Both the position numbers and the translations under genes were made by a program. A stretch of 64,000 bases of DNA, from assembly GCA_030762935.1 (NCBI GenBank), contig CM060890.1, positions 61,940,765-62,004,764 of the forward strand, written 5' to 3'. The stretch is from Hymenopus coronatus (lineage: Eukaryota; Arthropoda; Insecta; Mantodea; Hymenopodidae). The notes beneath the pieces were generated by a model that did no database searches, was not told where the DNA came from, and saw only the letters and a program-made list of their open reading frames with translations. Below are positions 1 to 64,000 of this stretch, one piece after another. Each line of letters opens with the position of its first letter. Position 1 is the first letter of the stretch.

Positions 1-815
1 CAAAAAACTTATTCTTCTATCTACTTCATGCTAATCGAGATAAACAGCAGAAATGCTTTCTTGTAAGTAATAGGGAAATAATGGAATACACTAGGTTAAA
101 CGATATTCAAAAATTTTAAAAGCTGATTGCCATGTGAACGAAATCCGTTTTTTGCATTGCCAAGAGCTGACAAATGGTCATATGTGATTATTTATAAGCG
201 TATTAACATAAATAAAATAACTGTATTGAAATTATAAAAAGGAATATCTCAAAAATGGTCTACTCAAAGAAAAAAAGGTATGCGACATAAATTGTTTCAA
301 TAAGATTTACATTTTTGTGTAGTAAGTTTTGGTCTATCTCTTACGGTTTACCAGTTATGCAAAGTCCAGCAAAATTCATCCAGATTAAAGGGGACTTCAC
401 AGGCTTTTCCCAGAAAATTCAAGATATACATTTTGTTTGTCTTTAATATTGGTATTTTAATCAAAATTGTTAGAGCCATTTTTTAGAAAATCAATATTTT
501 CGAAACTTTTTCCATATAAAGGTGAATTTGGGGTGAACGTATTTTCCTAAAAATATTCATGACGCATCCTTGGAAATAACTAAATTTAACCCTAAGTTTG
601 GTAGTTTAAGAACTTTTCGTTTTTGAGTTATCGTGACCACAGACACACGGACACATACACACATACACAGGAACCTTTTTCAAAAAAATGCTTCTCTTAG
701 ATACTGGAGACCCTAAAACGTCTATTTCAGGTGAGATTTCTGTATCGAATTTTTAGGTGGAATGCAATACCTTTTCTGTGCACTTTGTACATAATAGGTG
801 TAGAGAAAGTAAAAA
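1..815 (+). repeat. HPR copy, cut by window edge
   Basis: Plus-oriented copy of the hairpin repeat; only its first few tens of bases are lost at the window edge. Recognisable blocks in order are the TGCTAATCGAGATAAACA-like block near 30, the CTCTTACGGTTTACC block near 340, the CCCAGAAAATTCAAGATAT block near 410, the CA-rich tract near 640-670 and the terminal hairpin ending TAGAGAAAGTAAAAA at 801-815. The hairpin here is decayed (TTTGTACATAATAGG instead of the palindrome). No coding capacity. Confidence 0.85.
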
Positions 816-850
816 TGAAAAATCCGTTATATAACCAACTTACTATTTAA

Positions 851-980
851 ATTAAGCTCTTCCAAGGATGCGACACAAAGATTTTCAGGAAACCCTTCAC
901 CCCAACTAAATTTACGGAACATTTTTAGAACATTTCAATTTTCTCAAAAATGACACCACATGTTTAAGATATTAAATATT
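851..980 (-). repeat. HPR internal fragment
   Basis: Short minus-oriented piece of the hairpin repeat. It carries the reverse complement of the CATCCTTGGAAGA block (TCTTCCAAGGATGCGACA) and the following segment up to the degraded 'CTCAAAAATG' block. Neither terminus is present. The boundary beyond about 980 is uncertain, because weaker similarity may run on to about 1,060. Confidence 0.6.
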
Positions 981-1327
981 AGAAATGGTTTATTAGTAAT
1001 GAGATGTTTATCATTTTTAAGAACATCTCGTTTTTGAATACATGAATTTAATTCTGGGAATATAATTATTTTTTTATTTAATTATAAAGAGATTTGGTAT
1101 TTTTAAACATGATAAATCAAATGTATATATTTAATTTTCTATGAATGGATTCTTCATTGTCTATGCCTTTTAATGGCTGATAAACCACGAGAATAGAGAA
1201 AATCTTGCTAATACAAAAATTCAAATTTGAAAACGCACAGTTTGTCATGTCTTTTGACGGAGTAAACTTATCTGAGATATTTGTACTTTTACTATTTTCT
1301 CATTCGAAAAAACTCTTATTCATTTTT

Positions 1328-2225
1328 ACTTTTTCTACTCGTACTATGTACATAGTGTATAGAAAAGGTATTGTAATGCACCCAAAATATCGATACTGAG
1401 ATTTCACCGCAAATACATGTTTTGGGTCTCCCTAAATCCAAAAAAAAAAAAAAGCATTGCCAGAAAAAGGTCCGTGTGTGATTGCATGAGTGGCTGTGTG
1501 TGTCTGTGTGCGAGTGTGTTTGCCTGTGGACAGCATAGCTAAAATCCGAAAACACTATTAAATACTAAATTTGGTATTTAAGTTTGGTATCTTCCATGGA
1601 TGCGACAAGAAGATTTTCAAGAAAATCCCAACACCTCAACTACCCTTTACATGGAACTTTTTTTTTCTCGAAAATTTTGGATTTTCTCAAAAATGGCTAT
1701 AACTATTTTGATTAAAATATCGTATATTCAAGATATTTACCTGACATATAATATGTATATCTTGAATTTTATGGGAATAGCCCTTGAAGGCTACTTTATT
1801 CTGGAAGAATTTTATGGAATTTTGCATAACTGCTAAACCGTAAGAGATAGACAAAAACTTACCATACAGAAAATACAGAGCACATTAAAACACACAATTT
1901 ATGTTATATAATGTTTTTTCTTGGAGTTGGTCGTTTTTAGATATTCCTCGTTTTTTACTTCAGCTTTAAAAAGCATACTCTTCTCACACGGGAATTTGTC
2001 TGCTCCTGTCCATTCCTACAAAGGAACTTCAATCACATAGCAACCAGCTTTTGACTATCACTTTAGTCCATGGTTCTGCATTACTGCCTTCTACTTACAA
2101 GGAAACAAGTAATAAGACCTTTTTTTCCCAGGATTAGCATGAAGTAAATAGAAGCATTAGCGTTTTAACAAAAGTTGTTGCAGATATGTAGAGAAAGTCA
2201 TGTGAATGTATCACATCAGATTTTT
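1328..2225 (-). repeat. HPR full-length copy
   Basis: Complete minus-oriented copy of about 898 bp. The 3' hairpin is at 1,328-1,375 (ACTTTTTCTACTCGTACTATG, then ACATAGTGTATAGAAAAGG). The 5' end is at 2,189-2,225, with TAGAGAAAGT followed by CATGTGAATGTATCACATCAG. It includes the internal palindrome near 1,565-1,590 and a GT/TG-rich tract near 1,490-1,525. Small ORFs within it fall in different frames in different copies and are not genes. Confidence 0.85.
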
Positions 2226-2239
2226 CTTTATCGTGGTCC

Positions 2240-2242
<3 letters not shown>

Positions 2243-2271
<29 letters not shown>
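2243..2271 (+). repeat. poly(A) tract, 29 A
   Basis: Uninterrupted run of 29 A just outside the 5' end of the preceding repeat copy. It could be the tail of a retroposed fragment, but no tRNA-like head or target duplication is visible around it. Confidence 0.9.
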
Positions 2272-2273
<2 letters not shown>

Positions 2274-2378
2274 AATTCAATCAAATAGAGACCAGGTGTG
2301 GAGTTCTACGCGTATCTACATAGAAGTATGTATTACAATATTTGTATAAATGTTTATATATGCGAAGTAAATAAAAAC

Positions 2379-3092
2379 AATCTGGTCTGTCACATGGTTT
2401 TTTCTACATATCTGTAAATGCTCTCTTTTAAGATAAAGGAAATAAGGGAATATACTAGGCTAAAAAGATAGACAAAGCTAGTTAGTTGCTGTGTGAGTAA
2501 AATTCGTTTCTTTGCATTGCCAGGAGTTAAATTCCCATAAGAAACCAAAAGGGTATATCTCAAAAATGGTCAACTCCTGAAAAAAGAATTATATATTTCA
2601 AATTGTATGTTTTAATGAGACTATTGTTTTTATCTTACGGTTTAACAGTTATGTAAAATTAAATAAAATGTATCCAGAATAAAGAGGTCTGGAGACTATT
2701 CCCAGAATATTCCAGATATACATTTTATTTGTCAGGCAAATACGTTTAATACACGGCATTTTAATCAAAATCTTTGGAGCCATTTTTGAGTAGGTCAAAG
2801 CATGTTATGGGCACTTTGGGCTGGGGAGGGGAGGATTTTCCTCGAAATCTGCGTGTGGCACACTTGAAAGATACTAAACTTAAATACCAAATTTGGTATT
2901 TTTCCGATTTTACAATTTTTAGTTATTTTGTTCACAGACACACGCACAGACATGGAGTTTTTTTTAAAAATGCTTTTTTAGATACCGGGGACCTTAGTAG
3001 TGTATTTCCGGCGAAGTCTCGGTATCAAATTTTTGGGTGGAGTGCAATATCTTCTCTATTCACGTACCATGTACTAAGTAGGAAAAATAATA
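2379..3092 (+). repeat. HPR copy with deleted 5' end
   Basis: Plus-oriented copy. The 5' terminus is contracted (TCTGGTCTGTCACATGG replaces the standard terminal stem-loop), and about 150 bp of the early region are missing. The middle and 3' parts are colinear: AATACCAAATTTGGTATTT palindrome at about 2,883-2,901, short CA/CG tract near 2,935, and a degraded terminal hairpin near 3,060-3,080 (TACCATGTACTA). Confidence 0.8.
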
Positions 3093-4378
3093 AGCTTTTT
3101 TTGAGAACACTTTGTTGCAAAATAGGAAGAGAGGTCCATTAAATTTAACACAACATATTTTTAACGAAATTTTTAACGAAATATGTAATTGTGTTAGTTG
3201 GCATCACATTATGAGATCGAAATGCTTAAGCCGAGAATACATTTTCAAAGTATTAGAGAAACTGTAATAATTTCATGAATATATTCGTGTATTCCATCGC
3301 TGAGGTTTTGTCTTACTTTCGATACCATGTTTATAGCTGCATTCTCACTAAACATGAGTTTGTTACATGGCTTCAACAAGAACAAGCACTGTATGAAGAC
3401 CCGATGTTTTAGAACACATGCGAGAGCGGGGAAACCCTTAATGGCGATCGATAGGTTGCGAGAAAGGTCGATAACAGATAAATATACGCTACAATTACGT
3501 GTTTATGCAGACCTCAATGTAATATTCGCGTTTCAACTCCCTGTGCTGCGGTTTGCCGACATTTGTTTTCTGGTGTTTGGACTGGGTCTGTGGTTTGTCA
3601 GAGGTCTCCAACAGCAAGCTGCATCCCGGATCATATTTCCGAATGTACATAGAGGAACCAGGGCTCTCTATGGGGAAGTCGCAACGTCACTCCAGAGAGT
3701 ACATCGATTCGCAAACCTCAGAAATACAGCCCAAAGCTTGCAACCGAAGGTTCTACATATACCAATACACAAAAATGTCTTCCCTGATTCGTGGATTAGT
3801 TGGAAAGAATTAAATAACTGCATTGGGTAAGAGTAATTGATAGAGTCAACGTTATCAAAAGCAATAGTGTAGGATACAATTGGAAATGCCAATTATTATG
3901 AACATTTAGATTGTCATCTGTTTTATATCGCTAAGCGTTTTAATTTCAAAAATATTACCGCCTCCTCTTTACTATGTAGACATGCAATCCAGTTTCGTTC
4001 GATTATTCCATTAAACTATTCTATTAACTGAATTATATCATTAAACTTGAGATAAATATATTTTTGTGTATAAAATAATAGTGAAACCGGTTGGTATCTG
4101 AAATATATTTTCCAGAATAAACGAAAATATTTTGTCTATTCTATAAAAGTATAAATAATTTAAACATCTATAACATTTTGTAAAAGACCATAGAACACGT
4201 TGCGACATAGCCAATATTAACATGAGCAAATAATGACCATCTTGCACATCAAATATATCTAAAATGATTTCTAAACATTTTATATTTTGCTCCTTATGCA
4301 CTGTCTTACTGTAGTGTTTTCCTTTTTTATAAACAATGCTTTTATTAAAATGTCTTAAATATGCAACCACCGAAATTT
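3093..4378. other. unassigned low-copy stretch with an unrecognised ORF
   Basis: No mobile element recognised. The 3,390-3,810 part is GC-richer than its surroundings. It holds the longest ATG-initiated ORF of the window (3,327-3,830, plus, 167 codons), which has a hydrophobic stretch at about residues 60-94, and an overlapping 86-codon frame (3,553-3,813). I do not recognise either protein. Two overlapping open frames suggest a composition effect or an old coding remnant rather than a clear gene. 3,840-4,378 is AT-rich with nothing seen. Confidence 0.4.
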
Positions 4379-4437
4379 TCAGTCTGACTATCTATCCAAC
4401 TCCTGTCCTACACACGCCTGTGTGAAAAAACAATAAA
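4379..4437 (+). repeat. SINE-D 3' fragment
   Basis: Tail part only of the element found complete at 4,584: CAGTCTGACTATCTATCCAAC, CCTGT, ACACACGCCTGTGTGAAAAAA. The head is absent, so this is a 5'-truncated copy. Two copies within 200 bp in the same orientation show the family is repetitive. Confidence 0.7.
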
Positions 4438-4583
4438 TCATACAAATTGGCCATAATGGTTGGCTACACTATGAATCCTGAGACAAAGTACTGACAACAT
4501 TGTAGGTCGTCATTGTTGTGTATCATCTCACCTTGTGGTTTACCGGGAAACATGCGAGATGAGAATTTCAATGATATGCTATG

Positions 4584-4728
4584 TTGCCATGTTAGCTCAG
4601 TGGCAGAGCAACCGGCTAGAGACCGGGAGGTTCATGGTTCAAATCCCGGCTATGGAATTGAATTGTTCAGTCTGACTCTACCTATCCAACTCCTGTTTTA
4701 CACACGGCTTGTGTAAAAAAAAAAAAAA
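4584..4728 (+). mobile_element. SINE-D, tRNA-derived, complete
   Basis: A short pol III retroposon of about 145 bp. Its tRNA-like head has an A-box region (TTAGCTCAGTGGCAGAGC, with GCTC/GAGC pairing as a D-stem). The anticodon-like arm CCGG-CTAGAGA-CCGG puts AGA at the anticodon position, serine-like. The B box is GGTTCAAATCC. A short unique part (CAGTCTGACTCTACCTATCC) and a 14-A tail follow. The T-stem pairs poorly, so this is not a functional tRNA gene. It abuts a 5'-truncated HPR fragment downstream. No clear target duplication was found. Confidence 0.8.
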
Positions 4729-4737
4729 CAATTAAAT

Positions 4738-5022
4738 CAATACGGTATTTAAATCAAAATGATTAATATCAACTTTTGAGGAAAGAAAAATTGCGGAAAA
4801 TTTTCCATATAAAGGAAAGGGTAGCTTGAAAATCTTCTAGTTGCATTATTAAATTTTGTATCTAATGGAATCTTCCATTTTTGGTTTATGTTCGCATATA
4901 TTTTCGAACAGTTGCATTTATTCAGGTGACCTTAAAATATTTACTTAAGGTGAAATCTCGATATAGAATTTTTGGCTAGAACACGATACTTCCCTTACTT
5001 ATTATACGTATTAGAGAAAGTA
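4738..5022 (+). repeat. HPR 3' fragment
   Basis: The last third of the hairpin repeat, plus orientation. It starts at the block TACGGTATTTAAATCAAAATG just after the SINE-D poly(A) and ends with TATTATACGTATTAGAGAAAGT. The SINE and the truncation point coincide closely, so a rearrangement may have accompanied the insertion. Confidence 0.7.
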
Positions 5023-5954
5023 AAAGTACGTTCCAAAGATCAGTAATTTAAAACAGAAGTGCTTTCTTAAACGTAACTGCACTTTTTATGCCTTAGGGGA
5101 CTTTCAGAATTGTAGATAAACATGTTTTCGTCTTCCTCTATTCCAAGTCGGAAACATTCCTCTTTTTATTGCTTGTTCGAGCATTTCTACTTAAGAACAT
5201 TAAAAATAAGCAGAAGATGGGGGAAGGGTTTTAGACCTAGCTCCACAATGTACGTAGATGGCAGTCAAAGGGCAAAACGAAGTCGACGACGCCCCGCAAG
5301 CTGTCGATAACAGCAACAACTTCTTCCACTTCCTCTGTCCTGTTTGGTCCCCTTACGGAAACGACCCGTCGTAAAAAAGAGAGGCGGGGGTCGAAGCAGA
5401 GAAGCAACCACTGACCAATGACCACGTAGCTTGTCTCGTGCGTGGATAGACAGGACTAAAAACTTGCACGCCGCTTTTCCACACATCCATATGCTAGACC
5501 CAGCATCAGGGTGGCTGTGAAGTTTACGGTGCTGCAATAAAGCTGATGTGACAGGAGGGACGTACGATTTCCTTTAGTCTGCAGTTTTTTTCTTCCAAGC
5601 GATTGATCAGGAACGAGAATTAGCATGCTCAGCTGTTTGAGAAAGTGCTATGAGATCAGATAAGATATTTACGACCGAGCCGTAGTCGCATTGAGGTCCT
5701 AATAGGTGTACAGTTTACGGGTAAAATATAAAACAAAGATTACAAAAGAAAGAAGAATACAAAGCAATAATAGATTTTCAAACTCTAAAACTCTTGTAAT
5801 ATACAAACAAATGAGGGGTCTAGTATCAAAGTCTATCACATCCACTTTTATAGCTTTAGAGAAAAGTGAACAAACAAAAACAAACTTATGGCTCTGTTTG
5901 TTGGATATAGCGCGTTTCTTACAATACGTTCTATTACTAACCATATTCATCCCA
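5023..5954. other. GC-richer unassigned island (5,200-5,560) in AT-rich DNA
   Basis: 5,200-5,560 is clearly less AT-rich than its flanks, with CGACGACGCCCCGC-type CpG content and an inverted CCAAT (GACCAATGACCACG near 5,414). Short ORFs occur on both strands, none recognisable. It could be a promoter/first-exon island or an LTR remnant. I found no second copy in the window. 5,565-5,954 is AT-rich; its 144-codon frame runs into the SINE-C copy and is not treated as a gene. Confidence 0.35.
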
Positions 5955-6245
5955 AACACCCGTATGTGGGATTTGTACTGGATGAAGTGGCGTCTGGGTG
6001 GGTTTTCTCCGGGTCCTTCGATTTCCCCCGCCACTGAATCCACTAATTGCTCCATCATCACCTTTCCAATCATCAATTCCGCTTACATTTCATATCATCC
6101 ACTTCATGTTCACGCCTGGCTACGGACCACCTGCTTGTAACAGGTTCTCCATTCTATGGTTTCGTGCCGTTGGCTCCCTGACAGGTTTCTGACCCCTAGG
6201 CATCGGCTTTTAGTCCTGGTGTCATTCCTAAAATACGGGGAGGGT
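5955..6245 (+). mobile_element. SINE-C copy, head truncated
   Basis: Plus-oriented copy of a roughly 300-bp retroposon. It begins inside the central core (CGTATGTGGGATTTGT, then GATGAAGTGGCGTCTGGG). It continues through the family-specific part (ATTGCTCCATCATCACC, CATTTCATATCATCCACTTC) to CCTAGGCATCGGCTTTTAGTCC. The minus copy at 42.0 kb matches it nearly end to end and retains the tRNA-like head missing here. Confidence 0.7.
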
Positions 6246-6688
6246 AAGCCGATAAGAAAACAAATCATATCGCTAATTCTTTCAACTGAATTGCTGAAAG
6301 TTGTATTCTGAATGTTCAATTTCGCTAAAAAGTTTCACACAATACCTCCGTCATGATAATTGATGATTTGTCCAAATTTTTAGATGTCCATTTTGAACTC
6401 AGGTATCTGTGCACCAATAATCGACATTTTGTCTGTTGCAAAAAATCGTAGCAACTAAACTGACTCACAAAATGGCTTGTATAAATGAATATCAACTAAA
6501 CGATTGGTCAGTGGATGATGTAGGTTTTGAAATATACGCAGCATATTTTCCCCATAAAAATGGCAGATTCTGAACGAATCTTATCTTCGCAAAGTATTTT
6601 AAATGGGGTATTGACTGAGCTTGAAAATATCAAGAAGTGCATGTTGTAGGTGATGAAATGCACTCTTAAAGGTATGGCATAACTCAAC

Positions 6689-6722
<34 letters not shown>

Positions 6723-6774
6723 TGTGGTAGATGTTGATACTATACCCCTCAAATATAATCTTACAAATCTGAAA
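6246..6774. other. AT-rich segment ending in a 27-A tract
   Basis: The segment ends in A27 at 6,693-6,719. The bases before it contain AAAATGGCTTG and a broken frame, compatible with a retroposed transcript fragment. There is no identifiable source gene, and the 5' limit is not visible. Confidence 0.4.
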
Positions 6775-7886
6775 TGTTACATTAAAATAGTTTTCTCTAC
6801 CTGTTCTGTAAGAAACTGTACTTCAAAAAGCTTATTCTTTTATCTAATTTTTGGAATCCAGATAAACATGAGCTGAAATTGAAGTATTAGCTACGTATTT
6901 TCCTTCTAAAAATTACGAGACACTAGGTTAAGTGCTGGTCAAAACTTTAAGAGCTGCTTGCTATAGCTTTAAAATTCTGTTATGTTTTCTTGGGTTAGAG
7001 TAAAAAAAAAAAAAAATGAGGACTTCCCGTTGCAAATGTAAACCTACGCAGTTGCAAATGTAAACCATGATTATCTCCGAAATGGTTAACTTTACAAATA
7101 TGTATTTTACATAAATTGTGAGTTTTAACGGGTTCTGGGTTCGAACCCACAGTGGAAAATTTAAATCAATAGCTGAGGCGTCTCCGAAACGGTTAACTCT
7201 ACAATAATGTATTTTGTTTTAATTTCCAGCTTTACCGGGTCATGGGTTCGATTCTAAGCGACCGTATGTGAGATTTGTGGTGGACAAAGCGGTGCAGAAG
7301 TGCGTTTTCTTCAGGTTCTAGTACTCCATCTTCATTCTACGTGTCGTTTTATATACGGCCTCTAGTGCAATATGTTTTAAACGCGGATGTTGAACACCAT
7401 AAACAAATATTAACGGGTTCTACATGTTTAGTGTAATAAGGTTATGACTATCTTACGGTTTACCAGTAATGCAAATAATATCCAGCATGTAAAGCATTTT
7501 ATAGACAGTCCCAGAAAATTCAAGATATACATTAATTTGTCATAAATATACGTTAAAATATCGTATTTCAATTAAAATCTTAACAGCTATTTTTTAAAGA
7601 ATCAAAATATCTGAGAATCCGCCATATAAAGGATAGTTTGGACTGATGAAAACTTCCTGTAAAGCTAATCTTCATGTCACTTTCTTGGAAGATACAGAAG
7701 TTAGAAACCAAGTTTGATGCTTAAGTGACCTTAAGATTTTGAGTTATGCTGTTTTCTCTTTATTCGCTCTCGCTACGGACTTTTAGAAGAAAGAGATTGG
7801 ATTCAACAGTCTTAAAAACACGTATTTTACGGTATACTTAGGGTATCGAATTTTTACTAAGAATATACGTGGTAGAGAAAGCTAAA
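6775..7886 (+). repeat. HPR copy carrying a SINE insertion
   Basis: Diverged plus copy. It starts near the AAAAAGCTTATTCTT block and ends with CGTGGTAGAGAAAGCTAAAA at about 7,864-7,883. The element is interrupted at its 'TTTTAACG(A/G)G' block by the insertion at 7,137-7,409, whose 12-bp flanking duplication fixes both edges. The terminal hairpin and CA tract are eroded, so this is an old copy. Confidence 0.75.
7137..7409 (+). mobile_element. SINE with 12-bp target duplication inside HPR
   Basis: A 273-bp insertion bracketed by TTAACGGGTTCT at 7,125-7,136 and 7,410-7,421. It contains a tRNA-like B box (GGGTTCGATTCT near 7,230) and the core GATTTGTGGTGGACAAAGCG shared with the SINE at 23.8 kb. 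Its own tail (AAACGCGGATGTTGAACACC, then ATAAACAAATA) is unlike SINE-C. A block of about 70 bp just 5' of the insertion (from about 7,069) resembles the block at about 7,181-7,240 inside it, so some local duplication is superimposed. Confidence 0.7.
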
Positions 7887-9491
7887 ATGTGTGAAATACG
7901 CATAAAAGCTTCCATATAAGGCAGTACCCATGTTGAGAATTATATTACGTGGTGATAAACGCAAAATAAGGGATGAGCTACAAATTAACACTATTGCATA
8001 AAAATAAATCTCCGCCTATTATCTTTCGAGATACTGACAATGTTAAATTGCTAGCGTAAACATTCTCATTCGCACTTTTCTTGAACATATGTTCATAGAA
8101 CATGCATAGCTAATAAATTTAGTTGTAACATTATTAAGTACTATTATTAACTCCTTGTACTTGGTGCTCATTACTTTTAGTCATTTTTATTATATTGACA
8201 ATAATTTAGTATATTACAATAAATATTTTATAAAATTACGAAAGGTGATTGTATCTTTGCTAAACATTTTCCAGTGTTTCTATGACGTTTATGCTCGCAG
8301 ATATGTCAAATTTTAGAAAATCTACTTACACATAATAATCTACTTACACAAAAAATTGTAAAATTATAAGATATTTTTCAATAAAACTAGTTAATTGTTG
8401 CTACTGCATTCAAGCTACTGAAAGCTATAAAAATAAATTTAGAATGTTAAAATTGGGAGAATTATCATTTAAGAGCTCTTGTTTTAGGTTCCGAAGAGCA
8501 CACAGTTACAAACACAAAGAGATCAGATAACGTTACAAAGAGAAGGGGTTTGAAGTGTAAATATGCATATGTTGAGGTATCATCTGCTCCAAAAGTAGCT
8601 CATTACAAATATTTACATTGTATGTATCATTGTAATTCAGAAAGTAACACAATAACAATTATTTATTAATATGATTAGTAAATAAAACGCTTTGGAGTTT
8701 TACAAATAAAAATATAAAGCTTGATGCAAAAAAGCAGGATAATAATGTGCAGTGCTTTGGAAAGACGAACATTGCTCAACCAAACGCCCTCAAGCTACAT
8801 TGCATTTAGTGACGAAAGCCTAACCTTTCGTATTTTCGACATTTTTCAATCTGCAATCCCTTTCAGGTTCTCAAGTTTATCTACTAGCAGGAACTGAACA
8901 AAGGTAGGCAGTTCAACAGGTGTCGACACGGCCTTCTCCATCACGTCATAGTGTGTGCACCGAACCTATATCCGGTAATTACTTGACCGAGCTACAGCCA
9001 TCAGGTTATTTCTTAATGTAACCTACCAAGGCTTGCCAAATAGCTTGACCACTCCATTTCAACTCCACACCATATTGAAGCATGCTTAAAGTATGATGCA
9101 GGATTTTTAGGTACGTGGGGGTAAAATGTAATTAATAACAACCCGGTGGAGGAATGTTGCGCAGATAATTGAATTTTGCCAACTAGCCTTGAGGAATTTG
9201 GGCAAGAGCATGGATTTCCTGGAATTTGGATCTCAGGCATGGAAGGAAAATGAAAATCACTTGCTTCCAGATATCCTCTCTTTATCCATGTTCACACAAA
9301 TTTCAATACTTTTCCCCTCTGGCTTCCTTTTGACCTAATGCATACGCCCTGCCTAGTTGAATTCCGATCAAACAAAGGTTTCACAAGTTTATCTCTGAAT
9401 AAATAGTTAATTTAATTAAACAAGACTTTGGCCCAGTTTCCTTATATAAATATTTCCCTTTACGTTTCCCTTCAGAAAGCTGATAGAAAAA
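7887..9491. other. no feature recognised
   Basis: AT-rich, low-copy DNA. A small tandem duplication of TCTACTTACACA lies at about 8,319-8,350. 8,870-9,240 is slightly GC-richer and holds a 75-codon minus frame (9,013-9,240) that I do not recognise and do not call as a gene. Confidence 0.5.
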
Positions 9492-10342
9492 CCTGATGTG
9501 TTCCATTCACATGACTTTCTCTAGATCTGTACAAAAAATTGTTGAAAAGCTTATGCTTCTATTTATTTCATGCTAATCGACAAAAAATTAGAAGAAATAG
9601 TCTTATTACTTGCTTCCTTGTAAGCAGAAGAGAAATAAGGGAATACCATAGATTAAACTGATAATCAAAAGCTGGTTGCTATGTGATTGAAGTTCCTTTA
9701 TTTGTATGGACGGAAGTTGATAAATTGCTTTATGAGAAAAGTTATGTTTTTAAAAGCTGAAACCAAAATCAAGGAATATATCAAAACCAATCAACTCGAC
9801 GAAAAAAAATGTATACAACATAAATTGTGTGTTTTGATGAACTCCACACTTTTTGTGTCGTAAGTTTCTGTCCATTTCTTATGGTTCAGCAGTTATGCAA
9901 AATTCTGTAAAATTCACCCAGAATAAAGTAGTCTTCAGAGGCTATTCCCAGAAAATTCAAAATATAAATTTTATTTGTCAGGCAAATATCCTTAATGTAC
10001 GATATTTTAAACAAAATCGTTACAGCCATTTTTTAGAAAATCAAAATTTTTGAAAAAAGTTACATATAAAAGGTAGTTTGGGGTGGGGGTATTTTTCTCA
10101 AAATCTTCGTGTCGCATTCCTGGAAAATACCAAGTTTAGTATTTTACCGTGTTCAAAGACACAGGGACACGCAGATACAGAGTCACACACACACGTACGG
10201 ACCTTTTTCTGAAAATCCTTTTTTTGGATACAGGGGACCCTAAAACATATATTGCCGGTGAAATCTCGGTATCGAATTTCTTGGTGGAGTGCAATACCTT
10301 CTCTATGCACTATGTACATAGCACGTGTAGAGAAAGTAAAAA
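9492..10342 (+). repeat. HPR full-length reference copy
   Basis: The best-preserved plus copy, 851 bp. The 5' end is TGATGTGTTCCATTCACATG, a stem-loop with ATGTG/CACAT arms, then ACTTTCTCTA. Internal blocks in order are TCATGCTAATCGA, GTTGCTATGTGA, TCTTATGGTTCAGCAGTTATG, GGCTATTCCCAGAAAATTCA, a GTGTCGCATTCCTGGAAA block, a short CA/CG tract, and GGTGAAATCTCGGTATCGAA. The 3' hairpin is CTTCTCTATGCACTATGT / ACATAGCACGTGTAGAGAAAG, then AAAA. The 3' motif TAGAGAAAGT is the exact inverse of the 5' ACTTTCTCTA, but the 5' motif lies about 22 bp inside the element, so the inverted repeats are asymmetric. No protein is encoded. Confidence 0.9.
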
Positions 10343-11770
10343 GCATTCTTCTTACACTCGCGATTTTTACAATATTTTGAACACCAAAATCTTTAACACA
10401 TTGTTATGTCTACAATATCGCACGCTATTCTACAAGTACCTTTATATCTTAACAGATCGCGAAGTATTGCAGAATACTTGCACAAATTTTATAACTTCCA
10501 CGAATATTGTTGTTTCCCATTTTCCACTCTTCTAGCTTTTCTTTCGCTTCAGAGTTGTACGTAAACTTGGCAACATATCAGAAGAAAATTAGCGGTATCT
10601 CAGGTTCTGACTTTCAAAATGTTAGCAATGTTCAGCTCACATTTGGGATATTTTTCCTACCATTTTATCCTAAAGCGCTCTGAATTTTCAACTTGTTTTG
10701 TTAAAGAAACCCAGTTAATAGCTTTCCGACATAGTTTGCACGAGGTGAAGCTTACATTGCATCCCCAAAATTAGTCTTCTCACGATAATTCTGTATATAA
10801 TATAATTGCTATACATTTGACTGTATTAATTATATTCACTCTAAGACTATAGCTTTACATTGAGTTCATTTACATATTACTTCGTTACGTTTCTTATCCT
10901 TTCTGTTAGCCTGTTCTCTGCAAATCTCACATGATTTTCAGAGATATAAGTTTCTCCCCAAAAGAATTGCACAGTTGTGTTTCAAACAATAACATTTTCA
11001 CAGTATGAAGCAAGTCTTCAAATGTATTTACATGTTGTACATATCTTCTTAAAATTTGTTTGTAGTTAGATTTCTTATAAGAGTATTATTTATTTTGTCG
11101 CATTTTGGCCTTACTTCACCAGATATTAAACTAGAAATGGTAGTATCAAACACATTTAGTAATTGGTTTAAGGGAAAAGCATTTATTCCCATTGTTTCAA
11201 TGGCTGAACAAAAGTTTGCCGATATAAAGTTAAGATGCATTTAAATTTCTGCATTTGAGAAAAAGTCCTGTGTCATTCAACTGAAACATCATGTAATTCT
11301 AATTAATAAACAAACCTTCTAACTCTAAATGCTTGCCATAATACAATGTAATATTATCTAACGCACACTAGTTAAGATAGGAACTGATACACTAGCTCGT
11401 TTGGTGTACCAAATGGAATGGACTAGCAGCGGGACACTGAACTTCAGTGAACACTTTTGTACGAACTCATTTGTGTTCGAAGCCTTCAATGGTAGAATAA
11501 TGAATATCCAATTGTCCGGAGCGATTTGAAGAACTAGAACTAGATGTGTGATCACAAGCGGTTATTACATTAATATATTGCGGATTTGGAGAAATACTTT
11601 GTATTAGAAAAAGAGCAGCTACGTGTTGAGGATAATCACAAACCAACTCATTCCTCGGAACTGTAACTGCCAATGCAAACACATTAAGCCCTTTTTACGG
11701 TAATCCGTAATCATATCCGTTACTTGTAACAGTTAACACAAGGTAACAGCTATAACCGTTACATAAAAAA
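10343..11770. other. no feature recognised
   Basis: AT-rich low-copy DNA. Near 11,700-11,770 there is a cluster of GTTAC/GTAAC words in alternating orientation (CCGTTACTTGTAACAGTTAAC, GGTAACAG, CCGTTAC). It would resemble Myb-type AACNG sites but is also simple-sequence-like. Overlapping ORFs of 62-71 codons at 11,049-11,682 lie on opposite strands and are not supported. Confidence 0.45.
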
Positions 11771-12522
11771 GCGATGAGTTTCATTTACAAGACTCCCTCT
11801 ATCTATCTTGCAAAAAACTATTATTACAAAAGTTCATTCTTCTCTCTCTAATCGAGATAAATATTAGTAATGAATGTTTTATTACGTAGTGTCTTCTAAA
11901 TAGATAGGAAATAAGGCAATACTACAGGCTAAATCGATATTTAAATATTTTAAAAGCTGGCAGCTAGGTGATGCAATTGAAACTACTTTCTCATTGCATT
12001 ACCTGAATGAAAAGAAATTGAATAGCACCTTCCGCTTTGGAAATTTTAAACCAATAACAAGGAATATCTCGGAAATAATTAACTGCTTAAAAACTGTATA
12101 CGACATAAATTGTAAATTCTAAGTAGATATATAGATTTTGGTCTGTTTCTTACGGTTTATCGGTTATGCAAAAATCATTTTGAATGAAGAGGGCTTCAGA
12201 GGTTATTCCCAGAAAATTCAAGATGCATATATATAAATATTTTATTTGCAATATAAATATGTTTAGTACATGGCATTTTAATCACTATCGCTAGAAGCAT
12301 GATAAAATTTAAAATTTTCAAAAATGCTCTCTGTAAAGGATAGTTTGGAGTGATCGCGTCCTTTCATTTTTTGAATTATGCTGTTTCCAGACACACACAC
12401 TGATTTATGTATTCAGGTGTTCTCAAAATATTTATTGAAATATCAGAATTAACTTTTGGGTGGCATTTCAATACCTTCTAAATCTAATGTGTACAATCTT
12501 CGCACTTGCTAGAGAAAATAAG
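11771..12522 (+). repeat. HPR copy, diverged
   Basis: Plus copy from GCGATGAGTTTCATTTACA (degraded 5' terminus) to CACTTGCTAGAGAAAATAA (degraded 3' hairpin). The order of internal blocks is preserved, including TTATTCCCAGAAAATTCAAG near 12,200 and a short CA tract near 12,390. There are many substitutions and deletions, so this is an old insertion. Confidence 0.75.
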
Positions 12523-13199
12523 GGCTTATTACGCCCCTAGCATTGAAATGGTACCTTCTTAGTTATTGCATTGCACACTTTGCTCCGAATTATATGATAA
12601 TTATTTCATTTTAGTTAAATATTCCAACTGTGTTAAAATAAATGTAGTACCCTCCTCTAAGTACTATAAATATCCCTACTGCTGTTCTGTTTCTCAGCGA
12701 TAAAATTCTGAAGACTACATGAATATTAGTCTAAATTAGTGCCTCACAAAGTTTCCAGTTTGCGTCCCTGATGGGTAATTCCTAGGCCCCTACTTACGTT
12801 ATACACCGAAAAAATGTCAATAGATATGAAAATTTCATAATTCATAACAATTTATCAACTAATGTTAGTGTAGGTATACCATAAGATAGCTTATAAATAA
12901 GTTGCTGCTAGTTTAAATCAAAACTTTTGCCCTGAAGAAAAGCTTCAACTTCTATGTTAATAAACTCATTCTTTCTTTTCATACATATTAATTTCCTATG
13001 AACTTTAAGAAGTTATGATTAAAATACACTGGAACTAATTTCCTCAGTTTTAGTACACATTTTTAAACACGTTTTCTTATTAAAATCCACTGAAGTAAAA
13101 TAAAAATGGATTTTCTATTTGTAATGTTGTAGCAAAAACCCTTCTAATAAACAACTCGTTATTTCTTCCATAAATTGATTATGTTTACAATGTACTTAC
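12523..13199. other. no feature recognised
   Basis: AT-rich, mostly single-copy sequence. If the exon proposed at 13,200-13,265 (minus) is real, this stretch would be the start of its first intron. I see no convincing acceptor or further exon here. Confidence 0.4.
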
Positions 13200-13265
13200 A
13201 AAGAACCGTCTTTCTTCAATACTTTTGTAACAATTCTGCATCTTTTCAAAGTTTGCTACGACCAT
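13200..13265 (-). CDS. candidate first coding exon, 22 codons, unknown protein
   Basis: On the minus strand the first ATG downstream of the promoter block (context AATAATGG) opens a 22-codon frame, MVVANFEKMQNCYKSIEERR then FF. The frame runs straight into a canonical donor, GTAAGT, at 13,199-13,194, which would be a phase-0 junction. The implied 5' UTR is about 40 nt. The protein is not recognised and no second exon was found. The call rests on the ordered arrangement of initiator, ATG and donor. A chance ORF or the leader of a retroelement remains possible. Confidence 0.35.
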
Positions 13266-13304
13266 TATTGCTAGCAACGCTCGCTATACACACCCAGTTG
13301 AAAC

Positions 13305-13370
13305 TGAAATCTGGGCAGAGCTTGCTGCTTTTTTATACCTGTGGATCACGCGGCTGGAAACTTCTAGAAG
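13305..13370 (-). promoter_or_regulatory. heat-shock-type core promoter (HSE, TATA, Inr)
   Basis: Read on the minus strand, three alternating heat-shock-factor units, CTTCT-AGAAG-TTTCC (13,370-13,356), precede a TATA box TATAAAAAA (13,337-13,329). An initiator TTTCAGTTT follows, with its A at 13,305. The first T of TATA lies 32 nt upstream of that A, the spacing usual for TATA/Inr promoters. A further inverted pair GGAAGGTTCT lies at about 13,442-13,433. Several CAGGTG(T) E-boxes (near 13,394, 13,413 and 13,464) and a CACGTG (near 13,530) lie further upstream. This architecture is known from insect hsp genes; the gene here is unknown. Confidence 0.45.
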
Positions 13371-13712
13371 CAGTCGCACGCGACAACCTCCGCAGGTGTC
13401 ACAAACTCACTCAGGTGTAACTTCCACCTAAAAGAACCTTCCGACAATATACTTGTTCATTTGCACAGGTGTATCAATCACAGCTTCGACGTCAAAAGAA
13501 CTTGTCATCGCCACACGAGTCCACTTACGCACGTGAAACAATGGATGCCAACAATCAGCTATGACTTATGAAGCAAACCGTTCACACACGTTCAGCGATT
13601 ACGGCCGCAGGGCCGTATATATAACATAATAAACTGAATGATTATCCCGAAAACGGATGGAACTATCAGACACACAGTAGCCGATATTAGGGAAAAGGAG
13701 CGAACGTCCAAA
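13371..13712. other. GC-richer upstream region of the candidate promoter
   Basis: Markedly less AT-rich than the surroundings, with CpGs, E-box words and the second heat-shock half-site pair. It also holds a plus-strand TATATATAA near 13,616. No copy of it was seen elsewhere in the window. It could be a promoter region or an unrecognised LTR. Confidence 0.35.
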
Positions 13713-14510
13713 AATATGATGTGGTCCATTCACATAATTTTCTCTGGTTATTCCATATACAAAGTATTCTTATAAAGGATTCTGTATTGTACACAATCCT
13801 AATCGAGGTAAACATTAGCAAAATTGTCTTATTACTTGTCTCCTTGTAAACAGAATACAAATAAGGGAATACGTTATAGCAAAGCGATAGTCAAATATTT
13901 AAAATCTGGTCGCTATGTGAAACAATTTAGGTACGGTTCGCTTTGCATTGTGTCATTTGAGAAAAAAGTTATGTAGTTTAAAATTGAAACCATTAACATG
14001 GAAAATACATCAACACTACAAGAAAAACCTATATGACAAATCATGTGTTATAGCCAAATCTGTATTTTTTGTAGTAAATATTTGTCTATTATGGTTTACC
14101 AATTATGCAAAATTCAGCACAATTCATCCAGAATGAGGCTATTCTCCAGAAAGTTCAAGTTACAGATTTTATTTGTCATGTAAATATATTCATAATACGG
14201 CGTTTTAATCAAAACCGTTAGCCATTTTTAAGTAAACATTTTCAACCATTTTTCAATATAAAGGGTTGTTTGTGTTGGGAAATGTTCTTAAAAGATCTTC
14301 GTTTCGCATCCTTGGAAGATACTAAACTTAAGTACCAAGTTTGGCATTTTACCGAAATTTCTTGTTCGAGTTATGGGGATACACACACGGACCCTTTTCT
14401 AAACATACTTTTATGGACAAAGGTCCCTAAAACGCGTATTTCCGATGAAACTTCAAAATGAAGTTTTGGGTGGTGTGCAATACCTTTTCTACCTACGTAC
14501 TACATAGTAA
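13713..14510 (+). repeat. HPR copy, 3' hairpin incomplete
   Basis: Plus copy starting TATGATGTGGTCCATTCACAT and ending near TACGTACTACATAGTAAATTT. The 3' hairpin has lost the final TAGAGAAAGT. Palindrome AAGTACCAAGTTTGGCATTTT is at about 14,331, with a short ACACAC tract near 14,380. Confidence 0.8.
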
Positions 14511-17500
14511 ATTTTATTTCGAGAATATTCCTTGCTTCTGTCTGATTTTGATGCCCCCACATCATGGTGTACATCACCAGCTCAGCTGAATCATCCGTAT
14601 GTCTCAAAGTTGAGAATATGACTAACCAATACCACGAAGCGGTGACACTGCCATAACGTAAGTGAGGGGTGTTTTTAAGAAGTTCCAGTGGAGTGAAGTA
14701 GTGTGTGGAGAATCTATTCAATTGGCGGTTGTAAACTAGAGCTTTACAGACCCCTCAACAGACCCAATCATCGGTGATTTCCCTGTACAGATCCCTCGGC
14801 TAAGTCTTTTCGTCGTTTCGCAGTTGCGGTCGTTGCTTCTAAAAACTCTTTTCAGCGATGATTTTCTGTTTAGGGTCTCCAAATTGGGCTACGACTTGTA
14901 GCTCAGTACCCGCTACGTTAACAGCACCACCGTCTGGTGGTATTCGTTAGTTATAAATTGGCAGTTCTGCATTATTTTTATGACAAATAGCTGAGCTAGT
15001 GCTATCAATTATTGTGTACACGCGTTGAAAGAAAGAACGTCAAAAGAACGGTATCTTCTCAAAATTAAAATTTCTGATTAACAGCCGTCTCCCCCCGAGA
15101 AGCTTTCTTTCTGAAGCATGAAAAGTGAAAATGTTGAAAAAGGCTCTGTTCATATTAGAAGACCAAAAGTGCAGTGTAAACAGCCAACGTTATTAAATGT
15201 AATGTGTTAATACATTTAAAATTCAAACAAGTGTAATTTTTGTGATTTGTTTCCCCATTTGGTGCAACTGTTAGGTTATCAAACAACTGAAAACGGGTGT
15301 TGTAATGACAAACTTATATAAAAAGTTTCAGAAAAATCAAAACAGCATCTGGTTTGTGAATAATTATAATACCTAATGCAGTGGACAAGCAGCAAATTTG
15401 TCTTTGGATTTGTCTGGAAGTGCTACACCGGGAGAAACTCTGCTGACAGGTTGAGGCGTCGAGGAAGGATGGGCTGTCTGTTGGAAATCAGGACGCCGGG
15501 GGTGAGACTGCGGTTCTCACCCTCTGGCGTTGTCTCATCATCATAGCGGGGCTATCCCGTCCGACCACAGCATACCATTTCCATAACAAAGAGAGAACAG
15601 GGGAGGCAGTGCGAGTGATAATGATAGGACCACGAGCTTGAAGCCAACTTGCTGCTAACTCCGTCAACAGTAGCATCACTTTAACAATGTTACAAACTTC
15701 AAGAACGTGCTGTTTCAGAGACTATTTGAAAGTCACGTATACTTGTTGATGTGAAACATCCGAACACTGATACTCTAGGGCACAGCGGTTGTAATTTGGA
15801 TGAACTTCGAATCTATTCCATCACAATCTTCGCCCGCGAGAAAACCGAATAGATCTCGCGAAAACTTCAGGGAATGGCAATGATGTTCTGAATTTAGATG
15901 AGTAGGATATATAATGCTATCTTTAATAACAAATAAATGAATAGTCCGAAATATAATAACATGACCAATATTTACAATCTTTTAACATTCCTATGAACTA
16001 TGACTAACTTGGATCCAAGCTCACAAATACTGGTGCGCTTTCCTTTTGCTAATCAAAAGATCAATATTTACATTTCTACATTTGTCTCGCTAGATTGCTC
16101 CTGTTTCTAGTTCTAAGGTGGCTCCAGAATTTGGCATATCTTCCTAAAATAACTTTGTATAACGTGAAATACGTTTCTCCATTTCGCCGTTTCGTAAATA
16201 CAGGCGACTAACAGGTTTTGTTTATTACAATCTCGTTGTCTTCAGAAGTTGTATGAACTTAAAAAGTCCAGTTAAGGCTCGTAGTTCTAAGTGGCAGCTT
16301 ATTTAAATTTTAGTATAACAAAAACAATTGCTGTTATGAATATACATTTGTGTTATTAGGATGCTTGGTAATTTGTTAAATTTTAATCAATTGACAGTAT
16401 AGCTGAAAAAAAATTATACTCCTTAACTTCTTGGATAAAATTAGCATGTATACATCTACACTGTTAAAAATGCTACAAGAAATTTTGTATATCAGACTAA
16501 GATGCTGGGTCATGACTTTAAGAGATTTAACTTTAATGTTCTCTCTTAAGTTAAAATCAAAGTGTGTAATATATGAGTGAACAGCGACGGCAGTACATTG
16601 GCATGGCATTCTCAAATAGGGGAAAAACAAACGATATACTACTTCCGTAGCTGAAGGACTCTTATGAACGAATTGCTTAATTATTTTATTAATTTAAAAA
16701 ATTGATCCATTAATATCAATCTCCTACATATTTACAAACAACTACTTTATTCAAATTATAATTATTTTCTCAGCATGGTATTGGCAGATCAACCAAATTT
16801 ATATCCATAAAATCTTATATTTCTCATCATCTGCATGTAAATACCGTTGAAATGGGCAAACTCTTGTACTCTGAAAAAAAGTAGGTACGAAGGTAAACTG
16901 GTTCGTTATTGGCAGACAAGGCACGTGCTATACCTCGTGATCTGATCATACTCCTCTGACTTGCTCTTTTAATACAAAAGTGGCTTAAGTACATGACCTG
17001 CTTTCCATTCCTAACTTATAGTAAGTATACAAAGGTCTCTGTAGCTTTACAGTAAACATATGCGCATATTACACCATCAACTGAACGCAGTAATATAGTA
17101 GCTAATGTTCCTGCAATAAATATGTTTGTTATGATAGCTAAGCTATTAGAGGAACATACTGTTCTTAAACCAAACGAACAGCAGCTATGCTTTAGCACGT
17201 TTTTGTTTTGTTTTCCTCGTGAAACAAGTTTAAAGCTGGGAACTTGATTCATATAGTCAGCTCCAGGGGCTGAAGTTTTTAACGTGTTCAATTATTAAAA
17301 TGTTAGCGTATTCACTGACATTATGAAACTTTTATAACCACCACTAGCATTGATAATTGCCTCTTTGCTACTATACTATATGTCACCCGCAGTTTCAAAC
17401 TGGCTTTCCTGTCCCAAATAAATACTGCACCGAGATCACACGAGGTTATGCAAGCTATGAATTCCCTGTGGGATCTCCGGTGCTTTGCGCACAGAAATCA

Positions 17501-17626
17501 AATTATTGCTCCCATTTCCGGCTTGATATACACGCTCTCTACGGCCACCATTTTCGATTTATTACTGCATCCTCAATGTGCAAGCTGGATCACCAAACTT
17601 TCGCTATTACAGCGCAGTGAAGAGCA
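14511..17626. other. 3.1 kb low-copy stretch, no gene identified
   Basis: No mobile element recognised. GC-richer parts are 14,520-14,880, 15,400-15,860 and 17,400-17,620. The 15,488-15,679 minus frame (63 codons, starts MMLLLTELAASWLQ, about half GC) and the 17,357-17,620 plus frame (87 codons) are the most protein-like, but neither matches anything I know. The second runs up to the edge of the mariner at 17,629. The rest is AT-rich and featureless. Confidence 0.4.
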
Positions 17627-17628
17627 TA

Positions 17629-18866
17629 CGAGGGGCAGTGTTTATATTTTGAACCTAATAATAAACAGCAGTAATTTTTCATTTAAAATTGCTTTATTGT
17701 TTCTCGAAATACTCTCCTTTATGATCAATACACTTTTCCATGAGTTCGAACCATTTGTCATAGCATTTTTCCAATCAACTTGAGACACCACCAAAAGATG
17801 GTGTTTGAACACATCAACAGCTTCATCTGCCGTCGAAAATCGTTGTTCATGCGCATTATTCTTTGGTTTGGGAACAAAAAGGAGTCATTGGGTGCCAAAT
17901 CAGGACTATGAAATGATGAGTCCCCATTTCGATTTTTGAGTGTTCAAGCAGTCGGTTGTTAGATGAGATGTGCTAGCGCTCACATTTTCTTGTTGAAGAA
18001 TCACAAGTTTGTTTTCCTTATTTCGCGCAGATTTCTGGCAAAAAACGGTTGTGTACCATTCAAATTTCATAGTTATACATTACTCTAAAGGAACTATTGC
18101 CGCATGACCAGTTTTCTGAAGAAATAAAAACTGGCGACCATTTGCTTCGAAGTGCTTTGAGTGCGAAAAAAGTTTTGTTGAATTTGGTTAATCTTGAGAT
18201 ACCCATACAGTAGACTGCTATTTACGTTCCAATTCATATACATAAAATATTATTTGTTATGTCTTACAATCTAATACACGCCTTTTGAAGCCCCAATATT
18301 GTATTTCTAGAGCATTTGAGTGCACCAATCGAAACAAACACATTTTGGAGTCTGTATCAAATTATGTGAGATCCAAAGAGATCTTTTTCACGGCTAAATA
18401 ATCATGCAATATGCTATATTTGCTAATGGAACTAATGCCTAGTGTTGTCTCTATCTCCTTGTACTATCATTTTTGCACAGCATTACCTAAGCTGTTCTGG
18501 CACAACACCTGCTTTGAACGACTTTCACTTCCGTCAGTGAGCGAACAGCGACCGCAATTAAACTCGTTATATTAACGTTTCACAGTAACAAACATGGGGC
18601 TTCATCGCCAAATGAAGTAATACATTGATCAATTCGCTCTTGTATTGATAATCCACGATAATACATCATCGCACGAACTTTTTCAAAGTTAATTAAATCT
18701 TTTCGTTGAGAAACGATTTTAAAGTGACTGTAAACAACACAAATAACGCTCTACTGACAACTGAAGTAGGTTAAGGTAAACAATATGAAACTTTCCAGCG
18801 CAAATATTAGATTACATCTAAAGTTATCAGTATTGCCATTGCTCGAAATATAAATAGCGGCCCTCG
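17629..18866 (-). mobile_element. mariner transposon with both TIRs and TA duplication
   Basis: A 1,238-bp element. The left end CGAGGGGCAGTGTTTATATT and the right end (minus) CGAGGGCCGCTATTTATATT form matching terminal inverted repeats. Each is flanked by TA (17,627-17,628 and 18,867-18,868), the mariner target duplication. Between them is a decayed transposase on the minus strand. Length and structure are those of a full mariner. Stop codons and frameshifts make it non-autonomous. Confidence 0.92.
17660..18800 (-). pseudogene. mariner transposase pseudogene (DD34D family)
   Basis: Minus-strand remnants are colinear with mariner transposases. Near the N-terminal half come the segments 'RRSLTD', 'TTLGIS' and 'LHDYLAVKKI', then 'HNLIQT'/'DWCTQML'-like residues. 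Towards the C-terminus are 'HSPDLAPND' (normally PYSPDLAPSD, holding the last catalytic D) and 'NAHEQRFSTADEAVDVFKHH'. The end is 'DKWFELMEKCIDHKGEYFEK'-like, close to the usual mariner C-terminus. The reading frame shifts several times and contains stops. The family is secure; the subfamily is not assigned. Confidence 0.88.
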
Positions 18867-18868
18867 TA

Positions 18869-19244
18869 AACGTATCAGGATTTCAACGTAATGGCTTCGT
18901 CAAATATGGGATTGTGTTCAATTTCGTCTTTAGCAGGGTTTATGAACTCACTTAATTTCAATTCTAAAGGCAGTTCAAACACATTTTAGGACATTGCAGA
19001 ATCGCCATTACTAATATACTAACCATGTAATATTTTAACAGTGTACTTTCAAAATTATATATAGATATAACATCACCGGGCATATTTTGAACAATATTTC
19101 TCTTTCTTTCATTCATATCTATGAATGAAAAACACAAGCATTTAGCCTTGTCTATCCGAGCATAGATATTAGAAAATATATAAAATGTATAAATTGAGTA
19201 TTCTGAAAATAGCCTCATTCTGAATGACTTTGGCATATCTAGCA
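18869..19244. other. no feature recognised
   Basis: AT-rich sequence between the mariner and a truncated hairpin repeat. It may include unrecognisable 3' parts of that repeat. Confidence 0.4.
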
Positions 19245-19618
19245 AAACATAAGAGATAAAACAAAAGCTTATTACGCAAAAAGATCTACATATCATTAAA
19301 ACACACAATATATCTCATACATTTTTGCTGAATTATATTCCTCGTTATTGGCCTCTATTTAAACTTTTCTCAGTCAGAAATACATTTTTCTTTTGTTCAT
19401 GCAAAGATAATCTAATTCCAATTACATAGTAACCAGCTTTTAAAAGATATGACTATCATTTTACCTAAATATACTCCCCTTATTTTCATTCAGTTATTTG
19501 AAATCAATTAACAAGTCAATTTCTGCTAATGTTTGCCTCGCTTTAGTATGAAGCACTTAGAAAAATAATCTGCTGTAAAATAGATACAGAATGTCATGTG
19601 AATGGAATATCAGAGTTT
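19245..19618 (-). repeat. HPR 5' half
   Basis: Minus-oriented copy retaining only the 5' half: blocks ATCATTAAAACACACAATATA, CATAGTAACCAGCTTTTAA, and the terminal GTCATGTGAATGGAATATCAG at about 19,590-19,612. It is truncated near 19,245. Confidence 0.75.
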
Positions 19619-20306
19619 TCTAAAAGGGCAGCCTCAGTCTGACTGGTACAGATTTTTAGCTTTAATATAGTTAACACTTTGCAAATTGGTCTCTATGAAA
19701 GTATAATTACTTAGATAATTTTAAAAAATACAATATAACAATAATTAATAAAAAATAATTATGAAACCAATTTGTTTGAGCCTAAATACGTGTGCACTAA
19801 CTCTACCTCATTGTTGGGTTAAGTTGGCAAGTGGAGCAACAAATTATTGTAACGAATATAACACAAAATTCAATGAAAGAGTAACTCAAACACATGAACA
19901 ACATAACGTTGTTTGCGTTTATTTAACAATGCTATTAGTAAAAGTATTAGCAGCATCACTTAAAAATCTTAATTTGGGTTTTCAGAATTACAGTTCAAAC
20001 AAATTTTCACTTGACACACATGTCATTTTAATATCTTACATCCGATGCACAAAATCCATTCGTCTTCACGCATACTTCTCAAGAACTTTTCCTTACAGAT
20101 ATACAAACTATTTAATCAATTTCATCATGGCCATATATATAAGAACGCTACTTTAAAATTGTGTTCGATCTAATTATTACAAAGATGTCTTGTCATATTC
20201 ATCCCTATAGATGTGAGAGTTATTTATTACAAATTAAATATAAATGATACAATATATATATACTGAAAAAGTAAATAAGGGTCAACCTAGACCATAATTA
20301 AATGTA
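19619..20306. other. AT-rich stretch with an unsupported 131-codon ORF
   Basis: The plus frame 19,761-20,156 encodes 131 residues with no recognisable domain, no signal peptide and unremarkable composition. In DNA this AT-rich an isolated frame of this length can arise by chance. Nothing else seen. Confidence 0.35.
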
Positions 20307-21015
20307 TCTGATGTGTTTCTTCACAAGACTCTCTACCTATTCTTCTAAAAGATTATACTTTTATCTACTTCATACTAATCCAGATAAATGCTAGCAGAAA
20401 TTATCTTATTATTTAGTTCCTCTAGGCTGAAGCAAAATAAGGCGATTCGCGATGCTAAAACGTTTGTTAATATTTTAAAATGAGTCGCTATGCGATGACT
20501 TTGAAACTCGGTTCTCTTTGCTAGCCAGCAGTAAAACGAAAAAAAGCAACTGTTTGAGAAAAATCTGAGTTTTTTAAAACAGAAACCAATAAAAAGGAAT
20601 ATCTTGGAAACGGTTAAAGCAAAAAAGAAATATATAGAGGATATTAACTGTGTGCTTTAAGGAAATCTACAGTTTTTAGTAAGATTTTATCTAAAAATGT
20701 CATGTGAAAAATCAGAAGACTATTCCAGAAAGCTTAGCACATATATTACATTTGTCATTCATAAATGTCTTAAACATATTGTATTTTAAACGAAATCGTT
20801 GGAGAAAATCAAAACATTTTAAAAAGTAGTTTGGTTTCTAGATTTTCTTTAACACCTTCGTGACGCATCCTTGGAAGATGCTGAACATAGCTATCAACTT
20901 CGGTATTTACACATCGTTTTTGATCTATCGTGTTTATAGAACATAGATACAGACGCAGGCACATACACACACAGTTTTCTTAAAACGCTTTCTTGGTGTC
21001 CAGGGGACTTGTTAA
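20307..21015 (+). repeat. HPR copy, 3' end lost
   Basis: Plus copy from TCTGATGTGTTTCTTCACA through the CA tract (near 20,950) to the CAGGGGACTTG block, without the 3' hairpin. A second, 3'-type copy and a SINE follow directly. Confidence 0.75.
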
Positions 21016-21034
21016 TTTTGTGTATCCGCTACGG

Positions 21035-21330
21035 AAAATGGAAATGGCGTGTTATTTATGGACGCTCTTTAACTGCTATGGTTCTCAGCATCCCATTCTA
21101 TATTGGGCGTGAAAGACCGCTTAATTTTGCTCAGAGGTCTCTCTATCAGGCTTGAGGTTCTTTTACGTGCCGTAAATCTACGACACGGGACCCACGGCTT
21201 TACTTCCCTTCCGCCATGCTAAGGATTTTTACACCCGAAAAAAATCCATCGTCCTCCGCCGGGTTTGAACCCGCGACCTTGGGTATATGAAGTTAGCATG
21301 GTAACCATTACAACAACGGAGGGCGACAAA
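21035..21330 (-). mobile_element. SINE-A copy with 12-bp target duplication
   Basis: Minus-oriented tRNA-derived SINE. The head at the right end, read on the minus strand, has an A-box region TGTTGTAATGGTTACCATGC and a B box GGGTTCAAACCCGG. The body contains GATTTACGGCACGTAAAAGA and AAAGAGCGTCCATAAATAAC. It is flanked by TATCCGCTACGG (21,023-21,034) and TATCTGCTACGG (21,331-21,342), a target duplication with one mismatch, lying in the CTCTTACGG block of the hairpin repeat. Near-identical copies occur at 30.8 and 59.3 kb. A head segment of about 10 bp (CTTCGCAAGG type) is missing relative to the 30.8-kb copy. Confidence 0.88.
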
Positions 21331-21695
21331 TATCTGCTACGGTTTACTCGTAATGCAGAAATCAGAACTTCAGAGGTTATTCCCAGAAAATTCAAGATAC
21401 ACTTACGTCTCTATTTGTCATAAAAATATTTTAAACATAGGGGAATTTTAATTAAAAGAGTTAGAGCTATTGCTGGAAAATAAAATGTTCTAAAAATGTT
21501 CAATGTAAAGGATTGTTTCGGATTAAGGGATTTCTTTTTGTGGCATCCTTGGAAGATATTGAACATACCTATATGGAATGTTTGGTATTTATTATTTTTA
21601 AATGCATTTATGGTATATCTAAACAATAACGTCTCAAAACATTTATTTTCGGGAAATATCGGTCAGTTTTTGTGGGTGGAGTACGAGGTAGAGTA
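21331..21695 (+). repeat. HPR 3' half
   Basis: Plus copy beginning at the TCTGCTACGGTTTACTCGTAA block and ending near GGGTGGAGTACGAGGTAGAG. The 3' hairpin is collapsed. Its 5' side is separated from it by the SINE-A insertion. Confidence 0.7.
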
Positions 21696-22555
21696 ATTAA
21701 TAAGAACACATTGCAGATATTTTATCCATTGTGGGCGTACTTTAATGCTTTATGCTACATCTAATTCCATTGAAAGTTAACCCAAATAAAAGAGCTCGCT
21801 GCATCTTTTTTAGGACTATCTCTCTAAATATTGTTTGTGTTTTGTAATTTTTAAGTCTTCATGCAATGCATTTTATGAAAAGTGATTTTTCTAAGATTTA
21901 TTCTCTTTTGCTTGAGAAACGTACCGCGTGGAGTTCGTAGAGTTAAACCCAATCCTAATTCCATCCCATCTCCTTAGATTTCCCTTGCGAAATTTTCCTT
22001 TACATGGCGAACTTATTTTCTGCAAAGCACGGAAACGCTTTCGACAACAGCCATCGTCCTTTCTCGCCTAATGCGCCAAGCCACTTGAGCTGAATCCCAA
22101 GTTAATATATTCCTCGGGGACTGGGGGGTAGGGGGCTGAAACCCGCGAAATGAATGACGGAGTCGTTTTCAAAGCGGGCGGAAAATATAACGGTGTAAGA
22201 CATTTTAATGGAGAACTCGAGCACCTTCCCACGTGGAGTGGAAATGCGTACAGCTACACGCTATAACGGATTTCTGAGAGTTTAGAAATCACGGATTTTA
22301 TCGAGGAAAAATATACAGAAAAAATTAAAGCATGTTTAATGAAATCACTTTACATATTTGAAAGGTAAGAATCACAAGTAAGAGCTTTTCAAATCCGAAA
22401 TGCATTCCGTAGATTTATGCGATTTAGCAAACATGTTCACGATTATAACTAGAAAAAATGTGTTAACAGCAATTGAAGGTAACTTCATATCGACTCATAC
22501 CCCACAGTTGCGCGGGTGCTTTCGTTCGTTTTCTGAGGATAAATAATATTTAAGT
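21696..22555. other. low-copy stretch with a GC-richer centre
   Basis: 22,030-22,270 is GC-richer with several CpGs (GAAACCCGCGAAATGAATGACG, GCGGGCGGAAAATATAACGG) but has no ORF worth calling and no second copy in the window. The rest is AT-rich. Confidence 0.4.
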
Positions 22556-23340
22556 TTACCTTCTATACTTAGTACATAGAATATACAGCAATTTGCTACA
22601 AATATTGCACCGGAAATACGATTTTAGGGTCCCCTAAATACGGTAAAAGTGTTTTAAAAAAAGATCCGTATATATGTGTTTGAGTGTGAGTGTGTGAGAA
22701 CCGATAACTCAAAGGTGTAAAATCTTTTAAATATCAAATTTAGTATTTAACTATATCTTCCCAGGATGCAAAATGGAAATTTTAAAAATCCCCCCACTCC
22801 AAAATATTCTTTAGATGGAAAAATATTTGAACATTCAAAATGGCTCTAACAATTTGTTTGCAATGTCGTATATTAAAGATATTTACATAAAATATTTTGC
22901 ATATTTTGAATTCTCTCTGAATCTCTCATTATGGATGCATTTTTTTGCATAACTCGTAAACATAAGATACAAACAAAAAACTTACTACACTAAAAGTGTA
23001 TATCTCGTTAAAACACACACTTTATAGCATATATCTTTTTTCCGTGGACTCTTATCATTTCCAAGATATTCATTTATGATTTCTATTTTTGAATACTTAA
23101 ATCTATTCTCATATAGGGGTTTGCCATTACAGTTTATCTTACTCCGTCCATTCAACTTGAAGTGAATTTCAGTCACGTGGCGACAGCTCTTCAAAGGATT
23201 CGACTAATGCGTTATCGTTTTTTTTTAGTACCCTAATGTTTATATCCATTAGCATGAGGTACACAGAAAATTATGTGCAAGAAGAGTTTGTTGCAAAATA
23301 GGTTGAGAAAGTCATGTGAACGTAATACTATAGATTTTTA
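22556..23340 (-). repeat. HPR near-complete copy
   Basis: Minus copy. The 3' hairpin region starts at about 22,556 (ACCTTCTATACTTAGTACATAG), a GTGTGAGTGTGTG tract lies near 22,680-22,697, and the 5' end is GAGAAAGTCATGTGAACG at about 23,304-23,325. The internal palindrome is partly conserved (AAATATCAAATTTAGTATTT at about 22,728). Confidence 0.8.
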
Positions 23341-23650
23341 ACCGACTTTAAAAATGGATGATAAAATCTTCTCTAATTTTTGTAATTGGAGAGGATTTAA
23401 GTTTTATGACAATAGTAAGCAGTTAGAAATTATGGTCATGAGTGATTAGTTCTCATCTTAAGTGAAGTGACTAAAAGATTGAAAAGAGGCAACAATTATA
23501 TAAATAAAATAAATATCTAATAAAAGCTCCAAGGGAATTAGGATTAATTGATCTGCAACATCCGCATGGTTTCGCAATCCAGTAATATAAGTATATTTTA
23601 CAATTAGTAGCAACACCGTACTTTCAAATACGTTATTGGATTTATATGGG
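23341..23650. other. no feature recognised
   Basis: AT-rich. The left inverted repeat of the following mariner should lie at its right edge, but I could not identify it. Confidence 0.4.
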
Positions 23651-24900
23651 CTGGTAGAGGTTTATAGAGAGACTGTAATATTTCTCCAGCATATCGCAGT
23701 ATGGTGTAGAAAGCTTGCCGCCGGTAGAGAAAATGTCACCAGAAGGATCGCAGTGGCCGACCCAGCACGACATCCACAGATTTGAACTCAGTGGACGAGC
23801 TGATTCAGATTTTCTTATGTACACCCGCTTTTACTACTCGTGGAACCGCAGGCGATGACACCAGCGATTTATGGAATAAAGGTGGAGCACCGGGGGAATG
23901 CGCTGGTACGGGAAACCGGAGAATCTGGAGAAAATCCGCACCTGCACCACTTTGTCCACCACAAATATCAGTGCGGCCGCTTGGAGTCAAACATCTGGCT
24001 GTCTAGCTGAGAGGCTAATGGTCTAACCACTCGGCCTAGGCACAGCCCGGAGCTGATTCAGATCAACAAGAGGATCACTTTTCGACTTATGGAGGTAGAA
24101 CTGGGAATATCTTTTTTAAGCATTTATCACATTATATTCTACAGCACCTGAAACTTGTTCCGGTGGATGCCACGATATCTGCCCAACCATCACAAGGAGA
24201 AGGGCCAAGTCTGCAACTTTTGCAACGGTACTACCCGAAAGGGCACAGTTTTCTTCACCGCATTAACACGGGTGACGAATCATGCATCCACCAGTATAAC
24301 CCCAGCAGTAAGCGATCGTCAATTTAGTTGAAATGGTCCTCTTTTCCAAACTCAGATTTTTAAGGTGGCGCGTTCTGTCGGGAAGGTGATGGCCACAGTG
24401 TTTTGGGAAGCCCTGGCGATATACTCGTGCAGTTTTTGGAAAGAGTTACACAGTGATCGCTGACCAATACTGCGACAGCATGACACGATTACGAAAACCA
24501 ATCTGCAGGAAACAGCCAGGACTCCTCACTGAGGGTGTCATCCTCCTTCACGGCAACGCGCCCGCAGCCACCAGTTTCGCTGGGATATCGCCGACCATCA
24601 TTCCTACAGCCCGGATCTCGCTCCAGGCAACTTTCACTTATTTCCTCATTTGAACGAACACCTAGGAGGCCGACGTATTGCTTCAGATAAGGAGATGCAA
24701 CACTTCATTACAACGTGGCTGAACACGCAAGAGCAGGATTTTTACCATGAGAGAATATTCAGACTCATTCCACGTAGCGACAAGTGCCTCATCCTACATG
24801 AATACTTTGTGGAAAAATAACCTAATATATGTACTAGCAGATGGCTGTATTACTTGTGAAATAAAATATACTCGTTTCACTGCAGGCTTGTCATCCCTCG
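23650..24900 (+). pseudogene. decayed mariner, split by a SINE
   Basis: Plus-oriented transposase remnants. A 'GRENV' segment near 23,720 comes first, then an in-frame RSGRPSTTSTDLNSVDELIQ. This frame is interrupted after 23,810 by a SINE and resumes exactly at 24,064 with NKRITFRLMEVELGIS. Further downstream are LLQRYYPKGHSFLHRINTGD (first catalytic D region), SAGKVMATVFW, LLTEGVILLHGNAPAA (normally LLHDNARPH; the catalytic D is G here), DLAPGNFHLFPHLNEHLGGR and DKCLILHEYFVEK. The right terminus ends ...CATCCCTCG with TA following (24,901-24,902), the same CGAGGG terminal motif as the mariner at 17.6 kb. Multiple stops and shifts; the left end was not found. Confidence 0.85.
23811..24049 (-). 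mobile_element. SINE inserted in mariner, 14-bp target duplication
   Basis: A 239-bp retroposon bracketed by GAGCTGATTCAGAT at 23,797-23,810 and 24,050-24,063. On the minus strand it starts with GCCTAGGCCGAGTGGTTAGA, a tRNA-Leu/Ser-like 5' end. A degraded B box (TTTGACTCC) and the core ATTTGTGGTGGACAAAGTGG follow, and it ends in AAGAAA. Removing it restores the mariner reading frame, so it inserted after the mariner. Its tail differs from the SINE-C copies at 6.0 and 42.0 kb, although head and core are shared. Confidence 0.88.
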
Positions 24901-25542
24901 TACGTAAAAAGTTACAACACTACATTGAGACAACGACAGTACAGCCTGAAAATACAAAAGCTTAAATTGTAATATTACCCTTCGGCAGTTCACCCATAGT
25001 TTCATACTGTACCCTACAATCTAGTAACTAGATTTATGCTCCAAAAGAAGAGATAGATCATGATTGTAGGAGGTGGAGTGCGATTTTATTCACATCAACA
25101 CCAACAGGAACGTTTCATTATGGACTACATTTTATGCACGTGAGTATATCCTATTGTTCTGTTTTGAGAAAGAAAAGTGAAACTACTGCCAGTTCAATGC
25201 CACCACATTGACAGCCATCTTTTAATGCGCTACTTCTAGCGCTAGAGTGATTCGCGTTTATTTCTACTTGGTATGATATTCCACTGAAAGTACGAGTAAA
25301 GGTGTGAATGGTGCACTGATCATTGCTGATGGGGCATTTTTTTTTTTTTTCAGAAAATCAAAACTCAAAGAAAATATAGCAACAGAACTCATCTTTTGGG
25401 TTGTGACGGAAAATTGTTGATTTTAGAGTGGAAATTACTAAAGCATTTATCGGCAGAGATATTTAAATGTAGAACCATTATGCAACTTAAGGATTCGTCA
25501 AAGACCAAGGTGTTCTTATATTGTTTCTTTCCCCTGAAAACA
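24901..25542. other. low-copy stretch with a segment repeated at 34.2 kb
   Basis: About 25,020-25,150 is clearly related to 34,145-34,285 in the same orientation. Both encode, with stops, a peptide of the form GGVRF--HQ-QQ-RFI-D--L. The element they come from is not recognised. A 14-T tract lies near 25,337-25,350. A 97-codon frame starting at 25,396 mostly crosses the next SINE and is not a gene. Confidence 0.45.
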
Positions 25543-25894
25543 ACTCCATGGCACGACACCTCACGGGGAACCTTGGCCTACCGCCCGGCCGCTGCGTCCC
25601 CCATCTCGGTCCACTACAGACGTCATGGATGGGGTGCAGTATTGGAGGGCGAGACGTGGTCAGCGCTTCGAGTCCCCCCGGCCGGTTAATGCGGTCCTCA
25701 TGACCTGGAGCCGCTACTTCTTCACCAAGTAGCTCATCAATTGGCCCCCCCAGGGACTTTACGAGGCTGAGTGCACCCCGGGCCAGGTCTCCTAGCGGGG
25801 GGGGAAAATCCCCACGCCGGTACTGGGGATCGAACCCAGGTCTCCCGCTTGGTAAGCAGCAACGCTACCACCGCGCTAAGGAGACGACCTGACG
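25543..25894 (-). mobile_element. SINE-B copy with target duplication
   Basis: Minus-oriented GC-rich SINE of about 350 bp, flanked by CTGAAAACA (25,534-25,542 and 25,895-25,903). On the minus strand the tRNA-like head reads TAGCGCGGTGGTAGCGTTGC (A box), then GGGTTCGATCCCCAGTACCG (B box). The body carries AGCTACTTGGTGAAGAAGTA, GCGGCTCCAGG and the CGGCCGGG-type blocks. From memory this resembles an abundant insect SINE type, but no alignment was run. It is the GC-richest block of the window. Confidence 0.88.
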
Positions 25895-25962
25895 CTGAAA
25901 ACACAGGCTACTATATGTAATATTGTTGTAGTACAAGAGATAATTTTGATTTTAAGAGCCCA

Positions 25963-26780
25963 GAATTAATAACAAATAGAATATTCTTCTTTTTCTTACT
26001 TCATACTAATCGAGACAAACATTAGCAGTAATTGCATAAAGAATATAAGGGAATACACTCGCCTCGAGTCCCTCCTGGCCGGTTAATGCAGTGTTCTCGA
26101 TCAGGAGCCACTATTTCTTAATCAAGTAGCTCCTCAATTGCACCACCCCGCCCCAGGGAACTCCCGAGGCTGAGTGCACCCAGGACTAGGTCTCCAAGCG
26201 GGGGAAAGTTCCCCATGCCGGTACCGGGAATCCAACCCAGGTCTGTCTCTTGGCAAGCACCCGTGCTACCACCACGCTACGGAGACGATCATGAATGCAC
26301 TAAGTTAGAACGATAATAAAATCATTTAAAAGCTGGTCGCTATGTAAACGATTTATTTTCGATTCGCTTTATCTAAAATTTAGCAAAATGCATCCACAAT
26401 CAAGAGGTATTCAGAAACTTTTTTCATAAAATTTATGATATGCATTTCATTCTAATGCAAATATCTATAATATACGGCATTTTAAGCAACATTGTTATAG
26501 GTGCTTATGAGAGAAACTTTTCAAACATTTTCCCATGTGAACGATAGTTTGGGGTGAGAGGATTTTCTAAATATCTTCGTGTCACATCCTTGGAAGATAA
26601 ACTTAAATACCAAGTTTGGTATTTAACGGTCTTTTCGTTTTTGAACTATGCTGCATAGATACACACACATACATACGTTTTGACTTTACGGCACCTCAAA
26701 ACATAATTCCGGTGAAATTTTTGGACGGAATGCGACAGTGTCTATCTTCATGCATAGTACCATATTACCAGTAAAAGTGC
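25963..26780 (+). repeat. HPR copy interrupted by SINE-B
   Basis: Plus copy from the TTACTTCATACTAATCGAGA block to a degraded 3' hairpin (ATGCATAGTACCATATTACC). The SINE-B at 26,060 interrupts its 'GGGAATACACTAGG' block. The internal palindrome AAATACCAAGTTTGGTATTT is intact at about 26,606-26,625. The CCCAGAAAATTC region and the AATATCTC/chr-block before it are deleted. Confidence 0.8.
26060..26292 (-). mobile_element. SINE-B copy nested in HPR
   Basis: Shorter minus-oriented SINE-B lacking the distal third of the body. It is flanked by GAATACACT (26,051-26,059) and GAATGCACT (26,293-26,301), a 9-bp duplication with one mismatch that lies in the hairpin-repeat block GGGAATACACTAGG. The A and B boxes are recognisable (GTAGCGTGGTGGTAGCACGG, GGTTGGATTCC). 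Confidence 0.85.
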
Positions 26781-27016
26781 CATCTAAAGTGCATCCAAGC
26801 TACTGGATACGTGGTCGGAGTTAGAGGTACCATATACCCAACCTACTGGTCAAATTTTATAAACAATTTGGCATTAAATAGGACTTGTTGGAAGAAATTG
26901 CGGCAGCTGCAGTCAAAGGATTTCTTGCAATCTTAAAAGAATCAACTTTATAGTAGATACTTAATTGAATATTAATTATACAGATGTTCCTTGTTTTGTT
27001 AAATTTTCCTTTAAAT
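26781..27016. other. short spacer, nothing seen
   Basis: AT-rich sequence between two hairpin repeats of opposite orientation. Confidence 0.5.
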
Positions 27017-27879
27017 GTATTACTTTCTCTACACATATTATGTATATAGTGCACAGAGAAGGTATTGTAATCAACCCAAAATTGGATATCGAGATTTCAC
27101 CGAAAATACGTGTTTTGAAACCTCCTAAATCCAAAAAAAAAACATTTTTAGAAAAATGTCCATGTGTGTGTGTATCTGTGTGTGTGGGGGGGGGGGTAGC
27201 ATAGCTGAAAAACGAAAACTCCATTAAAACCAAACTTTGTATTTAGGTTTGGTATCTTGCAAGGATGCGACACGAAGCTTTTCAAGAAAATCCCCCCCAC
27301 CCCAACTACACTTTACATGAAACTTTTTTTTGAAATATTGATTTTCTCAAAAATGGCTATTATAATTTTGATTGAAATATCCTATATTAAAGAAATGTAC
27401 CTGACAAAACGTATATCTTGAATTATCTGAGAATAGCCTCTGAAAACTACTTTATTCTGTATGAATTTTACGGAACTTTGCATAACCGCAAGATATGGAC
27501 AAAAGCTTACCAAAAAAATGTAGAGTTAAAACCCTCAATTTATGTAACACACATTTTATTCAATGGAGTTAATCATTTTTTAGATATTCCTTGTTATTGG
27601 TTTCAGCTTTGAAAAACTTGCACTTTTCACATACAGGAATTTCTAACTCCTGTCCATACAAACAAAGGATCTACAGTCACATAGCAACCAGCTTTTGACT
27701 ATCACTTTAATCTATGATATTCCCTTGTTTCGCTTCTACTTACTTACAAGGAAGCAAGTATAAGACTTTGTCTGCTAATTTTTTCTCGATTAGCATGAAG
27801 TAAATAGAAGCACAAGCTTATTAATAATATTTTTTGCAGAGATGTAGAGAAAGTCATGTGAATGTAACAAGATTTTTTA
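27017..27879 (-). repeat. HPR full-length copy
   Basis: Complete minus copy of 863 bp. The 3' hairpin is TACTTTCTCTACACATATTATG / TATATAGTGCACAGAGAAGG (27,021-27,063). The TG tract ends in G9-10 at about 27,186-27,195, the internal AAACTTTGTATTTAGGTTTGG palindrome is eroded, and the 5' end is TAGAGAAAGTCATGTGAATG at 27,845-27,864. One of the least diverged copies. Confidence 0.88.
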
Positions 27880-29146
27880 CGAGTAACGAGAATTTCTAAA
27901 TTAATGACAAAAGTAAAGTCTTTCCTTGGAAACATTTGTTGGAAGACATGACAGCTGTTATGTTTTTTGGAGAGAAGTTTAAAATACAAATCCGATTTCT
28001 GTTTTTGAAGTTTTGATTGTGTAACTAGCCTCTTGGAAGTTTTCAGCGTGACATTTCAACTGTTATAGTCGCACAACCTTCCATCTCTGACAACAGCAGA
28101 ACGCTTATACATAATAACTGCTCTTCGCAGCTTTTCATTGCCATATAGGTAACTTGCGGCTCCATTAAATGCGGACGCAATAATTCTATTCTCTTGCACC
28201 ATTAGTGCCTCCTCCAGGGCTCGAAGGCCATAAGATGTGATCGTGGAAGTGGGTTAAACTCGCGAGTAAATTGCCGACTCGTGGTTTCCATGGAGAAGAC
28301 GATGTCGCTAACATTTTACGTGGTCCCAAATGCGTACGTACATGGTGTAAACCGCAGGGAAGAGCGATATCGGGTTTTGGCTTTTATCGTTATCGGCGAA
28401 TTCTACGAGCTCCACACCATATTGGAAATTTTATTGACTACTGCACCAAAAATACCAGACCTAGAAATCTCCACTGCAATATGGAGGAGGGGGTTGTAAC
28501 TGAAGTCTTAGATTTAGCAGTGCTACATATGGTGAGAGTCGGTCCTCTAACGCGTTCCGGTTAAACTCGTAAAGTGGGGTAACAGCCCCCGGAAGGCCAG
28601 CTCTTATGTTTATCTCGTACAATATTTCCTATACTAATTCTCTCTATATAAACAACAAGAGCTCCACTTACAAGCTTCCTCTTTATTCCTTCTTTACACA
28701 TATAGCAATTCTAGAAAAAAAAATCTAGTGTTAATTTCGCATGACTTCCTCTAGCTAGAGGATATAAACATCTAGGTGGAGTATAAGAAGGACAAAAGGG
28801 AAATCAAAATTATAGGCAAAATTTGATGAATGCTATGAACACTAAGAAAGGCACACATACAAGCTGCACTGTATTTAACATAGGGGAAGTTCAGTAGGCA
28901 TCCCAGCTAATACATCTAGGATTAGGATAAATATATTCATTCATAGAGTAGAATATTATTTGTCATATAAAAAGTTTACATTGTGAGCCTAACCTCATTA
29001 GCTGGAGACTCGTAAAAAATATACAAGAGTAACTTAAATTCTAATATGTACAACTATAAGGATATTATTTTAAAATATATTGAAACATTGCTTTGTATGA
29101 TAATATAATAATAATAATAATAATAATCATAATAATAATAATAATC

Positions 29147-29185
<39 letters not shown>

Positions 29186-29319
29186 TGTAGTATATTAGCT
29201 TAGTAGCTCCAACATTGTGTCATCCATAAATTCATGTATATAGTAATATGTTTTATTTACTAATATTGCTTTAACTCTATTTGTGAATAAATTTAAGATT
29301 CTAACATCTGCAACAAACT
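27880..29319. other. low-copy stretch with AAT microsatellite
   Basis: 28,190-28,570 is GC-richer and holds overlapping plus frames of 72 and 97 codons, neither recognised. A possible 5'-end relic of the hairpin repeat (GTGTTAATTTCGCATGACTTCC then TCTAG) lies at 28,723-28,755. 29,101-29,186 is an (AAT)n microsatellite. Confidence 0.4.
29101..29186. repeat. (AAT)n microsatellite with CAT interruptions
   Basis: About 86 bp of AAT/ATA triplets interrupted by AATCAT units at regular spacing, ending in a pure run of about 11 triplets. Confidence 0.95.
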
Positions 29320-29706
29320 ACTCTTAAAAATAATATTCTTTCATCTTTTTCACTGCTAATCAAGATAAACTTTAACACAAATGTTGATATTACTTGCTTC
29401 CTTGTAAGAAGGAAAATAAACACATCAAAGTTTAAACTACAGTTTTATGCCAAAGGTGGTTGCTATGAAAAACAATTCAAAATCGGTTCTATTTCCATGG
29501 TCTGAAACAAAACAAGATATATGAAACTAATGAGAACTTCTTTCTGAGGAAACTTGAAGTATTTTAAAATTAAAACCAATAACAGGGAATATCTCAAATG
29601 GTTAATTCTGCAAAAAAAATCCATATATGTTTCAAATGTTTAACGAGATCTGCACTTTTTGTGTAGTGAGTTTTTGCTATTTCTTACGCCTGAACTATTT
29701 AATATT
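29320..29706 (+). repeat. HPR 5' half, split by a foldback element
   Basis: Plus copy starting near the TAAAAATAATATTCTTTCATC block and reaching GTGTAGTGAGTTTTTGCTATTTC before the foldback insertion. The remainder of the copy is at 30,371-30,515. Confidence 0.75.
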
Positions 29707-30370
29707 GTCGCAACCGCCTTTTCTACTAATAACTCGGGGAACTCGCTGTGGCTGCGAAAGGCACATACAAAACTATTCTAACTGGATGCGACATGAGGGA
29801 CGTATCCCCCATGCTAACTTATGGGAAATTAGCAAACTCAGGAGTAAAACAAGGAAATGTGGGAACCAAAATCAAACTACTAAATTAAAACGTGTTAATT
29901 CAAGAGTAATTCCAGCTAATTGATTTATTAAACTTTTACCTGTTATGTTGACGCTGGATGATGCGTAGCCAAAATCTGGGTGAATACTATAGCTCAATTA
30001 TTAATTACATGATTACTAAAAAAACGTGCGATGTGCACCCCACGGCGTCCCACTGGCAAAGAGGCCGAAAAGCCGCGCTCCCGTGGTTATATTAAACTAA
30101 CCTTTTCTACAGTACAGCCAAAACAATAAAAATTAATTAGTCAATCATGCCACACTTAGAATGTGGATCCTAACGCAGTAGTACCACATTCTGCAAGTAG
30201 TTTGATTTTGGTTCCCACATTTCCTTGTTTTACTCCTGAGTTTGCTAATTTCCCATAAGTTAGCATGGGGGATACGTCCCTCATGTCTCATCCAGTTAGA
30301 ATAGTTTTGTAGGTGCCTTTCGCAGCCACAGCGAGTTCCCCGAGTTATTAGTAGAAAAGGCGGTTGCGAC
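29707..30370. mobile_element. 664-bp foldback/TIR element, young
   Basis: Two inverted arms of about 175 bp, 29,707-29,881 and 30,196-30,370, differ at only two positions by my reading (about 99% identity). Termini are GTCGCAACCGCC. The flanking direct repeat is ATATT (29,702-29,706 and 30,371-30,375). The 314-bp centre is AT-rich with one GC-rich block and encodes nothing recognisable. The arm frames (LLITRGTRCGCERH...) appear on both strands only because of the inversion. The 5-bp duplication and termini do not let me assign a superfamily. Confidence 0.9.
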
Positions 30371-30515
30371 ATATTGGCGGAAGCGCCGGGTAAAATGTTT
30401 TTTTTAAGTACGACAATATGCGTAGGTCCTTTTACTCCAATTCGTTAGAACCAATTTTTAGAATATTTCGAAATGAGAAGGGCATTAGCTGAGCTTATGT
30501 ACCAGTTTGGTATTT
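30371..30515 (+). repeat. HPR continuation after the foldback element
   Basis: Degraded internal part of the copy split by the insertion: TTCGTTAGAACCAATTTTTAG, then GTACCAGTTTGGTATTTAATT. It is cut by the SINE-G poly(T) at about 30,520. The sequence between about 30,376 and 30,425 is not clearly HPR. Confidence 0.55.
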
Positions 30516-30519
30516 AATT

Positions 30520-30785
30520 CCTTTTTTTTTTTTTTTTTTCCTTTCTTTTGCCATGGCGCTTCAGCTCGAGTACCAATCCGACTGCCACTTTCACGGCAGA
30601 TGTGGTCAATCATCCAAATGCTATCGGGATTTTTGTGCATCCCATCCCGCAGCCAGAAAGTTGGTTTTCTTGGCCGGGACCACTGCCTATCGCAGTTCCT
30701 CAGTTACCTCACGATTCTGGCCTTTAATATCTGAACTCTTTTGGGTGGTATCGAAACCGGCGCATTTCGTAGCCGCAAACTAGGG
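30520..30785 (-). mobile_element. SINE-G, retroposon with poly(A) tail
   Basis: A poly(T) run at 30,520-30,539, with further T-rich bases to 30,548, is the A tail of a minus-oriented retroposon of about 265 bp. Near its other end the minus strand reads GCCGGTTTCGATACC, resembling a B box, preceded by TTGCGGCTACGAAATGC. The body is GC-rich compared with its surroundings, and a 75-codon frame over it is not a gene. It is the only copy in the window, so family status is inferred. Confidence 0.6.
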
Positions 30786-31492
30786 CAGCACAAATATGTA
30801 GATCTCGTTAAAACACGCAATTTATCTCGTATATTCCGAAAAAAATGTAAATGGCGTGTTATTTATGGACGCTCTTTAACTGCTGTGGTTCTCAGCGTCC
30901 CATTCTAAATTGGGCGTGAAAGACCACTTAATTTTGCTCACAGGCCTCTCAATCAGGGTTGAGGTTCTTTTACGTGCCGTAAATCTACGACACGGGACCA
31001 ACGGCTTTACTTCCCTTGCGAAGGAAGCCATGCTAAGGATTTTTACACCCGAAAACAATCCATCGTCCTCCGCCGGGTTTGAACCCGCGACCTTGGGTAC
31101 ATGAAGTCAGCATGGCAACCATTACACCACGGAGGACGACTCTATACATTCCGAGGTATTCCGTGTTATTTGTTTGAGTTTTAAGCAAGTAAAACTTCTC
31201 AAACGGCAAGAAATCTTATATTTCGTGTTCGCTTTGTTTACCGTTAGCAAGCAAAGTAAACAAAATTTGAATTGTTTCCCATAGCGATAGCTTTTAAAAG
31301 TTTTGACTATTGCCTTAGCCTAGTGCATTCCCTTCTTTTTAAAAGAAACAAACAATAAGATCTATTCTGTAATGGTTACCTCGATTATCATTATGCAGCT
31401 AAAAGAATAATCTTTTTTAATAGATGTTTGTTTCCGGAACATCTAGAGACATTTGAGCGTATGAAACATATCAGATTTTTTTTACTCAAGGC
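30786..31492 (-). repeat. HPR 5' part carrying SINE-A
   Basis: Minus copy starting at the GTAGATCTCGTTAAAACACGC block and ending AAACATATCAGATTTTTTTTAC. The SINE-A at 30,840-31,144 sits in its TCTCGTATATTCC block. Only the 5' half is present. Confidence 0.75.
30840..31144 (-). mobile_element. SINE-A, best copy in window
   Basis: Minus-oriented, flanked by TATATTCCGA (30,830-30,839) and TACATTCCGA (31,145-31,154). Head on the minus strand: CCTCCGTGGTGTAATGGTTG (A-box region) and GGGTTCAAACCCGG (B box). Body: TTTTCGGGTGTAAAAATCC, CGTGTCGTAGATTTACGGCA, TTAAAGAGCGTCCATAAATA. Compared with the 21.0-kb copy it keeps the full head. The short 60-64 codon frames over it are incidental. Confidence 0.9.
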
Positions 31493-31585
31493 CCTTTGAA
31501 CGTGAATTACCGATATCACGACAAAGAAAAAAGTATTAATTTAAATTAAAAAATAAAGAAAGAAACAAGCTAAAGATAATTTAAA

Positions 31586-32075
31586 ATTACAGATTTCAAT
31601 CGTTAAATATTTAAAGTAAGACGGATTATTTCTGCGTTGCGAACAATTATTTCTTAAAGAAAATTTTGGTATTAGAATAATTTTCCGGCATGACGTTTCT
31701 GATCGAGGGCTTAAATTGCTACCAGGGTTTTGCTAGAGCTGCTGTTAGAATCTCCAGAGGTAGGTCTAAACATACATTGATAAATTTATCAATTTACACA
31801 TTGTAATATCTTCGGTCCTAAAATTAGCGTATTTATTGTACTTAAGTTGGTTATTATGGTTAAGAAATTTGTAAGCAGTGTTAAATTGAAGACCTTCATT
31901 TTCCTTTTAATAGCAGCCAAGAAACATAACTCCAAATTGTAATTACTTTTGTTGTTCCAGAAGGTATATATATATATATATGCTTACACCGTTATGTTAT
32001 GTAAGAAATAATTGCTCGCATCGCAGAAATAATCCGTCTTACTTTAAATTTTTAACGTTTGAAATCTGTTACATG
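31586..32075. mobile_element. inverted-repeat (MITE-like) element of about 490 bp
   Basis: Two inverted arms of about 70 bp: left ACAGATTTCAATCGTTAAAT ... ACGGATTATTTCTGCG ... CAATTATTTCTTA (31,590-31,658), and right the reverse complement with about 5 substitutions (about 32,003-32,073). The 340-bp interior is AT-rich and non-coding and includes a (TA)8 run near 31,967-31,981. No clear target duplication. It reads as a non-autonomous TIR element or a fixed inverted duplication. Confidence 0.7.
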
Positions 32076-34140
32076 TTATAAGTAGACCTTGGAGTCCGTG
32101 TTGACAATGTAGTGTGTACATAGTGGTACTAATAGCAGGAAAATGGAGCTGCGGTTGAGTGTTAGACTGTGATGTTTTCGCTATCAGAGGAAGGCGGTTG
32201 TGTTATTGTCGTAGATATATATGCATAGTTCTTCCGTATGAATTGCAAATCTTCATGCAATTCATTTGAAGCAAAAGATTTTAGCATCTTGATTGAAGAG
32301 CATGCACTATCATTAAAGGCATTAATTACCTGCAAAGCAGGTTTGTAATATACAGCATAGTATACTGCTGCGTCGAGCTACGTTCCCCAACGCGTTACTA
32401 CGGTTGTTTACATGCGGCACGTGCAGTTCGGTCTCTACTCGGTAGGTATGCAACAGGTATTTGCATTTGTTCCCCTATCGGCTCCTAAGATGTTATCCCT
32501 AGTTTTAAGAAAGGACACATCAGGTACACTCCTTGAGTGACGTCATACTGGTGGGAAATTTTGTTGACTGCCTTTCGATATCTCTTTAGTGAACACAGCA
32601 TGGAAGGGGGAAGGCCTGTATAAAGGTTCAACTAATAAAACTGTAGCTGTATCTATGCTTTAAGCGAGTGCGGCTTATTTTTCAGGGGTGCTATAGTAGC
32701 AGTCGACATTGTTGCAACAGACTACAGATTACCGATCATAGAGATATAACCGTGTATTAGTATGAAAGACATTCATAGAAAAGTATTTAATTTAATGGAA
32801 GTACAGAAGCACGAAACATATAATTTCAGAAGCATTCAAATCCATTAAATGTATTCAGAAGGTACTTTTAGCAATAGAAAAGGCTTCTAAAACGGTTGCA
32901 GTTTAGTTGGACTCATTGGGAAATAGTTATGTGCCCAAAGATTTTTACTGGAACCTACCCCTTTCCAAGTCTTGGCAGTTATATACTGTAAGCGATCAGA
33001 ACATGCCGGGCCTGTTCTGAAGATATGACGTTCAACAGAAGCCGTTTTACTTTTTATGCATTACGAAAATATATTGTAATCCACTGCATTAGTTGTCCAC
33101 GCATGTAAGTCACACAAGAAATTCATTATTTTATCTGCCACTGCGCAGATTTATTTTCTTCGTGGTAATTACACTTTGTAATAAATACTTATGTTTACTG
33201 CAAAACATAATTACTTATTCTGCGTACACTTATGTATATAGCACAAACTTAGTAGCACATGATACTTAAGCCTCTCCCCTGTGCACTAACTTATAAATAA
33301 TAACAATATAGTGCAAGTTAGCTTCACCTAAAGTTCGAAGCCTAGTAATAAGTTGTTTACATATCCCATAGGTTAAATTAGGCAGCTTTGTTTCACATAC
33401 ATACACACATTCCTTTATGCCATACATAGTTTCTTACATTTTGGTTTTCTATTATGCATAGCGTACAGTTTGGTGAATAAAAATGCCCATTTCCCCAGAT
33501 TGCATTGCTGTTTTTGTATCTCCGCAATATTTCCACCTCAGGCTAACCAAACTTTGACCTTTCCCAGACAGCACTACTTCTCTATGTGACTGATAAATTC
33601 TGTCCCCACATTTGACCTATTACATCTCATTTTCTCACTTCATTGAGCTGCTGCATTTCTTAAGACCATAGCATCCAACACCATGGTTACCTAGCTATCG
33701 GGACTTAGTTACTTCTTTCTTTCACCAATTCACATTTCTTCCTATTCCTTATTTAAAATTTTCTTCATCCATATTCTTCTTACTACACTTAAATATTTTC
33801 CTATTTCGATGAAACTTTCCTTTGATTTAACTCTCAATATCCATTACAATTGTTGTAAAATGGAAGGGTAGATGACATAGCGCCTATATGAGAGAGTTTC
33901 GCTACGATTGTTACACAAGGAAATGCTAAATCAATTATAAAATACGTCACCATCTTAGGAGAAGAATGAATAATTATTTGCATGTGTTATTAATGCTGCT
34001 ATCTAAATTAGAGAGTTTTCATCAGCGAAATGCAGACGAAGATTAAAGTTATCCCATTTTCGAACAGGTATTACCAAACCGCTAATAAGAAAATGTAATC
34101 TCATATTAACACCCTCTTGCAGTTAAATCATATTCTGGGG
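32076..34140. other. low-copy stretch with a possible LTR-like block
   Basis: At 32,538-32,545 there is a perfect TGACGTCA (CRE). A plus-strand TATAAAG follows at 32,619-32,625 and an AATAAA only 9 nt further on, then a T-rich TTATTTTTCAGGGG. A TATA box followed closely by a polyadenylation signal is typical of LTR U3-R regions, so a solo LTR within about 32,340-32,700 is possible, but I could not find its ends or a target duplication. 32,700-34,140 is AT-rich with nothing seen. Confidence 0.35.
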
Positions 34141-34144
34141 TGGA

Positions 34145-34285
34145 TAAAGCTTCCTTCTAATTTAGTGGCTAGATGCATGCCCGCAAAAAGAGATGGTCAG
34201 TTTGTGAAGGGTGGAGTGAGATTTGGTCAACACCAAAATCAACAGATCCGTTTCATTGTGGATCACGTTTTATGAACAAGGTTTT
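34145..34285 (+). repeat. second copy of the 25.0-kb protein-like repeat
   Basis: Related to about 25,020-25,150. Here the frame is open from TCTAATTTAGTGGC to TGA, reading NLVARCMPAKRDGQFVKGGV then RFGQHQNQQIRFIVDHVL. The 25-kb copy keeps GGVRF, HQ-QQ and RFI-D in the same register but has one internal stop. Conservation of residues through base changes suggests both derive from a coding mobile element that I do not recognise. Confidence 0.5.
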
Positions 34286-34847
34286 TTTCTTTATCACTGC
34301 CTGACCAAGCTCCACACTTTCAGAGCTTTTTGTAGTTTGGAGATCTTCACATAAGAACAGAGTTGCTCCTATATTTAGGAAAATTCAATATTCTTAGTAT
34401 CCTGGCATACTTACATCCAATTGACTCCCACCTTTCGCATTGGAGTAAGCCTTCCCAAAATGATTTGAGATTTCCTTGTGGTTTACCGCAACAATTAAAA
34501 TCTGTTGCGAAATTTAATATCGTATCGACATGATATGGTTAGGAAAACCGATGAGCAACCAAAATATTGTAGCTCAAATTCCGCACATGCTTCTAAATTT
34601 ATCCGTCTGATTCTACCCTTCTAGTTTCTTAATCCTCTTCGGCTGTATAAGTGTTTTTTGGGTATTCAGTTTGTTCATCCTAATTAGATGTTCTGTCAAT
34701 TTTTGTTAGAAACTGTGGTTTTATCTTCAGCCCTGTATATAACTTCCCCAATTTTTAGCCAAAATGTTTTGAAAATTTTTTTACGTTATACCTATTTTAT
34801 AAAAAAATTACTAGTCTACTAGAAAATTGTTCATGACATACTTAAAA
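34286..34847. other. no feature recognised
   Basis: AT-rich low-copy DNA. Confidence 0.5.
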
Positions 34848-35090
34848 TTCCGTCTCGTTAGCACAGTGATATGCTTTTGTCTGTAACGCGGAGGCCCAGT
34901 TTCAGTTCCTGGTACCAGCGTGGAAGGCCTATCATCACCACACCCCGCGAAAAGAGGACACCTCAGTTTCAACCTTGCCTAAATGCCAATATCAAATTAT
35001 CTCCCTGCAATTTCGTCCCGGCCATTGATCGACAATCGGGTTGAACACTAGTCATCGACATACCATAATAGAATGAGGTTTTTGATCTGC
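34848..35090 (+). mobile_element. tRNA-like SINE (SINE-E1), probable
   Basis: A region of about 240 bp starting CCGTCTCGTTAGCACAGTGA, a tRNA 5'-end-like A box, followed about 40 bp later by CAGTTTCAGTTCCTGG, a degraded B box. The remainder is GC-richer and contains CCCTGCAATTTCGTCCC and GATCGACAATCGGGTTGAAC. No second copy and no target duplication were found. Confidence 0.5.
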
Positions 35091-36430
35091 ACCGTTTTAG
35101 GTCTTTCATAAGTATACTACGTTAGGTATTGAATGTTAATGGACGTCACATGCTGTTTAAGATGGGAAATGTGGAAGGTATGTGTCCCTACTATGATTTT
35201 CGACTGATAAAGTCTGGAGTACATAAGTCACATAAAGGCAGTTATTATTGTCTACTTTAGTGACAGCCATTTGTGAACTTTATTACGCATAATCAGTTGA
35301 CACTAGGCAGTTTGAGATTATGTATTTTGTCACGTGATAAACCTTATCTGATAACTTAACAGCGAGGATTTATTTCGACAGCTGACTTATGACTTACTCT
35401 GTATTTTTCTGCTTTCCTTCATATATATACACATAAATATGAGCAATTATTGTTTTCACAATGTCATGAATAGATACTGTTTGACTGACATCTGTTACCG
35501 TAGCTGAAAATAGTTACCCAGGTTTTAACGAAATAATTTCAAGTACAAAAGAATGTAATTAAAATGCAATGGTTCTATGGTGTCTAAATTGTATAGAAAA
35601 GCAGTACTGTTTATATAGGAATATGCAACCTCCACTGCACACAATGTCTTTTCCTCCATCGAATGGTTCGTTGCGGGTTGCCTGTCAAGTGGTTCGGGCT
35701 TTGTTCATTCTTACCATAATAAATAGGTAAGGAATTATGTGGATGTTTAATCCTAGAGATTTTTGATGCACCTCTCGGGTGTTTTGATAAATATTGAGGC
35801 GTCCAGCTCTCTCCTGTCAGCCAAGCGATAAAAACAAATCGTTCTGCGTGTAAATTCCACCGTGACGCTGGACACACCAATTTACTATAACCCTATAAGT
35901 ATAGCTTTATAACTTTATTTTTACAGGCTTCCACTTTACAGCAATTCACAGTTGCCTCCTACAGGTATTCCTATCCTCACGCTGTCTCTCTTGCTTGTCC
36001 CTCTTCACCATGGCAGGGCGGATTCCTTCGACCACGTTTCTCTAGGTCTCTAAGCTTCCTTATGCCTGGAACAATCCAGTTAAAGGTACTTTAGGCCACC
36101 ACTCCTACGACATACGCTATATGTACCTATACCACTGCAGACACTTTCTTTCTATTCTATGGATAACTGCTCATCTGCACCCATTTCTTGTCAAATTAGG
36201 TATTCGTTGCCTGATGTAATATTCCAACCTCTAGGTCCTCACCCTGCTAGTGAGCAACGGAAAGTAGGGAATTGATTGTGGGGTGAGGTACTCTGGGGAC
36301 TTAGTGTGCCTCGGGACCGGTACAATAGCCGAGAAGGTCCAGCGGGAATATGAAACCTAGTCAACAGAGGCAGTGGTCAGGTACTCCAAATACGGACGTT
36401 GGCAAAGCACTGACAACCGTTCTACAAAAA
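35091..36430. other. low-copy stretch, no gene identified
   Basis: 35,600-35,880 (minus, 89-codon frame rich in W, R and H) and 36,230-36,420 are GC-richer, but no domain is recognisable. 35,400-35,600 is AT-rich. Confidence 0.4.
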
Positions 36431-36930
36431 GTCTAATGTGTTCCATTCACATGACCTTTTCTAGCTCTTCCACAAATAAAACTTTCCCAACTTTCCTTTT
36501 TGTCTACGTCGTGCTAATTGAGATAAACATTAGCGGAAACTTATTTGTAAGTGATAGGGAATTAAGGGAATGCAATAGGCTAAAGCGATATTCAAAGTTT
36601 GTCTCTATGTGAAACTATTGAAAGTTGGTGCTCTTTTGCATTTTCGGAAGTAAAACATAAGAGATGACACAAAAGTTGACTTTCCGCTCCAGTTTAAGTA
36701 GTTTAAAATTGAAACCAAAACAAGGAATATCTTGGAATTGACCAGCTTAAAAAATGTATAGGTGTGACAAAATGTGTGTTAATGAGATCTTTATTTTTTT
36801 ACAGTAAGTTTTTGTTTATCTCTTTCGGTTGCGAGCTACACAAAAGGCATCCAGAATGAAGAGGTCATCAGAGACTATTCCCAGGAAATTCAAGAAAGCA
36901 AATTGCGTTTATTATGAAAAAATCTTAAAA
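36431..36930 (+). repeat. HPR array 1, unit 1 (3' truncated)
   Basis: Plus copy from GTCTAATGTGTTCCATTCAC to CCCAGGAAATTCAAGAAAGC and an AT-rich tail. It lacks the 3' half and is followed without spacer by the 5' terminus of the next unit at about 36,931. Confidence 0.82.
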
Positions 36931-37763
36931 AAATCTGAGGTGTTCTGTTCACATAACTTTCGCTACAGATCCGCAAAAAGTTATTGCTAAAAATTTTATG
37001 CTTCTATTTACTTCATGCTAATCGAGAAAAAAAAAAGTAGCAGAAAAAATCTTATCACTTGCTTCCTTGAAAGTAGAAGCGAAATAACGGAGTACTATAG
37101 GTTAAAGTGATAGTCAAAAGCTCGTAGCTATATGACTGAAATTCCTTTGTTTGTATGGACAGGAGTTGACAAATTCCTGTATGAGAAAAGTATAAGATTT
37201 TTAAAGCTGAAAGCAAAAACAAGGCATATCTAAAAAACAATCAACTCCACGAAAAAAAATATATAACTTAAATTGTGTGTTTTAAAGTGCTCTACATTTC
37301 TTATCTGGTAAGATTTTGTCCATCTCTTACGGTTTAGCAGTTATGCAAAATTCCGTAAAATTCACCCAGCATAAAGTTGTCTTCAGAGGCTATTCCCAGA
37401 AAATTCAAAATATGCATTTTACTTGTCAGGTAAATATCTTTAATATACGATGTTTAATAAAAATCGTTGGAACCATTTTTTAGAAAGTAAAAACTTTCGA
37501 AAAACATTCCATGTAAAGGGTAGTTTGGGGTGATGAGATGTTTCTCTAAATCTTCGTGTCGCATCTCTGGAAGATACTAAACTTAAATACCAAGCTTGGT
37601 ATTTTACTGACTTATCGTTTTTGAGTAATCGTGTTCAAAGACACACACACGCACATTTTTTGATACAGGGGGCCCTAAAACATATATTTCCGGTGAAATT
37701 TCGGTATCGAATTTTTGGTGAAGTGCAATACCTTCTCTATACACTATGTACAAGAGAAAGTAA
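36931..37763 (+). repeat. HPR array 1, unit 2 (near full length)
   Basis: Plus copy from TCTGAGGTGTTCTGTTCACA to TACACTATGTACAAGAGAAAGT. The right arm of the 3' hairpin is shortened. The internal palindrome is conserved with one change (AAATACCAAGCTTGGTATTT, a perfect 20-bp palindrome here, about 37,585-37,604). Confidence 0.85.
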
Positions 37764-38078
37764 TACAGCACTTTAATCCAAATCGTTAGAAAAATCATTT
37801 GGAAAAAAGGTGAAAGGCTTTTGGGGGTGAAGAATTTTCTTGAAAATCTTCGTGTCCCATTCTCAAATACCAAGTTAGCTGTTTTACAGACTTCATTTTT
37901 GAGCTGAATTCCCCATAAATACACACTGAGATACACAGTTTTCTAAAATTGCTTTTCTTTGGATTTAGTGTTATAAAACATGTATTTCCGGTGAAATCTC
38001 GGTTTCCAACTTATGGGTAGAGTACTATACCTTCTCTATCTACCATACATTGTACATGCGTGCTATAGGAAGTAAAAC
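37764..38078 (+). repeat. HPR array 1, unit 3 (3' part)
   Basis: 5'-truncated plus copy starting at the TTTAATCCAAATCGTTAGAA block directly after unit 2 and ending GTACATGCGTGCTATAGGAAGT. Completes a head-to-tail array of three. Confidence 0.8.
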
Positions 38079-38098
38079 ATCATTATGTTTCTAGTAAA

Positions 38099-38420
38099 AG
38101 TAGATAAAGCTACAGAGGAAAACAAAGGGGGAAAATTAAAATAAAGCTTGAGGATAGGGAATTCTTGTAGAAAAGGAACCACCTTCGCTTTCCCCTATGG
38201 TCATAGTCAGGAGAAATCAGTATGTTTCTATGTAAAAAGAGATAAAATAAGACAGGAAGGAAAAATCTTGAGGATAAGGAATTCATGACAGAAAAGGAAC
38301 CACCTCTGCTTTCCCCTACCGACACAGGCACGAGAAAACACCGGTAATCGAACATGCGAGCCTCGCAACTTATGGCGATTCTCGTTCGGTGCAGTAGTTG
38401 ATAGAAACCCAGCTTCCAAC
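38099..38420 (-). mobile_element. tRNA-like SINE (SINE-F) with internal duplication
   Basis: On the minus strand a B-box-like GCATGTTCGATTACCGG (about 38,358-38,342) follows a tRNA-like stretch (AATCGCCATAAGTTGCGAGG). The body contains two direct units of about 110-120 bp (38,099-38,218 and 38,235-38,340), each with CTTGAGGATA(A/G)GGAATTC and GAAAAGGAACCACCT. A 148-codon minus frame spanning the segment is explained by this duplication and is not called a gene. No flanking duplication found. Confidence 0.55.
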
Positions 38421-39082
38421 AGGTCTTACCTGTTTCCATATTTTTATGTGCTAACGCCACAAATCCTCGTAATATCAACGGACCATAAACTTCCCCCACT
38501 ACTACGAATTTCAGGTACGTGTTATTTCGGTGCACACACATTTTAATGCATTCCAATTCGGTTCTAAATATATAACCTGCAAGTTTTCATTTTCCAGAGA
38601 ATAAAAAAAAGTGTGTGGCACAGAAGCACCGTTTGCAAGCAACGCTTAAAATAAATTTAAAGCACACAAATCTCTGAATCACCTCGACGATTCCTGCAGA
38701 GAGGATTGGAAGGGCGAGGTATACGCGACGAGCTAGCACTAATCCTGCTGGCCAATATCACACAGTTTTGGGCTGCAGCCCCATTCCGTCCGGCCCAGAT
38801 AACGCCATGTTATATGGCCACGTCACATATAAAGTACGTGGCAGAGGAATGGGGAACGTCGACATACGCGTGGCGGTGGCGCTTATGATACCGAGCTCTC
38901 GTCCTAACACACATTTACCTCTCCGTGGAAAATATACACCTTTCGCATTTTAACACGACACAACAGCGTGACGGCTTTCATGGACCAAGATCAAACAGGA
39001 TGAGATTTCATTACGTTGCCAGAGGAGGGAGATCCTCACTTTATCCTATTTACACATTGTCTCTTAAGTTGAGGCATCTGTG
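38421..39082. other. CpG-containing GC-richer island (38,690-39,050)
   Basis: 38,700-38,970 has several CpG clusters (CGACGAGCTAGC, CGTCGACATACGCGTGGCGG) and two overlapping 60-61 codon plus frames without recognisable domains. No copy elsewhere in the window. Candidate exon/promoter island or unknown retroelement. Confidence 0.35.
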
Positions 39083-39917
39083 AAAAATCTGATGTGCCCC
39101 ATTCTCACGACTTTCTCTACTTATATATAACAAAGTATTGTTAATAAGCTTATTCCTCTTCACTTCATGCATTCCAAATAAACATTAGCAGAAACGGTTT
39201 TATCTTTTAGTTCCTCATAAGTAGAAGGAGAAAAGGGGAATACGCTAGACTAAACCGATAGTCAAATGTTTTAAAATGTGGTTGCCACTATAAAGAAATC
39301 CGTTTCTTTGCGTGGCCAGGTGTTGACAATTCCCGTATGTGAAAAGTGTAAATATTTTAAAACTGAAAAACAACGAGGTATATCAGAAAAACGGTAAGCA
39401 CTACGAGAAAAATGTATATATCATAAATTGTGTGTTTTAACGAGTTCTACATTGTTTGTTAAGTAAGTTTTTGTCTCTTTCTTACGGTTTACCCGTTATG
39501 CAAAATTCATCTAGAATAAATATGTCTTCAATTCAAGATATATTTGTCATGTAAAAATTCTTTAATATACAATGTTTTTGAGAAAATCAAAATTTTCGAA
39601 AATGTTTCCGTGTAAAGGGTATTTGGGGGCGAGAGGATTTTTTTGAAAATCTTCGCGTCACATTCTTGCAAAGATACAACTGAAATACCAAGTTTGATAT
39701 TTAACGAACTTTTAGTTTCTGGTCTATACTTCCCCCTTTCCCTCACACACTGACAGACAGACACATATATGGAAATTCTTCTAAAAATGCATTTTTTTTG
39801 GGATTCAGGGGGTCTCGAAACATACACCTCCGGTGAAATCTCAATATCAAATTTTTGGATGCAATACAATATCTCTTGTATACGCTATGTACATAGTATG
39901 TGTCGAAAAAATAAAAA
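39083..39917 (+). repeat. HPR array 2, unit 1
   Basis: Plus copy from ATCTGATGTGCCCCATTCTC to a 3' hairpin CGCTATGTACATAGTATGTG followed by TCGAAAAAATAAAAA. It is joined directly to the 5' terminus of the next unit. Confidence 0.87.
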
Positions 39918-40806
39918 TATGATATATTCCATTCACATGACTTTCTCTCCATCTCTGCAAAAAAATATTGCTAAAAAGCTGAGGCTTCTATTTACCTTAT
40001 GCTAATTGAGAATACATTAGCAATATATTCTTATTACTTGCTTCCTTGTAATTAGAAGTGAAATAAGGGAGTACGATAGGTTAAAGTGATAGTACAAAGC
40101 TGGTTGCTATGTGACTGAAAATCCTTTGTTTGTATGGACAGGAGTTGATAAATTCCTCTATGAGAAAAGTATGTTTTTCGCTGCTGAAATAAAAAACAAT
40201 GAATATATTAAAAACGTTCCACTCCACGAAAAAAGTATATATAACAAATTGTGCGTTTTAATGTGCTCTACATTTTCTGTGTGGTAAGTTTTTGTCTTTC
40301 TCTTACGGTTTAGCAGTTATCCAAAATCCGTAAAATTCATCCAGAATAAAGAACTCTTTAAAGGCTATTCCTAGAAAATTCAAGATATTTATTTTATTTG
40401 TCAAGTAAATATCTTAAATATGCGAGATTTGAATCAAAATCGCTAGAGCTATTTTTAAGAAAATCAAAATTTTCGAAATTTTTTCCATGTAAAGGGTAGT
40501 TTGGGGTGATGGAATTTTCTTGAAAATCTTCGTGTCGCATCCTTGGAAGATACCAAACTTAAATACCAAGTTTGGTTTTTAACGGTCTTTTCATTTTGAG
40601 CTATGCTGCCCCCCCCCCCCCACACACACACACACTCACACACACACACAGACTGACTGACACACACGTACATTTTTCAAAAAATGTTTTTTCTCTATTC
40701 AGGGGGTCTCAAAACATATATTTCCGGTGAAATCTTGGTATCGACTTTTTGGGTACAATACAATACCTTCTCTATTATGTACATAGTACGTATAGAGAAA
40801 TTATAA
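39918..40806 (+). repeat. HPR array 2, unit 2
   Basis: Plus copy from TATGATATATTCCATTCACA to ATGTACATAGTACGTATAGAG. The internal palindrome is at about 40,561-40,580 (AAATACCAAGTTTGGTTTTT). It is followed by a simple tract of 13 C and a long imperfect (CA)n at about 40,608-40,668, the largest CA tract in any copy. Confidence 0.88.
40608..40668. repeat. C-run plus (CA)n microsatellite inside HPR
   Basis: About 13 C then ACACACAC... with occasional CTCA and CTGA interruptions, at the position where every well-preserved HPR copy has a short CA tract. It appears to be a microsatellite grown from the element's own sequence. Confidence 0.9.
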
Positions 40807-40904
40807 ATGAAAACTTATTTTAAGGAGTTCATTGGACTTGCTCCTAACGTTACTATAGATATTTATTTTTTGCAAATAAAAGAGACCTTCAGTCTACACG
40901 GTGG

Positions 40905-41135
40905 ATAAGAGAAGGTGTATTAACCCAACCAAAAATCTGATTCCGATTTTTCACCGGAAATACATGTTTTAAGATTTCCTGTGTGTGTTCGCGAGTGTGA
41001 ACAACACACCCCATCATCGAAAATGTTAAATACCAAACTGTATTCAAGCTTTGCAATTTTCAAAGACGAAACAGGCAGATTTTCATTAACCCCTCCCAAC
41101 CCCCCTCGCCAACCCAAATTTTTCTTTACATTTTT
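40905..41135 (-). repeat. HPR internal fragment
   Basis: Minus fragment: GAAGGTGTATTAACCCAACC, TTTCACCGGAAATACATGTT, GTGTGTTCGCGAGTG, up to an AACCCAAATTTTTCTTTACA block. It lies head-to-tail (minus/minus) just before the next full copy, so a third array-like pair is possible. Confidence 0.7.
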
Positions 41136-42006
41136 TTTTTACTTTCTCTATAGGTGCTATCTACATAGTGTTTAGAGAGGGTATTGTAATGCCCCCAAAA
41201 ATTCCATACCGAGATTTCACCCGAAATACATGCTTTCAGATCTCCTGAAAGCAAAAAAATCATTTTTAGAAAAATGTCCGTGTGTGTGTATGTGTGTGTG
41301 TGTGTGAGTGGGCAGCATAGCTCAAAAACGAAAAGTCCATTAAAAACCAAACTTGGTATTTAGGTTTGGTATCTTCCAAGGATGCGACACGAAGATTTTC
41401 AAGAAAATCCAACCAGCCCAAACTACTCTTTACATAGAACATTTTTCCAAAATTTTGATTTTCTAAAAATGGCTCTAACGATTTTTATTAAAATATCGTA
41501 TATTAAAGATATTTACCTGTCAAATAAAATGTATTTTTTTAATTTTCTGGGAATAGCCTCTGAAGACTATTTTATTCTGGATGAATTTTGCATACCTACT
41601 AAACCGTAAGAGATGGACAAAATGTTAGCACACAAAAAATGTAGAGCACGTTAAAACACACAATTTATGTTATGTATATTTTCTTGTGGAGCTGACTGTT
41701 TTTGAGATATTCCTTGTTTTTGGTTTCAGCTTTGAAAAACTTATACTTTTCTCAAACAGGAATTTGCCAACTCGTGTCCATACAAACAAACGAACTTCAG
41801 TTACATAGCAACCAGCTTTTGGCTTTCACTTTAACCTATGGTACTCCCTTATTTCGCGTCTACTTACAATAAAGCAAGAAATAAGACTACTTCTGCTAAT
41901 TTTCCTAGATTTGCATGAAATAAATAAAAGAATAATCTTATTAACAATAATTTGTTACAGATGTTTAGAGAAAGTCATATGAATGGAACATCAGATATTT
42001 TTTTTA
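41136..42006 (-). repeat. HPR full-length copy
   Basis: Complete minus copy of about 870 bp: ACTTTCTCTATAGGTGCTATC at 41,141; GTGTGTGTATGTGTGTGTGT tract at about 41,281-41,307; palindrome ACCAAACTTGGTATTTAGG at about 41,346; 5' end TAGAGAAAGTCATATGAATG, then GAACATCAG at 41,967-41,995. One of the least diverged copies. Confidence 0.88.
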
Positions 42007-42327
42007 GCTCCCACCCCTTATGTAGGATTGCCACCTCACAGGACTTGCAAGCGGGACCCTAGGGGTCAAAATACTGACGGGGAGGCTGAAGAACCTAGAA
42101 CGAATAGTCGGCTCGTAGGGAAGTGTACGATATGAAATGAAAGCGAATTGGATGATAGGAAAGATGGAGCAACTGGTGGAATAAGGGCGGGTAAAAGGCG
42201 GAAGACCAGATAAATCCCGCCCAGATGCCGTTTCGTCTACCACGAAGCCCTCATGCATATGCTTAGGATCGGAACCGGGCCACCTAGGTAGCAGGCGAGC
42301 GATCTAACAACTCTAATCTTTACATAA
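42007..42327 (-). mobile_element. SINE-C, most complete copy
   Basis: Minus-oriented retroposon of about 310 bp inserted at the 5' end of the preceding repeat. The head on the minus strand has GTTAGATCGCTCGCCTGC (A-box region) and CGGTTCCGATCC (B box). Core: GGCTTCGTGGTAGACGAAAC. Family part: CCAGTTGCTCCATCTTTCC, CATTTCATATCGTACACTTC, TTTTGACCCCTAGGGTCCCG. A T-rich run (A tail) and AGATATT on both sides (about 41,993 and 42,328) suggest a short target duplication, not certain. Confidence 0.75.
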
Positions 42328-43159
42328 GATATTAATGACGTGTCTGATATATTAATTTATATCGGTAACTTCAGATAGGAAATGCATGGTCCACGGTTAA
42401 ACATAAAACAGTTAGAAGGTAAGTGAAAGTCGGGTGAAAGCCTGGCTTGGAATTCTTTAAAACTCATATGCGAGTTTAGAGATATCGATTTTCATCAACT
42501 CATTATTCGCGTTCTGAAGAGTTACTGCCATAAAGTTCACTCAAATCTTGAACAGATTACTTGACAATGCGACACCATCTGTGGATATGATGCTTTATTT
42601 AGCCTACCCAAGAGACATTTATTTAATTGTTCTCAAGGCTTAATGTGTAACGCCAAAAGCTGATGACCCGAAAGTCATCGGTTCGTTTCCTTCCATGGAT
42701 TTAACTTTTCTTCTTTTTTTTTTTTCTTTTTTCTTTGAAATCCTCACGAAGAAGTGGTACTTGTGGAGAGATTTAAACTTGAAAAAAAAAGAAAAAAATA
42801 CTGCCTATTCTGGGAAGTTAATGCCATAACCATTAAACCAGAAAAGTGCGCTTTTCAACGACTCCTCGTTTTAGTCGTGTTTTCAACAAGTGGCAGACTT
42901 TAAGCATTGAAGCATTATACAAAGAACCATATTAAGAGCGAATATTTCTAAGTTTTGATGGAGGTTGCCTGTATGCATTTCAACAATTCAAACCTGCCAA
43001 AGATGACAACGGATGATTATCGAAGCGCGTCCTCCATTAAAATTTAGCGGAGAAGTTTTAGGAATGGGCGTCCATAAATGTAAAAAATTATACCAATAAC
43101 TTCAAAATTTTAATAGATAGACTAGAGGTATCCAACATCAAGCTACTTAAGACACTTCC
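42328..43159. other. low-copy stretch with tRNA-like fragments and a poly-Y/poly-R pair
   Basis: Near 42,660-42,710 (plus) a B-box-like GGTTCGTTTCC occurs. At 42,755-42,845 (minus) there is GGTTTAATGGTTATGGC and AGTTTAAATCTC, resembling a split tRNA-like head. Between them a T-rich tract (about 42,712-42,737) and an A-rich tract (about 42,779-42,799) are inverted relative to each other. These look like two degraded retroposons tail to tail; neither is complete. Confidence 0.4.
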
Positions 43160-43515
43160 TTATTCACTGAAAATATTTTGGTATAGCTTATTAACACCCA
43201 TTATAATTAGAATATCTTTATGTTAACTAATATGTGTCATAAATATTCTGCTAACAGCCTCTGAAGTCCTGTGTATGCCTAAACTGGTAAACCATAAGAG
43301 TTGGAGAAAATCTTAATAGGTATACAAAATGTAGATCTCGTTTAAACACAATTTTTTACATTTTACCGTTTCATAGATATTTCTAGTTATTGATTTTAAT
43401 TTAAAAACTCTTTTAAGACTTCTCAAATGGAATTTTCTTATTTATTTTTCTTGGTGAAACAAAGAAAACGGAACGTCAATACATCACATAGCAACCAACT
43501 CTTGACAGATTTCAC
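43160..43515 (-). repeat. HPR internal fragment
   Basis: Minus fragment with GCCTCTGAAGTCCTGTGTAT, TAAACCATAAGAGTTGGAG, CACATAGCAACCAACTCTTG. Joined directly to an oppositely oriented fragment. Confidence 0.7.
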
Positions 43516-43765
43516 TAAAAAAAAGTATGACAAATTGATAGTTTTATTGTGATACACTTTTTTGTAATGAGTAGGTTTTTGTCTATCTCCTACAGACTAC
43601 GAGTTGCACAAAAGTCATCCAAAATGAAGAGGTCTTCAAAGGCTATTCCCAGAACATTCAAGATATGCATTTCATTTATCATGAAAATATTTTAAACAAA
43701 GAGCATTTTAATCAAAGTCTCTGAGAAAATCAAAATTTTAGAAAAATGTTCTATGTTAACGCTGG
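43516..43765 (+). repeat. HPR internal fragment
   Basis: Plus fragment with TTTTTGTCTATCTCCTACAG, GGCTATTCCCAGAACATTCA, ATCAAAATTTTAGAAAAATG. Together with the preceding fragment it forms an inverted, end-less junction. Confidence 0.72.
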
Positions 43766-44690
43766 CGACTATCCAGATTCTTAGGGTTTTTTAGGGGTTT
43801 TTCGGTAGTCAGGCGAATGCTGTAGTACAGTGATTTCTCTCATCCCCTCCGAATTTTCTGCACCTTCATATCGTTTCATTCACGACTTAATTCATCCCTC
43901 ATCCTATTTGGTCTTTTTAAGGGTATGACGTGTCGGCAGTGGTGTTTCGGTGCAACGCGACATGGAGAATATACTACATATTTCCGTGGAACTCTTTCCG
44001 TTCCTCGGTTGGGTGCCAGAGTATATGGAGATAGAGCAAGGATTTTGCTACTTTCACCATATTTGTTCACACCCCATCTTGTAAACAACATATATCTGAG
44101 ACGTTATACTATTTAACTAATGCTAGCTTTATATGCTGGATAAAAAAGATAAACAGTAGATTTGTTTTCTTATAGAATAGGCACGCCATTGAATAAAATT
44201 GGCGCAAGTTCTTTCTAGGTACGATATAATGTGGCAATTTTAAATGAAAGCAAAACCCACCTCCAATGTTTTTGTTTTGAAAAATCCAATTATGGAATAA
44301 ATTACAGTTAAATATTAATAAATGTCATAAAATGTACAGCATCTAAGCAAAAAGAAATTAATTAAATGACAAAGGTTGCCAAAAATTGCGTATTTGTATT
44401 TTCGCACATTGTTATTAATTAAAATGTCCTCATTAATTTAGTATATATTTTATCGATATTAGTAGCGATAATAGTTATATTTTATATAGATTTCTAAATA
44501 TAGTACTGCATCTGTGTACTTTTTATTGTGAATTCCCTTTCACTTTAGAGCACAGACAAAACTTTAGCCCATCATTGACACTTTTGTGAACTCAAATTAT
44601 GTGGTATCTTTCTTTCTAAATACTGCTTTTCCTCCGATTTTGTTGTTGTAAAAGGGACTCGAATTCTCAGAAACAATTGCAGTATAAATT
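43766..44690. other. low-copy stretch, no gene identified
   Basis: 43,766-44,100 is GC-richer and ends the hairpin-repeat fragment abruptly (CTATGTTAACG|CTGGCG). It contains overlapping 63- and 71-codon frames on opposite strands, neither recognised. It may be a further retroposon. 44,100-44,690 is strongly AT-rich. Confidence 0.4.
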
Positions 44691-44699
44691 ATATGGAAA

Positions 44700-44837
44700 A
44701 CCATCTGATGTGTTACATTCACATAGCTTTCACTATCTATCATGGAAGAAAACTATTCTTACAGATAATATTTTTTTACTATTTCATGCTGCTAATCAAT
44801 CTAAACATTAACGGTCTTATCATTTATTTTTATTTCC
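44700..44837 (+). repeat. HPR 5'-end fragment
   Basis: Plus fragment: CATCTGATGTGTTACATTCAC, CTTTCACTATCTATC, TGCTGCTAATCAATCTAAAC. It is abruptly joined to the 3' end of an inverted copy at about 44,838. Confidence 0.8.
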
Positions 44838-45603
44838 TCTACACGTACTATGTAGTGTATAGAGAAGGAATTGTATTGCACCCAAAACTTCAATACTGAG
44901 ATTTTACCGGAAATACATGTTTTGAGCCTCCCTATCTGTGTGTGTGTGTCTGTGGGCAGAATAGCTCAAAAACGAAAAGATCGTTAAACACCAAACTTTG
45001 TATTTAAGTTTGGTATCTTCTAAGAATACGACACGAAGATTATCACCAACTACCCTTTATATGAAATATTTTTTGAAACTTTTGATTTTCTTAAAAATGG
45101 CTTTAACGATTTTGTTTAAATTATCTTATATTCAAAATATTTACATGGCAATAAAATATATATCTTGAATTTTCTGGTAATAATCTCTGAAGACATGTTT
45201 ATTCTGGATGAATTTTGCGGAATTCTGCATAACTGGTAACCTGTAAGGTATTGAGAAATCTTACTTTACAAAAATGTAGATCTCTTCCAAACACACAGTT
45301 TCTGTTAAACACAGTTTTTTCGTGGAGTTGGCCTTTTTTTAGATATTCCTAATTATTTGTTTCAGCTTTAAAATGTTATACTTTTCTCACACGGGAATTT
45401 GTCAACTCCTGTCCTTATAAACAAAGGAACTTTAATCTCATAGCAATCAGCAATATTTGACTATCTATTTTGCCTATGGTGCTCCCTTCTACTTACAAGG
45501 AAGCAAGCAATAAGACCATTTCTGTTATTTTGCTCGATTAGCTTTAAGTAAATATAAGAACACGTTTTTTAACAATTTATAGCAGTGATGTAGAGAAAGT
45601 CAT
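44838..45603 (-). repeat. HPR near-complete copy
   Basis: Minus copy: TTTCCTCTACACGTACTATG / TAGTGTATAGAGAAGG hairpin at 44,836-44,870, GTGTGTGTGTCTGTG tract at about 44,938-44,953, 5' motif TAGAGAAAGT at 45,591-45,600. The outermost 5' stem-loop is absent, replaced by the next fragment. Confidence 0.82.
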
Positions 45604-46160
45604 CTTTTAAGTTGAAGAAATAGAAGAATACAAGAGGCTAAAGATTCAGTCGAATCTTTTAAAAGCTGTCACTATGCATATATCATTGAAATTCCAGATA
45701 TGAAACGAAATATAATGTCCGGTTTGATTAAGGTTTAAGTAGTTTAAAATTGAAACCAATAAAAAGCAATATCTCGGGAGCTCAACATAAAATATAATTG
45801 TGTTTTTAAAGGATCTAAATTTTCTGTGCAATAGTAGATTTTTTCTAACTCCGAGTTTACACAAGTCTTCCAGAAATAAGAGATCTTCAGAGGTTATTCC
45901 CAGAAAAGTCAACATATACATTTCGTTTGTAATAAAAAAGAGCTTAAATGTAATGTATTTTAGTGATAATTGTTGGTCAATTTTTATGAAATCAAAATTT
46001 TACACGTAAACTGGCTTTTCCTTTTTTTTTTTTTTTTTTTTTTGTAGGTTCAGAAGTCCTCAATGCGTGTATTTCTGTGAAATCTATGGAATTTTAAGTG
46101 GAATACGTTACCATCTTTATCTACTATGTGTATTGCACATACGTGTTAGAGAAGCTAAAT
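45604..46160 (+). repeat. HPR copy with internal poly(T)
   Basis: Plus copy lacking the 5' end: GAAGAATACAAGAGGCTAAAG, TTATTCCCAGAAAAGTCAAC, hairpin near CTACTATGTGTATTGCACAT, end TTAGAGAAGC. Between 46,021 and 46,043 a run of 23 T replaces the segment from the CATCCTTGGAAGA block through the CA tract. Confidence 0.75.
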
Positions 46161-46884
46161 CTACCTAACTCTTAGTGCTCTTGTGCCATCAATTTGTTGC
46201 GACACTCCTTTGGCTAAGTGCTATTTGATTTTATGACTTCAACGACTGCAGTTGTAGTTGTAACAATTGATGGGCACGTTTATTACTTTGAAAAGTTTAA
46301 TGAAACTGTACTGCAACGATAACCCTTTATCCTGCGCTTTATATAAAACTTTATGAAGTTAAGCTTAATAGTGGGACCTTGATTTCGCGTCTCACATTTT
46401 TACGTAACTCTCGTAGACTGAACATCGGCCTGTATCTATGTACGTTGAATATACACACTTCTCCCTGAATATATCTAAACAATCACGGATTGGTTTTTTC
46501 TTTGGAACGTTTAGTATCCTTATTTCTTTAGTTTTTAATTTCCAGTGATTTCCTTTTTGCCTACAGTTTTAACTATGAATCTTACTAACATTTCTCAAAT
46601 CTGCAGCAAGTTACAGCTTTGATTTTAATTAAATAGAGCCTGGATTTATATTTTCCATTTACTATTTATTGTACTTAATTATTGAAGTGGATAATTATAT
46701 GTTGATATTTTGGTCGCAATACAACCACATTGTGTTGATAATATGACTAGCTTTTTGTTAAAATTATTAATTGCTGATAAACTTTAATAAAAATATGGTA
46801 TAATTAAACAAGAATCCTATCTTGCTGACACAACAAAATTATTAGATAAAAGTAAATGAGTGAATATAGAAGGTATCTATTTAC
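46161..46884. other. no feature recognised
   Basis: AT-rich low-copy DNA. Confidence 0.5.
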
Positions 46885-47320
46885 GAAGCATATCCGGGAA
46901 GTAAGAACCGGTTCGTAAGAAAAGGCACAACATTTACTTGTGTATGAAAGACCATTCACTAATCTATTTTGGACATGATTCAGGCATTTGTCATAGTGGA
47001 GAATCAACTTTTGTATGCCCTCTTCACTGATAAAAATCACGTTTAGTGGAAACAGCATTAAACAGTCTTACTGTGATTTGTTTGTTTTCACGTATTGCCT
47101 CATACACTTCACTGAATTGCCCAACCCACTTTCTCACCATTCCATCTGTCAGTACACCTTCATTGTAAATTTCTTCAAGTTGACAATGAATTTTTGCTGG
47201 ATTAACATTTTTAACGATTTCTAACAACTGCAAACCCAATACAATCCGACTGTAATCACTAGCGCTGCGATGGCGGTAATATGAAATGGTAACTGCTTTC
47301 CAGACACTCCTCTAACAACC
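46885..47320 (-). mobile_element. internally deleted mariner-type element
   Basis: About 435 bp. On the minus strand an N-terminal transposase segment (VNPAKIHCQLEEIYNEGV, then VRKWVGQFSE) is fused in frame to IRENKQITV, and then to a C-terminal segment EEGIQKLILHYDKCLN after a frameshift. The catalytic domain is absent. The outer sequences TCCGGGAAGTAAGAACCGG (left) and, inverted, TCTGGAAAGCAGTTACCAT (right) resemble a degenerate terminal inverted repeat. TA duplications could not be confirmed. A different mariner lineage from the two CGAGGG elements. Confidence 0.72.
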
Positions 47321-49743
47321 TGTGTCTGATATATGAAATAGTTTCTAAAATAAACTGTCATAAACTTAGTAGTTTCAACATTTGAAGGATAGGGTTTTAA
47401 ATCTGTCCTAAAGTCAAGACTTGTAAGCAATTTTGCAACTAACTTTAGCTATTTCACCTAACACATTATTTTTTTCTTTTCAGTCGGAAGCTCTGGTCAC
47501 GTGACGTGCAATGGCCACTGGGAAGAGGATTCTACTATCATGTGATAAGTGGACGTCACGTCTGGGCGAGTGACCGGCAAGACGCAAGCGGCGAAGACTC
47601 TGCTTAAGCTGAGGTACTTGAGAACTTCAGTGTGTTACATCATCTTCACTGTCCTTCGAAAATCCATCAACAAAACCATTCTAAAGTCAAGTGTATATTT
47701 AGTGGCAAATCGGCGACTTCAGAGATTACTTTTAATAGGTGATGTGTGTTTAGTAGTGCAACACAATTTAAAAATATAGAGACTCAGCAGTAAGTGTACT
47801 CTTTAGAGGTGTGACTAACACTTTTAGTATTTTTCGCCGAATTAAGGAAAACAAAATATTGTGCAGGACGTTCCTGCCTTACATCGTGAAGAACTGTCCA
47901 CAAGTGTTGACTCCACGATGCTCTGAACACAACAGACATGGCACTGCTTTGGTACACGAGATGGAGAAATGTATGTGAAACGCTTTGAGGTAGAAATTGA
48001 ATAAGCAACTGGTGCTTGCAGTATGGAGAAAATCATTCATAATTATTTTTATATCTATTAAATGTGGCTCCTGATCCTGTTATGAAACAACGAATGGGAA
48101 TGTTTGAGAGTTGGGGTATTATTTTTCTTATGTTTCTAAATCAGAACTTTTCTCATTTCAATTAAATTATAGGCAAAATTCTACTCAATGCAAGTTAAAC
48201 TACCTGGAAAGTGAGAATTTATAATAATGAAGGCAATAACTAATGTTTATCTTTTGAAAGTGATCGATGGTAATATTAAATACCACTTAATATATTAAAT
48301 GGGTTTTGCAAAACTTGATGGTAGATTGTGGGACGTGAAGAAGGAAAGTAGCAATGCTACATTTAAACTAAAAATATGGATAAAGATAATACCTATAGCC
48401 AACTGCACAAGTTCCACAAGTATAAATCGCATTCCCTTACTCAATTTGCAAGTTACTCTATCTATCTGTGGCGCACATGTAAAATACTACAGTGAGTTTT
48501 GGACAGTTTTATTTATTTTAGTTTTAGTTTAGTGAACCTATTTAGAAAAACCTCTAAAATATGTAATTATTAGATTTTAGAGTTTCACGGTTACACAGTT
48601 TCTCTTTTGTGAGTAATACATTACCGTTGTATTGCATTTCACCGTCACTTTATTAATGTAATTTGATTAAATGATCTGTGTAATTTCACCTTTCATCGCC
48701 TGAAGTCAAACACACGGAAAGTAACCTCTCCTTCTCTTTGGGCATCGAGTTTAAAACTTCTTTTAACGCTCGAGTTAGAAACACTCATTAAACGACACAA
48801 GTGCCAACCTCACTCGTAGAACAGCACACTGTCTCATCAACAACAACTCGCTATTTCACATTGTTTGGATCGCAAGCATAATCGCATATTTAGAACTCCG
48901 GGGGCATCTGAAACGCTTGCGAGAGATAAAGGGAGGAATGTGGTTCTTGTATTTACGGTGGGTGAGAACAGTCGGTCAATCGCCTTCCATATGATATACT
49001 TGGATGATAAGTGCAATACAATATATGGTACAAACCAATGATATATTTCAAAATAACAAGGATCCAAGCTCAACACTGAATCAAAAATATCAGTATTCAA
49101 TGTAATTTTTAAATGGATTAATATACCTAAGTGCTGACCTTTTTTACATATGGCACGTTATGCCCCTATAGACAGTGTAAGGAGCAGTGCGCCAGTGGGC
49201 CCCAAGTGAAGTAAGGGGTGAACTTCCAAATTTTAAAAAGAATCATTGTATAATTTTGAGATATTCTGATAGTCCTTAATACATTACCGAAATTTTGTTT
49301 AAAACATTTTTTTCCAAAATGAAAACGAGAATTTAAAGGGTATTGAAGTTTTGTTTAATTTAATCATCTTTATTCTTTAAGCCAGTAATTATTTCAGAAT
49401 TAAAAAGCCCTAGAAACTAGACAACGCTGATTTATTTCTAATCCAACAATTCATTCTATACTTAGATTTTATATTTGGCAAAATAGTATCAAACTTTTAC
49501 ATCATATATTTGCATAATATATCTGTAATTCTGGAAAATGATTACTTAACTTTACTGCAAATTTTCCTTACCAGCAATTCATTGACAACTTGAAAATGAT
49601 TCATTTCATAGTATAACTTTTAGTAATATCTTTGACTGTCCTGCAAGAAGTACTAAGTGCTGTAAATATCAGCGAAATTACTGTCAGGTTGATTTGTTTT
49701 TCAAGCCAATATAAGTACAAGTGGTTTTAATTTTAAGGTACTA
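47321..49743. other. low-copy stretch with one exon-like segment
   Basis: Apart from the candidate exon at 47,485-47,604, 48,700-49,000 is slightly GC-richer, with an 87-codon minus frame (48,837-49,100) that I do not recognise. Remaining sequence AT-rich. Confidence 0.4.
47485..47604 (+). CDS. candidate exon after a strong acceptor, unknown
   Basis: A near-ideal 3' splice site (TATTTTTTTCTTTTCAG ending at 47,483) is followed by an abrupt rise in GC. One frame stays open for 40 codons, RKLWSRDVQWPLGRGF ... ASDRQDASGEDSA, to TAA at 47,605. Another frame reads GSSGHVTCNGHWEEDSTIM to a stop. CACGTGACGTG and GGACGTCACG words lie inside. It could be a terminal coding exon, a non-coding exon or chance. 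No partner exon was identified and the protein is unrecognised. Confidence 0.25.
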
Positions 49744-50810
49744 TGTTTAACAGGACCAGACAACCTATGCTGGTAATATAGTGATTTTATGCAGATTTCT
49801 AGGTGTGCTAAGTGAAATTGCAAGCCAAATTCAAACAGAAGCAGAACAGTTGGGGTTCGTAATCAATAAAGAAAATACCAAATATGTGAAAAATTTAAGA
49901 GTAAGAAAATCTACCAACAACGTTGTCCAAATAAACGGCCACTACATCAGGAAGTACGCTTTTAAATATTTAGGAGTTTTAATTACCCAAACAATACTGC
50001 ACTAGCAGACATGAAGCATAAAATTGCAGCAGGCAACCGAGCCTGAGAGCCCTAAGCAAATCATAGAGCACAAGAAGTATAAGTAGAAAAAAAAAAAAAC
50101 TTACATTGTACAAAACAGTCATAAGACCAATTGTGCCTTATGACAGTGATACTTGGATGCTGTCGAAGAAATTATAACTGATGACATGGGAAAAAAAGAT
50201 CTCAAGAAAAATGTATTTATTTATGGTACTCCTAGGTCTTACAAGCGGATGCCTAAGGTTCAGAAGCATGTCGGGAAGCTAGCGATACCTAACATAAAAG
50301 AGTACTGGAACGAGTGGATGGTCCATAGCCAGCCTGATGAAGTGGATGCTATGAAATGCAAGCGAGATGAATGCTAGGAATGGTGATGGAGCAATTGGTG
50401 GAGTGAGTGGCAGGGAAAACTGGGGAGGGAGGCGAGGTCTAACCACTCGGCTATGGCACCGCTTTAAGAAATATCTATGGTGCTAAATATGAGAAGAATC
50501 AGATACAATACAGAGCTAAAAACTCATTATAAATCTTTAGACATTATAGCCGAAATTAAAGACCCTAAATTGGAATAGTTAGTGGCCCAAAAAGATATTG
50601 ACTTTAAAACCTGAAGGTACATGCAATATTAACAGACAAAAATTAAGATGGCTGGATGGAGTAGAGAAAGGTCTAAGAACTTTAGAAGTGAGAAGATTGA
50701 GACAGAAGTCTTTGGTTCAACAGGAATGGACTAAAATCCTAAGGGAGGCCAAAGACTATACATGTAAACACCAAAGCAGAAGTAGTTCATTTTGATTTGG
50801 CGATTCCACA
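49744..50810 (+). pseudogene. LINE reverse transcriptase C-terminal relic
   Basis: Degraded non-LTR retrotransposon ORF2. The catalytic box reads YAGNIVILCRF at 49,766, where YADD is expected, so both aspartates are lost. It is followed by EAEQLGFVINKENTKYV, YAFKYLGVLIT, a KLTLYKTVIRPIV...DTWMLS segment after a frameshift and a short A run, IRYNTELKTHYKSLDIIAEI-like residues, and a C-terminus KLRWLDGVEKGLRTLEVRR plus EWTKILREAKDY. A SINE-C fragment interrupts it at about 50,232-50,467. The order matches arthropod jockey/CR1-like elements; the clade is not settled. Confidence 0.85.
50232..50467 (-). mobile_element. SINE-C copy inside the LINE relic
   Basis: On the minus strand it starts AAGCGGTGCCATAGCCGAGT, then GGTTAGACC, the same tRNA-like 5' end as the SINE at 23.8 kb. 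It continues with CACCAATTGCTCCATCACC and CATTTCATAGCATCCACTTC from the SINE-C family part. The middle of the head and core is deleted. Flanks (AAGAAAAATGTATTTATTTATGG-like left, AAGAAATATCTATGG right) resemble a decayed target duplication of the LINE's 'K-IYG' region. Confidence 0.72.
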
Positions 50811-51239
50811 CAGTATTAGGTATATATATTTCAGATGATTTAACCTACTATCTCGTACATCAACTGCACTATTTGCATGCATGATAAAAATAAATATAAA
50901 ACACTTCATGCACATTTATGAGGAATAAAATATTAAATAATGAACGTGCGGGGCAGCAAACGTAAAGCTATTCAGTGAACATAAATATTAAAAAAAAAAA
51001 AAAAAAATTATTCCGGTCAATGTATGAATCCATTACTTTTCCATTATCCCAGCAATCAATTGTTTTTTTAATTCAATAAATTGTATATCTCAAATTTAAG
51101 CTCAGTGGAATCGACATTTCTAACAGGAAATATGAAACGTATTTTATTGGCCATTTTTTTCATTATGTGGCGTTACGTTAAAAAAAAACCTAAGCTTCTT
51201 CTCCTTATTCTTACGAATGATCAACAATTCCTTGGGTAA
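50811..51239. other. no feature recognised
   Basis: AT-rich, with an A-run at about 50,991-51,006. Confidence 0.5.
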
Positions 51240-51512
51240 CTGTACCAAGACATGGCTCCGGGGCAATGTATGTGGCCTATATTCGGAAGGTCCGCGATTT
51301 AAACCACGCAAGGGTCGGCCTACCTGGCGGGGTTCTTCCTGCCATTCTTAGTCCTCATTATTGGCAAAAACTGAAGCACCTGTAAACTTAGACTCGAACA
51401 TTTTCTTCCCTAAATCCCTTTCCCAAATATTATTTCATTGTATGCGTCATCAATAACCATTGTCTGTTTTGCCGTGTATGGTAAGAATGAGCGTTAAACA
51501 TTACTAAAAAAA
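51240..51512 (+). mobile_element. tRNA-like SINE (SINE-E2), probable
   Basis: GACATGGCTCCGGGGCAATG at the start and a B-box-like GGTCCGCGATTTAAACC near 51,290 suggest a tRNA-derived head. A GC-rich body (GGTCGGCCTACCTGGCGGGG) and an AT-rich tail ending GAGCGTTAAACATTACTAAA follow. It directly abuts the 5' end of an HPR copy. Single copy in the window, so class is inferred. Confidence 0.45.
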
Positions 51513-52300
51513 AATCTTATGTGTTCCATTCACATGACTTACTCTAGCTGTTCCAAAAACAACTTTTCTTACAAAGATTATTCTTTTACCTACATCTTGC
51601 TGATCAAGAAAAACATTTCTAGAACTGTTCTTACTATTTGCTTCTTTGTAAGATGAAGGGAAATATGGGAATGTACAGGCTAAAGCGATACTCAGATCTT
51701 TTAAAAGTCGGTCGCTAATTGAAGTAATTTAAATTTGGTATTCTTTGCTTTCTAGAAATAAATAGAGTCGAAAAGAGAAATGTCACCCGTTTGGAAGTTT
51801 AAGCACCTCAAAACTGAAACCACTAACTTGGAATATCTCGAACATTTTGTACTCTACAAACAATGTTTAATGACTTAAATTGTTTGTTTTAATGAGATTT
51901 TTTTGGTATAGTAAGTTTTCGTCTATCATTTACGGTTTACCAGTTATTCAGAAATTGAACAATTTTTTCTCAATGAAAAGGCTTTCACAGGTTAATGCCA
52001 GAAAATTCCAGATATGCATTCCGTTTGACATGAAAATATCTTAAACATATGACATTTTATTAAAATAGTAGGAAATTTTTTTCAAAAAATGTTCCATGTA
52101 AAAGTGTAGTTGGATATAGGGGGATCTTCTTTAAAATGTTCATGTCGCATCCTTAGAAGAAACTGAATTGAAGTACCGAGTTTGGTATTTAACCTTTAGT
52201 TTTTTAGCTATGCTGTTTGCATTTTTTTTTGTTTTTTTTTGTTTTTAGGGGGTCTCAAAATACTTCCGGTGAAATCTCAATATCAAATTTTTGTGTGCAA
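51513..52300 (+). repeat. HPR copy, last in the window
   Basis: Plus copy from ATCTTATGTGTTCCATTCAC, then ACTTACTCTA, to TCAATATCAAATTTTTGTGTG. The 3' hairpin is missing and the CA tract is replaced by T-rich sequence near 52,222-52,246. Confidence 0.82.
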
Positions 52301-55300
52301 TATACAAAATAAAAATTAGTTCAATTTTCTACATGTGGGAATGCAGAAATTTTAATACATTTGGCCCAAAACTAGACCGTCCAGTAAGCAAACTTTCAAT
52401 TTGCCGATTTAGCTCCTCCGTCCACTTTTGAGTTATTCTGGCAAACAAGGGGTGACGTAATGTGAAATGCGGATTTTTCCTATGAAATGTTTCAAATATC
52501 TAAGAAAGTCAGCACACTACAGCAACGGGTGAACTTGGGGATATCTTTAAATGCCTAACTTCTATAAATCAAGAGGATATAATTACCTTACGTTATAAAA
52601 TACACAATAAGTGAAATACTCTTGAAAACGGGGCATTTTAAAAACCCTTCCACTTCACAAAATACTTTCAAGTTGTTCAACTCCACTTCAGATTGTGATA
52701 AATACAGAACACAACAGCTAACTGCGAACCTCGAATACTCACGCTGGAATGGAACATCAGAAAAATCACCGATTGAATAAAAGTAACATTTTTTTTTCTC
52801 TGTCAATAAGCGAAAGTAGCGGTTTCTTTTCTGTCACGATTTTCTTTCCCACATTTCCCTTTTATTTAATTTTCTTCTCATGAGCGCTTCTACGCTTCGT
52901 AGCATGAGGCGGTGCCTGGCAGATGGCGTGGGTGTTTCTTCCAAGGACGCTAGAGACTGACTCGACATGTCCATTATAGCTCAGAAGATATTCGACATGG
53001 GCAAAAAGGTTTGAAAGGGCTCCTCAAAGCCAATGGTTTTATGGTGCATAACTAACCAATGGAGAAGTATAATAATGACCGTTTCGCACAATTATTAAAA
53101 AGTCTTATATAAAAAAAATAATTGGAAAGAATTTAGTACAGAATAAAAATTATATCAAATATACAACTGAAAACAATTGTATGATTATACAATACAAATA
53201 TAACATTAACCCAGAAAATTATTTCGTAATACATAGATGGGGATACTAAATATGAATTGAAGGAAATTTGGATACTTTTATCTATTTAAAGTACAAATAG
53301 ACACTCCTGTTTCAGAAATAGTTATCCTGAGAGGACATTAGAAACTCGAAGGAGTGACTGAAATAGAATAATGCCAAAATAGTGTAAAAAGTGATTTAGC
53401 AAATGATATGCTATACTTCTTTTCAGCAATGTGTTAGCTGGATGTTGGGGTCGCTTATCTCTCAAGTAAAGCTCTAAGTGAGAGGGGCACACAATATGCC
53501 CAAATGGTCTCACTTGTGAACCTTCTACTAACTAAACTCTACCAACTTGGAAGGACGCCTCCACCCCCCTCAGGATCATCGCTGGACAAACAGTAATCAT
53601 GGGGCTGAAGGAAGTGGTGAATGTCGATGGCGTTGTATACTATTGTGTGTAATATGTGGCGCATAAGGTATATTTTGGTATTATTAAAATCTCGCCCTAC
53701 CGCTACAACGTCGATTCTTTTTTCAGAGCCTAATTTTAATCATTGGATTGACAGGGATCTCACTTCCCCTAAAATATAGGTGATGCCGAAGGGTAACTTA
53801 CAACTTAAACCTTTATACTCACTACCGTCAGCTTGCTGCTAATTCGACCATGAAGACAAAGGAGCCTTTTCGTATGTCTCAAACATAACTAAACTCTTTC
53901 ACAGAGACAACAAACCATACACGGCTTACATTTCACAAATATAATATTGGCGCATATCAATTGGGAGAAGCTGAAGTATAGTTACCTGAAACTGAACCGG
54001 AGAGAGAAGTCTAGGACCATTCTTATGCATGCGAGCGTACGTGTTACACATTTGAGAGTGTGACTCAAGGGAAGGAAAGACAGCAGACACCTCCACAGCA
54101 GAAACCATGCGGGTGACCATGGATAAGGCAGGGATAACTCTAGGTTTACCTATCAAATCACGACCATAATCTCTGATTCAGGTTTATTTAAGATTTCCCC
54201 GACTCTCCGTAAGCGTCAAATGCTGGGAAGGTACCGTTACTTCTAGAATGCTTCCTTCCAAAATTCCGTATTTAATTATATGTAACAGTAGTTGGATATA
54301 TTTAGTATTAACAGTATTAAATGATACCATAAGAATGAAATAAAAAAAGAATACCCTCACAGCAAACTTTGCAGTCTGAACTGGACTGCACGAGAGCTCC
54401 AGAGCCTGTTTCGCATCTGCAAAAATAAACGCCATTGCAATTTTATACACAAAGGTTCCATTTTCTGAAATCCTGGAACTTGAAACTAATATTTTGAACA
54501 GTAAAATGTAGATTCCGGGGTTGAAGGCCGAAGCTTAACAGATGAAAATTCACCCGACGGTTGGCCCATGGCATCTTCACTCATGCGATCAGCGGGGAGA
54601 AGACATCGGGCACACATTGATGCCACATTGATGTCGCAGATTGAACTGCAATTTTGTAGTGCAAAAGCATTGAAAACAAAGTTATACCGAGTATGAGCTT
54701 TCTTTCCCCTAGGACCCTATTCGCCGGAAAAAAAATCAGGAAAGTTGTAACAGCTCAATTTAGATCCATGTTCCCTTCAATGATCAGCTGCCTGCTACTG
54801 TGATAGGCTGTAATAATGAATTTTAGAGGCTATGAGTATATACACGCAAGGTCGCACTAAAGACCGAGAGTTCATTTAGAGACAGAATATTGGTCAAAGA
54901 TAGTTTCATTCTTTTCCCAGTGATGATACCTCTAAGAAAATAAAGGGAAAAATTGAAGTAACAAAACGCCTCATCTGTGTGCACTCTCGTTCAGAATTTT
55001 AGGAAACGATGCATGCAAGGAATTAAATATTAATAGTCAATTACTCTCATTTTTAAATATGTTTTCTCGTCTAATGTTGGTCTATGGTAGAGAAAACCGA
55101 GCCACGATCTACTTTAAATTAAACAAATTCCAGCTTGATCTGCAACATGATCGTAATAATCACCCATTAGTGTCGCCTATCCTCTTAAACCCAAGATTGC
55201 GGGTTCAAAATTGGCGGAGGGTAATGGAGTTTTTTCAGTCTCAATAACCCTTAGCAAAACATTCTTTGGAAGGAAAATACAGCCGGTAGCCCCATGTAAT

Positions 55301-57573
55301 GATTATTTGCACGGAAAAGAATCCCATACCTTGAAAGAAAAGTGTTGCTTGGAAAAATGTTTCGCCATTTTGCGTCCGCAATCGTGATTTCGTTCTGTAG
55401 TGCCTCTGTGGGCGGCGAGCTCACCTTTCTCACCACGGCGCATAATGGCAAACTCCTAAACTAGAACTTCAAATCCGATCACGGAAACATCGTAACGATG
55501 TCGTTTAGTTCAGTTAGGAGATACAGGAATACTAACTAACCACTGCTTGTTCTGTTAACCTTATATCACTCACTAACATCTGGAATACAATTCGGAAAAA
55601 AAACCATAAAAAGGTAGAAAAAATACTTTTAAGAAAAAAAGAAGATAAGAACTTCATCTGTATGCAAGTTTCAGCACTCACAAAACTTGGCACTTAAATC
55701 ATGATTTCTTATGACGCAAAGAGCATTTAACATATTGAATTAGATGAAAGTTCATTCAAGGAACAATAGTGCGCCTTTGTTAATTACCCAGAATGAAAGA
55801 ACTTAATTGTTTAATTCAAAAGCAGAGTAATGTTATTTGTTGTTAAAGTTGCTTACTTTGATAATTTTCCAGGTAGTTATTGCATATGTAAGGTATTATC
55901 CCCCAAGGAATGTATTACACTTTGTACATAAAAACACAGAATTTTATAACATTATGAACTGGTATTTATGATTGGGAAGAAAGTGTGTGAAGTGCAGTAA
56001 ATACATAAACTGGGTTAGCCCTTAGTTTTCATGAAGCCCAAATGGATTTCTCCCCGTTGTAGCAACCATAGATAGATGCCAAGAGCTTATTTCAGAAAGC
56101 TATAAATATAATGAATCCAAAATGGCTAAGAAATCTCTATTATCATGGCCAATATATTAAAATAAAAAAGATGTTAGCGCAGAGAAGTGTTTAGTTCCAA
56201 AAGAATACAGTGCCTGCTCTTGTATAGACAGTGCAGATACTGCGATCCTTTAAGTTAACATTTATTTTAGAAGTGGCATGAACAGACACATTATGCAACT
56301 TTAATACCTAATGCATACTATTAAAAGAGCTTTTATATGGAAATGTATATATGCACTATAAATAATGTAGGTTGTATTTATTTTAGTGATTGAAATGTAA
56401 GGAATGATCATTATGCGATGAAATGTCATATATTGAGATTTGGCTAACAGAAATGAGCTTAATATTCTTGGTGAACAATATATTCTAATATATTATATCT
56501 GTCCGCCAGTCTTATTGTTAACACATGTTGCTCAGGAAAACTGGTGAATATGGTGGGTACTACCCCCATGTTCATCAATATTTTCCCATCGCTTTTACTT
56601 TAAGCAGCTTCAGTGTTTACCATAGCTTTAGTGCAGTTCAGCCAACTGAGTGCTGGTGATGTCAGACAACACGTTTCTCTTGAACCTGGCACAGAAAGAA
56701 ATATTCCCTGTAAATCAGATTAGACAAGGGGAAGGCAAAGCTGTGAGAGGTCAACACCTGCAGAATGTATGCTCTATTCTGCATGTCACAGTCCGCCACC
56801 CTTTCCTTCTCTTCGCATACTTTACCAAAAGTGACCCAACTGTCTCACAATCGAGTTGGCTGATCCTGCTTTAGTACGTACAATATGAGGAGCTTATGTT
56901 GTGTTCAGTAACGAAAGTGAGTGTGAGAGCTTGTGTAATTGGACACTCGTGTCATTTTCCTTCACTTGTCATACCATGTCTGTCATATCTCTTACCTGTT
57001 TTCATTCAAATGTATGATGATTCGCGTAAATGGTTATTTCAAGAAAACTATGTAGTTTTACAATGTACGTGAAGTATTTCTTTGACTGGTTCACTATCTC
57101 TGGACCACACAAATGGTTTCCTCAACGAAAATAAAATATTATAGCCAATAATACATTTTCTATTATATTAGACCCAGTAGACAGCCTTCCGAATGCTAAT
57201 ACAAATTCACATTTTTTCCTCAGTTTTTAATTGATATATAAATATCATTCTTAAACTTGCACAGAAGATAGGATTGTACATCCAACCCTTATCGAGAGAA
57301 CAATGCTTACATTTTCCCTCCCCCCCCTTTAACATTACAATAATTCCAAAAATGAGAAATTTATATATTTTGGAAATTCAAATGATTCCAAGTTTATAAT
57401 TAAACAATAACTTTGCATAGGAATGATGGATGGTGCTATAATCGCGGCAAACAAATGTGACAACCAGCAATAAATTTACAAGATGTCGTCTTTCATCAAC
57501 TCTTTCAGTCAGTCTGATTCGCTTGAAAATGATTTATGAATTATATAAATATATCAGGTGTCCCAACTGTGAC
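52301..57573. other. 5.3 kb HPR-free low-copy region, no gene identified
   Basis: No hairpin repeat, mariner or recognised SINE. Slightly GC-richer patches lie at 52,860-53,000, 53,440-53,620, 54,010-54,130, 54,540-54,640 and 55,370-55,440. Frames of 60-88 codons (for example minus 52,588-52,806, minus 54,184-54,450, plus 56,650-56,874) are unrecognised and unsupported by splice context. Large parts, for example 55,600-56,640, are AT-rich with nothing seen. Confidence 0.45.
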
Positions 57574-57796
57574 TTTTTTTTTTTTTTTTTTTTTTTTTGC
57601 TTTGTTTTTTGCGTCTACAGATATTCCCTCGAGAGTTAAAAGAGTTGCGGAACCCAACAGACCATTTCAGGTTAAAAGCAGCCAGTGGGAAACTAGCGAG
57701 AGGTTGCTTCGTTTCACGACTCTCAATAGCGCGATCCGCCTCACCGATAAGCAAGAAGAGTAAAGCGAAGGTCGCTCAGCCGTTCTCCACTTACAG
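57574..57796. other. poly(T)25 followed by GC-richer segment: exon or retroposon
   Basis: A 25-T run (57,574-57,598) precedes TTTGTTTTTTGCGTCTACAG, an excellent acceptor. The next 176 bp (57,621-57,796) are GC-richer and open in one plus frame (IFPRELKELRNPTDHFRL...SKAKVAQPFSTY) up to CAG|GTTTTT. Alternatively the poly(T) is the poly(A) tail of a minus-oriented retroposon whose body is the same 176 bp. The weak donor and long homopolymer favour the second reading. The protein is not recognised. Confidence 0.35.
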
Positions 57797-59305
57797 GTTT
57801 TTAATTAAAATAGTCCCGTTGAATTTTAACTCTTGTAATGAATGACGGGATATCTGCACGCGCCAAATAAGGGGCAATTGCACCACCTGGTACTATTGCA
57901 AATCGTGATTTACCTATTTTTACTCAACTAAACAAGGTTTTATAAGCATTCTAAATGGTCGTTTGCTATTCCCATATAAGCAAAGGATGAATAAATGAGA
58001 CATCTTATAACATTTTTGGCACAGCTTTACATTGACTTAAATATACAAAAGTGTCATTAAATATATACTGATGATTTAATGTACTATTTACTGTATTTAG
58101 AACTAATACTCAAATAACATTCAGTCGCATTGTTAATAATTCCGAATACACATTTTGACTAGTCTCTTATTTAAGCTATGAGCATATAATTTGCACCATC
58201 CTTTCAAAAAATCTATACACACCTACGCTTGAAACTGTGAAGATAATCTACTGTTGACAGCCCCCCCCCCAAATGTAGATAAAATTCAAAACATGTTATT
58301 TTTACTTAGCAGTCGGGGGTCGTATAAGAACATGTCACCTTTGTGATCAAGTATCAAGGAATAATTCAAAATCGACACTACTTTTATATAGAGAATATTA
58401 AAAACATTTTTTCCCGCCGATAATGAATTTGCTGAATTTATGATTCATTATCTCAGAGACTATTACATTATTAGAATGAATTTCTCACAGGGTGCAAATG
58501 AATTAAAATCTAAAATTAATCATTTTTAAAATAAACCCGACAATAGCTCCAAAATAAATTGTTTTCCCATCATAACAGGAAATAAAACTACGGTACATCG
58601 ATTACGCTACGAAGTCATTGCCTAAATGGGCGAGTTTCTGTACGTACACCAGCATGTGAATCTCAGGTCATTTGCAATATAAGGATATAAACGGAATATT
58701 ATTGTATTGTATTTATTAATTTGTCTCTTTCAATTAAGGTAAACACGCTACTTTGAGGCTATGCTGTAAGATACTAAACAGAAATTTATCTCATTCCTTG
58801 ATCAACGAGATCCAACAATATCGTGCTTAGTTTCAATTTAACTTCAGTTATACTCCTAGTTCAATGCCATTTCATTCTACTTCTGTGATATAGTTCGACC
58901 TTAAACGCCACTTTCTTTTTCACGAAGTAATGTAGTGAATCACACCTAAATTAGCCTCGCTTTTCATTTTGTTCCAATCGCTGGAGTATCGAGCACTGGA
59001 GTTCACAAAATACACACTGAGCAGACTACAGTCTTAACGTCACTCGCAGCACTTTGTTGCATTAACAGCAAAAAATGCACAACTCGCTCACTGAGAGCAT
59101 GCTCGAGTTTACATAATGTTTTCTCCAAAGCATGACCTTCAAACGGGATCGCTTCCCCCCCCCCCAAGCCACTGGGCCATAACCATTAGCAAACAAAAGA
59201 CGACCTATACTAGAGCCGAGATCAATGGTGAAATATATTACCTGGAGGCACTATAAACTCTGCCTGCAAGTCGAAAATTGCGCCTCAGTTAAGAAAATAG
59301 AAATG

Positions 59306-59308
<3 letters not shown>
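57797..59308. other. no feature recognised
   Basis: AT-rich, with C-runs at 58,261-58,270 and about 59,155-59,165 and a slightly GC-richer patch at 58,960-59,220. No ORF or element recognised. Confidence 0.5.
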
Positions 59309-59353
<45 letters not shown>

Positions 59354-59600
59354 GACGCTCTTTAACTGTTGAGGTTCTCAGTGCCCCATTCTACACTGGG
59401 CATTACAACCGCTTAATTCTGCTCAGTGGCCTCTTTATCAGGCCTGAGGCCGTAAATCTACGACACGGTACCAAAGACTTTAATTCCCTTCTGAAGGAAA
59501 TCATGATAAGGATTTTTATGCCCGAAAAATATCCACGATTTTCTGCGGGGTTTGAATCCGCGACCGTGTGTACATGCATTACATTACGGAGGGCGAATGC
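59309..59600 (-). mobile_element. SINE-A copy with 42-nt poly(A) tail
   Basis: The minus-oriented SINE-A body (59,351-59,597) is adjacent to T42 (59,309-59,350), the A tail. It is shorter than the 30.8-kb copy: the GTTCTTTTACGT block is missing, and the tRNA-like head is interrupted (A box mostly lost). The B box GGATTCAAACCCCG is kept. The long pure tail would suggest a recent insertion, but the body is more diverged than the other copies. No clear target duplication. Confidence 0.82.
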
Positions 59601-61976
59601 CACAGTTAAAGACACCGCCTTTGACAGGGAAAGAGAAGCACCAGAAAGGATTTCGAAGGTATACCTGATATTTACGACACCCTCCTCTCTGTCTCTTCCT
59701 CCCTCTCTCAACCCCCAAAACTAATCGCTGGAGAGCTTGAAGGATCTGTGCCACTCACAAATTTTGTCCGGGTAATTATCATGATTATGGTATGGTGCGA
59801 GCATTGTGACTTGAAGTATCAACAGTTTATATATTACAACTTAAAAGAAGTATAGAAACCACTATATAACTTATAGATTTCTCTTGCAATTCTGGTTGAC
59901 GCTACTATTGCATTGGTAGACAATATAGTTTAACGAATAAATAAACTAATATACTCCCACCACCCATGCTCAGCTAAACCATATAAAAAAGATAATTCTT
60001 ATCTGCTCATTTTTCTCGAAGTTTTTTGCGCCAATAAATTATCTTGAATTGATAAGTATATTAGTGTCTCGATTAAGACTATTTACAGATAATGTAGTAT
60101 TCTATGGCATTCTACTGGGTCTTTACTAGATGTTTAAGTGAATGTGCTTCGAGCTCGAATTTCTTGTACGCTGTAAACATGTACGTCTTCGCTTGTATTT
60201 ATGTTATAGCATTTAAGTTACATTACTGTAAAAGCAGAGGTTTATAAAACACCTTTGAAACTGCAGTCCATTCTCAGCTTTACTTAAAGGCCATGTCACA
60301 GCAATATTTATATTTTTGTCTTCAAGGATAATGTATAATTTCTCAACATATCATATTTGCCGTACCGTTAGGGTAGTACAGCTCCTATAAGGAGCCATAT
60401 TTTTAAAGCAGATCACCGCTAACTCAGGTTAATTTCCAATGGCGGCCATTTTCACCTGCAAAGTGACAAGACAAAGTTAAAGCGGATTATTCTCTTTACT
60501 TCACGTACTAAATCACTTGTGTCCTTTTCCTTATAAGTTAGCCTTTGCTGAGGATACCTAAGCTATCTATGTACTCCTGTCATTAAAATTTACCTTTGTA
60601 TGAAATCTATGTCTTTGCTAGTTTCATAGAAACATTTTTCTTCATGTATATGTAGTTTTATATTCTGCTATGAGATAACGTGTTAGCACATCTACATAGA
60701 ATTTACAAATAGTAAAGTTTTAAATTTAGTTATGTATAGGTAGATTAAAAATATTCATATTATCTCATAGCGGTATATATTATTTTATTACATGTAGTTT
60801 CACTTGAAGGTTTGTAGTAAACGATCTTTTTATGCTGTTTGTCCTAGAAAGCTTTCACAAGAGTATGTAATTTAGGTTCAGAAACATATATACACATACT
60901 ATAGGCTGTCAGAAGAACTTCTATACCAAGGTTGTAAAGATTAAAGTGTGCAACATTTTATGACATTAACCACTGATTTTGATTTGAGAGAAAGTAAAGC
61001 TATAAGCAACTTTCCTGTTCGGAAGAATGGAAATTCTATTTGCAACATTATACTAATATGCCTTGATCACAAATAGCATATTCACAAATAATATATTCAC
61101 AAATCTAAGAAATTTACCACAATTATTGAATAAATAACATGTTATAAAATATTTGTAGGAACTGTTGAAAACTTGAACCTTAGTTTTCTCGGAATCATCA
61201 GAACCGGTAAAGGGCAAACATCAAGTATTTTGTCTAAAACAGTATAGTATTCTTCGGTCAGAGTCGATTGAGTCCGCAAAGGGCAAACGTAAGAAATCTG
61301 TAGCCTCTGCCCAAGTAGGTTACATTTGTCGAGACTTTGTGTAGCTACCGTTTAGCCACGCGACGATCCTATTTCCCGCTTTCCAGTGTCACAAAGCACT
61401 GGACTGCTTTGAGCACGTTCCTCTTGCATTTTGGTTTAACACTAAAAGTAACATCACATATAATGCATGTATTCGGTTAAATTGTGAGACTGTATTAAAC
61501 GTCCCGCAATTAAAAGTTACTGGTTTCTGTTCTCTCTTACCTCCTCTCGACCACTTATCACCTCACATGCCTATCACCATGCACGGGTAAAGAAAGGCTT
61601 AAGACTATGCAGAAATTTAAAACTATAATACTAAGGGACCCTGGGAGTGGAATTTCAAATTTATATATTTTTGTAAAACTTTTTATGAATATTTTAATTT
61701 GGTTTCACATCTGTTATGTTAATATGAATGTCAATTTTCATTCGAATTTGACAAATTCTTCTCAAAATATAATTTCATAGTTTTTATGTTGTAAGATATT
61801 GCATTATTAAAATGTTCCACACAACTCAAAATTTAAGAAATTTGGCTGCAATTTTTTCAGTCGAAATTTTAATCATACAAAAAACGTCTAGATTTATATT
61901 TCAATAGTTTCGATTACTGAATCATGGTAATTATTTTAAAAGTTTAGAACTTTAAACTTAATAGTAACAGTTTTTT

Positions 61977-62014
<38 letters not shown>

Positions 62015-64000
62015 TAAAATGTCATATTGACGTTAGGATAGTTTTGTCACCTATAGTATTACAATAGATACCTTTGCACATTTTATAATTAAATAAAAAT
62101 GAAATATGTGCAACATTTTGAACATGTGAAAGTGTAGTACTGAGGAAACGCTTTTTTATAAAATAATACTACTAGGAAGCAGGTATATTGTACGATATTT
62201 AAATGATTGTAGAGCTCAAAGCATGAAAATAGACATGTAAATATTGAAGTCCAAAAGGGTTCCTACACCATCTGCTATAAAAACTTATTTTAGATATTTT
62301 GGCTGATTGTAGTCAAAATGTTTGTCCCTTAACAAAATGAAGACAAAGCAAACGTTATTAGCATATCCTCAATCTGTGAAAAATAATGCTATATATGTTT
62401 TAGCTTCTACACTAATCACTAATTACTTCAGGATTCTTTGGAATAATTAAATGAGTACAATAATCTACACTGTATTCTAGTGCAATATATATAAAGAAAT
62501 TAAAAAAGAAACATCTGAAAGGAAAATTACTGGATTGTTTCTGACGATAGGAGTTTTCGCTCCCATACTCAAGTTTATAAAGTTTGAATATTTGACTTGA
62601 AGCAAAATAAAGCTTATTTTGTTATACAGTCTATAACAAACACTTCTCAATAGAGAATTACACTTTCTAAGTTTTACCCTAAGATCGTATATATCCTTGC
62701 TCCTCAAACTTCCTTACAAACTAACCTTTCACAAATTGCAATAAGCAAACCGGTCCTTCCCTCCCTTTATATCTAATTCCATGTCTCTATTGGAATAATG
62801 GTATGCAAAGTCAATAATTGGCAAAGTGATGAACTGTTGAATTCAAAGTTCAGAAATGTTAATAGTTTGAGCTTGCTTAGTGCACAGAAACGGCATTTCG
62901 TTAATGGAGCTGATAAATACTGTTCTCTAAAATCTGTAAGTTCTTGTCTTCTTTAAAGGAGAGAACGTGTAAAAGTCAAGTAGATAAATAAGGATGTTAA
63001 AGATACGGGTACAGGTATAGATCTTTAAAAAATTGGTACTTAGTATGTATTCACTTGAGTGTGCTCAATTTTAACAGTTGCAAACAAATATAATTTAATA
63101 TCTGATGCTTTTTGCTCGGTGTAACTGCGACGTGCAACAAACAATGCATGTCAGTGTGGATATCCGTATTGCTTTCACGTATTCTCATTTCAATACCTGA
63201 TGCTGGTCCAGGTTTAAATCCTCAATTAAACGCATTTAAACTTCTACTCTCTATAGAAATATTAGTTTTATATAACGCAAAATGATATTTGGGCACGTTA
63301 AAATCGTGTCTGAATCCTGGGTTATTAGTTCATGCAAGTGACCTCCACATTCACTATCGCGAGGTCTGTCCATTCTGCTTTATACCTCCCAGCACTCCCG
63401 ACCTGAGCTCTCGGAGAAAATATACACGTATGGGTTGTGTGCCGTGTTACTTGTAGGTGCTAACAAACCTGAAAACTGGATTAATTGATGAGAACGAAAG
63501 GATTTTGCGAAGATAAAATTGATAACATCCACCAATAGCTCTAATAAAAACGGAAGAAATAATAATAAACTGAATGAAGTAATTATTGATTAGTATGTAG
63601 TTAGTGGGTACATTTTTTTATCTATAAAATAATGAAGAAATTTATCCACGACAGTCCTTCAATTACCGAAGGTAACCACCAATAAAATAGTGAATAGCTT
63701 CTCAGAATAACTAAAATTAAGAGTCTGCAAAAGAAGCAAATGATGTAATATTCTCCATTAAACTGTCTTCAATTACCATTATAAATATCTGCACTTATAT
63801 CCCTAAGAGCCTGCATTTATTTTCTGCTGTGGACTAATTGGTAAAAGTCCCTCGTTAAAGGATGAAAGTAATTTATATATGTTTTAATAAGCTAGCTGAA
63901 GTGACATGTTTGCTTGCTGATACTTGAGAAAGCTTCTAGGATACAGCAAATAAGGATAGATGTAGTGGAATGAAATAAGAGTGAAAGGTATATTCCTTTT
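59601..64000. other. 4.4 kb AT-rich low-copy region
   Basis: No gene or known element. Minor items are a small inverted repeat GCTATGAGATAA / TTATCTCATAGC (60,667-60,678 and 60,760-60,771), a near-palindromic AATGGCGGCCATT at about 60,438-60,450, repeated CACAAATA words at 61,069-61,103, a TA microsatellite at 61,979-62,011, and a GC-richer patch at 63,330-63,450. The 76-codon minus frame at 62,477-62,707 is unrecognised. Confidence 0.5.
61979..62011. repeat. (TA)n microsatellite
   Basis: About 16 TA units without interruption. Confidence 0.95.

Follow-up and report, generated by a model that had tools for sequence, protein, structure and literature searches.

Gene-less repeats, very probably derived from Helentrons, make up about a quarter of a 64-kb window of the Hymenopus coronatus genome

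Copies of a single short repeat make up about one quarter of the window, that is, the whole stretch of 64,000 bases of H. coronatus DNA that was analysed. Helentrons are the endonuclease-bearing branch within the Helitron group, and we consider it very probable that the repeats are HINEs, gene-less Helentron derivatives propagated by rolling circle. The kind of element is already known; what is remarkable is the abundance of one single family.

A consensus was built from 22 copies of the repeat, whose unit length is about 0.86 kb. At E≤1e-4 it gave 35 alignments spanning 17,216 of the 64,000 bases (26.9%), and 36 alignments (17,258 bp) when the window was the sole database; the reversed window and five Markov shuffles gave none. 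These numbers bear out the roughly 30 copies in both orientations that a sequence-only reading of the same DNA had described. That the repeat is non-coding was also borne out, since the consensus has no stop-to-stop frame longer than 105 codons, a length that base shuffles also reach (300 shuffles, mean 69, maximum 148). K2P divergence among the window copies ranged from 5 to 45%, and five copies kept both recognisable termini. The claim that every intact copy carries the same end motifs was overstated, although the family itself is real: the 20-mer given for one end was found exactly once and seven times with up to 3 mismatches (0.01 expected), and ACTATGTACATAGT exactly once and four times with up to 1 mismatch (0.03 expected). 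The copies are listed below in the Helentron orientation, opposite to that of the earlier reading; unless another basis is named, they were placed by consensus alignment, to which termini or nesting analysis were added where indicated.

2..810, minus strand, HINE copy without the 3' ~55 bp (75% to consensus)
811..1012, plus, HINE fragment
1071..1325, plus, HINE fragment
1328..2220, plus, complete HINE, both termini, T5 at either side (with termini)
2419..3080, minus, partial HINE
4740..5021, minus, HINE fragment
6768..7136, minus, HINE fragment including 3' end
7410..7855, minus, HINE fragment
9493..10337, minus, complete HINE, both termini, sole exact 3' 20-mer in the window (with termini)
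11773..12352, minus, partial HINE
12404..12517, minus, HINE 5'-end fragment
13717..14509, minus, nearly complete HINE
19164..19614, plus, HINE 3' half
20307..21008, minus, partial HINE
21353..21591, minus, HINE fragment
22590..23328, plus, partial HINE
25964..26032, minus, HINE fragment
26369..26677, minus, HINE fragment
27022..27874, plus, complete HINE (with termini)
29307..29688, minus, HINE fragment
31301..31475, plus, HINE 3'-end fragment
36432..36929, minus, older HINE, 3' part, interrupted by copy 36934..37752 (with nesting analysis)
36934..37752, minus, nearly complete HINE nested inside older copy (with nesting analysis)
37763..38058, minus, older HINE, 5' part, host of nested 36934..37752 (with nesting analysis)
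39088..39910, minus, complete, diverged HINE (72%)
39920..40800, minus, complete HINE (with termini)
40895..41103, plus, HINE fragment
41141..41995, plus, complete HINE (with termini)
43282..43506, plus, HINE fragment
43513..43759, minus, HINE fragment
44704..44825, minus, older HINE, 3'-end fragment, interrupted by copy 44834..45603 (with nesting analysis)
44834..45603, plus, HINE nested in older copy, without 3' palindrome (with nesting analysis)
45604..46001, minus, older HINE, middle part, host of nested 44834..45603 (with nesting analysis)
46033..46153, minus, HINE 5'-end fragment
51515..52302, minus, nearly complete, diverged HINE (67%)

On this strand the consensus begins with the motif ACTTTCTCTA and an adjoining inverted repeat, contains an internal (TG)n stretch and ends with TAGAGAAAGT and the palindrome CATGTGAATGGAACACAT. 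The inverse of the ACTTTCTCTA motif sits 22 nt from the 3' end and is followed by this small palindrome. The orientation first proposed was reversed: with the strand corrected, what had been called the "3' hairpin" turns into the inverted repeat of the 5' end, and the "5' stem-loop" into the 3' palindrome. The same reading was right that the two 10-bp motifs invert each other exactly and lie at different distances from the ends, here 0 nt and 22 nt; such unequally placed inverted repeats were seen in the consensus and in 43 copies that retain both termini. When five end pieces taken from window copies were folded by themselves, the z values were −0.36 to −1.66, not clearly better than shuffles; the hairpins therefore rest on conserved sequence and not on the fold energy of single copies.

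The repeat fits the HINE/DINE-1 anatomy described in PMC4067079. Like the HINE-Mo elements of Metaseiulus occidentalis, some families of which are deletion derivatives of Helentrons, it is non-coding, with unequal subterminal inverted repeats, a 3' palindrome and T-rich targets with a variable number of T's (PMC4067079). It differs from HINE-Mo, as portrayed there, in its 10-bp 5' motif immediately after the T-run, in the distance of the 3' motif from the end (22 nt against ~38–60) and of the palindrome from the T-run (4 nt against 8–35), in the T's apparently added at filled sites and in its very large copy number (PMC4067079). By anatomy it also resembles Drosophila DINE-1/INE-1, with a 5' subTIR and partly nested inverted repeat, an internal microsatellite, a 3' subTIR followed by a stem-loop, and a preference for TT targets, the subTIR being 13 bp in DINE-1/INE-1 and 10 bp here (PMC4067079).

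A derivative of a canonical Helitron (TC...CTRR, A^T target) would account for the TC that begins the earlier reading's strand after the A's, and canonical Reps are present in the genome. However, the canonical 3' CTRR is absent, as had been claimed (that strand ends with TAGAGAAAGT ahead of A's), the setting is a T-run instead of A^T, and four of the six Helentron-type loci whose flanks were fetched bear the same leader as the repeat. The canonical set of 5' TC, 3' CTRR and A^T target was not found, both ends adjoining A/T-runs, and because of the ends and the target we rank this origin low, as highly unlikely.

Among the 43 copies with both termini, the left T-run was exactly 5 in 28, and 39 had a T-run of at least 4 no more than 6 nt away from the 3' palindrome; the 3' junction fillers varied (GAA, GAG, GATA, GATTA and others). 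One T-run was present in empty sites and at a head-to-tail junction, and two in filled sites, which had 2–7 extra T's (A's on the opposite strand) compared with matching empty sites. These extra T's could belong to the element or stem from a short duplication. A consistent multi-base target duplication, which the sequence-only reading had named as evidence against a Helentron origin, is thus not cleanly set aside. Thomas et al. (PMC4067079) describe Helentrons and HINEs as inserting without target modification and mention some reported by earlier studies. The gain of T's differs from the published mite HINEs and counts against the HINE reading, as do the window's two cases of nesting, since at neither insertion point does the consensus show a clear run of T5; for the latter reason our confidence was slightly lowered.

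The T-runs bear on two further explanations. A cut-and-paste (DDE) MITE-like family with subterminal inverted repeats and a 5-bp TTTTT target duplication would explain the T-runs at both sides of most copies, the single run in matching empty sites and the existence of a 10-bp inverted repeat; but the inverted motifs sit at unequal depths (0 nt and 22 nt), the 3' junction is variable and, in the search for Helitron-type Rep, the 5' part of the repeat proved to be borne by a Rep gene. We regard this explanation as very unlikely; the T-runs are why it is retained at all, as a weak rival. Even less probable is a Crypton-like element, with a tyrosine recombinase, whose circle would recombine at a common TTTTT core and leave T5 on both sides; the single run in empty sites and at a head-to-tail junction against two in filled sites is what it predicts, yet the 3' junction is imprecise and the repeat is linked to a Rep gene.

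That link favours the HINE reading. The gene search, which covered Helitron-type Rep only, gave about 36 Helentron-type loci (our grouping), mostly carrying stops; C21:256.97 Mb and C21:292.95 Mb are two of them. The residue diagnostic of Helentron Reps is the Ser of RGSPHxH, according to PMC4067079. Read by eye, it was Ser in all 7 of the 11 Helentron-like pieces that reach it, and Leu (10) or Met (1) in the 11 of 16 canonical Helitron pieces that do; the 11 pieces from one search, 9 of which reach the residue, were all of canonical type by eye. A Helentron-type piece matched PF14214 at 1.7e-13. At 4 of the 6 fetched loci the 5' part of the repeat stands immediately ahead of the Helentron reading frame, and the 5' terminus itself was seen at three, A, B and D. 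The part common to gene and repeat comprises the terminus and a leader of ~390–600 bp, with 66–71% identity over the aligned leader and 81% in the best stretch. The link occurs in two leader architectures, and the repeat 3' end is absent between leader and gene. Of the remaining two, L081 holds an almost entire HINE (positions 42–860) that stands apart from the gene, and L083 shows neither a joined leader nor a separate HINE. The four leader-bearing loci are not independent, since A and B have a common flank of ~270–280 bp ahead of the terminus and C and D have one leader-gene junction in common, and in a genome so rich in the repeat some HINE is likely to lie close to a gene by chance. Anatomy, T-rich targets and Rep genes with a matching leader together support the HINE reading first put forward from the sequence.

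In such a scheme, an autonomous Helentron Rep/helicase/endonuclease protein would act on both repeat ends, recognising ACTTTCTCTA with its inverted repeat at the 5' end and TAGAGAAAGT with the palindrome CATGTGAATGGAACACAT at the 3' end. It would nick near T-runs, and rolling-circle copying of one strand would be followed by joining into another T-rich site; we infer these strand-transfer steps from the anatomy. The Helentrons found here may have driven this very family, though their leaders are only 66–71% similar to it, and the last ~260 bp of the repeat would correspond to the Helentron 3' end. In loci fetched from the genome, a search for elements with the same ends and a different interior gave nothing firm: the consensus was missing beside 5 out of 84 3' ends and beside 23 of the 83 matches to the 5' pattern, most of these 23 being, by eye, the inverted repeat read backwards. 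The 3' 20-mer had no exact match in viral_contigs and genome_contigs, and five end sequences turned up no papers in open-licence PMC text, which is literature and not a repeat catalogue.

Genome-wide (3.13 Gb), we counted 376,109 near matches to the repeat 5' end (control 1) and 599,724 matches to the 3' palindrome 20-mer with up to 3 mismatches (control 197); the density of both ends in the window is below the genome averages. Should the window be typical of the genome, which the counts of the two ends suggest, the share held by one gene-less rolling-circle family is far above the 6–6.6% that PMC4067079 gives for the Helitrons of Myotis and Heliconius. The family would then be a strong model for HINEs outgrowing their helpers, for satellites arising from HINE ends and for events at the target T-run. 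We propose tentatively, at somewhat short of even chances, that roughly a quarter to a third of the 3.1-Gb genome came from this one family over a long span, with only the ~36 mostly decayed Helentron loci remaining, and that one side of its insertions has a fixed TTTTT, which might be a genuine target duplication of 5 nt.

Tandem forms were also seen. A head-to-tail pair was present once among the 43 copies with both termini, and at L049 a minisatellite of 57 bp × 53 has grown out of the repeat 3' end. In the Pacific oyster, satellite-like repeats derived from Helentrons are reported in PMC7492417; like them, the L049 minisatellite is a tandem array on a non-autonomous Helentron, and unlike them, this 57-bp array is made from the 3' terminus itself.

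A consensus of 862 bp was built from 22 copies of the repeat, taken from the window and from 20 loci picked around exact copies of the 20-mer at its 3' palindrome. Its alignments covered 35 places in the window (17,216 bp, 26.9%), or 36 places and 17,258 bp when the window alone was the database; it matched nothing in the reversed window or in any of five Markov shuffles. Both termini were kept in five window copies. The sequence-only reading of many copies of one family agrees with these 35 places, but the 20-mer it proposed was exact in one place only, with seven places at up to three mismatches.

The element reads on the strand opposite to the one first proposed, as follows: N-TTTTT, ACTTTCTCTA, an inverted repeat around ACTATGTACATAGT, an interior with a (TG)n stretch, then TAGAGAAAGT, CATGTGAATGGAACACAT and CAGA, followed by TTTTT-N. 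It is on this strand that the HINE anatomy is found. According to Thomas et al. 2014 (PMC4067079), HINE/DINE-1 elements carry subterminal inverted repeats, the 5' of which adjoins a further inverted repeat; they also have internal microsatellites, a palindrome at the 3' end and T-rich targets. The repeat fits this description closely, though not exactly: its 3' motif lies 22 nt from the end, compared with about 38-60 nt in the mite HINE families. Five end pieces taken from window copies, each folded singly, did not clearly outdo shuffles. We infer that the repeat spreads by the known rolling-circle mechanism.

Target sites were read in 43 copies that keep both ends, five of them in the window and 38 in loci next to the window or chosen around an exact 20-mer. 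The left T-run was exactly five in 28 copies; in 39 a T-run of at least four started no more than 6 nt from the palindrome, in 26 directly after CATCAGA. Joined flanks were also inspected against insert-free copies; several flanks had diverged and others were without a clear match. In the five readable cases the empty site showed a single run of 5-9 T's, to which the filled site had 2-7 more, mostly four or five. One of these five belongs to a head-to-tail pair and is possibly a tandem copy. The left T5 may be either element DNA or target duplication. Within the window, copy 36934-37752 splits an older copy (36432-38058), and copy 44834-45603 splits another (44704-46001 or beyond). Read in the consensus, both nested sites are T-rich and neither is a clear T5 run, which argues against a strict T5 requirement; the split copies are old, and their target sites may have changed.

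A PF14214 profile search gave 112 matches in the genome and none in any of 14 control genomes. We translated 27 matched pieces and typed them by eye: 16 were of the canonical Helitron type (diagnostic residue reached in 11; Leu in 10, Met in one) and 11 of the Helentron type (reached in seven, all Ser). The piece at locus L064 matched PF14214 at 1.7e-13, a neighbouring piece matched DUF6570 weakly, under the cut-off, and a third piece gave no match. Searching the genome with the L064 piece gave 55 matches, which we grouped into about 36 loci; of the 18 matches that span 118 or more of the piece's 150 residues, 16 have stops. From these loci and stops, the Helentron helper genes look decayed and rare; the search counts are lower bounds. 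The Helentrons share the genome with Rep genes of the canonical Helitron type (RGLPHAH), for example at L052-L063; by eye these fall into two or more sequence types, and most have stops. At L079 (minus strand, about 1660-2480) the Helentron frame carries a charged internal repeat upstream of the Rep domain, with units of about 60-65% DNA likeness.

Upstream sequence was compared for six Helentron-type loci, and the 5' part of the repeat was joined to the gene in four of them.

Repeat sequence upstream of Helentron-type Rep genes (C17 and C21 are contigs; other numbers are repeat positions)
Locus A, C17:12.476 Mb: terminus TTTTAT-ACTTTCTCTATC.. by pattern match, repeat-like leader, then Helentron frame
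Locus B, C21:256.976 Mb: terminus TTTTAT-ACTTTCTCTATC.. by pattern match, repeat-like leader, then Helentron frame
Locus C, C21:262.41 Mb: 47-368 and 341-387, with an insertion between them
Locus D, C21:292.944 Mb: 1-388 (81%), running into pre-gene sequence
Locus L081: nearly whole repeat (42-860), separate from the gene

Upstream of the sixth locus, L083, neither a repeat leader nor a whole repeat was seen. Across about 570 aligned columns, reaching about position 596, the leaders of A and B were about 66% identical to the repeat, and that of D 71% over 542 columns, more than its 1-388 stretch (one shuffled control each: B 46%, D 42%); the 44% obtained for C comes from a misplaced slice. The repeat part of C abuts the same pre-gene sequence as D. 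Since A and B have about 270-280 bp before the terminus in common, and C and D the same leader-gene junction, these are two architectures and not four independent cases. Between leader and gene, A-D have no repeat 3' end, which disfavours the chance insertion of a whole repeat at that place. Together with the anatomy and the T-rich sites, the Rep-gene leader indicates that the HINE assignment was right in kind.

In the assembly (3,126,739,099 bases, 384 contigs), where the window is C11:61940765-62004764, the exact 20-mer occurred 45,836 + 46,088 times (control 0). With up to three mismatches it occurred 300,713 + 299,011 times (control 104 + 93), a count partly made of minisatellites, and the 26-mer of the 5' end 189,203 + 186,906 times (control 0 + 1). 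One such minisatellite, L049:1054-4134 (C1:1261053-1264133), has a 57-bp unit repeated 53 times with 93% matches and derives from the 3' end of a single repeat copy. Per 64 kb, the genome holds 7.7 of the 5' 26-mer (window 6) and on average 12.3 of the 3' 20-mer (window 7); the window is therefore not enriched. Extrapolated from this one window, a share of about 26.9%, or about 0.8 Gb, is a fair first guess. K2P distances of window copies to the consensus ranged from 5 to 45%, which indicates long-lasting copying. The distinctive point is this genome share of a single HINE family. For comparison, PMC4067079 cites 6-6.6% for Helitrons in two genomes, and the figure given for grasshoppers is 7-20% of the repeatome (PMC7486953). 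Five end sequences of the repeat had no match in the open PMC literature text, which is not a repeat catalogue.

Elsewhere in the window, 25550-25890 (minus strand) is, by eye, a tRNA-like stretch that we take to be probably SINE-derived; it had no Rfam match at gathering score. An isolated tRNA covariance-model match (32.2 bits) lies at 4586-4657. Among the fetched loci, L024:1115-1768 (minus strand) holds a 218-aa open frame, putatively Tc1/mariner transposase-like by eye, and L011, L014 and L018 hold tandem-array-like open frames, the longest of 679 codons, in which short units recur. C21 is a single contig of 545.7 Mb, the other contigs shown being 60-188 Mb.
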